Positions 1 to 64,000 of a stretch of 64,000 bases of DNA are shown here, in pieces. The stretch is from Tribonema minus (taxonomy: Eukaryota; Sar; Xanthophyceae; Tribonematales; Tribonemataceae): NCBI GenBank assembly GCA_017506865.1, contig JAFCMP010000093.1, positions 1 to 64,000 on the forward strand, given 5' to 3'. The first letter of the stretch is position 1; the number at the start of each line of letters is the position of its first letter. The notes beneath the pieces are model-generated. The model worked only from the letters and a program-made list of their open reading frames with translations. It searched no databases and had not been told where the DNA came from. The position numbers and the translations under genes are program-made.

Positions 1-591
1 TTAACCTAACCCTAACCCTAACCCTAACCCTAACCCTAACCTAACCCTAACCCTAACCCTAACCCTAACCCTAACCCTAACCCTAACCCTAACCCTAACC
101 CTAACCCTAACCCTAACCCTAACCCTAACCCTAACCCTAACCCTAACCCTAACCCTAACCCTAACCCTAACCCTAACCCTAACCCTAACCCTAACCCTAA
201 CCCTAACCCTAACCCTAACCCTAACCCTAACCCTAACCCTAACCCTAACCCTAACCCTAACCCTAACCTACCCTAACCCTAACCCTAACCCTAACCCTAA
301 CCCCTAACCCTAACCCTAACCCTAACCCTAACCCTAACCTAACCCTAACCCTAACCCTAACCCTAACCCTAACCCTAACCCTAACCCTAACCCTAACCCT
401 AACCCTAACCCTAACCCTAACCCTAACCCTAACCCTAACCCTAACCCTAACCCTAACCCTAACCCTAACCCTAACCCTAACCCTAACCCTAACCCTACTA
501 ACCCTAACCCTAACCCTAACCCTAACCCTAACCCTAACCCTAACCCTAACCCTAACCCTAACCCTAACCCTAACCCTAACCCTAACCCTAA
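1..591. repeat. Telomeric repeat array, (CCCTAA)n
   Basis: About 97 copies of CCCTAA run from the first base, so the G-rich TTAGGG strand points out of the window and base 1 lies at or near a chromosome end. A few units are irregular: CCTAA lacking one C near 39, 266 and 336, an extra C near 301, and CCCTACTAA near 495. The array stops at about 591, where the sequence changes to CCCTAAGCCTCACC and then unique DNA. Confidence 0.97.
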
Positions 592-986
592 GCCTCACCT
601 CATTGCAGGCATGCACTCGCACAATGGTGTCTCTTGCACTCTGCAGCCAGCCAGAAGTGCGCGACTGGTCCACAAGAACAAGTACACACACTCCGCTGAA
701 GCGACGCCAACTTGCTTGCTTTCGAGGATTGACATGGCTGCAGCTGTTGTGCACTGGAATAGAATGTATATCTCGCCCAAAGCTCTGGTCAGGTCAAATT
801 GTACTTTTATTAATTTCGCTTCGCAAGGGGCGCGAAAAGCCCTCTCTTTGGATGTGCACTCAATGCAACATTCCTTCTCCGAAGAGAGACTCAACCGCAA
901 ACAGGCTTCCCCCTCTTCACACTACCACCAACACCCCACAACCAAACCCTACTTAGGGTTGCCCAGCCGTGAGGCACACTTGTCCC

Positions 987-1395
987 GTCTTGAAAAAGAT
1001 TTATGCAGGCCTGGGTCGCCTTTGACAGCGCCCAGAACTGAGGACCATGCTGACACGTCTGAATCACGCCTCTAGGCAAAATGATCACTGGGCACCAGGC
1101 ACTGGTGCTAAGGGTATCAATGCTGTTGCTACGAAGAGTCCAACCCAACCCCAACAAACCCCACCGAAACCCCGATCGGTCCCCAGTATCATGCTGCACC
1201 AAAGTGCCTAAGCTACTGCCTCTACACGACCAGACCTACTTTGAGGCCTCCCGTGTCTCTGCCAAAATGGTCCTAACCGTGAACAGCTTTGTGCAGGCCT
1301 GGGCTACTGGTAGCAGCGCCCAGAACTGAGGACAATGGTCATGGATCACTAAGTGCCAGGCACTGGTGCTGCAAAGGCTGATGCTGTCACTCCAG
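987..1395. repeat. Local direct duplication (~140 bp, two copies)
   Basis: The segment from about 987 to 1130 recurs in diverged form from about 1263 to 1395. Both contain GCAGGCCTGGG, then AGCGCCCAGAACTGAGGAC, then CAGGCACTGGTGCT in the same order. The first copy reads a few bases differently at most positions, so the duplication is not recent. Confidence 0.75.
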
Positions 1396-2396
1396 CAAGC
1401 ATATCTACTAAAACCCGCCCTTCTATTTGCTAGTGTTACCCCCCCCGGTGTCCCCGGCCGCACACTGGAACCCCTGCTGCCAACTCCTTCCTCCTGCTGC
1501 TCCTGCTCCTGCTCCTCCGCGCCGCTCCCGCCAAGCAGCTGCCGCCGCCTGCCCCGTCGCCGCGCACAGGCGCCGCTCTCTAACCACATGCCTTGGACAA
1601 CACTCCGCAGAGTTGTATGACTAACAATCAAGGGTGCCGCGAGGCCCCAAGATAGTGTCCTTGTGTCGGTTGTGGGTTGAAGGCGTGCGCCATCGCCGGC
1701 GGCAGGGACGGCGGCGGATAGGCTCCGGTCTTCGACGGTGTGGTTGCAGGTGTTGGTGTTCGCGTTGATGATCTTGCCGCAGCAGGCAGCAGGCTTGACA
1801 CTCGGTCGCTGCGTCGGCGTAGGCCACCAAGCAGGCGAAGCCGCCACCTGCCTGCGCCGTCGCCGCATCGCTGACCCTCAAATTGTACACATGCAAGTTC
1901 GCTACAACATGCTCATTGCGTGTACACTGCACAGACAACCGATTAAGAGTTTCACATAGCTGATACGGATCCAACCACAATTACTTCTTGTAGTGTGTTT
2001 GTAGCCTGTCCTGATGTTGCGACTGGGATTGTCTCCTGTAAGCGGCTGGACAGGAGTAGCAGCAGCACCGCACAAAAGTACCAAAAGCCCGCTGGGCAGC
2101 AAAAAGAAGGTGGTCATGCTGAAGCCACAGCCATCATGAACTGTATTGACCAAGCAGAGATGACGTGAGCCACGCGCAGGTACTAATGACCGACGGCCTC
2201 CTTCGGGGCCTTGAACACCCTGGCTAACATGCAGGATCGCACTTTCATGATGAGACATCATCTGTACTAACAGTACTGCATTACCAGTCGGTGCCGCAGT
2301 ACCACAGCACTTTGGCAATGCTGCGCTGCGGAGAGTGCGGGCTCAGCTGCTGAGGATGCGCCGCTCGAACCGCGGGGGCGGGGAGAGGCAACTTGG

Positions 2397-2759
2397 GTGC
2401 AAGATAAGTTCATGGAGCAGTTGGCAAAGTGGCGCAGCGACAAATTGCTGGCAAGAGTGTGCGCGCATGCGGACACATTCAATTGCGCTCAAGCGGTAGC
2501 GCGCTTATCGCTTACTGGCCCACCAGGAATTCAGTTGGCATTGCGTCCCTCAACGAGCCCGTTTCAGCACCCGGCTGCCCCGCTGTTTGACGGCACCCCT
2601 TTCGAGTACGCGCTCGGGGGGACAGTATACTATAGGGAAGGAAGTTCAACAATGATTGAATTGGCGTCGACCAATGCACTTTGTGCGAGGTTGCGCCAAG
2701 CGTCAGCTTCTGCGCGCAGCTTTGCCGCTCGCACAGCGCCAAAGCACTTGACACAATAG
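2397..2759 (+). CDS. Unidentified open frame, possibly an exon or remnant
   Basis: This is a 120-codon open frame starting ATGGAGCAG-like shortly after an in-frame GTGCAAGATAAG. I do not recognise the product. The composition (LTGPPGIQLALRP, LFDGTPFEYALGG) looks more protein-like than its neighbours, and after the stop a related-looking frame continues around 2836-2985 (TDSELLSWCLQHSS). Nothing in it matches a catalytic motif or a membrane segment. It may be an exon of an unfinished model or debris of a mobile element. Confidence 0.25.
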   Translation: MQDKFMEQLAKWRSDKLLARVCAHADTFNCAQAVARLSLTGPPGIQLALRPSTSPFQHPAAPLFDGTPFEYALGGTVYYREGSSTMIELASTNALCARLRQASASARSFAARTAPKHLTQ

Positions 2760-3804
2760 TGCCCAACGCACTGGTGAGGGCGCTGGCAGGGCTGGCGCCA
2801 ATACCTCAGGATGCTGGTATTGCTTGAGCCACGATGTCTGTCACGTGTCCGCCCCAGCATCATCCTGCTAAGCTCACGGATTCGGAGCTGCTGAGCTGGT
2901 GTTTGCAGCACAGCAGTAACACAACCTGTCCACATGCGCCATCGCCCGCCGGGGCGAGTCCGACGATAACAGTATATACATAGCTGAGGCCCACGAAGCT
3001 ACGGGATAGTACGTGCTGGGCCCAGCTGGCCTGTGCAGCTTTGCATACCAAGCAAAACAGGCAGCAATCGGCGCAATGTCAAATAGCTGCCGCCTGCCAG
3101 GCACTGCAATGGCAGGGACAGGTGCAGAATTGGAATCTGCTGCGAAAGCACCTCACACCAGTCCGCGCCTTCCACTTGCAAATGCCAATTAATGTACTGC
3201 CACGAAGCTAATGGTGGCAAAGAAGGCGCGACATGCCGCCTGCCACGCCACCATTGTGCACATTCTGCTACTGTGATACACTGCACAGAGCACAATTTCT
3301 CCAGGAACAATTGCAAGAGTGTCAACAATAGTTGAGGTGCCGCCAATACATTGAAGGTAGCGCAACGCTGAAAAAGCTGCTGACAGTTAGCATCCGGCAA
3401 AATGTGCGCGTCGCTTCTTGGAAGTAGTACCCAACTCCAACCCTCACCCGAAGCGAACTCAATTTTTCCTGAACCACTAGACCGACCATACGTTGCTCCT
3501 TAAAAGCTATTTCTGAACCACTAGAGCAACCACACACCACAGTAACTCGCGAAGTGGATGCTGAGCAACAGAACTCAGGAAGCCCGAGCCAGCCCTCCGA
3601 TTGCAGAGTAGCCGTGGGGGGATGTTCTTCGCCCATACGCAACACCAATCGCTGCTGCTGCCACAGCCATGGCGATTGCCAACGCACTCGTGCACAGCTG
3701 TCCAAAAACCGTGCCGTCTTCCTTGCTGGCGCCACCGCGCACTGCCAGGGCAGCCTTGCTGCTGCCCCTCTTCTTCTTGTGGTGCCCCTCAGCTGCAAAA
3801 TAGG

Positions 3805-3925
3805 ATGTCGTGCATGGCAAGCACGCTTTGTCATGCTGCAGTGCACAGCAGTGAGTGATTGGTCATGCCGTGCATGGCAAGCCGCTTGTCATGTTGCAGT
3901 GCGCAGCAGTTAACGATTGGTCATG
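3805..3925. repeat. Tandem duplication (~65 bp)
   Basis: Two adjacent copies of a unit containing CGTGCATGGCAAGC, TGTCATG, TGCAGTGC and CAGCAGT followed by GATTGGTCATG. The copies differ at several positions. Confidence 0.75.
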
Positions 3926-4599
3926 TCGCAGTGGCCATCTGAATCCACAATGCGCATCTGACAGGAGCAATGAGTAAGCCTGTGCTCAAACTTACCCTGC
4001 AAACGGTTGTTTGTGAAGTGAAGGAGGTCACTATTGTGGCAACAACCCGTGCAACCCCGCGTATTAAGGGAATGCGGAGTGATCTTGATAGCCCAAACGC
4101 ACAACGGTTATGTATGTGTGCGCGCCAGGTCAGCCGCAGCACCGGCTGTCACACTTCCCTCATCAGTGAACAAAGTCGGCCGAAGTTTTTTTGTCGCGAG
4201 CGGCAACACCACGCACCTGTACCGGAGTATTCCCACGGAAGTGTGTTGATGGCGTACAGCATAGCACCAAGTGGCCATCCCACCTGCACACGACATGCAA
4301 GTACGGAAAGAGACCAGCGGTAACGCTTCAACAGTGAGGTGTGTACATGACCGCAGGGATGCTGGGTAGCATAGTGCACCCGGTGCCAGCATTATTGCGA
4401 AACGCTGTGCTTGAGGGGCAGGACTTACACATACATTGCGCACACACATGACCGACGGCCTCCATCGGGGCCTTTACTTCTTTAACACTTTTATTACCTT
4501 AACTTCTAAAAAACGGTGGTAGCAAAACCTACTTTTACTATTATGCGCTTTAGGGTCGCAACTCCATGATCATCTATGTACATGGTCTGTAATGCGACA

Positions 4600-7500
4600 T
4601 CATTTGTACATGTACCGCAGTGCGCACGCCCTCATCCATTGAAAGGTGCAAAGGCTCGCGCTGAGGGACCAGGCCCACAGGCAGATGCAAGGCATGCCTA
4701 AGTGGCAGTCAGCGCCCATGTACGCAGTGACACAAACCTGAAGATCACAATGGTAGCATACATGCTGGCAGAACAACAGCAGTAGAGCACAACTGAAGCA
4801 AGCTTGTTTCTGGCACCACAGCAACTGGAAGCTCCAAACACCTCCAGTATATGTGTTGCATGATCACGCCAAGTACTATAACTTGTAAGATTGCAATACT
4901 GAGTCTCCACCTGCTGCCAGCACAAGCAACAGCGCTACGTCAGAGAGTGCAGGTTGCCGACACATCCACACCTTGTAGCCGTCAATCTTGGCCACCACGT
5001 TCAGCTCGAAGTCGTCCTTGAACCCGTAGCCATCTGCCAGCAGCGTCACCATGTACGTTACGGTGTAGCACGCCGCACGCACCAGGTTCGGCAGCAGCGG
5101 CTTCCCTGCCCTTTCGTTTCTGTCAAGCAGAGCCTGCATGTCTAGCGAGCACACCTCGCGGGCGCCTTCGCGGTACTGCGCCAGGGTCAGCCTCTCGCTG
5201 GGCAGATTCATCATGTCAAAGGCGCGCCGGAAGCCTGCGCGCAGCGGGGTGCAAGTGGTTTTTTGCTTAGTCACATGTGATGGTACTGCGCCAGGGTCAA
5301 CCTCTCGCTGGGCAGATTCATCATGTCAGAGGCGCGCTGCAAGCTTGCGCGCAGCAGGGCGTGAATGTAGTTTTGCGCTCAGCCACAAGTGCTGCTGGTA
5401 CTGCGCCAGGGTCAACCTCTCGCGGGGCAGATTCACCATGTCAACGGCGCGCTGGACGCATGCGCGCAGCGGAGGGTGCATGTAGTTTGCGCTCAGCCGC
5501 ATGCGGTACTGCGCCAAGGTAACCTCTCGCTGGGCAGAGTCATCATGTCAGAGGCGCGACGGACGCCTGCGCACATGGGGAGTGAGTGTCATTTTGCGCT
5601 CAGCCGCAAGCGCATCTTCCTGGTTGCACTCAATGATGTTGGACTGAGTCAGTCAGACTGACTGCGTGCTTGACTGGACAAGTTTTAATGTATTCGTGCT
5701 GCACGGTAAGCGAAGGACAACATGCATGCATGCAGCATGCAGTGGGTAGGTGCACATGCTTTGGGTGCCGGCACGGGCTTGGCATTACCTCTCCAGGCAA
5801 TCTCACAAGCTTGCTGGGCGCAGACTGTGAAGTGCAGGTGTGCGGCAAAATTGAACACGGCCGTCTCACCTGAGAAGGCGTAGAAAACTCGGTTGGCAGC
5901 GGCAGGCAGCTCAGGCTGGTAGATGCCGCCCATGGAGCACTCGCCGCTGCGCATAAGAGACATGACCAGCAGCGTGTGGTGATTGTGCTTTACCACTGAG
6001 CTAAAAAGCTTGAGCACACTCAGCAGGGCAGCCATGCCCTTCTGGGGTGTCTGATCACCACAAGCAGCAACATGATGTAGCCAAGCAGCATCAGAGGCAT
6101 GCGTGCACAGCAGCAAAGGGCAGCTGCAGAAGCAGCCACACTGTCATTGCTGCAGCACGTCAGACGAAGTTGCACTACAAAGTGCGGTTAACTTTGAACA
6201 ATTGAACAGTTGCATTATCGCCTCATGCACACACCTGAGCCCATGCGCGCTGGCGTCATATGCTTCAACTACTACAAATCTCAGCATGAAAACGTGATGC
6301 TTTGAATACTTACAGTGCAGACTGTACCTATTGTAACGCATGTAAAAGGCACTGTGGCACAATAATCCACCAGTGAGAACATGGTCCATCATACGTACTT
6401 ATTCGAGTTTTCCAAGTTTTGCCTTGTGTGTCAGATCACACCTCTTCAGACTGTAGACGTGGTTGGTCGTGCACACACGCTCGACATCGAGGTGCAATAT
6501 GTGTATTGGTTGCTGACTGTGAAAGTTCTGCAGAGCTAAACACCCGCAAATTTGGGAACAACAGCAGTGATAGCCGCTGGGGTTTAAAGCACAAGGGAGA
6601 CCAATGCAGCGCCTCATCATATTGGCGCTAAGCCTTGTTCCTTGGCAACATTGACATGATCATGAACGCAAGCTTGCCGCATCAAGGTATTGCTTGCTCA
6701 GCACACCACCACGACAAACTGACTGCATGTCAGCGCTCAAGATGACAACACATCATGATATGTAAGTCACTCGTACAGTGCGACCGCGTGCTAGCCTTCC
6801 TTGCCCACGGACACTCATCAGCCTTAGGCAATGCTAGCGGCAGCAAAGTTGAGAAGCCTTGCACAATGTCATGATGAGTGCCTGGAACGTATCTGTTGAT
6901 CGCCGCAACAACCGCGTCGGTCCACAGGTCCTGGCTATCGATCGCGCTAAGAGCAATTGTGTGAGGTGACAGCTCTTGAGCTAGCCTTGCCAACTGCACT
7001 GGATATATTGCATGCTGTTCACGACTGTAAGAGCTCTAATCAGCACATTAGAACGATTTGAAGACTGAAGAGGGAACAAGACTGGGCCCGCTCAACGACA
7101 GTCCCAACCATGATATCTGCTTGCTCAATAGCAGGAGCGGGAGCAGCTAAGAGACCGAGCACAAGTAAGATCAGAGCCGTACGTAAGCTGCGTGTTTCGA
7201 TGAGAGATCATGTCGGTTGCGTCAGGTGTTTAGCATTGCCGAGGTGCTACATACATTGCACACGATGCCCGCAAACAACTACTGCTGAACATCTCTGCAA
7301 GTGACACGGCACTGCAACAAGCACTTGCGTGTGCTATAAAACACAAGCATGTGTGGGCGCTCTCGGAAGCGACAAGACGGCTGCAAGACGCAACAGCACG
7401 CAAATGTAAACACAGGTGCAGGGACCTGTACGACTGCGGGCATTCCTATGGCCTCTAGTACCCAGCTTAACCAAGCTTGCAGATGCTGAAATGCAATGAG

Positions 7501-10500
7501 GTGGCTCTGAACAGACGTTCATGGCAAGGTACTACCAGCAGTTGTAGGCAGCTACGCAGTGGTCGTTACTTACTTGTAAGCATACTCGCACCAAGCATTG
7601 AGGTGTTTGTTGAGCAGCGGCAGTATGGCCTCGCGGCATGCGTCGAATCGTACGGACGCGTCCATGTCCTGGTGTGTCATTGCATACATCACCCCATCCG
7701 CTGCTGGGAATACGCCAGTCGCGCCGGCAGGTAAGCATGGTATGCTGATGTGCGGCAGACCTGAAGTTGAGGTGCGGTGGAGCGCATACATTGCATGGCG
7801 CATGGATAAGCGATGAGTATCTGGCTGCTTTGCCTTGTAATTCAGCAGCTGCAAGCGTAGAATTTAGAGGGCATGCACTAAGCCTTATCCTCTTTGGTTG
7901 ACAACACGTCACTTGCAGCACAAGTTTAGCGTACTCAACATGCGTTTACTGCTATGCACGCACATTGTGGAAGGCACATTCCAACCCGAGCTGAGCAACA
8001 GCACCTAAATACAGTCAAAGCCAAGCATTACGGGACTCTATTTCCTACATCGACACTAAGCCTCAATCCCCCCCTCCCCCCTCCCTACCCGATGTCCCTT
8101 GCCCAACTCTCATCAAGAGTGAGGTTTATGCGGTTGTGGGGGATGAGGGATGGCGCACATCAGGCCTTGTGCATGCAAGTTGTCGCGAATCTGTCCTGGC
8201 CTAACCTACCAGGCTGGTAGCCACTCACCCTCAACCTGCACATCTTGCCCTGTTCACAACCCTACCTGTAAGCTGCGGCATTTGTGAGATGCGGCGGGGT
8301 CCCGCATTCGCGCCCTTAGCCTCAACGCCGTACACTTCCAGTTGGCTGACCTTGACCCCAAAATCTTAAAAGTAGTCCCCAATCCCTGTCCGTCGGCCCT
8401 ACCACTGACCTGCCGGTACGGTGCTGAACTGTAGGCGACCGCAAAAAACTGATGTTGCATACTGCTATAGTAGAAGTCTAGACTGGCAACCCCTTAAGAA
8501 AAACCTTGCCTTGACCCCATCGCCCTAACTTTATGTTGCAACCTCTACGCTGAACTGTGGTATGCACAATTGCGGCAGGACCAAACGTGTCGGTATCCTC
8601 TGCGTTGGAGCCAACGCCATCGTCACCCAACCAGCGATGACCATACACTACATGATACCGTCACCCACCCCTCAGCTCACCCTGGCCTGCTGTGCCTGCA
8701 GAAGACCCTTAGCCCCATCTCTGCCCTGCGGAGTCTGCAGATCGGCCGACGGCTTTCGGAAGGGCTGCCTCTTTGTTACACTATCCGAGTCCCACCATGA
8801 TAATACCAGTTCGGCCCTCTGCTGACCTGTGGTGTTCGCAGTTGCGGCGGGACCAACAACGTCCGGGCCCTCCGCGTCCACGTCGTCGCCGTCATCCCCC
8901 GACCCTCGCAGGAACCGATTGCGGGTGCGGCGGTCAAGCGGGTGCTGCGCAAAAGGCACGCACACACCCGTGTCCTCCTCGCACATGCGCACTGCGTTGG
9001 GGGGGGGGGCGCCGGCGCGTAGGGAGCCCAGCGCCAGCATTGAGCGCTCGTGCGCGTGCAGGCCGTTGTACGCGTCGACGAGGGACTGGAGAAGGCGCAG
9101 TCGCATTGCGGCCTCCCCAAAGTAGAGGAAGGAGTGCACGTAGACGTTCCAGTGCTTCTGCGCACCGACCTGAGGGCGGGCACGTGTTCAAAGTAGGGCG
9201 AGATGCTGATCAGTCTTAGGGTGCAGAGCTCGCACATGCAGTCCTTGTTGTATCAACATGGCAGCTGTTTGATGGCAGCATACCACATGTGACTTTTGGT
9301 GCGTCTCGTGTCCGCTGCATGCTTTATCAGATTGCAGTTCTGAGCAGGCACAGCACACAAATAAGTTAGCTGAGGGCAGTCCCGGCTGCTTCCTCTCCTG
9401 CTCCTCCCGCTCGTCCCCCGCTCATTTGCGTGTATGCCATGCATGCCTCGCTGTTTCTGCTTGAAGTTTGTGCGCCAGACATTACCGGTGGGTGGCCCAA
9501 ATGACCCACTACCGTGTGTTGAATGGGAAGGTAAATGCCAATGGTATTAGTAGACGTGCTGTTTGGCTTCACGGTCAACATTGCCATTCGCGGGCTCTCT
9601 GGAGCCCAGACCAAAACAGGACAGACTCTCGGAAGGCATTACTAATCAGCTGCAATCGTGAGGACTAATAATGGGCAACAATGGGCAAAATTTACCCCCC
9701 TTATTCAGATTAATGTTTGCGATTTACTGTGAGTTTTAGCCGACAAGCACATCGTATAGGAATTGGTGGGTAGGCCCTTAACCACCCTTGCCCCCCAAAG
9801 CAGCAGCACACTATTATGCAACCACAATCAGCAGCATAACAGCGGCGCGGCATACAGTTTGGCCTTACCACACGCAGGAGTGGCATAATAGGCACTGCTG
9901 CATGCACGTCACTGCAACGAGGCGCATCGGAGCAGTACAGAAGCAATTGCTAAAATTATTAATAAAAGCAGTATGCGCTTGCGGTTCTTGGTATTTTTGC
10001 TGCAAGTGCAGCTATGCTGCGAGTTCCTAGCGGTAGTGTGCTCGGCAAGTGCGCCGTCGATAGTAGACGACGTATTGATGACCAGTACTATGACATCTGC
10101 GTCGCACGTGCAGTGCGTGTGCTGTAAGTGTCTTCAAGCGGACCGTTTTGTCATATGTATCTTACAGGTTTTGCACAGTTTGAAGTGCTGCAAGAGATCA
10201 CGCTGGCGACACGAGCAAGGCGCGTGCGTGCGCATGAAATGTTTGGCAGGATGTCTACCGGTGCTATTGTGTATGATGTGGACCGGATGTATCGCGTCAT
10301 ATAATCGTGTGCGTGTCGTGAGCCGCGTGCGACGATGGTCTAACGACTGGGAGCCCTTCGAGCAACTCAAATGCACCAAATGACGGCCACACGCCGCGCC
10401 GCGCGGCGCGGCGCGGCGAGCATGCAGTGGAGGGTGTCACACGGTGGCCATGACCCTAAAGCATAGTACCAGCGTGTTACATGCATGTGCCAGCGTGTGT

Positions 10501-12566
10501 GTGGTGTGTGAGCGCCGATGAGCAGTGGGGGGGGCGCAGATTTGCCCACCAATTCCAGATACGAGTAAGAGGATGTACTCCAGGTTGTTATATTGAAGTA
10601 CAAATTCCAGTTTTCAGGTCAACAACGGAAGGCGATGTGCCATGCCCCAAGCAACAGCAGCAGCAGCCGCATCACGAAAACTGCCTCACCTGCAGCTTGA
10701 ACAAATTGCTCATGATGTCCTGGTCGCTTCTGAAAAATGCGATCTGTGCAGAGGCGCCGCCCATGTCAAGCGCGCCGACAGTTTCATGTGAAACCGCAAG
10801 CCCGGCGCCCTCAGACTCTAGCAGCAGGTTGCCCCGCAAGAAGTTGATCCCTGAGCACAAGGCAGCAGTTTGCAGCAGCGGAGTCAAGTGGGGTTCAGTT
10901 GTTGCATCGTGCTCCAGAGACGGTGTAGGCATAGCATAATCGAGCAGCGCTTCAGCATCAACAGTGTTGGTCAAAGCGGCTGGGTTTGGAGGTACACTGC
11001 TGCAGCAGTAGGCCAGTACCGCACATGGCAGTGTGCCAGCTTTGGCTGATGGGCTTTGGCTGATGTGTTGTTCAGTCCTTGCTTGTGCGTTCTTGGTTGT
11101 TTTGCAAAACAACGACTGCCAGGTGGCCTCTGAGTCAAGCACTGGGCTGCTTACCTACATGTGTTCCTATAGCAACTCCAGCCTCAGGCTGCTTCCAGCA
11201 AATAAGGACAAGAATGACCAGTACTACACACACGTGCTTCATCACCTCAACTGCATACAGACATTCTCTGGCAGGCCGGCTGCAATTGGCTGAACGGCGC
11301 GCGCACCTGCCCACGCAAAGATCCCTTCCTCTTCCCCGGAAATGACTCGCGCAAAGTAGTCCTCGAAGTAAAACGGGCAGTTGGGGCCGTGCAGGTAGTC
11401 CCTGATGGCGGCCATGACAGCGCGTCGCTTGGCGGGCGGCAGCTGGCGCATGCCGGCTGTTGCGCCCAGCGCGATGGGCATCTTGTGCCAGTCCTCCTTG
11501 TGCTTCTTGAGCTGCTCCTTGGCAAAGTCGATCAGCACTTGGAGGCTTTCGCCAACGCCCTCAGGATCGTCTGCATTGTGCGGTGGGGGCGGGGAGGTGC
11601 GTATGAGTGGAAATTCAACAGCAGCAGCATCATAATGTGCAAGCGTCCAGTACACGCGGTCATGGCGATCTGTAGCAGCCCGGAGTTCTGTGCGTGCACA
11701 GAGTGCAAACGCTTTTATTAAATCAGCCATGAGTACCAGTCGCCTCCCCCAGAGGGAGGTGGGCTCGGGATGCAAAGATGGTTCGGCAGCTGCCCTGACT
11801 TTTGCTAGGGGATGTAAGCGGCGCTCAAAGCGTGATGCCATTAGTCCCTACGGACCACGCATAACCTCCTACTGCGGCATAAGCAACGCAAGCACGCAGA
11901 ATAAAGTTTAGCAAGAAGAAGAATGATAATGATGACTACTGGGAATTCCAAACACGACGTCGCTTTGTGAGCACTCGCGCTGCGCGCCTAGACAACTATG
12001 CTGACAACGACGCTGCTCTCAAGCAATAACATGCTGTCAATGCCGTTGCTCGCCGGCCACCGCACCAGATGACCGCGCAAGGGTCATAATAGCGAGCCAG
12101 AGCACCAACAGCGCAGCTCGGACCAGCAACACCGGCCAGGAAGTGTGCGTGTGCGGCTGACCAGCAGCACCAATTGTGGCACTGGGACCAGCGTCACAGC
12201 CCTGCTTTGCAGAACCTCTGAAGGGATCACTTCTATTCCTAAAGCAGGCTTAGATTTTGAGCCACCGTTTACCTACAACAGCACCAACTTGATAGTTGCG
12301 CAGGACGCACCGGCGAACGAAGAGATCCCAGGCCTCAGCCGAGCTGTCCAGCTGTTGTGGCTCAGGGGATGGCTCACTGATGGCGGCAATGTTTCAAAGA
12401 TCCTTTTCTTCCACCTGTACACGTGCAAGCGCGAACCACCGCTGCCTGCGTCGATGAGCAGGCCATGATTAATGTGCGTGGTGTCAAGGAGGGTGCTGGT
12501 GTGTGCTGCTGCGACCAGCAGCGGCAGCAGGCACCCCGTGAGCTGCACAAGCAGCCATGCAACCAT
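4600..12566 (-). CDS. GDA1/CD39-family nucleoside di/triphosphatase (apyrase)
   Basis: Hydrolyses nucleoside di- or triphosphates, probably in the secretory pathway or outside the cell, given the hydrophobic N-terminus (MVAWLLVQLTGCLLPLLVAA). Exons on the minus strand: 12566-12311, 11570-11307, 10850-10690, 9169-8827, 7760-7574, 5946-5870, 5234-4972; phases agree at every junction. A last exon at 4737-4600 is tentative. The apyrase conserved regions appear in order: IDAGSGGSRLHVYRW (ACR1), RPGISSFA (ACR2), ALGATAGMR (ACR3), ISGEEEGIFAWAGINF, GALDMGGASAQIAF (ACR4), then YVHSFLYFGE, IPCLPAG, CSMGGIYQPE and RAACYTVTYMVTLL near the C-terminus. About 519 codons precede the uncertain last exon, a normal length; the motifs resemble the Golgi/lysosomal ENTPD4/7 type more than cell-surface CD39. 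The only doubt is the extreme C-terminus. Confidence 0.9.
5171..5592 (-). repeat. Four tandem copies of the 5' edge of an apyrase exon
   Basis: The first ~65 bp of the apyrase exon that begins at 5234 (encoding RAFDMMNLPSERLTLAQY) recur upstream in the intron at about 5281-5369, 5397-5485 and 5505-5592, with a period of roughly 110 bp. Each copy still encodes a diverged version such as RAVDMVNLPRERLTLAQY. The acceptor AG is intact in the outermost copy and altered in the two middle ones. Confidence 0.88.
10391..10421. repeat. GC-only palindrome in an apyrase intron
   Basis: A run of pure G and C, reading CGCCGCGCCGCGCGGCGCGG and on, forms a near-perfect inverted repeat of about 24-28 bp between apyrase exons 3 and 4. 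It would fold into a very stable hairpin. No coding role is apparent. Confidence 0.6.
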
Positions 12567-12737
12567 TGGACTGATATCTCCTGACTCTAGAGATATCTCT
12601 CTTCACTGCGCGGCGGCTGCTGCTGCTCCTGCTCCTGCGCTGCCGCTGCGGTCGCTGCTGCCAAGAGCGATGTCCGGGTTTACATGCAACGACCCGAGCG
12701 TGTTCAGCTCAGCCTACCCTTACAGATAGCTCAGTGA

Positions 12738-13073
12738 TTGAGGCCGAGCGCTTTTTTTCAGCTGCATGTAAAGTTGAAGTTTGATTTGGATACACACCCG
12801 CTCAGGGTCGGTGTGCGGGGTAGAGGCGTCTCCGTGGCTACATGTGCAGGCATTGACAGTATACGACACGTATGCGTCCAAAGCACAGTCCATGCCGCTG
12901 CAGAGCAGGGTACATGGCTGATTGCTGAAAAGACAAGGGACGCGCTACGACAGTTCCTTCTCCAACTGCCGCGTGAGGTGGTGCGGTCCTTGCTCGACAC
13001 AGTCTCGGCACCAACCCTTTCTGACCAGCGAAAGCGCGTTGCAAGCCAAGCCACGACTATGCATCTTGCCTAG
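12738..13073 (+). other. Leader segment of array unit 1 (small open frame)
   Basis: An open frame of about 111 codons ends with FLLQLPREVVRSLLDTVSA and PTLSDQRKRV. A diverged version (YFFQDLPRVLRSALETLSA, then PTLSEQQKRA) is at 16892-17137. Decayed versions lie at about 21010-21120 and 24815-24930, always a few hundred bases before a Cys/His-repeat gene copy. It may be an upstream exon of that gene. No domain is recognised. Confidence 0.4.
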
Positions 13074-13168
13074 CCCTCCGACACTAACGAATTCAGTCAG
13101 GGAGTGATGTGCCTGCTTCTTGAAGAACTTCCGCAAGAGAAAGCCAAACTGTGACTGTGCTGTGCAGC

Positions 13169-14582
13169 ATGGCAGACACACGTGAAAGCCCATTACCTGA
13201 GAAGTCGAGGGCGCTAGAGGGCTGCCTTCCCTTCATGGCAGGTAGACAAAACGCAGCTCAGGATTCGCGGTGCAAACAGCCATCGTTGCAGCACTTGTGC
13301 TCGGTACTGGAAGAAAACCGGCAGCTGCGTGTCACAATCCAGCAACTCAAGGCTGACCACCGTGTCACGGTCAAGGAGCAGCATTGCAGATTGCGAGAGC
13401 TGGAGGAGGAAAGCAGGCAGTAATCGATAATCAGAGACGCGCGTTGCAGGCTGAGCAGCGGCAGTGGTGGTGGCACCGTGGCAGCATCTTTTCACCCAAG
13501 ATCAGCATTCCCGCAGCAGCCAGCTACGACAATGGAAGCGGAACCACCACCGCTCGATGGCGTGCAAACAACTCACGGATCAGAAATCAACGTGCAGCAT
13601 AGGACGGGCATACCTGAAGGGGCATGTCAGGTGCCGGCCAGTCCTCATTGGCGCCACTGGCCAGCGAGGGTACTGCGCATGCAGGCGCTGTCCACGAAGG
13701 GGCCCTTGAGGCGTCGACTGCTCATGTTGCTGGCAGAGACGATGTCTGCAGCGACGATAAGTGCAGCATTCAGTCGCTTGAGGTCGACGCCGGCATTGGC
13801 AGGGTCAGCCGAGGGTCGGTCGGAGACCGTCAACTGCGATGAAGGCGAGCTGAACATCGCTACAGGCGGTGCCCACAGCGACGGCATGGTTTCCTCCGAC
13901 AGCGCTTACGTATGCACTGACTCTGGAGAGCATGTGGAGGGCACATGTGGCGAGATTTCGGAGGCCAATGGTGGCAAGCAGTGTCGCCTGGGACCCAGAC
14001 GACCACAATACCGGCAGGCCAGCAAGGCAATTTGAAAGTGCACGCATCACCAGTCCCGCAAATGGCACCGCTCGGCGGTGCGCAGCAACTGCATCTGGTG
14101 CGTCGCGATCGCGGCCTTCCGTAGTTGGTGCAGCAAGGACAAACAGCAAAGCAAGTGCCAAGCACCCGCGCAGGACGCAGCTGCGCAATCTGTGCCAGCA
14201 TGGCAGGCGCCGTGACTGCTGCAAGGACTGTGGCGGCTTACACTATTGCCAGCATGGCAGGCAATGTCGCTACTGCAAGGAGTGCGGTGGAGCGGGGTTA
14301 TGCGAGCACAACCGGCAGCGCAGCTTGTGCAAGGACTGTGGTGGTAAGGGGATATGCAAGCACAGCAGACGACGGTCCCGCTGCAAGGACTGTGGCGGTG
14401 CGGGGATATGTGCACATGAGCATGGCAGGCGACGCGATATATGCAAGAAGTGTGGCGGATCAGGCATATGTGAGCACAACCGACAGCGCTATTTTTGCAA
14501 GGAATGTGGCGGCGCAGGCATGTGCAAGCATGGCAGGGAACGTCGCCGCTGCAAAGACTGCCAACAGCGCAGTCACACATGA
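13169..14582 (+). pseudogene. Cys/His-repeat coiled-coil protein, array copy 1, frameshifted
   Basis: It starts MADTRESPLPEKS and runs through a coiled coil (LEENRQLRVTIQQLK, RLRELEEESRQ) to a stop at 13423. There about 7 bp present in copies 2 and 4 are missing. The homologous reading then continues in another frame (from ~13480), shifts around 13625 and again near 13805 and 14000, and ends in a clean frame. That frame carries seven C-x-H units alternating with CK(D/E)CGG modules (about 14185-14570). At least four frame changes relative to copy 4 make a functional full-length product unlikely. The 3' array alone (237 codons open from 13869) could still be translated. Confidence 0.75.
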
Positions 14583-15699
14583 GGACACTCAGGCACCATG
14601 CAATCAATATGTCACTTCTGAACGTGCTGCATCTAACCATTGCTCGTTGCGGACGTTTTTTTTTTTCCTTCTTTCTCATTTGTCATCAAGGTGTTTCCAT
14701 TGCCTGCGTTTGCTTCGCATACCTCGCCTGCTTTGCTGCACGTATACGCCACCCACACAATTGATCATTGTCCCACTGGCATTTGCTGTGCAGACCAACA
14801 GCTGTACAGTCTACCCGCCCTTGCAGTGCATACCTGTGGCTGAGCTAGTCTTGATTGGTCTGAATGCGCCTACTTTAGTTTGAAATGGTGTGCTGGCATC
14901 ATGTCGCATGCCGTGTGTGTGCAGCCACCGTGCAGAGCCTGCCACTGACTCTTGACTCACTTCAGCACTGTTTCCGTGAGAGACGAGGACTGCAGTGATG
15001 CCATGAGACCCTTGTCACACATCCGTTAACAGGCAGTCCAAACTGCATACTTTAACTGGCTCAGGCACATCGCTACCAGTGCATAGCAGCAGAGGAAGCA
15101 GGGGACGCTGGCCGGTGCGAAGGTAGAGAAGTGATCATTCATCAGACCGAACACAATTGCTTCCCGTCGTGTTGGGGCACACACTTCAAAGTCTCCCCAG
15201 AACTTGACAGAACCTGCCAGAATGCAGAAATTGCAAAGAAGCTCCCAAGAGCAACTTGGTGTGACCCAGTGCTTCCAAGAGCAGCTTGCGAAAGATCCTG
15301 AACTCTTCCTAACTTCCAGGAATGCCCCATATTCCTACAGGCTTCCCCTGTTTGCAGAGTTGAAGGGTTTTGTAGATGTTTTCCACGCCATTTCTTTATA
15401 AATGCATATCCAGCGAGAGGATGCTCATTGACAAGGACAAGTGCGAGTCGCCATGACATTTGAAACATATGCCATCAAAATGCCTATAGGAACAGAACGC
15501 AGAATGCATCATGAGGTAGCTTTGTGCAGCTCAGAAAAGTCACCTGACCAGGCAGAAGCATGTACTTCAAGTGTTTGAAGTTTGCCTGTTTTCTGCTGTA
15601 TGAAGGCATGTATCAATGGTGCACTCAGCGGAGGGAACTGCTGACCGTGTACGCAGTGGCAACAGGCTCCAGGATTCATGCAACCACTCAAGTGATGTG

Positions 15700-16920
15700 A
15701 TCTGTGACGTCACACCTGCATCACCGTGTTTCACCGCCTCGCATTTGCATCATTGTGTGCCAGTGGTATGGACCATCTGAGGCAAGCGCCACTGCCTCAA
15801 GAGGGCCTTTTTACAACTATAGCATGTGCCAAGTGTATGCACAAAGGCTGTGTAAAACCTACACCTATAGTCACACCAGATTGGTGATGCTTCGCTTCAC
15901 CCCCTCACCAAAGTGACACCCAATGGCATGTTCAAACTCAGCCGCAAACAGTTGCCCAGAGCGGCAAGCTTTGCCCTCAGTCGTGCCGTGTACTTGATCT
16001 CGACACCATCCCTGGTGCCCCCCTGCAACTTCAACAGCATAGCCTCCAGCCCCTTGCGCCCCGCTCTACGCCCCCCAGCAGCTGAGCGCCTCGCGGCATG
16101 TGACATACCCGCAGCACGTGCCCAGCGAGAACAGTTCAATCTGCTGGGGCGTCAGCCCCCCCTGCGGAGCGCTGGTGCTGCCGGCATGCACTCCCATCAT
16201 TCAAATGTGCTGTTGCTATAGCTATTTGAATAGCAGCAGGGGCGTGCCAGCACCTGGAAGCGCTCTGCAAGCGCGCCGCTGTTGCGCACGAAATCGTCGA
16301 GCGTGCCAGCGTGAGGCGCGTACTGAGCACTGCCACAAGCCCTGGGCGGGGGCGCTGCTGGGGCAAGCAGCGGGGTATCAGAAAAGGCTCGCAAGCGGGA
16401 GTTTGCATCGCCAGGCAAGGCATGCAAGTATGCGGGAGAGTTGTGGCAGTTCGAGCAGCGAGATGTGCCGCTGACTTGTGTCCTGAGCCTGAGGGCGCGT
16501 TGGGCTAGCAGCTGCAGCAGCAAGGTGCTCATGCAATGGTGTCTCAATCATATCCATACAAACAAGAGACACGGTGGTTTCCTGCGCTATGGCAGGCTCA
16601 AGTATAGCGATGCTCATACGCATAGGTAGGGGGGAAGCTGTGGTGCCAGTCACACCGCCAGTGCAATCCTGCAGGGCAGCAGGGCTGCTGCTGGCGGCTA
16701 ACGTCACAAGTGCGTGAATACCGCACTGGCACAAGTGCTCAGTCAGATGGCGAGCAGCAAACAGGATCATCCCAGAAAAGTCTTGCAAGAAAAGGCAGAT
16801 GGCAACTTCGTTCATCAGGGGTTGTGTGTGTGCGTTGGCAACGTAGTTGGGCGTACACCGTGTCGACACAAGTTGAACGCAGCATGCCCCAATGTCTGCG
16901 CGCGTCAAATCAATTAAGCA
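15700..16920 (-). other. Repeated unit segment with decayed coding traces (unit 1)
   Basis: This segment recurs at about 19840-20950 and 23060-24760. On the minus strand all three contain similar protein-like pieces: an (E/V)LFSLGTC(C)..Y..CR(E/K)AL stretch, then LEAMLLKL.GG..DGV.IK..ARLR.KLA, and further upstream HAGTLDDFVRNSGALAERFQ in unit 1. The LGTC..Y..CREAL pattern resembles a helical-repeat (ARM-like) protein, but that is only an impression. Reading frames are interrupted in every copy, so these are probably relics of a gene co-amplified with the Cys/His-repeat family. Confidence 0.45.
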
Positions 16921-17137
16921 CTATTCCCGAACGGCAACTCAGCGGACCACCCTTAAGTTAAACACCACGACACATCAGAGCGCTGTATATTTCTTTCAAG
17001 ACCTGCCGCGTGTGCTGCGGTCCGCGCTCGAGACACTCTCGGCACCAACCCTTTCTGAGCAGCAAAAGCGCGCTGTAGGCCAGGCCATGGCTCTACGTAC
17101 ATTGCGTGCTGGCTGCCCCTCCCTCCTGGTGTCTTGA
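16892..17137 (+). other. Leader segment of array unit 2 (small open frame)
   Basis: Homologue of the unit 1 leader (VYFFQDLPRVLRSALETLSA, then PTLSEQQKRAVGQ), open for about 81 codons and ending just before the copy 2 gene. Its function is unknown. The conserved spacing to the following gene is the main reason to list it. Confidence 0.4.
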
Positions 17138-17212
17138 ACGTCAAGTTTGGCGACGTGTTGTGAAGTAAGGAGAAAAAAAATGAGCAGCGCAGGAGCATGC
17201 ATGGTGGATATA

Positions 17213-18590
17213 TGCGCGAAAGCCCAGTACCTGAGGAGTCGATGCCGCTACAGGGCTGCCATACCATCATGGCGGGTAGACATGAGGCAGCTGCGGATTC
17301 GCGGTGCGACGACCAGCCACAGCTGCAGTACTTGTGCTCGGTCAGGAAGGCAATCGGCAGCTGCGTTTCACGATCCAAACACTTAAAGATGACCACCGCG
17401 TCGCAGTCGAGGAGCTGCGCCGAAGGTTGCGAGAACTGGAGGAGGAAAACAGGCAGCAGAGGGTAATCATCGAGAATCAGCAACGCACATTGCAGGCTGA
17501 GCAGCGGCAGTGGTGGTGGCATCATCTTGTCGCCAAAGATGAGCATTCCCCGAAGCAGCAAGCCACGACGATGGAAGCGGAACCACAACAGCTCGACGGA
17601 GTGCAAACGGTGCACGGATCAGAAGTCAACGCGCACCATAGGACGGGCACACCTGATGGGGGCGTTGCAGGTGCCAGCCAGTCCTCATGTGCATCATTGG
17701 CGGAAGACCAAGAGCCACAGCCGCCGATGAAACCTGGCAGCGGCGGTGGCGGCGGCGATGCGCATGCAACGGCTGTCAACAAAGGAGCCTTTGAGGCGTC
17801 GACTGCCCATGACGCTGGCGGAGACGATATCTGCAGCGGCGATGAGTGCAGCATTCAATCGCTGGATGTCGACGCCGGCATTGGCAGCGTCAGCCATGGG
17901 CTGTTTGAAGACAGCTGCGATGAAAGTGAGCTGAACATAGCCACAGGCGGTGCCCAAAACAACGGCATGGACTCCACCGACAGCACTAACGTCTGCAGTG
18001 ACTCCGTGGAGCATGCAGAAGGTGCATGTGACGAGAGTTTGGAGGCAGATGGCGGCAGCGACGCAAGCTGGCAGCGATGCCTGGGATCCTGGCAACAGCG
18101 ACAACGGCAGGCCAACAAGGAAGCGCGCAGGCAAAAGCAGTCTTGTAGATAGCAGTGCGTGGCGGTGTGCATGAACTGCATCTCGTGCGTCGCGATTGCG
18201 GTCTTCCAGGGCTGAAATTGCAGCTAGTGCAGCTAGGGCAAGCAGCACAGGGAGTGCCAAGCGCCTGTGTACAAAGCAGCAACGCAATCTCTGCCAGCAT
18301 GGCAGGCAATGTTACACCTCCAAGGACTGTGGCGGTAAGGGGATATGCGAGCACGGCAGGCGCCGTGACCGCTGCAAGGACTGTTGAGGTGCGGGATTGT
18401 GCGAGCACGGCAAAAGCCGCAGCCGCGGCGCTGCAAGGACTCTGGTTTATCAGGCATATGTGAGCACAACCGACAGCGCTATTTTTGTAAGGAATGTGGC
18501 GGCGCAGGCATGTGCAAGCACGGCAGGGAACGTCGCCGCTGCAAAGACTGCCAAAAGCGCAGCGATACACGAGGGCAGTCTGGCAGCAAA
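17213..18590 (+). pseudogene. Cys/His-repeat coiled-coil protein, array copy 2, interrupted
   Basis: The N-terminal part begins MRESPVPEESMPLQGC in one frame. It shifts near 17350 into a long open frame (17304-18152) with a coiled coil (RRLRELEEENRQQRVIIENQ), a Ser/Asp-rich acidic middle and a Gly run. That frame ends at 18152 before the Cys/His array. The array (about 18280-18560) is short and broken: after CEHGRRRDRCKDC comes an in-frame TGA, the frame then shifts, and only two further modules (ICEHNRQRYFCKECGG, MCKHGRERRRCKDC) follow. Copies 1 and 2 share the same last two modules. Probably a pseudogene. Confidence 0.72.
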
Positions 18591-19839
18591 TATTTTACTG
18601 AACGTTGTGCATCGGACCATTGCTCGTTGCGGACTAATAGTATGCGTTTTTCCTTTTCTTTCTTTCTTTCTCATCTTTATCAAGGTGTAGCCATTGCCAG
18701 CGTTTGCTGCCAGGGCTCGCCTGCTTCGCTGCCCCTATGCCACCCATACACTGTATCAATGTCCCATCTGCTGTGCACTCCAACAGCCTCCCGCCCTTGC
18801 GTAGCTGTGGCTGAGCTCGTCTTGACTGGCCTGAACGCGCCTAGTCTGAACTGGTGTGCTATAGCATCACGTTGTGTGCTCTTTGTGTCACATGGTGCAG
18901 CCACTATGCAGAGCTTGCTGCCACTGGCATTTGACTCACTTCAGTGCCCTTCTCGTGGTGGACGTTTTGAAATAATGCAGCGAAGTCATCAGACCGCTTG
19001 TAACGCATTCAGTATTAGGCAGCGCCTACTGCACACTTCAATTGGCTATTGTCTATACGCAGGGTTGGCGTTATTGTATGCGTTTCTCCCGCCAAATTTC
19101 AATGCATGTCCAGCGACGGGGGCTCATGGTCAAGTGCGAGTCACCACGACATTTAAAATACTTCATGATATATGCTGCCGAGAAGCCTATAAGAACAGCA
19201 CGCAGAATATAGCATCAGGTAGCTTTGTGTTCACAAGAGCACCTGATCAGGCATTTGATGTTTGCCTCGACAATATGATAAAAGAAGGAGTTGAAATATG
19301 TACGCTATCAGCCACTCTTGAACATGATCTGTGAACCAAGAAAATGCACCACATACTTTAAAATTTAATGCACATGCACACATGGGTACACCAGCTGCAG
19401 CGACACATTTTTACTAATCAAAAGGCTTAACGATTTTGCAGCAATGTCAAATGAGCTCTCAGCAGGTGAAAAACCCCAGACGACATATATCATTTATAAT
19501 AGCATAAGTGAACGCTCGTTTAGACAAAACGCAGATGGTGCACCTCTTCTCTGGATTTCTACAATGGAGCCACCGATTTTTTTATTTTTTTGCGCAGGCT
19601 TCATATGGCGTTAAGGGGCTTAGGACGGCAGTCTAGGCCTCTATAATGTCCGCATCATTAACAATGGTGTAATTTGATTCGACTCGCTAAAGGCGCGGAA
19701 ATCAGATCCCACATCATCAAGAATGTGCTTTGAAGGCTGAAGAGATTTTCACGTGCATTCACTGTTTTGCTTTGGCGATTCAAGCGCTGACATGTGTTCG
19801 GACAAGAATCGATGCACACATTCAGTTGAGTAATCACGT

Positions 19840-20950
19840 CATTGTTTGCATCATCGTGTGTTCATCACGTTGCGTTTGCATCTTTGCGTGGTCCGGACTA
19901 TCTAAGCCAAGCACCGCTGCGTCACCAGAGGCATATTATGTGCCAAGCGTATGCAACAATGCTTCAAGACCACACGTGCACGCGCAGTCACACACCACAT
20001 TGTTGATGCAGCGCGTCACCCCCTCAGCAAAGCGACACCAATTTAAAGTTCAAACTCAGCCTCACGTACGTGCTGGCGCGGCAAGCTTCTCCCTCAGTCG
20101 TGCCACGAACTTGATCACGACACCATCCCTTCCCCCCTCCAACTTCAACAGCATGGCCTCCAGCCCCCCCGCCCCCCCCCCGGGCCTACGCCCCCCAGCA
20201 GCGCCTTGCGGCAAGCAGCATACGCGCAGCATGTGCCCAGCGAGAACAGTGCAATCTGCTGGGGCGTCAGCCCCCCCTGCGGAGCGCTCGTGCTGGCGGC
20301 ATGCACTCCCCTCATTGAAATGCACTGTTGCTATAGCCATTTGAATAGCAGCACCTGGAAGCGCTCTGCAAGCGCGCCGCAGTTGAGCACGAAAGTATCG
20401 AGCGCGTGCCAGCGTGGCGTGTGTACTGAGCGCTGCCACAAGCCCTGGGGGGGGCACTGCTGGGGCAAGCAGGTACTATAGCATGTCAGGTACTATAGTA
20501 TGCAGGGGAGTGGTGGCAGTGCGAACAGCGAGATATGCCGCTGACATGTGTCCTGAGCCTGAAGACGCGTTGGGCTAGCAGCTGCAGCGGCAGAGTGCTC
20601 ATGCAATGATGCTTCAATCATTTCCAGGCAAACAACACACGGTGGTCCAAACGGATGTTTCCTGCGCTGTGGGAGGCACAAGTATAGCGATGCAGCTCAT
20701 AGGCATAGGTATGGGGGATGCTGTGGTGCCAGTCACACCGCCATGAGTGCAATCCTGCAGGGGGGCAGCAGGGCTGCTGCTGGCGGCTGTCGTTACAACT
20801 GAGTGAAATCGCACTGGCACGAGTGCTGTCAGATGGCAACGAGCAGATGGCAACTTCGTTCATCAGGGGTTTTGTGTGTGCGTTGTCACGTAGTTGATTG
20901 AGCGTACACCGTGCAGACACAAGGACGCAGCACGCTCCAATAGCTGCGCG
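19840..20950 (-). other. Repeated unit segment with decayed coding traces (unit 2)
   Basis: Homologue of 15700-16920. The minus strand keeps GGLEAMLLKLEGGRDGVVIK and KFVARLREKLA as the longest uninterrupted piece, next to a run of C/G in the plus strand around 20165-20183. Upstream pieces (FVLNCGALAERFQVL) match unit 1. No complete frame survives. Confidence 0.45.
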
Positions 20951-21266
20951 CTACAAACTACCGAAGCGCTAATTCCGGGTCAGCGAACCACCCTTACAAT
21001 CGAGATTTGAGAGCGCTGTATTTCTTTGAAGACCTGCCGGTAAGTGGTGCGTGCTCGACACACTCCGGCACCAACCCTTCTTGAGCAGCACGAGCGAGTT
21101 GTAAGACAAGTTATGGCTCTACATGCTGCAAGCTTCAGCGCTCCTCTCGAGCTTCTCTCCTCTCGAGCGAGCGAGCACGTCACCTGAGAACGTCAACAGG
21201 TGACGTGCCTACTGCTTGAAGTTGTGTGACATGGTGAAAACAAAAAAAAACCAGGGATCCTGCAGC

Positions 21267-22880
21267 ATGTTGGACACACGCGAAAGCCCATTACCTGAGA
21301 ATTTGATGCCGCTACAGGGCTGCCATATCTCCACGGCGTGTGACCATGAGGCAGCAGCTCAGGGTTTGCGGTGCGAACAGCCTCAGCTGCAGCACTTGTG
21401 CTTGGTGCTGGAAGAAAAACAGGCAGCTACTCAAAGGTGACCACGGTGTCAAGGTGGAGGAGCAGCATTGTAGACTGCGAGAGCTGGAGGAGGAAAGCAG
21501 GCAGCCGAGGTTAATGATCGAGAATCAGCAACGCGCGGCGTTGCAGTCCGAGCAGCGGCAGTGGAGGTGGCAGCATCTTTTCACCAAAGATCAGCATTCC
21601 CCGCAGCAACCAGCTACGCCGATGGAAACAGAACCATAACATCTCGATGTGGTGCAAACGACGCACGGATTTGGAATCAACACACAGCAGAGGACCGGCA
21701 TACCTCGAGGGGGCATGCCAGGTATTGGCCAGTCCTCATTGGCGCCACTGGCTAGCGGGGGTAATGCATATGCAGTGGCAGTCGACGAAGGAGATCTGGT
21801 GGAGTCGGCCGCCCACAACACTGGCGGAAACGATGTCTGCAGCGGCGATGAGTGCAGCATTCACTCGCTGGACGTCGACACCATCATTGACGGGGTCAGT
21901 CGAGGGCTGGTCGCTGCGAGGCGGACAATGACGGCAACGCCCTCAATAATAATGGCATGGACTCCTCCAACAGCGCCTTCATCTGCCGTGACTCCGGCGA
22001 GCACGTCAACAGCCCATGTGACGAGTGTTCGGAGGCCGGCGGTGGCAGCAAGCAGCAATGCCTGGGACCCTGACGATAGTAACAACTGCAAGCCGGCAAG
22101 GAAGAGCGCACGCATCGCCAGCCTTGCAAACGGCACCGCTAGGCGGTGTGCAGCAACTGCGTCTGGCGCGTCGCGATCGCGGCTTTCCAGGGCTGGAGAT
22201 GCAGCTGGAGCAGCCAGGGCAAGCAGCACAGGGAGTGCCAAGCTCCCGCATACGAAGTGCCAGCGCACTATGTGCCAGCATGGCAGGCAACGCAGCGTGT
22301 GCCAGGAATGTGGCGGCTCGGGCATATGTGAGCACGGCAGGCAACGTCGCTTCTGCAAAGAGTGTGGCGGTGCGGGGATATGTGAGCACGGCGACGCACT
22401 ACATGCAAGGACTGTGGCGGCACCGAATTCTGCCAGCATGGCAGAATGCGTCACCACTGCAAGGACTGTGGTGGCATAGGTATTTGCAAGCACGGTAGGC
22501 AACGTCACCACTGCAAGGACTGTGGTGGTGCGGGAATATGCGAGCACGGCAGGCAACGTCGCTTGTGCAAGGAATGTGGCGGCTCGGGGCTGTGCGAGCA
22601 TGTGCGAGCACGGCAGGGAACAATACCGCTGCAAGGACTGCGGTGGCGCCGGGATATGTGAGCATGGCAACAGGCGCGTTACACCTGCAAAGACTGTCGA
22701 GGTCGGGTATGTGCAAGCATGGCAGGCGCCGCAATACATGCAAGGACTGCGGTGGATCGGGCATATGCGCACACAACCGGCAGCGTACTTTTGAAAGGAG
22801 TGTGGCGGCGCAGGCATGTGCAAGGACGGCAGGCAGCGTCGGTACTGCAAAGACTGCTAGCAGCACAGCGATACATGAGG
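21267..22880 (+). pseudogene. Cys/His-repeat coiled-coil protein, array copy 3, multiply frameshifted
   Basis: The N-terminus MLDTRESPLPENLMPLQGC is followed by a shift at about 21420, where part of the coiled coil is missing, then RLRELEEESRQPRLMIENQQ, and a stop at about 21637. The next frame (21649 on) carries the acidic middle and shifts near 21920. The Cys/His array (about 22260-22860) is the longest of the broken copies. It is split over three frames by small indels, for example after GGAGICEHGDALH at about 22395. Clearly homologous to copy 4 but not translatable as one protein. Confidence 0.75.
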
Positions 22881-23059
22881 GCAGTCTGGCAAAAAATCTG
22901 TTACTTCTGAACGTTGCACATCGGATCATCGCCCGTTGCGGACTCTGCATGCCTTTTTCCTCCTGTCCATCTGTCATCAAGATGATTGCGGGCCAAGTAT
23001 TGGCAGCCAACAACAAGACTAGGTGCACCCATTGAAGTTGACATGCTGTATCACGTCAC

Positions 23060-24760
23060 ATTTGCATCATCGTGTGTTGTATCACGTCGTGTGTTTGCAT
23101 TGTTGTGTGGTGCGCACCATCTGAGCTAAGTACCGCTACCTCAAGAGGGCCTTATTATATGCATGCCAAGCGTATGCACAAAGGCTGTGTCAAGCCCACA
23201 CAGACAGACGCATCACATCATTGATGCAGTGCTTGCACCCCTCACCAAAGCGACACCAATGTATAAACTCAAGCATCAAACAAGCGCCGGCGCGGCAAGC
23301 CTTCGCCCTCATTTGTGCCACGTACTTGATCACGACGCCATCCCTAGCCTAGACTGAGTGCCCCCCTCCAACTTCAACAGCATGGCCTCCAGCCCCCCCC
23401 CCCCCTCTGCGGCCCCCAGCAGCGCCTCGCTGCATGCGGCATACGCGCAGCATGTGCCCAGCGAGAACACTGCAATATGCTTGGGGCGTGGGCCTCCCCG
23501 CGCAGCGCTGCTGCTGTCGGCATGCATGCACTGCCGCCATTGGCATATGCCGTTGCAATAGCTATTTGAACAGCAGCAGGAGTGCGCCAGCACTGCACAC
23601 AGCGTGCCACCATGCGCACGAGGTTGCCAAGCACGCCTACATGTTGCAGCGTTGCCGCATGTGTTGTCAATGAGCGCTGCCACAGGCCCTAAGGGCGGCA
23701 CCGCGGGGGTGAGCAGGGGGTGCAGGGTGTGCGCGTGGAAGGCCGCATTGCAATTCAGTTGGCAAAGCACGTAAGCCTGCAGGGGTCCCGGGCTTGGAGA
23801 CGGGGCAACCATTGAGACGCCAACTGCGTGGCAGTGTTCCGCCATTATGGCCAGCCACACAGGGTGACATGGGTGGTCCAGATGGTTGTTTCTTGCGCTG
23901 TGAGATGACCTTTCACTCTTGAACGAGTGCCAGACATCATACTGAGACAGTCTGTGGTGGAGAGCGGTGAGGCCCAGAGACAGGTCCTTGGCGAGGGGCC
24001 CGCCTCTCTTGTCTGGCTCGGAGCGACTCCTTGCGTGCTGAAGCCTCTACATGCAGTTGAGTCGGGTCGCGTTCGCGCATTGCCACACCCCTGGGGCCGC
24101 GCCCCCTTCCGCGCTTCCATGTGTCAGCGTTTGCGAGGGCTGTAGCGCCGTCAAGCGAGGTCTGCCTGACTGGAGCTCGCACCGCCATGATAGCATGCCA
24201 TGGAGAGCACGGCCTCAACTTGGAGGACCGAAGTCTCGCGAGTTCAGCCGGCACCATTGCAGGCCCAGAGCGCACCGACGCTGCTGCGCGCCTTCCTCCC
24301 TCACGGGGCATCCGCCTCATTTGAATGTGTGCGTGGCGTAACTCAGACTGCACCGCATGCATATACAGCGCTGCGCACCGCTCTGACGCACAACAACAGC
24401 CTTAGGGAACTGCAACAGGGCACGTCTCCCGGCAGCGGGTGCGCAGCAATGATGCGCATTGGCATGGGTGTGGGAGCTGTGGTGCCAGTCACACTGTTGC
24501 AAGTGCGGGTCTTACAATATCACAGGCAGCAGGGCTGCTGCTGGCAGCTGAAGTCACAATCGACTGAAAACTGCACACAGTAGTGCTCTGTCAGATGCCG
24601 AGTACCAACAGGATCACGTAGAAACTTTTCAAGATAAGGCAGAGGCAACTTGTGTGCATCAAGATGTTGAGTGTGTGTGTGTGTGTGTGTGTGCTTTCTC
24701 ATCGCAGGACGTGCAGACACAGTAGTCAAGCACATCAACGCTTCAATGGCGGCGCGCATC
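23060..24760 (-). other. Repeated unit segment with decayed coding traces (unit 3)
   Basis: Longer homologue of 15700-16920. The minus strand carries FSLGTCCAYAACSEALLGA and GGLEAMLLKLEGG. About 300 bases upstream lies an open run MAEHCHAVGVSMVAP .. LQAYVLCQLNCNAAFH, absent or decayed in the other two units. The insert at about 23920-24345 has no clear counterpart in units 1 and 2. A (GT)n tract sits at 24671-24692. Confidence 0.4.
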
Positions 24761-25188
24761 AACCAACTTAGTGAAGGACCATTCCCGGACGCAGAGAGCG
24801 CTGAGCTATCCTGAATTCCGTGATTATCCTTGCTCGACTCAGTCTCAACATCACTTGCTGCAACAACGGGAAACGTCACAGTGCAGCGTGTGGTGGTGCG
24901 GTCGTTGCTCGGCCAGTCCCTAAGTTTTCGTGACTACGTCTGCAGCAACTTTTTTGAAAGCACATGTGCAAAGACACACGGGTGGCAGAAGCGCGTCGCG
25001 AGTCAACCATGGATCTGCATCGTGCGTGCTGAAGCCCTCATCCGATCTTCACGATCACAACCGAACCGCAGTCGACCGCTCAGCTTCTTTTTTGCGAAGG
25101 CGAAGTCAAACTCAAACAGGTGACGTGCCTGCTTCGATTGATTAAAGACTGTACTGACACACGCGAAAGCTCATGAAATGAGGAGTCG

Positions 25189-26724
25189 ATGCCGCTACGG
25201 GGCTGCCTTACTTCCACGGCGGGTAGCCATGAGGCAGCAGAGGATTTGCGGTGCGAACAGCCTCAGCTGCAGCACTTGTGCTCGGTGCTGGAAGAGAACC
25301 GGCAGCTGCGTAGCACGATCCAGCAGCTCAAAGATGACCACCGTGTTGCACTCGAGGAGCAGCATCGCAGATTGCGAGAGCTGGAGGAACAAAACAGGCA
25401 GCAGAGGGTAGTGATCGAGAATCAGCGACGCGCATTGCAGGCTGACCAGCAGCAGTGGTGGTGGCAGCATCTTTTCGCCATAAATCCCACAGATCAGCAT
25501 TGCTCGCAGCAGCCAGCTACGATGATGGAAGCACAACAGCTCGATGGAGTGCAAACGGCGCACGGATCGGATACTAGCACGCAGCATAGGACCGTACCTG
25601 AAAAGGGCATGCCAGATCCCGGTCACTCCTCAGTGGCGCCATTGGCCAGCAGCGGCAATGCGCAATACCATGCAGGGGCCAACAACAAAGGGGCTCTCGA
25701 GGTGTCGGCTGCCCATGACGCTGGCGGAGACCATGTCTCTAGCAACGATGAGTGCAACATTCAATTGCTGGAGGTCGACACCGTCATTGACAAGGTCAGC
25801 CGAGGGCTAGTCAACGACGGCTGCGATGAAGCCGAGCTGAACACTGCCACAGGCGGTGCCCACAGCAACAGCATGGACTCCTCCGACAGCACTTGCATCT
25901 GCCGTGACTCCGGCGAGCATGATGAAGGCACATGTGATGAGGGGTCGGAGGCCAATGGCGGCAGCGATGCAAACAGCGATGCCTGGGACCCGGAGGACAG
26001 AAATAACGGCAGGCCAGCAAGGAAGAGGGCAGGCATCACCAGTCTTGCACAGGGCACCGCTCGGCAGTGTGCAGCAACTGCATCTGGCACGTCGCGATCG
26101 CGGCCTTCCAGGACTGGAGATGCAGCTGGTGCAGCAACGGCAAGTAGCACAGGGAGTGTCAAGCGCCCACATACGAAGCAGCAGCGCAAATTGTGTCAGC
26201 ACGGCAGGCGACATTATTACTGCAAGGACTGTGGTGGTGCGGGGATGTGCGAGCATGGCAGGCGCCGTGACCGCTGCAAGGACTGTGGCGGTAAGGGGAT
26301 ATGCCAGCATGACAGGCAACGGTACTGCTGCAAGGAGTGTGGAGGTGCGGGGATATGCGAGCACGGCAGGCAACATTACGACTGCAAGGAGTGTGGCGGT
26401 GCAGGGATATGCGAGCACGGCAGGCCACGTCGCTTCTGCAAGGATTGTGGCGGCGCAAAGATATGCGAGCACGGCAGGCGACGCAGCCGCTGCAAGGACT
26501 GTGGCGGCACAGAATTTTGCCAGCACGGTAGGCAACGCAACCACTGCAAGGACTGCGGTGAATCGGGGATATGTGAGCACGGCAGGCGACGCGATAGTTG
26601 CAAGGACTGTGGTGGCTCAGGCATATGCGAGCACAACCGGCAGCGCTACCACTGTCATGAGTGTGGTGGCCCGGGCATCTGTGAGCATGGCAGGCGGCGT
26701 CCTCGCTGCAAAGACTGCAAATAG
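25189..26724 (+). CDS. Cys/His-repeat coiled-coil protein, array copy 4 (intact, 511 aa)
   Basis: The only open member of the family. Residues ~25-95 form a coiled coil (LEENRQLRSTIQQLKDD, RRLRELEEQNRQQRVVIE, ending QWWWQH). The middle is rich in Ser, Asp, Gly and Asn, followed by a basic Ser/Arg stretch (SRSRPSRTGDAAG). From residue ~335 to the end, ten units of about 18 residues follow the pattern C-x-H-G-R-x-R-x-x-C-K-(D/E)-C-G-G-x-x-I, ending CKDCK. The even Cys/His spacing suggests a chain of small zinc-binding modules. Similar Cys/His repeats are, from memory, common in algal and protist genomes without an assigned function. The ATG at 25189 is the first after an in-frame stop; copies 1 and 3 start some 10-15 codons earlier, so this copy may be N-terminally shortened. 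Nucleic-acid binding is a guess. Confidence 0.72.
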   Translation: MPLRGCLTSTAGSHEAAEDLRCEQPQLQHLCSVLEENRQLRSTIQQLKDDHRVALEEQHRRLRELEEQNRQQRVVIENQRRALQADQQQWWWQHLFAINPTDQHCSQQPATMMEAQQLDGVQTAHGSDTSTQHRTVPEKGMPDPGHSSVAPLASSGNAQYHAGANNKGALEVSAAHDAGGDHVSSNDECNIQLLEVDTVIDKVSRGLVNDGCDEAELNTATGGAHSNSMDSSDSTCICRDSGEHDEGTCDEGSEANGGSDANSDAWDPEDRNNGRPARKRAGITSLAQGTARQCAATASGTSRSRPSRTGDAAGAATASSTGSVKRPHTKQQRKLCQHGRRHYYCKDCGGAGMCEHGRRRDRCKDCGGKGICQHDRQRYCCKECGGAGICEHGRQHYDCKECGGAGICEHGRPRRFCKDCGGAKICEHGRRRSRCKDCGGTEFCQHGRQRNHCKDCGESGICEHGRRRDSCKDCGGSGICEHNRQRYHCHECGGPGICEHGRRRPRCKDCK

Positions 26725-27190
26725 CACAGCGATACATGAGGGCAGTCTGGCCATAAATCTTTTAAGTTTTTCTTCTGAACGTTCTGCATCGGACCATTGC
26801 TCGTTGCGGACTTGACGTGTTTTTTTTGTCCTTTCTTTCTGATTTGTCATCAAGGTGTTGCCATTGCCTGCGTTTGCTCCACACGGCTCGCCTGCTTTGT
26901 TGCACGCACGCAACCCACACAGTTTCTCCATCTGCTGTGCAGACCAATAGCCTACTCGCTTAGGGTTAGCGTTAGGGTTAGTGTGGCTGCGCCGTCTTGA
27001 TTGGTGTGAATGCGCCCAACAGGTTTGACGTGATGTGCAGGCATCATGTCGCATGCTGTGTGTGTGCAACCAGCATATGGACCTTGCTGCCGCTGGCATT
27101 TGTCTCACTTCAGCGCTCTTTCTCGTAGTGGACAAGGAATGCAGTGATGTCTTGAGATCCCTTGTCACGCATGCCATGATTCTGTTCCTT

Positions 27191-28373
27191 TTGAAAGTAC
27201 TGGTCCAAACACTGCACATCTTTCATGGCTGGCACAGACAGGACCCTCACCAAGGCCCATGCTTGAAGAGAACTGCCAACACCTGCAAGCAGGGTGTCGG
27301 TGCCTGGAACAGCCAGCCCTCTGGCTCAAACTGCGCGCCGCTAGTGTGCATAGTCTCATTCATTCACTCTGTCCGCGGCAATTTGCATGCATTCATTGGC
27401 GTTATACTTCGAAGTATCATACACTTGCAAGCATACATGTCCGCGTACACTATCAGTTTGAGCTGCTAATGCCAGGCTTTGTCATGTGACCATCAGTCTA
27501 CAACACCAGGCATGCGGCGTGCATTGAAGAATTCAAACTGCCAATTCGTGCTTTTGTTGGAGATCTGCATTCACCATGCACAGCAAAGTATACATCCATC
27601 ACCCGCTGTCGTGAACTTTAGACCCGACCACAGAGGAGACTGCCTCGGTTGCTTCCAGCACATGGATAGCACGCTGGAAAACGCATGTTGGGGTGTATTG
27701 TTTTCACAGCGATATGCTTCACTTTCAACTAGTGTGCACCGGCATGTCACCACACCTCATTTGACATCATCCCGGTGGCACCCCACCCCCTGCCACAGCT
27801 GCACGTGCGCCCGGTGCAAGTGTCGCAAAGTATGACCTTGAATGTCGTGTGCGTCAACCATCGCTTGCTGTGTTTGTGCCAGTGATGTGAGCACCACGCC
27901 CATTGCTGCTGGTAGTAGGTTTTTGCTGCCGCTGCCGTGACAGTGCCCAATGGTACTTCTTTTTTTCCATGGCTGCGCCGCAGCCACTGGCGCTGCTGCA
28001 GTGCCCTGGGGGTTGCTTGCACACCACACGACTACTGCTTAGGGTTGGGGTGAAGGTCTAGCCCCAAGCACATCCCTGCCGCGGCTCTGTCGAAGGCACT
28101 GGCAGCTGCAGCTGCTGCATCGGAGCTGTCCGTGGTGCCAGCGCCGGCGCTGCTGCCGACATGGCTACTGCCGTTGCAGTCGCTGCCGCCGCTGCCGGAC
28201 CTGCTGCCGCACTGCTGCTCTGCTGCTGCGCCGCTGCCGCCGCTGCTGCTGCCGCTGCTGCCGCCGCTGCTGCCGCCCTGCTGCCGCTGCTGCCACGCAT
28301 CGGCAGCGATATGAGTTGCCCTGGCCTCAGGACTGGGGCTAGGCTTAGGTGTGAGCCGCGCACTGAGCGCTGG
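27191..28373. other. Intergenic stretch after the array
   Basis: No gene recognised. From about 28130 to 28310 the plus strand is an imperfect run of CTGCCG/CTGCTG triplets that would encode poly-alanine on the minus strand. It lies directly downstream of the SET-gene stop and is better read as a simple repeat. Two short TTAGGG-like words occur at about 26960-26975, just inside the array flank. Confidence 0.55.
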
Positions 28374-31300
28374 TCACTTTTTTAGCACGCCATCCCAGCG
28401 CCTCTCATCTTCAACTGCGCACACCGGCGAGTACCAGTCGGGCAGCGCCTGTCGCCCAGAGACGAGCCTGCGCCACAGGAGACAACGACAGCCATATTGG
28501 GCGGGACAACTGTGATGTCTCTTTTTTGTGCAATAGCTTGGATGCCGTGGTTTCGCCAGGCAGCGTGTTGAAACCGACTTGTTGCTGCTGATGAGATACA
28601 ATTCTGCATTCAACTGCATACAGGCCTGACCTGTTCGTGATGAATGCCTCATCACCTCGTGATGCAGACGTGAACCATGAAACAAGCAGATATGTACAAA
28701 ATAATCAATTGCAAGCGCAACTTAATTCTTCACTTTACACAGCGGAATCATCCGCACACTTGGCCGACCTTAAGCTTGTGATGATGATGGAGAGACACTG
28801 GGCTTGCTAGGTTTGCGTTTAAATTGGGGGGTGGGGTTAGAACTACAAGCAGACAGCACAAGCAACCTGGCAGCTTGCTCACCATGCACAATTCGATGAA
28901 AACTTCAACTTCAACTACACGAAGGCAGTACATACTGCCAACTTACAGATACTGACTGACACTCAAAACCACTCTCAAGTCCACAAGACGAACCTGAACA
29001 CGATACAATTTGTGCAAACCCCAGAAGCATATTCAGGGTATGTATGCATGTGCGCAGAGTACCCGCACTTTAATCATTCTGCAATCAAACCACTCAAAGG
29101 ACTGACGTGATTCCCAAACTGAAACGACTGATTCACAAGCCTCAATTGGCAGCTCACCTGTAATTCATAAACACCTCTTCGTCTTGAAGGTCCGTGGTGG
29201 CCACCAGTACCATGCTCTCCATCATGACGGTGCTGTCAATCTTGCCGCCCCAGAACGTGGGCACAGCGCGATACTGATTGGGGACGTAGGGACGCAGCTC
29301 TGCGGGGTAGGTTGTGCGTGTGGTCGCTGCCGTGCTGCCCACTTCTGTGGGGTAATCGTACGCCACCTGTACAGACAGGGCGAGACGCGTTTGCTGAACG
29401 AAGCCACTGCAGTTACATAGGGCATGTCAGTGGTATATGCCTACCATGCACTGTTGCAATCATTATACCTACCACCCACTGTTGCAACTACTACTTCGGG
29501 CTTGCTGAGCATTGCCAATAGGGTTGCATACACAGAGCACCCGGTGATACCTGCCAACCATTGCTGGAAGTACCTGGAAGCTAGCTCACATCCCAATTTT
29601 AACTTTAAGGCTTCAGAGCGCACTTGCTCTGAGCTCTTGCTCTGAGCTCTCGTTTTTTTGCTAGCATGGTCACAGTGAGCACATCCAGGCAAAAGGCAGC
29701 CATGATCGAAACTGTAGTACATACTTCTAGCTCACAAGCGTTGAGCAATGCAATGACTACATTATACCCATACCTACCATGACACTCGCAGGGCAGCATC
29801 TAAAGCAAACCTCATCACAGCTGGGAATGCTGACGGCTATTGCTGTTGGCAGCATGCAGGCACATGCCACGCCCGGTGTCACATGCCATTGCTGTCACAT
29901 CGACAATGTGACATCGTACTGGACACCCTCCCATGTTGATACGGCAAAGCCTGGGGCACTCAACAACTCCGTACTTGGAGCACGTATATACTGCGCACGC
30001 GTGTTCTTACTGGCGTGACACCACTCTCCAAAGTAACGCTCACCTGCATGACATCAAGCTCTACGATCTTTTGAGTCGTTTTCATCAAGCAGCCTGCCCT
30101 TGGGGGAATGATTGACCTTAACCCTAATTCTAACCTGACCCTAACTCTAACCCTAATGTTAACCCTAGCCGCACTCTCAGGCATGGCATGCAATAGCGCA
30201 AAGATGCCCCCCATGCTCACCTGCATGACATTGGGCAGCCTGCCCTCAGGTGGGTGATTGGCCATGCTCGCAACGCCCAGAGGGTGCCAGTTGCACCCCT
30301 GCGTCTTCCTCCCGTCAATAATATAGTTGTCATAGCGCATGATGAGCTGCATGTTGTCGTCCGGAAACAGCTCCGCCTGGTACTCCGGCCTGCGCACATA
30401 TTGCGGCGCGTATACCAGCCCTGAGAACAGCCCAATCACAGAGCCCGTGGGCGCATACCCCTCCACCCACAGCCCCAGACCCGCCCCCTTGAGACGCGAC
30501 GGTTTCAGCGCGACCGAATACCCCAGGGTCGCCCTGAGCTCCCGCTGCAGCAGCGCCTTCATGGCCGCCCCCCCGCTCGTGCTCCACTGGTCCAGGTAGA
30601 CCCCAGCTGCGGACGCGATCGCGGCGCGCTTGGCCTCGTTTGCGTGCGCAGGGTCGATGGCATGCAACTGTGCACCCCCCCTGTGGACCTTATCTATGGC
30701 CTTTGCAATGTCGACTATCTGCGTATTGATGTCACCCTGGAGGCGAGCTTTGAGGGTGTGCAGGCTGAGCGCTGACACCTCGTTGAAGGTGGCCACCGCG
30801 TTGAAGTCGCGGCCCGCCTGCGGGGGCGCGGCCAGGGTTAGGGTTAGGGTTAGGCAGCGAACCGAGCCAACTCATGGGGTTAGGGTTGGGTTAGGCAGCG
30901 AACCGAGAGCTACCTCATTCCGCGGGTTTTAAAGCACAAATCGTGCGCACCTTGGAGATGATGATGATGTGATGCAGGGGTGCTGAGTACTGACACAGCA
31001 TTGTGCAGCGCCGCAACAATCAACGCGTGACTGGCTTGTGGGACCGTCTGCCACACGATCTGGAGGGCAAAGCAACAAAAGAAGGTACCTATACTTGAAA
31101 GATTACAGGGATGTTCCCAAGGAAAATCATCAAGAGGCGCGCTGCGTGAAGCATGTGTGCCGAGTCGCACTACGCACAGGCACTTTTTGAGACGTGCTTA
31201 TACAGCTGCCTGCCTGCATTGATGGCCAGGCGATGAAAACAAGGAGTCATATGTCGTCATAGCAAAAGTTATTCAGGAAGTGAGGACAGCACAAGTTATT

Positions 31301-31993
31301 CAGGAAGTGAGGACAGGTGGAGGTGTACCAAGTGAGCAGTGGCGAAACATCGACACGGTGTGTGGTTGATGCGGAGATGTCGCCTTGGCATGACAAGTCA
31401 TGTGACTTTGGGCCAGCCTTTGCATGGATGCACACCGACATGTGACATGCCATACGCGCTCTGTTGCTACACGAGATGCTGCTGAAGGTTTAGCATGGAA
31501 CTACAAAACACAGAACTCAAAGGTTTGAACGTCCATGAGAGCGCGAGGAGTGCAGCAACCCAGCCCTGTAGAAACTTCAATAATTGCGGGCCCTCGCTTA
31601 GGGTGCTGAGCAGATGCAACAGCAGAACATTCGCCACATCTTGAATGACCAACACGGTGAAGTGCCTGCTGCAAAAGGACACACAGCGGGAAATTCCTGG
31701 CATCCTTGCTCCTGGCATCCCTCTGACTCTGCCGCTGGCTGGCTGGCTGGCAACCACCACATGTTCTGCGTGACGATATCTGCCATTGCTGCTGGCTGAG
31801 ATAGGTTTGCATCAAAAATTAGTGCTACACTGCTAGCATGCAAACATGCAACCAAGCTCACATTGCGCTGATGAAGCGTAGTGGTGCAGGTGCATGCCAG
31901 GGCCAGATCCGCCAGCTCCTGCAGCTTTCGGGGCTTCACGAAAGGCGTAAACCTTTCATAAGTGCGGTGCAGTGCCACTAGAAGGGCAGCCAT
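28374..31993 (-). CDS. SET-domain protein, SETD9-like (putative lysine methyltransferase)
   Basis: Firm minus-strand exons: 30817-30221, 29366-29158 and 28467-28374, joined in phase (300 codons with stop). The SET signatures are in order: SRLKGAGLGLWVEG, GSVIGLFSGLVY, YDNYIIDGR, LGVASMANHPP followed by LPNVMQ (the position of the SET asparagine-histidine motif), and EEVFMNYR near the end (the place of the usual ELxxDY). The C-terminus ALPDWYSPV .. RRW resembles SETD9 proteins; the substrate is unknown. The 5' part is unresolved. A plausible first exon is 31993-31862 (MAALLVALHRTYERF). Other candidate pieces are near 31680-31570 (DVANVLLLHLLSTL) and a short exon ending SK at about 30950. It shares a short divergent promoter with the DOMON gene. 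Confidence 0.78.
30036..30117 (-). repeat. Decoy copy of a SET-gene exon 3' edge with its donor
   Basis: The last bases of the exon ending at 30221 plus its donor (GTCATGCAG then GTGAGC on the minus strand) reappear at 30036-30055 inside the next intron. A second block, GGGCAGGCTGC with its flank, recurs at 30088-30117. The splice donor is preserved in the copy. Confidence 0.7.
30117..30172. repeat. Interstitial telomere-like repeats in a SET-gene intron
   Basis: Degenerate CCCTAA units (TTAACCCTAATTCTAACC and following) occupy about 55 bp within 60 bp of an exon. Further short arrays (TTAGGG type) lie at 30834-30855 and 30877-30894, the first directly against the acceptor of the exon starting at 30817. 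Confidence 0.85.
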
Positions 31994-32149
31994 GCTTGCA
32001 CTCCTTGTGATGCTCCTCAAAGCCCCCCGCCTTGCCACACCCACACCTCAGGCTCTCAACGCGAAGCACATGTACAACTTCAAGGTCACCTCCGTAACTT
32101 CTACTCTGATGGGGCTGACAATTGACATGCGGCAGACGTAGCGTTCGAG
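31994..32149. promoter_or_regulatory. Divergent promoter between the SET and DOMON genes
   Basis: If the ATG codons at 31993 (minus) and 32150 (plus) are the true starts, only 156 bp separate the two coding regions, so both promoters must lie here or overlap the 5' exons. No TATA box or other recognisable element is obvious. Confidence 0.4.
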
Positions 32150-33890
32150 ATGCCGGGCGCAAGGGGACTCTTTGCTGCACTTGCAGCAGCGTGGCTACTG
32201 CAGGCCAGCAACGGCGCGCCTCTAGAAGCGTTCACGTGCACACCGAGCGATGTGCCAGACTTCGCTTGCAGCGCTGTCCTCGATGACGGCGTGACATTCT
32301 CTTGGAGCATAGACGAGGTTTTAGGAACGCTCAGTGGGAGGCTGGATGTGATTCTCGACGAGCCCGAATGGATTGGATGGGGGCGCTCTTTGCAGGGCAA
32401 GATGAAGGGCAGTGATGCGGTCGTCTGTCAGCCCTTGGACACTGGCATAACCATTGCGCGCTACGAGGTAAGAACGAACAACAAGCGGTCCAAATACGCT
32501 GTTGGTGTTCATGTCAAGGGTCCTGTACATCTACGTGGTACTGTTGCATGTACAGTAGCGGCTGGCAAGGCCAAGTCAGCAGTATATATATAGGAAAGCT
32601 CGCCAAAGTCACTCCACTCTGGGCAAGCACACTTCCTGATGTTGTCGCGTGATAGTAATACTTCGTCAAGCCATGCTCGTTGTATAGGTGCCCTGAGGCA
32701 TTGTCCTATGGGGGTGCAACTCTATTCCCCATGGTCCACTACATGGCAGCAAGTTGACGATGAACGTGCCAGCGTGTTGACACTTGCGCAAGTCCACACT
32801 CAATTGGAAGTACCTCACCTTGTAAAATGTTGTGTGGCGCAGCTCATGTTACAACTGTCTCAAAAGCGGAAGCAGAGTCATTTTAGTCAGGATCTTGAAC
32901 CTGCTTGTCCACTCATTCTTATATGATTGGTTAGGACTCTATGTGTATCATTTGACACGATGACAAATTTACAATCTGCTTCATGTGCAGTGATGACCAT
33001 CCTGCATCAGCAATATTTCTTCGCAATGAAAGTGCACAGCTTTCTGTGATGCCTTGCTTTAGTTATGCACCATATAGGCCATGGGAAGGTGGAATTGACA
33101 CGCGCTGATGCTTCCACATGCATTTTCCCACGAACATCATATGTGCAGGCTGCTGCTGCCAATTTTCCATTCAGTTTGAAACTCGCCACCCTCACAACAC
33201 TGATTGCCATTAACTCTTTGTGTGGAAGTACTGAGCCTGACCCTATGTTTCATCGCTTGGTAACACCTGATGAGGTGCGCGGTACACACCAACACACCAC
33301 CACATTCCAGCAATCCAATCACAGACTCCCAGCACCACCTTACGAGCGCATGTATATGTACAGGCCTCTCTCCACTCTCTCTTTCCACGCTTGCTCTTCT
33401 CACCCCATACTCGCCCTATGCACACACGTGTTTCCCTTCCCTGCAGCTCAACTCGTACAGCACCAGCGCAGTGCTCCCATCGCCGGTTCAAGACCTCACA
33501 GACGCCGCCTGCGCCTACGCCGCGGCCACCAAGACCATGACCATGACCTTCACACGCCCGCTGGCCGCCACCTCCCCCAAGCACATCGCCATACTGCCCG
33601 ACATCACTCAGCCCATCGTCTACGCCTACGGCGCAACCAAAGACCTCATGCGCCACAAGTCTCGCAGCGGAGCGATGTTGATGTTTGCTGCCGGCGCAGC
33701 AGCACCAGCAGATCCGCCTGCAGCCACGGTGCGACCGCGTGTGCCTCCTGCAGCTGGAGACCCTGTTAATGCACCTGACGCACCGACACCGGCACCTACA
33801 CCTGCCCCATTAGAAGGGGGGGCGGCGACAACGGCGCCTGCGGCTAGCGCGTGGGCGCTGCTGCTGTGCGTGCTTGCGTACTTTGCTTGA
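32150..33890 (+). CDS. Secreted DOMON-domain protein, probably GPI-anchored
   Basis: Two exons, 32150-32467 and 33447-33890, joined in phase at GAG|CTC with GTAAGA donor and CTGCAG acceptor; product about 253 aa. Residues 1-22 (ARGLFAALAAAWLLQASNGA) form a signal peptide. Residues ~40-190 fit the DOMON fold: an early FSWSIDEVLGTLSGRLDV strand pair, then EWIGWGRSLQGKMKGSDAVV (the hallmark W-x-G-x-G .. M-x-G-S/A-D-A), the TMTMTFTRPL strand and a closing RSGAMLMF. DOMON domains bind haem or sugars in extracellular proteins; which applies here is not visible. A Pro/Ala/Thr-rich linker follows. The C-terminal hydrophobic tail (SAWALLLCVLAYFA), with small residues before it, suggests a GPI signal or a single membrane anchor. 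The intron is about 980 bp. Confidence 0.85.
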
Positions 33891-35616
33891 AGTGCATATA
33901 AGTTCTAGTGATGCCCTTTGGCATCCGCGCCGTGAACTTTGGCTGGACAGCACACTGAGGTTTAGCCCTACCCCAACTTCAAGTACCTTGCGGTTGAGGT
34001 TTGGGGTCGACTGGCATTTGACATCAGACTTTGTACACTGTAGCAGGGTGTAAATCCGTGGCGTGGCACCAGGGGCTTATTTATATTTTGAGTGGATGGG
34101 CCCTGGACAGATTCTGAAGCGTTCCTTTTCAATTGCGGATCAGGACCCTCACTACTGGACTCGCAAATTCATGCCTTGTGCATGACACTCAGGAGCCTTT
34201 TATTTCTCTCAGCGCGTGCGCTTTCACTTTTCGGCAGCGCAGCCACATGCTGACATTACAAAAGCATGCTACAGCTGACGTCACAGCAGGTGTGTTGCAA
34301 TGTGTTCTTTGTTGACTAGGAGTCTTTACATGAACAAGTCTCTTGACACTTACCCTTGGTGCGAAGTGCTGAGCACTGCTCACCCCTACTCGTTTTGAGC
34401 TCCATTTGAAAGTACTGCCTGTACTGATGGTGTCTCTTGCTCATCAGCCAAGTGTCCGAGTGACTGTGTCAGCTGCATGCATGCAATGGCTCTCAACAAT
34501 GTCAACTGAGCATGCACAGTATTGGCCTTTCCATGCATGTTAACAGGAGCACAGACGGCTGCATGATGCAACAGTGTCAAGTTGCTAAAACTACAACAGG
34601 GTACTGCCGTTCTCAATGTCGACAAATACTGCCAAATTGTCACAAAACTGGAAACACACGAGGCCCAGTGAGGCCATGTGTGACCATGCTAGCAGCATGT
34701 TTCTGCTGAAGGAGCTTGTGTACGTGCATGTGGCTACATCCTTTCACACGTGGACCAAGTAACATTGCAGCAAGAAAGAAGCACGCGATCCTGCCACAAC
34801 GCCTTGGTACCACAGCTGCCTTATGATGGGGTGAACCCCTGAACTACCCGAGCCTGCAATCACAAACAGTAAATCGAACCCCAATTCTGGAGCAGGCCGA
34901 ATGCCCTGCCCTCACTCGCTGCCGCTGCCACAAGTGCCCCCTCTCAAGGGGGACATCAGTTGCTCAGCACCTATCGCGCCTCGCGAACAGCGGCGCGCAG
35001 CGCGCTGCTTCAGTGCTCAGCAACAGGTCAACGGCGGCAACAGGTCAACGGCGGCGGGCGGGACGCGCGTGCGCGCGGTGCACTCATGCGTGATGTGCGT
35101 GCGCAAGAGCAGCAGGGGCACACCCACTCGGTCTATGTGGAAGCGCCCAAAGCGCACGCACGCACACGCCTGCTGCTGCAAAGCGCTGCACTGCGCACAG
35201 CCTAGAGACACCGACGGGCGCTACACACGCACACGCCTGCTGCTGCAAAGCACTGCAATGCGCGCAGCCTAGAGTCACCGACAGGTGCCGTAGCCTCGGT
35301 GCAGGCACGGCATCCATGTGAGCGCCCCCCCTCACCCCCCCCCCCCCCCCCCCCCCAATCCTTCCTCCCCTATATGCCCCCCAATCCCCACCCCGACCCC
35401 AATCACACACACAACGATCTCTGCGGAGGCGGCTAGCCAAGGGATGTGCGCGCATGGCGCATATGTGGCGCACTGCCGCTGGTCCGCCTTCCAGCCTCTG
35501 TTATGCGCTGCCTCCAGCGCCGCAAGTGCGCTGGCGCTGCTGCCGCCGCCGCCGCCGCCGCCGCACAAAGCCAGAGCTGCTGCGCAGTCGCGACGGTACA
35601 GCCAAGTGCTGCTAAG
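33891..35616. other. Convergent intergenic region between the DOMON and kinase genes
   Basis: No gene recognised. A tandem duplication of about 67 bp (CACACGCCTGCTGCTGCAAA, then GCGCAGCCTAGAG.CACCGAC) covers 35157-35290. A C-only tract of about 23 bases sits at 35335-35357. A TGTAA word at 34048, about 160 bp after the DOMON stop, could be a polyadenylation signal if this organism uses the green-algal type. Confidence 0.5.
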
Positions 35617-45010
<9,394 letters not shown>

Positions 45011-45983
45011 CTTGGGGCGGTGAGTACGTGGCGGTGGTGAGCAAGCAGAGGGCAAGGTGCACAGAGACAGGAAGGAAGGGCCTGAAGCTGGTGGCGTAGA
45101 GACGCAGCAAGCCACTGCAACACAGCAACGGAATCAAGGCTCAGAGCGCTTGGCCTTGGGGAGTATTGCACAATATTGATAAATACAACCTTGCCTTTTG
45201 ATGGCGGCAACGTGTGTTCAGACGAGGGCATCGTGATTGTACGCACCTGTGCGGATGCGTGATGCGGGAACCTCCGCAAGTATGCGCTGCTGCACGTGCG
45301 CTTCGAGCTTCCGGCTGTAGTGCAGCTCTCTGTGCAGGCCGAGACGACAGTAGCAGGTTACTGTTACATGTGAGCAGAAGAAAAAAAAGCTATGACATGG
45401 GACTCCTCTCCAGCATAGGGACATGAGCCATCGCAGCTGATCTGCAGGCAGTGTTCGTGGTGCGAGCTACCTTTTCAGCAGCATAGAAGCGCAAGCAGAT
45501 GCCAGCCAATTGGCCTGCTGCCTGCTCACGCAACCAAGCAAGAGGCGACGATGTACCTGAAACTAGGCCTGGACTCGATCGGGGGGGGGGCTTCGGCGGT
45601 GCGGCCAGACCTTGATCTCGACCCTCTGCCCCGCAGAGAGCAGCTGAGGTTACCAATGGTTGCCCACGCTGCAGAGAAGCTCTAGTGCTAGTCCAGGGTC
45701 ACGAGGGTTTCTGCAGCGCCCTCTCTCTGCAGCCTGGGAGCAAAGGCCGTCCCTACTCGCTGCGGGCATGCATGAGCCCCACTGCGGTGCCCGTGGCCTT
45801 CAGCCTCCGAATGCGCTATCGCTCTCCTCGCCTGGGCTCGGCTCGCCACCTTGCTGGCGCTAGCTAAAAACACACACATAGGAGGGAGTTTCGGCCACCC
45901 TAAGTCTAGGGTTTGCAGTCGGCCACCCTAAGTCTAGGGTTTGACAGAGTCACCCCCCCTTCTTTTGACGAGTTTTGATCTGC
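45011..45983. other. Kinase 5' region and flank of the CTG tract
   Basis: The kinase start codon and first exon should lie here, but no frame could be joined with confidence. A 25-bp unit (CGGCCACCCTAAGTCTAGGG) is duplicated at 45891-45939 just before the triplet tract. Confidence 0.4.
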
Positions 45984-47747
<1,764 letters not shown>

Positions 47748-47764
47748 GCTGTTTTTGAAGTACC

Positions 47765-47902
47765 CCGAGATGCCATTTGGCGGCGGCGGCGTTTGAGTGG
47801 TTGTCGTTGCGACACTTTCAGACTGTCATACGACATGTAGATTCCTTACAGCTAGATGCCAATCATCTGGGCTTTTTCGCGCCCTGAGCGAGAATTAATA
47901 AA
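47765..47902 (+). mobile_element. Retroposon copy, 138 bp
   Basis: The longer of two copies of the element also seen at 40535-40637. It starts CCGAGATGCCATTTGGCGG and has the same A-rich 3' end. It is flanked by AAGTACC at 47758-47764 and 47903-47909, a 7-bp target-site duplication different from that of the other copy. The homologous locus at about 54.53 kb lacks it and reads directly across the junction (GAAGTTCCTGCAAGG versus GAAGTACC..CTTCAAGG). Confidence 0.78.
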
Positions 47903-47908
47903 AAGTAC

Positions 47909-48251
47909 CTTCAAGGCATATGTATGTATGTGTGACATGTGCACATGCATGCACATGATGGGGCCAGGGGTCAGCCAGGCCTTGGGGGGTGGGGGTAAGG
48001 GGAGGAGGAGGGGGGCGAGCGGGGGGGGGAGCCTCAGTCTGGCTGACTGCCATGCAGCATCATGCGCATGGTTGGTAGGAGGGGGGCAGTGTACGTAGTA
48101 GCAGCAGTGGCACTCAGCAGTACACAAAACTATCAGGCATGTCGATGTGACATTTTGCCATGCGGGGGGCTTGAGTCGCTGAGTTATGGTCGGGAACCCC
48201 TCTTTGCAGCAACTATGGGGGCCCAGAGGTAGTGTGCCGGTTCCTGAGTGA
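47909..48251 (+). repeat. Dispersed repeat, copy A (inverted relative to 54194-54530)
   Basis: About 340 bp match the reverse complement of 54194-54530: AAGGCATATGTATG, GGTCAGCCAGGCCTTG, a G-rich tract, CTGACTGCCATGCAGCAT, GGCATGTCGATGTGACATTT and CTTTGCAGCAACTATGGGG occur in the same order. Both copies are preceded by a CTG tract. The last part retains a coding trace (QLWGPRGSVP) shared with copy B. Confidence 0.88.
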
Positions 48252-48416
48252 TACTTTAACTTCACATCTAACTTTATGTTGAACTTGCCCTCTTTTATTC
48301 TGCCGCGGCGCGAGGGCTGTGCGCAAGAAGACCCAAACTTCTGGGCGCCAGTTTGAAGTTTTTTCAAACGTCAACGAAGCTCGGAGCGGGGCACTTGGGC
48401 TCCAGTTGGAGCTCAG

Positions 48417-51149
48417 TTGGACTCCAATCCTGCTTTTTCTGAAGGAGCAGCGATGAGCGAGCAGGAAGCCATCTTTGGGGAGCTTGATGCTGCAGTGAGA
48501 CGCAGGATCTCGTTTCGGTGCCGAATGCGAGATATGACCAGTCTCATGTCAAACGCTCTAATCATCAATCAGCGCCATCGCCCTGCAGCAGACAAGGCTG
48601 TTGTTATAGAATGGACCACTGAGCTGCTGAGGCCTTGGCACCTTATGTGCCGCTCTCGCCTGATGAGGAACACCTACGGCAACAAGGTGTGTGTGTGATT
48701 TGTTTGTGTGGTTCTTCGTGTGCCGACTCTCTTCCTTTGCGTCACCTCTGGCTTACTTTGCCTCGGGCACGTGGTTTGCGCTATCGATCGTTGGCTTGGT
48801 CGGCACTTACTACAGGGCCTGGCTCCGCCGTCCTCCCATTGCTCTCAAGTGTACTTTTCATCCAGAAGAGGATGGCATGGCTTGGTGTGATACTTGCAGG
48901 CAACACCTACTTAAAGGCCTCGAGCAAGCTGGCTTTTTCATTCCCGGCCCTTATAACCTCCGGTAAATCCTGCTTAGATGTTCAGGATGCCCCTCTGTGT
49001 CTGAAAGAATGGTCAAGATTCACGTGAGCCTGCAACGTCTCAGGCTGTAATGGTGCAAACTTGGCAAGGTTGACATGCAGCATCATAGCACCCGGGGGTG
49101 TACCGTGCACTTGTGGCAAATTGAAGTGCAGCAGATGATTTGGGCACGATGTTGTGCGCATGGGTTTCTGCATGTAACGGTGCCACTGAGTTGGCGGCAC
49201 ACGCAGCTGCCAGTGCCTGTACATAGGGGTGACGCCATCATTGCACGCGAAGGGCCAACAGGATATTGCTTAGGGCTGTTATTGAGCTCAGCCCATCGCT
49301 GGCGCGTGAGGTTACTGACGTATGCTTATGTATGTGTGTGCTGCGCTGATGGCAGGAAGAGGCATGTGTTTCTGTGTAATGCCGCTCTGAGTGAGGCGGC
49401 AGCTCATAGATGTAGCTCATGAAGCGCTTTTTCTTTGCCTAGATCACAAAATGCATGCTCGGCAGCAACAGCAGCAGGAATTTGTACGCAAGCGGCCTAG
49501 ATTCTTGCTGTGCTCAGCAGCAGGCCTGGAGCCTGACTGCGAGCCTCGCTCACAGATTAATACTTCGCCCCGTTTCAATGCGATTGAATGCGTCTGCATG
49601 GAAAGCTGAACATTATATGTGTGTCCTGGGACTTCTGGGGCATGCGTTCGTGCAAGAGGGCACAAATGAGTATCGCACACATGATGTTGAGCAATGATGC
49701 AGCAGCAGGCGTCAAAATGCGGCGCCCGCTGTCTAACACAAACCAAGTTTGTTAACAGGCCATGGCTGACATCTGCTTGTGTGCCTCGCATTCATGTGCA
49801 CATCAAGGCCAGCGATCGTTGGTGCAGTTTTGCAGCTGTCATGCGCAGCATCTCAAGCTCCGGCCACGTATTTGTGCATGCTCACAAGTAGTCATGTGTC
49901 TCTCCTCTGCTCGTCTGCCCTTCATGCTTACAACAGGTGTGGATTTGCAGATGTGCATGCACACCGCGCCTAGCATCTGCAGAGAATTCGAAGCGCAGCT
50001 CATCTCAACTGGCCTGCCCTGGGGGATGCGTTTGTACTTCGTCTACCTGCTGAGGTTTTATGACATCAACACCTTTCTGCTGGCGCGGTACCTGACGCAT
50101 AGGTCGCCTTGTTTCAAGGGCGTCCCGGTGGCGGTGGTGCAGCGGTTCTTTGCAGCGATGGCGCAGATTGAGGCAACGGAGAGCAAAGGTGAGACGGCGG
50201 TGAAGTTGTCCTGGTTAAGTCGCCTGTTGCCCTGCACTTACTCATTGCGCTGCACCAATTGCCAAGCACTTCCGCTGCCGTCACGAGGTTGATGCACCAA
50301 AGCCTTCAGAGCAAAGCAAACCACGTCAACATGGCACTTGATGGATGAGCAGGGCAAGCTCTTGAGTGACGAAGTGCGTTTTGTCCTCCACGTGTGTATA
50401 AAACGTCTGTGTACGGGGGGGGGGGCAAGTGCTCTTAGTGGAAGATAGGTAAGGAGCAGGACCCACTAGACCTTCACGTGCACACTTTGTTGTGGTTCCA
50501 TAATCATGCACATACCATCGCTTTGATCACTTCTGACCTGGCCATACTAATGTGATCGCTGTGCTTATGACAATGTACAAAAAGTACGTGAGGCTAGCAG
50601 CTGTCAGTTCTCTCTTCTTGCACGAGCGTGCAAGCTTCTTCTTACCATCGTCAATAGGTCATTGCCTTGAGAACCCTAGGCTAATCGCGCACATTATCAA
50701 CCAGAGTAAACTGTATCAAGCACATCGCTGAGCTTTGCGAGCCAGGTAGCGCGCAGCGCGAGGTGATTAGTGTGAAGTTTGGACAGGTCTCGCGTGTTTC
50801 AGCTCTCCAGCAGTTCCCTGTCCGAGCACGTGAGATCCAGCAGCACAGTCTTGATAGTGCAGATGATGCAATCCACGGAGCTTCGGTCAGGGCTGTGGTT
50901 GCATGTACTTCTATGAAGTGTAGTTGCTCCTTACTGTGGTCCGCGTCCTCACATTATGTGTGTTTCTGCTGTTCTTGCTGCCATTGCAACTGCGCGATGC
51001 AGGCACTGCAGCAGGCGGCAGCGCAGGAGACAAATCGCAATGGTGGTGGCGGCTGCCAACCCTGTGGGGCCATTTTGCAGCAGCTGACACGAAACGCGAA
51101 GATGCACGGGAAAGAAGGGCAGCGTGACGAGGTGCACACGCACACATGA
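48417..51149 (+). CDS. Possible multi-exon gene of unknown function (weak)
   Basis: Several plus-strand pieces look like exons. At 48417-48689, EQEAIFGELDAAVRRRISF and onward to a possible GTGTGT donor. At 49950-50189, starting after TTTGCAG, FEAQLISTGLPWGMRLYFVY then KGVPVAVVQRFFAAMAQIEA, ended by GTGAGA. At about 50763-50890, VISVKFGQVSRVSALQQFPV. The 49950-50189 piece is the most convincing, with a clean acceptor, donor and hydrophobic core. I do not recognise the family, and I could not join the pieces in phase, so start, end and exon order are guesses. Confidence 0.3.
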
Positions 51150-53700
51150 GCCAGGGATCTACTTCAAGTAGGAGTCTACGTCTCGGACTCGAGCAGCAGC
51201 TGTGCCTAGGTTGCGAGTTTAACGGCTCCGCGTGCAGACTGTGTATGGGCTTGTGTAGTCTTTTGTACTCGAATTTGTCAGCGGGCTGCTTACAGACTGA
51301 GCACTGCTACGCTGTGCTGCCAGTGTTCTGAACCTTGCTGAGTCCTCGCATGCGGATTGACCTTCGTCATGCACGGCAAACGTGTCCAACTCGTCGCACG
51401 AGGTCGTGTGTACTTCAGCATGTACTTACTAAAGGTGCACTTTATTTTCGTGCATGCTTTCTGACTGCGTCAGCAAGGGTCATGCACATCACCACTCAGC
51501 CCTGCCAGTGGCTCTACCAGCTAGACTCAAAACACGAGTCCTGGTATGTATCAATACACAAGCATTAACCCACACGTGATGGCGTTTGCTCATTGCTGTA
51601 GATGCACTTGCGCGCCGGCTGCAGCACGTGAGATGTGAAGTGACCTTGAAGATATTGCAGTAAGGTGGTGTTCCAGACCAGCAGCGCTGGTAGCATTTAA
51701 ATAATCTACATGTGATGGTGCCCACCTTCTGACCCCGCTGATGGTACCTTGTAGAGTCGGATGGTGCCATCACCAGCACATGTGCTGCACTAATGGCGGA
51801 GGGAATTGAATGCGAACATGGTTCTATAGAATGATTGAATTGAACCGGGCAATTTCCTCCAGCGATGCGAGGTTGAGGTAAGGGGGCATCATGCACAAGA
51901 ACCACCAACCATCAAGCAGCACCCGACTTCACCAGCTCCAGCAGCAGTCACAACAGCGCCCTTGGCGGGTGTGCGCTTGCAACCGGACGTTGTGCAGACT
52001 TTGTGCAAGCCCGCACCACCGCGACGCACCATTTTCTGTTTGGCACAAGCACTGTAAAAGTAGCAGCAGGAGCAGTCTCACGCACACCAGCAGAACCAAC
52101 AGTGTCAAGATCTGCACAAACCAGTGCTATCACTACATAGATGCCATGCCATTCACAGTGCCATCACTAGACGTACCCATGAAAGATTTGTGTGTCGTTC
52201 CAAACAATTGATTTTGTAGGATCTAGGCGCTTGCCACTGAGTCTAAAGACTCGTCTTTGACGTCATTGACGAAAGTTGTGCGCATGGATTCGCTTGAATA
52301 AATGCTTTTATCTGGCGGACGCGATGACTCAGCTCACGCTGAGTCCTTGACACCATTGACGAAATTTGTGCGCATGCATTCACTTGAATCAATGCTTTCA
52401 TTTAATTTGGTCGTGGGTGGCGACACTGCCTTGAGCGCGTAGCGCTTCATGCAAAGGGCGGGGGCTGTGACCACGTCTAAGCCATTGTGCAGACTGAACT
52501 CGGCATATACCCACCTGTCGAGTGTGTTCCTCTACCCCTATGCACATCACAAGCTCCCCCGCATGTTACATGTCATGTCATTTCATCAACCTGATCTCAA
52601 TTGATCTCATGGCAATGAGCCCCCTAATCACCACATGCTGTGTACCATAGTGTCTGCAAAAGTGTCCGCAACGTGAGGTGTACGTATGGACTTGTATTTA
52701 TAAAGGCCCAAGGGAGGCCGGGTGTACTCAAATCACATTGTGCTGGCCTGTGCTTACATCAATAGGCCTGGGTGAATAATTTCAGGCCTCCCGGTGTGGA
52801 GGAGGCAACTTGAACTTCAAGTTGTCAGATTCGCTGATCCGGCCAATGGCACAGACGTGACCTGCTTAAAAAGGTGAGGGCCTATAGAGGTCTTAGTGCA
52901 TGATCAGTGTGTTGCTTATACATCATGGCGTTCTGGAGCATGCACTACGGCAATTCAAAGCAATTGAATTGGTGGAATCTGAGTGCATACGTCTGCGCTA
53001 CAGACACATTGGCAGTCGCGCTCGCATTGTGTCCTTGTTAACGCCGTTGACAAACTGTTGCGCATGGATTCACTTACATGGATGCCTTCATTGATCCCAT
53101 GTGCCGGCACAGACTCAGATGAAGCGGAACAGCTCAAATGGTGAAGGTCTAATTTGAAATAAGATAATATACGCAGGTTGCACACAGCACTTCAATGTAC
53201 TGTAGTCCTTCTTCTTCAGAACTGAAGAACTGCAAGCTTGAATTCTTAAGGTGTGTGAGACCGAAGTTTATAGTGTCAGACCGAAGTACTTAAAAGCGCA
53301 TCACGCCACCCGAGACCTCCCAAATCTCAGGAGTGTGATTCTGAGCGGCAGTGTGGTTAAAGACGTCGCTACCCGTAAAGATGTATGTAGAAGGTAACAA
53401 GGGAGTACAAGGGATCCTCAGACCATTGCCGTATTACCAGCTAACCCTAGCAGCATTAGGGTCAGCTAATACTAGCCCAAACCCTAGCCCTGACCAAGTG
53501 CAAGGACCTCTTGGTGTTGCGGCTCCTGATGCTTAGCCTGGTGCCAGAGGCCAGCAGGTGGAGATGCCACAGCTATCTAGCGTATGCATCTGGCACGGCG
53601 ACAGTGAATGACTAAGTCTATGTTGTGGTGGTTTTACCGAGTCGGTTCAGGTGGCGAGTGTTTGCACTGCATTACAGTATGCAATGTGCTGTGTGCCTGC
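51150..53700. other. Gene-poor stretch with a short dispersed repeat
   Basis: No gene recognised. A unit of about 50 bp (CATTGACGAAA.TTGTGCGCATG.ATTC.CTTGAAT.AATGC) occurs at about 52262-52312 and 52348-52402, with a more diverged copy at 53044-53090. Confidence 0.6.
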
Positions 53701-53829
53701 ACATTTACAGTGTTGTTGGTCGACTTCACTGCATCATTTACCGCCTGCTGCACATTGTCTGGCAGGTCGTCCTTGCGGCGCAACATAAATCTTTGCTTTC
53801 GAAATAGCGGCAAGGTTGCGGCCGTGCTC

Positions 53830-54237
53830 ACGAGGCGTGACAGATGAATCCTGAGGTGATTGCCACCACACACTGGCAGAACTTGCAGTCCCATTTGCTG
53901 CAGTTAGCGCTGGTGACGCTGTCGGTACAAAGCCCCTCCTCTTGCGAGGCGCCATGCACTTCAACACTGCGCCACAAAAAACATGTGGCTTTGCCCTTAA
54001 CCCTAGGCGAAAAACCTCAGCCCTGCTTGTGAACTTCAACAACAACACACCTTAACCCTAAATCCAGCCGGTGATACCGCACGGTAACAGGATTCCAAGT
54101 ATTACCATATACCTGCGTTTGTAGCACTCGAAACAGCCGGTATGGACCACACTGATGAGTGGTGCTTCGGCTCCCTCCGAAAAGTGCTTCACATCACTCG
54201 CCAGAAACGGCACACTACCTCTGGGGCCCCATAGTTG
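53830..54237 (-). CDS. Possible exons downstream of the Fanzor remnant, unidentified
   Basis: A minus-strand exon 54237-54113 with a good acceptor (CTTTGCAG) and donor (GTATAT) encodes QLWGPRGSVPFLASDVKHFS then PLISVVHTGCFECYKRR. A further piece near 53950-53860 contains NCSKWDCKFCQCVV in one frame. CFEC and CKFC suggest a Cys-rich, perhaps zinc-binding, protein. The 5' half of the first exon is also present in the repeat at 48.2 kb, so this exon is at least partly inside a mobile or duplicated segment. Whether it belongs to the same element as the nuclease remnant upstream is open. Confidence 0.3.
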
Positions 54238-54530
54238 CTGCAAAGAGGGGCTCTTGACCATAGCTCAGCGACTCAACCCCCCCCGCATGGCAAAATGTCA
54301 CATCGACATGCCTGATTGATTTTGTGTGCTGCTGCCACTGCTGCTACGACACTGCCCCCTCCCACCTACCATGTGGATAATGCTGCATGGCAGTCAGCCA
54401 GCCCCCCCCCCCCCCCCCCCCCCCCCCTCCTCCTCCCTACCCCCACCCCTCAAGGCCTGGCTGACCCCCTGCCCCATCATCATGTACATGCATGTGCATA
54501 TGTCATGCATACATATGCCTTGCAGGAACT
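54194..54530 (-). repeat. Dispersed repeat, copy B
   Basis: Reverse complement of 47909-48251, with a C-only tract of about 23 bases at 54404-54426 where copy A has an interrupted G run. On the minus strand it is preceded by a short (CTG)8 tract (54537-54562), mirroring the giant CTG tract beside copy A, and lies about 60 bp after the stop of the nuclease-like frame. It lacks the retroposon found in copy A. Confidence 0.88.
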
Positions 54531-55830
54531 TCAACAACAGCAGCAGCAGCAGCAGCAGCAGCGCAGCAAGGCGCTAGCCGCCCCCAGGATGTCAGATATG
54601 CGCCTCTGAGGCCTGCCTGCCCATACCTGGGCCCCGGCAAAACTCGGGAGGACGCACCCCATACAGCATCTTCACCACACGCCGCACTTTGTTGATGTTG
54701 GCGGCGCCAGATTGGTCGCGGTCGACAGCAACCACGTCACACCGCGACTCCTCAGGGACATCAAGCCTGGAGTTTACGCAACAGAATACCCTAGATCCTA
54801 GGGCACTGCGGCGCAGGGGTGCCCGATCTTGGGAGCAGGTGAGTGATGTCCGTAATTCAAGGACCACCGTTGCCAGGCAGGCAAGGTGCCGTATCAGGCG
54901 CTTGCGGGGGATGGGGCCGCCCGGCGGGAGCCGCTGCCAGACTCGGCCTTCCCGAAGAAGACCACCCGCCGCACATTGGGGTCGGTGGCCCGAGGATATC
55001 ACGGGCCACGCGCGCCACCACCCGCACCCTGGTGCGGTAGGAGTCGAACGTGCGTATGCGGCGTGTGTGGCTGAGGTAGTGGCGCGCGCGCACGGACAAC
55101 GTCTGATACGTCACTGTGGCGTAGTTGGCGGCACCTTCTCCGGGCCTGCGCAGGGAGGTCTGTGACGTGAAAAGCTTCGCCGCCGCGTACAGCTGCGGGT
55201 CCCGCTTCCGGCACATCTTGAAGTAGCGGCGCGAGTTCTTGCGCTTCGTAGCTGGACAGCAAGGGAAGGGGCGGAGGGGCAGGGGGGCGGAAGCAAGGGG
55301 CGGGGGGGAGGGGGGGGGATGGATGAGCACCGCTTCATGATTACTAATCTGGAGTAATAGCACACTGCCAAGCTATTGTAAGTCATATACAGGTGTCATG
55401 CAAAATATCACTTCATGTTGCATGAGTCCGACGAGCTGCATCAGTGCATGCCACACTGTAGCTGAGAGTGCGCTCTGTCCTCCCCGAGATGCATGAATGA
55501 CATGTCACGCAGGTGTTGGCGCTGTTTGTGCAGAGGGCGTTTATGGTGCCCCTTGCCTTGAACTTGTAACTGCGCTGCGTACTATCATGATAATGTAAAC
55601 ATGGTCGCTGTGAATGCAGTGTGCCTGTGACCGTAGCTCACTGCAATTACCCAAGTTTCTGTAAGAGCGCAAACCCGATGCTATGCATCAGCCAGGACTG
55701 CAGACCCCCTCAAACAAGTGTCAAGTCAGTGCTCAACTTGAACTTCAGATGCACCCAGGCAACGGCTACCTGAGAGGCAACCTTAGCACCTGCGCTGCTG
55801 CATGACCCAAGCCCCGTGGAACAGAAGAGT

Positions 55831-56024
55831 ACGGCCGCAGACATGAAGGGCACGGTGGCGGATACGAAGACGTCAGACTTCAAGTGAGTGCTGACTGATT
55901 CAAAACTCATCCCAGAAGAGGTTGTGACGGAAGAAGAGGTTGTGATGAGTTTTGAATCAGTCAGCACTCACATGAAGTCTGACGTCTTCGTATCCGCCAC
56001 CGTGCCCTTCATGTTAGCGGCCGT
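55831..56024. repeat. Inverted duplication around the RuvC-I exon end and donor
   Basis: Arms of about 81 bp (55831-55911 and 55944-56024) are reverse complements with only about three mismatches, separated by 32 bp. The right arm holds the true exon end and donor of the nuclease-like gene on the minus strand. The left arm carries the same exon end and a GTGAGTGCTG donor on the plus strand. Confidence 0.92.
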
Positions 56025-56195
56025 CAAGTCCGGGCTGACGCGCGCTCTAACGCTCACGGCAATGGACTTCTGCCTGGGGTCGACGCCGATGGCCTCGGTG
56101 GCGGGACCATGCCGACCATAGGCTCTGCAGAGAGCAAAGCGTGCAACCATCTGTTGGTGCAAATCATCATCAGCATTAACAGACGTGCGTGAGTG

Positions 56196-56248
56196 CCAAC
56201 CCTACCCCTAACCCTAACCCTCAACCTAAACCTAACCTTAACCCTGAT
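56196..56248. repeat. Interstitial telomere-like repeat
   Basis: Degenerate CCCTAA units (CCCTACCCCTAACCCTAACC and variants) lie about 75 bp before the RuvC-I exon on the minus strand, inside its upstream intron. Confidence 0.85.
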
Positions 56249-56905
56249 TGCAACCCAACCCATCACCATGCATTACCATGCATGCAGCAGCGGGTTGCTA
56301 CATTGATCACTGGAGTCATGTGTTCAAGCAACCAGCACAATGCCTGCCCGCATGTACTCTCAATCAGGTAACGGCAGCAATGGCCCACAAATGCAGATGC
56401 CACTGCAACTGTTCCAACATGCAAGCGTGTTGAAGCCGCAGCTAGCGTCCACTGCGCCCACAGGCGAGTCACTGCAGCCACGGCATGCACGAAGTGTGCA
56501 GCATGGAGCTGCTGCTGCTTGAAACCCGTGCGTGATTGCATGAAGCGACCCAACCAATCACACACGTGCTTGCCTCTTGAAGATTGAGGCCATGCACTCA
56601 CCCTCCTGCCTGCAGGTCACGCTGGTCTTTGAGCACCCAGTCAGGCAGCTGATGGACGCCGGAAACAGTCTTTGCACGGACGTCCTTCTCCGTCACGATG
56701 CGGTACCAACGCTTGCTCGAGAGTTTTGTGAACTGCAGACGAAATGTGGAAGCTAGAATTCCCTACTTAGTATTTTGGATCCGAGCTCGGCAGAGCTTGT
56801 TTGCTGGTACGGAGCGGCAGCAAACGGAGGGAGACATAGGCAGACGGCCATTGATTCTGGAAGCAGGAAGCGTACTTTGGTTCGTGGTTGCCTTACGTAC
56901 CGACC

Positions 56906-59900
56906 ATGGCAGCAAGGTGGGTACCATTCTACTGCTACTTTGTTGATAGCAGCAAGGATGCTGACGAGCATACCGATTGCTTCGTGCAGCCGGGCCTCCG
57001 CTTATCGCAATTCGGTTCCTGTGATCAGCCGCTTATGTTTTCAACACGGTTCAGCAGGTGGCACATCAGAAAGTATCCACAGTCTGCGACTGCACCAAGT
57101 TGCCCATCCCACGAAGCCACCGTATTCGCTGTTGCATAAACCTGATACCTCTGTGAAGGTAGTAGTTTAGTGCGAAGCACAGTCCCACGAGTAGCAGCAG
57201 CTGCAGGTGTTCTCAGGAGCCAAAACGTGTACTACAGTAGCAGCAGCAGTTCCGCATTCTCATGGTCAACGCTTGTGATGTCCTCCACCTTTGCTTTGTG
57301 CTGCAGCTATGACCGCGCTATCACAGTCTTCAGTCCAGATGGCCATCTCTTTCAGGTATGTGCTTAGGTATGTGCTTCAAGCTGCAATGTGATGTGCGGA
57401 ATCTGGCGCTGTGCTCTATGGCATTCAAGCACGCAGCTGTTGCAAATTCACCTTGTGTCGCATACGCTCGCCACTCGTGATTTACATTTACTGCATCAGG
57501 TTTTGCTAACAGATCAGTGCATCACACAGAGCCTGCACCCTTCATGTATCATGTCGCCACAGTCCACCGTGCGAGTTTTTGTGTTGCTACCACTCGACCA
57601 AAACGGAATGAGCCCAGAACTTCAACACCAGGCACTACCGACATGCAGTGTGGCATGTTGTTTGTGTGAGTGTGTATGTGGGGGGAGGGGAATGTGTATG
57701 CAATTAGGGTTTGTATACATCGTACAGGGGTAGGTGTCATAACCATACGGGATACAATGTATGCGCTATATCGGGCGAAACTACCGTAAATCACGGGGTA
57801 TAAGATACCCGTTCCTTAACAACGCCAGCTTTTTGGGCCTCTAAGATACGGGTTTCTTATACGGCGTATAAGAAAGGGAGTATCTTATACAGCAAACCTA
57901 GTATCTTACGTACACAACTGTCAACATGCTATAAGAAACAGGTATATTATACGGCGTATGCGCGCGTGCATGCGTATGCGTCACCAATGGTGTTGGGGTC
58001 TTGAAGTTGAGAGCAGTCGGAGGAGAGAGGTAGTACGGCTGAACAAAGAATGCCGCCGGTGGTAGTGCAGCTGCTTTAGCCGGTTTAGCAGCAGCAGCAG
58101 CAGCAGCAGCGCCACCAGCGATGGTGAATCAGATGACCGTACCAGCACCAGAGCCTGCTGCCGAGCGCAAGCGAGGACCTGCCCAGCTCATGCACTGCTT
58201 GCTGCATGCCTGTCGTTGGTGCTTTGCTACAGTTTGAAAGTTGCCTTGCTTGCTGCACAAGGTACGGGATTTCTTATACCGTCGCGTAAGGAACCCCCTT
58301 TCTTAACAGCAAGGATTCCTTATGCCGCGTATAAGAAAGGGCGTTCCTTATACAGCAAACCTAGTATCTTACATACATGCCTGTCCAAATGTTATAAGAA
58401 ACGGGTATCTTATACGCCGTATAAGATACCCGTTTCTTATACAGAGGCACTGCCTTATACCCCGTGATTTACGGTAGGCATGCACAAGGCCTGCTGAGCC
58501 GTGCCCCACTCCAGATGGCGGCGCGCGTGTTGCAGCGGCCATGCGCATCACCAGCCCCCCCATTGGCACCACATCTCGCCCTGGCGCTCCCGCCAGCCCC
58601 CTGGTGCAGCCCCCCCTCCCCATTCCGCAGCTCATCAGCATGCAAACGCGCCCTCCACTGCGCTGTGCGCCGCTTAGGTGGAGTACGCGATAGAGGCGGT
58701 CAAGCGCGGCAGCAGCGTGGTGGGCGTGCGCGCGGCAGACATGCTCGTGGTCGGCGTGGAGCGTCGCGCCACCGCCAAACTTCAAGACCCGCGCACCATC
58801 CGCAAGATCGTCAAGGTGGACGCGCACCTGACGCTGGCGTTTGCGGGACTCACCGCGGACGCGCGCGTGCTCATTGACAAGGCGCGCCTCGAGGCGCAGA
58901 GCTACCGCCTCACGTGCGAGGACGCGCCGTCACTTGGTGAGCGCTGCTGCCGCCGCCGCCGCTGCTGCTGCCGCTGCTGCTGCTGCTGCCGTTGCTGCGT
59001 GGCCGCTGCCTGAGCGCTGCTGCCTGAGCGTTGCTCCGTAGAAAGCGCCCTGAGTGCTGCTGCAGCATGAATATTCCTGAGCGCTGCTGCGTGGACAGTA
59101 ACCGAGCGCTGCTGCTGCGCAGAAAGTGCCTGAGCGGTGGTGCTACATGGACAACACCTGAGGGCGCTGCTGTTTAGAGTGCACTCGTCAGCTCGTGCGC
59201 AGCTTGCAGCACTGCCGTCAAGGTGCTTGACGATGTGCACTGCTTTTGGAGCGTGTGATGTCAGGCATGCTGTGTGTGCAGTTTCCGCCTCTTCCCACGC
59301 CGTGCAGCAACCTGAGGGTGTTTTGTTTACCATTGGGCATCAAAGTATTGAGTGAGGTCACCGCCATGGCATAGGTGCCGCAATCCTTTCTGGCTATCCC
59401 CCTTATGTGCTGCTACGCTCTTTACTTGCAGAGTGCACGGCGCTGATGACTGACGCCGCTGCCGCAATCGTGTTCTTCTGTCCTGTGCTGTCTGCGCGCA
59501 GAGTACATGGCGCGGTTCATAGCGCGCACGCAGCAAAAGTACACGCAGCGTGGAGGCATGCGCCCCTTTGGTGTTAGCTGCATGCTGGCGGGCTTTGGCA
59601 CGGATGGCCAACCTCAGGTGCGTCACGTGGAGTTTTTCACTGTCAAATTGATGTGAGAGGCTTTTAACACACGCTTAGTCAGCTTCATTCCTGTGATGTT
59701 TGCGCTCTGTTTGGAATGTGGACCACCACACGCTATGTACGAGAATGATGGCGGTGCCAGTGCTCGAGGTGCAAACACTGCCTACTTGACAGGTCCATTT
59801 GCCTGTTGCACATATTGGAGCGGTGCTCATGCACTGCGGCATGCATCTAACTGATACTCCCCAGTACAAGTGTGAAAACTGCATGCAAGAACAGGTCCAA

Positions 59901-61443
59901 CATGGGTCTCAAGCGCTTGCAGGACTGATGGCCCCCTGGCAAAAATAGAAGTCGCCTGTCTGGGTGTAGCATGCCTGTGGGGTATGTATGTATATGCATG
60001 TGATGGCAGCAGACGGCATGCACCTCGAGGAGCGTTTGCTCGCAAGAAGTTCAATCCAAAGTTCAACTCCTGACACTTCTCACTCGTGCTGCTGTGACCC
60101 GCACACGGCCCGCACCTCTCGACAGCAAGTACCGTAGCAACCAAGACTGAGGCCCGTGCGCATCAGTCACACGCGCTGAGCGCCTAACCCTAACCCTAAC
60201 CCTACCTTTAACCCTGACCCTAACCCTTCATCGCCCTCTTGAACTCTGTTGGCGCGCCGCGCACTTGCTGTGCACTGCGCCACCAGCTCTACCAGACTGA
60301 CCCCGCTGGAACGCACAGCGCGTGGAAGGCCAATGCCATTGGCGGGAAGAGCTCAAAGAACATGCGCGAGTTTCTGGAAAAGAACTATCCCACGGAAGGC
60401 GGCTTGGACGAAGCCGCAGCCGTCAAGCTGTGCATCAAGACGCTGCTGGAGGTGGTTGACTCGGGTGCCAAGAACATGGAAATCTGCCTGGTGAGTGGCG
60501 GTTGTCGCCTCTGAGCACTGCTGTTCAAGCGCTCTTGCACAGTGTTTATTTTTTTGAGACGTGGGCAGTAAGGGCCCCCCGGTGTACTTGACATTTTGGA
60601 GTGTCCGTGGATTTTGAGGACAGGTCAGACAGTTTTTTTTGTGTCCATCGATGCCCGGACTGACCAGACTTGTTGCTGTGGGTGCTGCATTCCCGCGCAA
60701 CTGCGCTCATAAGTGGGCATCGCACGTTTACAGGCTCATTTGTTCCTACAAGGACTGCAGCTTTAACTATTGACTTCTGATGCGGCCTCGCCCTGCCGCA
60801 ATAACGATTTGCACCGACCACTTGCCTTAGGCGCATGTGGGACTTGCTGCGCAAGCTTCAGGCGGTCATGCCGTGAGCTTGTTCTGTGCCGCAGTCTTGA
60901 GTGTGCGGGCACAGTTGCGTCTGCCGCCGAAAACCTCAGTGCGCCAGAGTTGCAAAGCTACTCGAAGTAACTCGAGGTGCACCACTGGAATGTCTGCAAG
61001 CCCTGATGACGGAGGTAATATGTGCTGCCGCACTTGTTGGTGTTGTTGCCCTAGATCCGCTGTGACACGCCCGTGGCGGCAATCCCCGCTACTGACATGG
61101 ATACTCAAGATACACCTTTGAACTGTATGCACCGCACTGATGATGGGGTCCACATGGTGCTTCCGCCCTTCTTGTGCTCCGCCTTAGATTCGCCGCGACA
61201 CGCCTGTGGAGACAATGTCCGTTTTTGACATGGGTACTCAAGATGCACTATTGAACTGTACTTCTACGCAACGCACTGATGATATGCTGCTGCGCTTGTT
61301 GGTGTGCTATGCCCCAGATCCGTCGCGACACACCTGTGGAGACAATGTCCGACACCGACATGGCAGCGGTGGTGGCGCAGATAGAGGCAGAGGCGGAGGA
61401 GGCTAAGAAGGCCAGCGCGGGCAGTTCCATGGAGACTTCCTAG
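56906..61443 (+). CDS. PSMA7: 20S proteasome subunit alpha-4 (PSMA7/PAD1 type)
   Basis: Six exons: 56906-56916, 57307-57355, 58678-58936, 59502-59617, 60287-60490 and 61318-61443. Phases agree throughout; product 254 aa against about 250 in the family. The first exon is only 11 bp (ATG GCA GCA AG), giving [20 protein letters not shown], which contains the alpha-ring gate motif ([15 protein letters not shown]). Then [71 protein letters not shown] and [19 protein letters not shown] follow, all diagnostic. The C-terminus is acidic and Lys-rich ([14 protein letters not shown]), typical of this subunit. It forms part of the outer ring of the 20S core. The tiny exon 1 rests on phase and context; the remainder is firm. 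Introns carry a TIR element, exon-edge copies and telomere-like repeats. Confidence 0.95.
57781..58477. mobile_element. TIR transposon (697 bp, non-autonomous) in proteasome intron 2
   Basis: Perfect 24-bp terminal inverted repeats begin CTACCGTAAATCACGGGGTA (57781-57804) and are mirrored at 58454-58477. If the target duplication is TA (57782-57783 and 58475-58476) the ends start CCGTAAATCA, as in many pogo/Tc1-like miniature elements; this assignment is from memory. Subterminal blocks repeat in both halves: TATACAGCAAACCTAGTATC at about 57888 and 58350, and several CTTATAC.GCGTATAAG palindromes. There is no transposase frame. Confidence 0.88.
59010..59175 (+). repeat. ~45-bp tandem repeats derived from the exon 3 donor region
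   Basis: About five units contain CCTGAGCGCTGCTG or a close variant, after the exon 3 donor whose sequence is GGTGAGCGCTGCTG (58936 on). A CTGCTG/CCGCCG run lies between. The unit has lost the GT of the donor. Confidence 0.6.
59428..59517 (+). repeat. Decoy copy of the proteasome exon 4 acceptor edge
   Basis: TTGCAGAGTGCACGGCGC at about 59428-59445 resembles the true acceptor and exon start GCGCAGAGTACATGGCGCGG (59496-59515). The acceptor AG is kept. The copy ends after about 20 bp. Confidence 0.5.
60183..60230. repeat. Interstitial telomere-like repeat in proteasome intron 4
   Basis: CCTAACCCTAACCCTAACCC followed by degenerate units, about 55 bp before the acceptor of exon 5. Confidence 0.9.
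61037..61375 (+). repeat. Three copies of the acceptor and 5' edge of the last proteasome exon
   Basis: The last exon begins at 61318 (CCCCAG|ATCCGTCGCGACACACC). Upstream copies start at about 61053 (CCCTAG|ATCCGCTGTGACACGCC) and 61187 (CCTTAG|ATTCGCCGCGACACGCC). All three keep an AG. The second still encodes [11 protein letters not shown] in the same frame before diverging. The repeated unit, about 130 bp, also contains ..TACTCAAGAT.CAC..TTGAACTGTA and CGCACTGATGAT, and so extends into intron sequence. Confidence 0.9.
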
Positions 61444-64000
61444 GAGAGTTCCTGGACTGGTCCGCACCATACCTACCCACCGCCTGTGTGCCGCACGTGG
61501 CGGCGCTGTTCATGTTCATTGTCACCGAATGCACAAAGACACGCTTGAAATACAACAGAGTGGTGGTCTTGTTGAAGCTGCAGTTGCTGAGCTCTCACAG
61601 GCACGTGCTGGATCGGCCCTGCAGGAATCATGCAGGCTGTGCAATGCGGCGTACAGATGGAAAGACTGCCACTTGTGCAAGTGTGCCGCTGATGCAAAGT
61701 GCCCACGCACCAGCCCCCCTGGTGACATGTGCTGGTTGCAGGCGTTTGCAAGCTGTCAGTGTGTGCATTTATGAGGTTCAGCTTACACATTGCACACAAT
61801 GCGCAGACATGCTTCCAGAGTGGCCGGCCGTGAGAGCATTATTGTAGCAAACTGCGTACAGCCCCTTCGGCTGCATCAACAGGTTCACTATCGTAGTAGC
61901 ACAAAGCGCATATTACCACCGCATGCATTGGCATAATAGCCCTGCGGGCTGGGGGAGAGTCCTAGGGACGCACGCAGATAGAGTGCACCATGGTGCTACA
62001 AAACGCGGCAAGAGCATTGTGTTTGCTCACCAGCTGCACATGTGGAAATTTGATGTCGGGATTGTTGTATTGCAAACATGTTGGAAAGCTAGCCATGCAG
62101 ACAGGCACACCGTTGTCAATGCACAGCAGCAGAGGAAGCAGGGCACAGAGGCGGCGTGTGACAACCACCGCCTGGGGTTATAGGAGGCATAACCACACCC
62201 GACGCTGCTTCATTGCACACTGCAGATGTGTGTGTTGGCAAGCATGGCACAGCAGGAGTTCAGCACACAACGTAACATTGTATGTCATGGTTGTTGGTAC
62301 CACATAATGTAGCTTCAAACATATGCATACACTGCCCAGATGAATGCACTTACTCCATGCAGGTTTTATGACAGTATCAGAAGTGTGCTATCACGTCCTG
62401 CTGTGCCAGCTTGGTCTGCGCCTCACCTGCTCTCACACCACATGATGCTGTTGACACCAGAGTGTTGTTGGTATCACCTGGCCTCATGAAGAACGCATTA
62501 CCATGGCACCTGCTGCCAGATAGCAGTCTAATGCTCACGAGTCGCCAAGTCAACCGAGCACAACTTGCTGCGTGCTCACTGCATACATGGCCCAGTGTGA
62601 CAGCATGCTCAGGCAGCTCCGCAAGCCTCGCATGTCGCATATGCCTTCAGCTGCAGTCAGCCCAAGGCAGTCACCATCGCGAACAGGTGGCAAGGACCGG
62701 CCATGGCAGTTCAATGCTCATGAGTCGCCAATTCAACCGACCGCAACCTGATACGTGCTCACTGCATACAAGGCCCAGTGTGACAGCAGGCACTGACAGC
62801 TCTGCAAGCCTCGCATGTTGCACATGTCTTCAGATGCAGCCAGCCCAGGCCAGTCGCCGTTGTAACAGTTGGCAACTACCAGCCATGAAAATTCACGACT
62901 GATGGGTCGCCAAGTCAATCGACCGCAGTCTTCTGCCTGCTTACTGCCTTATTTGACAGCATGCGGCTTTGCAAGCCTCAGGCTTGTGTGTTGAATCATG
63001 GCTCCAGCTTCAGCCAGCCAGGCCAGTCGCCATTGCGAAAAGCTTGGCAAGCACCACACATGGAGGTTCATTCCTGACGAGTCGCCAAATCAACCGACCA
63101 CAATTTGCTGCATATCTGCATGTCACCTTGACCACCAGTGTCGTGCTCCTCCTGCTCGAGTAGCTTAACTGGTCTTTTCTGCAGCAGCCCATCGTCGGAA
63201 CACAACACGAAACGCTCCGTCTGTCAAGGCTTCCCACGCCATGGGTACAGCTTGCTCAACAGCTGCACTGGGCTTATGCTGGCAGACACGTGTAGCTGAG
63301 CCTTACCATGCTCAGCTAACAAGCCACACCAAGTTGCTGCTTCCCCGCCATACCATGCGTTTTATTCGCCGTAATACTAGTCAGCGCCAGCACTTGGTGC
63401 CACACGTGGCTCAGCACTGCTTACCGTGAGGCAAGGACTGTTGCTGCACCTCACTCGGCAACAGTTCTCGCGTGCTGCGTGCCTTGCCTCGCTCGGCAGC
63501 TCCCACTGTGTTGCCACAGACTGTCCTCCGCGAGCTGTGCCGCACGGCTGCTCCTTCGTGCTGTGCGCGCCTACGCTTTGACCAAGTCTCACCACTTGAC
63601 AGGCTCATGATCATCCTCTCCTCTGCACAGTCTCTGCTCTCCGGAGATCCCCTCCAGCGCGTGCGAACCAGCGTCGTTCATGATGTGACATGAATACCGG
63701 CGATTTATATCGGGTTTTCGGTGGACAAACTCTTTTCATCCGAATAAACCTTATTGTGAGGCTCTGTAATTACCCACAGCATCACACACATGGTCTGCTG
63801 CAGATCTGTTGCATCATCATTATACCTAACAGTATGGTCTGTACCATGCACCAAACAGGATGAGAAACAGGCTTCTAGTTCAGAAGTTATTGCAAATTTT
63901 TGGTTTTTTGCACGATGTGCAAACGGAGACCTAGTGACTTCGTCCCTAGGAACCCAAACCTCTCGAGTACTTCACATACTTCCGCTTGAGGGCAGAAACC
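61444..64000. other. Gene-poor stretch after the proteasome gene
   Basis: No gene recognised on either strand. The main structure is the ~180-bp tandem repeat at 62525-63120. The remaining open frames are short and featureless. Confidence 0.55.
62525..63120. repeat. ~180-bp tandem repeat, about 3.3 copies
   Basis: Units start near 62531, 62714, 62897 and 63073 at the word G(A/G)GTCGCCAA.TCAA.C. Each full unit contains TGCTCACTGCATACA, GTGACAGCA, GCAAGCCTC, a CAGC(C/A)AGCC stretch and CAGTCGCC. The spacing is 176-184 bp and the copies are diverged. Confidence 0.85.

Follow-up and report, generated by a model that had tools for sequence, protein, structure and literature searches.

Partial copies of exon edges within introns and their probable origin in tandem duplications crossing exon-intron borders

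The stretch of DNA analyzed here, 64,000 nucleotides long and referred to as the window, was chosen because copies of exon-intron borders had been noticed in it. Four of its genes are concerned. The one at 3574..11667 (reverse strand), which we take to be an apyrase (GDA1/CD39-like) on the strength of the initial annotation and of its motifs, was modelled with 8 exons and 7 introns. The acceptor of the exon that begins at 5234, a position with which the reading frame is consistent, is preceded by three copies, and the resulting array at 5172..5613 (reverse strand) consists of about four units of ~110 bases (TRF, 3.9 copies; self-alignment; score 350). In the same gene, the exon ending at 8827 and its donor are followed 272 bases downstream by a copy in which GT is replaced by TT (8544..8856, reverse strand; spanning-repeat score and sequence). 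The second gene (29158..30817, reverse strand), presumably SET-like by the same kind of evidence, was read by eye as two exons, 30817-30221 and 29366-29158. The end of its first exon and the donor (30038..30231, reverse strand) have a short copy near 30054-30038 that retains GT, which with a score of 34 is weak on its own. A SET search within the same genome returned no match to the window among the 80 matches listed, and domain scans of 20 open frames of the window found nothing. On the forward strand, a gene for proteasome subunit alpha type 7/8 (57307..61443) was modelled with 5 exons and 4 introns, its start codon not being placed. The acceptor of its last exon, which begins at 61318, has two upstream copies with a unit of ~130 bases, both carrying AG as judged by eye (60970..61363, forward strand; self-alignment, score 115).

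The GSK3 gene (35700..43576, reverse strand) was modelled with 10 exons, its ends not being placed. When spliced, the model aligned to human GSK3-beta over 313 residues without a gap (E 2.8e-155), which supports all 9 of its introns. Four of its donors, all on the reverse strand, are followed by copies. At the end of exon 4 (40840; feature 40263..40881), copies lie at ~40743-40648 and in a longer stretch at 40485-40263, with a unit of ~135 bases and GT in both aligned copies (self-alignment; spanning score 84 at offset 135). The end of exon 5 (39679; 39505..39693) has one copy 143 bases downstream with GT retained (score 37, sequence), and that of exon 8 (37093; 37008..37120) has two, ~40 and 80 bases downstream, which also retain GT, the first as judged by eye (score 41 at offset 40; offset 80). 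The copy of the exon 9 end (36174; 36048..36231) lies ~117 bases downstream, at 36115-36048, again with GT (self-alignment, score 63). After one dinucleotide shuffle of 35001-44000, no point was spanned by a repeat scoring at least 30. When the region was compared to the whole genome, with 40 of 684 candidates scored, the matches listed outside it belonged to a dispersed element or to a single stretch of 84 bases. Thus, the presence of exon-edge copies with their splice site in the adjoining intron, as claimed in the initial annotation, was confirmed in all four genes. Its division of the genes by side held for the donors of the kinase and SET-like genes and for the acceptors of the apyrase and proteasome genes, and failed in that the apyrase gene also carries a donor-side copy.

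Matches to the chlorophyll-binding domain, 92 in number, suggest that the genome belongs to a photosynthetic eukaryote, probably an alga. Border copies were also found at seven other loci of this genome. All five proteasome genes fetched from elsewhere (L043-L047) carry them, two of these (L043 and L044) having been selected for overlapping domain hits. Six further loci had been fetched for other reasons and were then examined (L009-L012, L041 and L042). Two of them show the pattern: in L041 it follows a single donor of an aurora-like kinase gene, and in L011 two donors of a SET gene; L010 is ambiguous, and no border copy was seen near the hit exon in L009, L012 and L042. Left out of every count were 17 (L023-L039) of the 20 stretches fetched as collinear pairs (8) and singles (4). 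These 17 are gene-dense, nearly intronless and virus-derived in appearance, and are uninformative on introns; L041 and L042 belong to the remaining three.

The modelled sample is small (33 introns, 66 borders, 9 genes). A direct copy of the border within its own intron was found at 21 of the 66 borders, and an inverted copy at none. We initially scored the window point by point and saw no excess at borders (17% of interior points covered, 8 of 40 borders), because the arrays themselves occupy the intron interior; repeat families were counted instead. The 33 introns hold 22 families that touch a border and 10 that are interior, 3 of the latter being mobile or simple, this being the count without curation. 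In the hand-curated table, four border-touching families labelled 'other' were counted as border, and one apyrase family, found by one method only, was added. Set aside from the interior class were a dispersed element, an element-like family of a proteasome intron whose mobility is putative, a telomere-type family and a donor-adjacent family of L044. With the dispersed, element-like and telomere-type families removed, 7 interior families remain, and the border fraction is 0.76, as compared to 0.69 with nothing set aside. Family density is 1.03/kb in introns versus 0.31/kb in a 45-kb control, an unannotated set divided into windows of 0.75-1 kb, a division by which some families are lost. The interior families alone (7 in 29.2 kb, or 0.24/kb) lie near the control value.

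Ten comparisons with this tandem-repeat background gave a border excess of 2.4- to 15.8-fold, and enlarging the control by L041 and L042 gave 3.7- to 13.3-fold. Border copies are easier to detect since the exon side evolves slowly, and this bias is real, several copies being aligned over only 3-12 intron bases. In the harshest comparison, in which the intron part had to reach at least 31 bases, detectability was doubled and the upper bound of the background was taken, 9 border families were seen versus 6.2 expected (1.5-fold, P 0.17). Under a null corrected for intron length by removal of visible duplicated DNA, borders were over-represented with P 1.6e-6. Doubling detectability as well gave P 0.0019, or 0.011 without L043 and L044; for subsets, the values were 0.064 (window alone) and 0.081 (L045-L047 alone). 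In this sample, duplications are therefore commoner at borders than the background predicts, short of the harshest correction. The 22 border families at 66 borders, their recurrence in unrelated loci and the excess in most comparisons bear out the initial suggestion of a general process of intron growth.

The copies are direct, local, limited to one border each and common in the modelled genes, and they decay without constraint beside a constrained genuine edge. The duplicated units comprise existing intron together with the exon edge, measure 40-272 bases (median 126) and, as expected of tandem duplication, give copies that adjoin their source border, with some spacers of tens of bases. Copies of the units at unrelated loci, as expected of a mobile element, were not found: the border segments gave 5 weak matches outside their own intron when compared to the window and 20 loci. 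Among 40 copies at 30 borders, mismatches amount to 45/456, 42/471 and 97/468 at codon positions 1, 2 and 3, respectively (9.4% at positions 1 and 2, 20.7% at position 3), and to 366/1896 (19.3%) in the intron part. The ratio of intron to position 1 and 2 mismatch is 2.06 (bootstrap by border 1.52-2.76), and a value near 2 fits one constrained and one free copy. It would thus be quite improbable that the copies are functional, whether as partial exons used alternatively or in mutual exclusion, or as decoys that regulate splicing or trigger message decay. Such a role could be suggested by the retention of GT or AG in 31 of the 40 copies, including all six of those in the kinase gene of L041; however, retention compares to a background of 64.9% (P 0.10), and an alignment that has to cross the site is biased towards a match at that position. 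With exons that are tandemly duplicated or mutually exclusive, too, an intron holds additional exon-like sequence next to the parent exon, but the present copies are partial, involve one border and lack the coding constraint expected of such exons; the exon part is shorter than the modelled exon in all 28 copies compared. No whole-exon duplication was seen, ~2 being expected from rough hand arithmetic that is too weak to use. Rather than hidden exons, the copies appear to be a dead by-product of tandem duplication, and the earlier suggestion of tolerated decoy splice sites agrees with the way in which they change. Near-repeat arrays can be misassembled, but an assembly artefact is scarcely credible as an explanation: a divergence of ~19% at unconstrained sites makes error unlikely, and one GSK3 array, moreover, is interrupted by the 84-base stretch that is present elsewhere in the genome. 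We also consider it very improbable that the copies record the birth of introns from a tandemly duplicated exonic AGGT segment, as in the Rogers-type model (PMC3443670). As outlined there, that model has in common with our observations a short tandem duplication with splice motifs, tolerated as splicing removes the extra DNA. It makes an intron from exonic sequence, however, whereas in the present case introns that already existed have been lengthened, with the copies as bystanders. As we work it out, it would duplicate the end of the upstream exon beside the acceptor and the start of the downstream exon beside the donor, whereas the donor-type copies observed follow the donor and the acceptor-type copies precede the acceptor.

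Simulations were employed to compare ways in which tandem duplication could give this distribution. Uniform duplication at constant intron length, with exons merely making border copies visible, is an unlikely account. The similar rates of interior and control families indicate that a generic process exists, and detection does favour borders, but the simulated border fractions of 0.31-0.35 and 0.14-0.34 border families per intron fall below the observed fractions and the observed 0.67 families per intron. As modelled, both border-focused duplication (fractions of 0.66-0.84) and gene-wide duplication with growth from short introns (0.52-0.97) reproduce the pattern. In the second of these, fast duplication along the whole gene would have acted on introns recently grown from ancestors of ~150-250 bases. 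A unit that is about intron-sized can hardly avoid a border, and thus no special property of borders is needed. Growth from 250 bases gave fractions of 0.69 and 0.78, and a start at 150 bases gave 0.93, next to the curated value of 0.76, with frequent multi-copy arrays. We regard this as possible, leaning against it, since the simulated rates imply 1.5-1.9 families/kb of non-genic DNA versus the 0.31/kb seen, unless duplication is restricted to genes, and since borders are over-represented even after length correction, except in small subsets alone. The excess could stem from hot spots at borders or, alternatively, from a gene-wide duplication rate acting on introns that began short.

The best explanation, and in our judgment a probable one, is that short tandem duplications crossing a border leave neutral copies of the exon edge in introns and lengthen them. 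Such duplications would often strike stretches that span one exon-intron border, and the copy distal to the exon body would fall wholly within the intron. The mRNA would therefore be unchanged and the duplication would persist. With repetition, a single border could come to carry as many as ~6 arrayed decoy edges, and the intron would become longer. The excess at borders would reflect a duplication rate associated with genes or borders, or introns that were short when duplicated. We infer from the neutral change of the decoys that they are never spliced. If splicing proceeds here by exon definition, an edge without a partner splice site would go unrecognised as an exon, and the decoys would be ignored for that reason. 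Intron growth by copied exon edges may be an important route in this genome. More tentatively, and with greater doubt than the duplication process itself, splice borders could be hot spots of duplication that new copies re-seed, giving rise to decoy arrays and providing a main engine of intron lengthening. Some activity at splice sites, in the course of transcription or repair, would then make duplication at borders several-fold, perhaps 5-10x, likelier than in other non-coding DNA, and copies would become new hot spots because each carries its splice site.

Border-crossing tandem duplication is already known in kind. In the account given of the potato RdRp gene, one such duplication created a new intron that is used (Ma, Lan and Niu 2016, PMC4974935). 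As that case is described, it is a single event, whereas here there are many, at donors and acceptors, and the copies are apparently unused, lie inside an existing intron and are often arrayed. In the literature searched, mostly as titles and abstract openings, we recognised no report with this pattern at this density.

Two wider questions are touched upon, namely how introns lengthen and how the spliceosome chooses a true site over near-identical copies ~100 bases away. Essential genes here hold many natural duplications of splice sites, each dated by its own divergence, and with these one could test exon definition, measure what decoy sites cost and ask whether duplication is linked to splicing. 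Should it prove general in the lineage, the process would represent a mode of intron growth independent of transposons.

Introner elements cause bulk intron gain across many genes, in algae among others, inserting as new introns that share sequence between loci. Bulk gain of intron sequence in many genes is what they have in common with the present case, but the border segments match their own intron, bar the weak matches mentioned above. Minisatellite arrays consist of divergent units, from tens of bases up to a few hundred in length, repeated head to tail, and are not known to be tied to splice borders. Their unit organisation is like that seen here, where, by contrast, 22 of 32 families touch a splice border.

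Genes were modelled where the initial annotation had seen extra exon edges within introns, at the start of contig 93 of a 158 Mb assembly (554 contigs). The GSK3 gene (minus strand, nine introns) aligns without gaps to human GSK3-beta across every splice junction, and the best matches of the proteasome gene (plus strand, four introns) are chains of subunit alpha types 8 and 7. In the minus-strand gene that we take to be an apyrase, seven introns were modelled and the frame holds with the acceptor at 5234. One complete intron was obtained for the gene presumed, from the initial annotation and sequence motifs, to be SET-like. All 33 introns used, from these genes and five further proteasome genes (L043-L047), are bounded by GT..AG.

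Copies of the exon edge in the adjoining intron, as previously claimed, were present in all four window genes. Four of the nine GSK3 donors (exon ends 40840, 39679, 37093 and 36174, minus strand) have further copies of the exon end and donor downstream, the SET-like gene (minus strand) carries one short donor copy, and two acceptor copies precede 61318 in the proteasome gene (plus strand), on the sides originally assigned. The apyrase gene (minus strand) has the expected acceptor array of about four units (5172-5613), yet also one donor copy after 8827, and is thus not confined to the acceptor side. Another proteasome donor (58936) scored initially, but lies in CTG-rich surroundings and was lost once simple sequence was masked. 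When 9 kb were dinucleotide-shuffled once, no border-type copy reached the score used. At the first proteasome donor, a 12-base tandem duplication (57356-57378; GTATGTGCTTAG, then a partial repeat) is a very small case of border duplication, below the counting threshold.

Border copying extends beyond the window. It was found in all five further proteasome genes, of which L043 and L044 were selected for overlapping domain matches and L045-L047 without such a sign. In L043 a donor array comprises six units, counted by eye, and its repeats extend 635 bases into an intron of 938 bases. One L044 border is preceded by four acceptor copies, every one with AG, and L045 shows some five acceptor copies at one border, with arrays at three more. 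Among loci chosen for other reasons, an aurora-like kinase gene (L041) carries six donor copies, each with GT, and in L011 two donors are followed by copies. L010 was ambiguous, and L009, L012 and L042 showed no border copy close to the hit exon. Several proteasome-domain matches in repeating order at contig 223:32962-65868 suggest a tandem proteasome gene cluster.

Direct copies within the border's own intron were found at 21 of 66 borders, and inverted ones at none of the 66. Comparison of border segments with the window and 20 further loci gave five weak matches elsewhere: one between two kinase genes; one pair, a GSK3 donor and an L044 donor, counted from both sides; a match of one proteasome donor within L009; and an inverted match in L045 overlapping its own border. 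This pattern is characteristic of local tandem duplication rather than of transposition or retroposition. Both the duplication unit (40-272 bases, median 126) and its exon part (11-87 bases) vary in length, so a fixed target-site duplication is not what is seen.

A duplication across one border would not alter the message: the genuine site would retain the full exon, and the extra edge would be removed with the intron. Since exons are mostly short and introns span 377-1627 bases, exon definition would be expected to pass over an edge lacking a partner splice site. Each event would add about 126 bases to the intron, and repeated events would build arrays, in which drift would erase the intron part first while exon edges stay recognisable. 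One study describes a single border-crossing duplication that created a new intron in potato (PMC4974935), and another treats tandem duplication of an AGGT segment as an accepted route of intron gain (PMC3443670). In the parts of the literature that our search returned, no description was recognised of unused border copies forming arrays as a regular feature of introns.

With a constrained exon edge and a free copy, the divergence expected at codon positions 1 and 2 is half that of the intron part, in which drift acts on both copies, and at position 3 it is close to the full rate. In 40 copies from 30 borders, mismatches at positions 1, 2 and 3 were 45/456, 42/471 and 97/468, against 366/1896 in the intron part. 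The ratio of intron-part to position 1 and 2 mismatches was 2.06 (bootstrap by border 1.52-2.76), 2.13 without L043 and L044 (30 copies), and 2.59 for L045-L047, L041 and L011 alone (21 copies). The copies do not look like hidden exons kept under coding selection. The splice dinucleotide is retained in 31 of 40 copies versus a background of 64.9% (P 0.10), and in 24 of 30 without L043 and L044 (P 0.12); this small excess may be a product of alignments forced across the site, and does not demonstrate selection, though slight selection is still compatible with it.

Border families were compared with generic repeat turnover. The 33 introns hold 22 direct-repeat families touching a border and ten lying wholly inside, or seven after removal of a dispersed element, a telomere-type family and a candidate mobile element. 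Interior families occur at 0.24/kb, close to the control of 18 kb of window without modelled gene and 27 kb flanking a dispersed element (14 families in 45 kb, 0.31/kb); with the control's counter, introns plus 60 bases each side give 1.03/kb, L041 0.70/kb and L042 0.30/kb. Outside L043 and L044 (58 borders), 16 border families were observed versus 1.8 expected from the control, or 3.7 if border families are doubly detectable (P 1.7e-6), and L045-L047 alone have eight at 16 borders, with 0.5-1.0 expected. Doubled detectability with an upper-bound background raises the expectation for the 16 families to 6.2 (P 6.9e-4), and a control enlarged by L041 and L042 reduces the excess to 3.7- to 13.3-fold. 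Counting only families with an intron part of at least 31 bases leaves nine, versus 1.8 (P 1.3e-4), 3.7 (P 0.013) or, with the upper-bound background, 6.2 (P 0.17). The intron-length null gave P 1.1e-9 for all families, and P 0.0019 with a length correction that allows for visible duplicated DNA and with the detectability of border families doubled (window alone P 0.064, L045-L047 alone P 0.081). Families with at least two extra copies numbered 12/22 border versus 0/7 interior by hand (P 0.02), and 13/22 versus 4/10 by the automatic counter. The border excess over generic turnover is therefore likely real, though not proof against the harshest correction.

Introns were also simulated under uniform tandem duplication, with message-altering events purged, and scored by the counter used on real introns. 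The border fraction was 0.31-0.35 at constant length; with growth it was 0.52 when introns started at 400 bases, 0.69 and 0.78 when they started at 250, 0.93 at 150 and 0.97 at 100; rates in three growth runs imply 1.5-1.9 non-genic families/kb. Combining border-focused events with a low uniform rate gave 0.66-0.84 with 0.34-0.41/kb non-genic. The observed fraction of 0.76 (uncurated 0.69) and the control of 0.31/kb leave two readings standing: duplication focused on borders, or gene-confined duplication with introns grown from short ones.

Other elements were noted. A GSK3 intron holds a dispersed element of roughly 554 bases (37565-38118), with ends forming inverted repeats by eye and about 40 listed genome matches, some partial, at 74-94% identity; it looks like a non-autonomous DNA transposon. 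Between two GSK3 copies, an 84-base stretch (40559-40642), 96% identical to contig 530:199034-199116, is probably a small insertion. Palindrome-rich repeats of the CTTATACG type, lying in the first proteasome intron (57850-58422), make up the candidate mobile element set aside from the family counts. A telomere-type repeat opens the window (5-599), and short interstitial ones lie at 56198-56245 and 60183-60227, the latter within a proteasome intron, with similar ones visible in L044, L046 and L047. Loci L023-L039 (contigs 90, 179, 144, 223 and 278) are gene-dense and nearly intronless, with kinase and SET frames, and fall into collinear groups (90/179; 144/223/278) with main aligned blocks at about 89-98% identity; they resemble endogenous giant-virus regions. 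Chlorophyll-binding domain matches in the genome number 92, which suggests a photosynthetic eukaryotic source, probably algal. An almost perfect CTG tract, 591 units long, occupies 45980-47751, and related units spaced about 4 kb at 12966-27000 (69-74% identity), containing internal 54-base repeats that translate to something like HGRQR..CKDCGG, resemble a tandem array of repeats or mobile genes.
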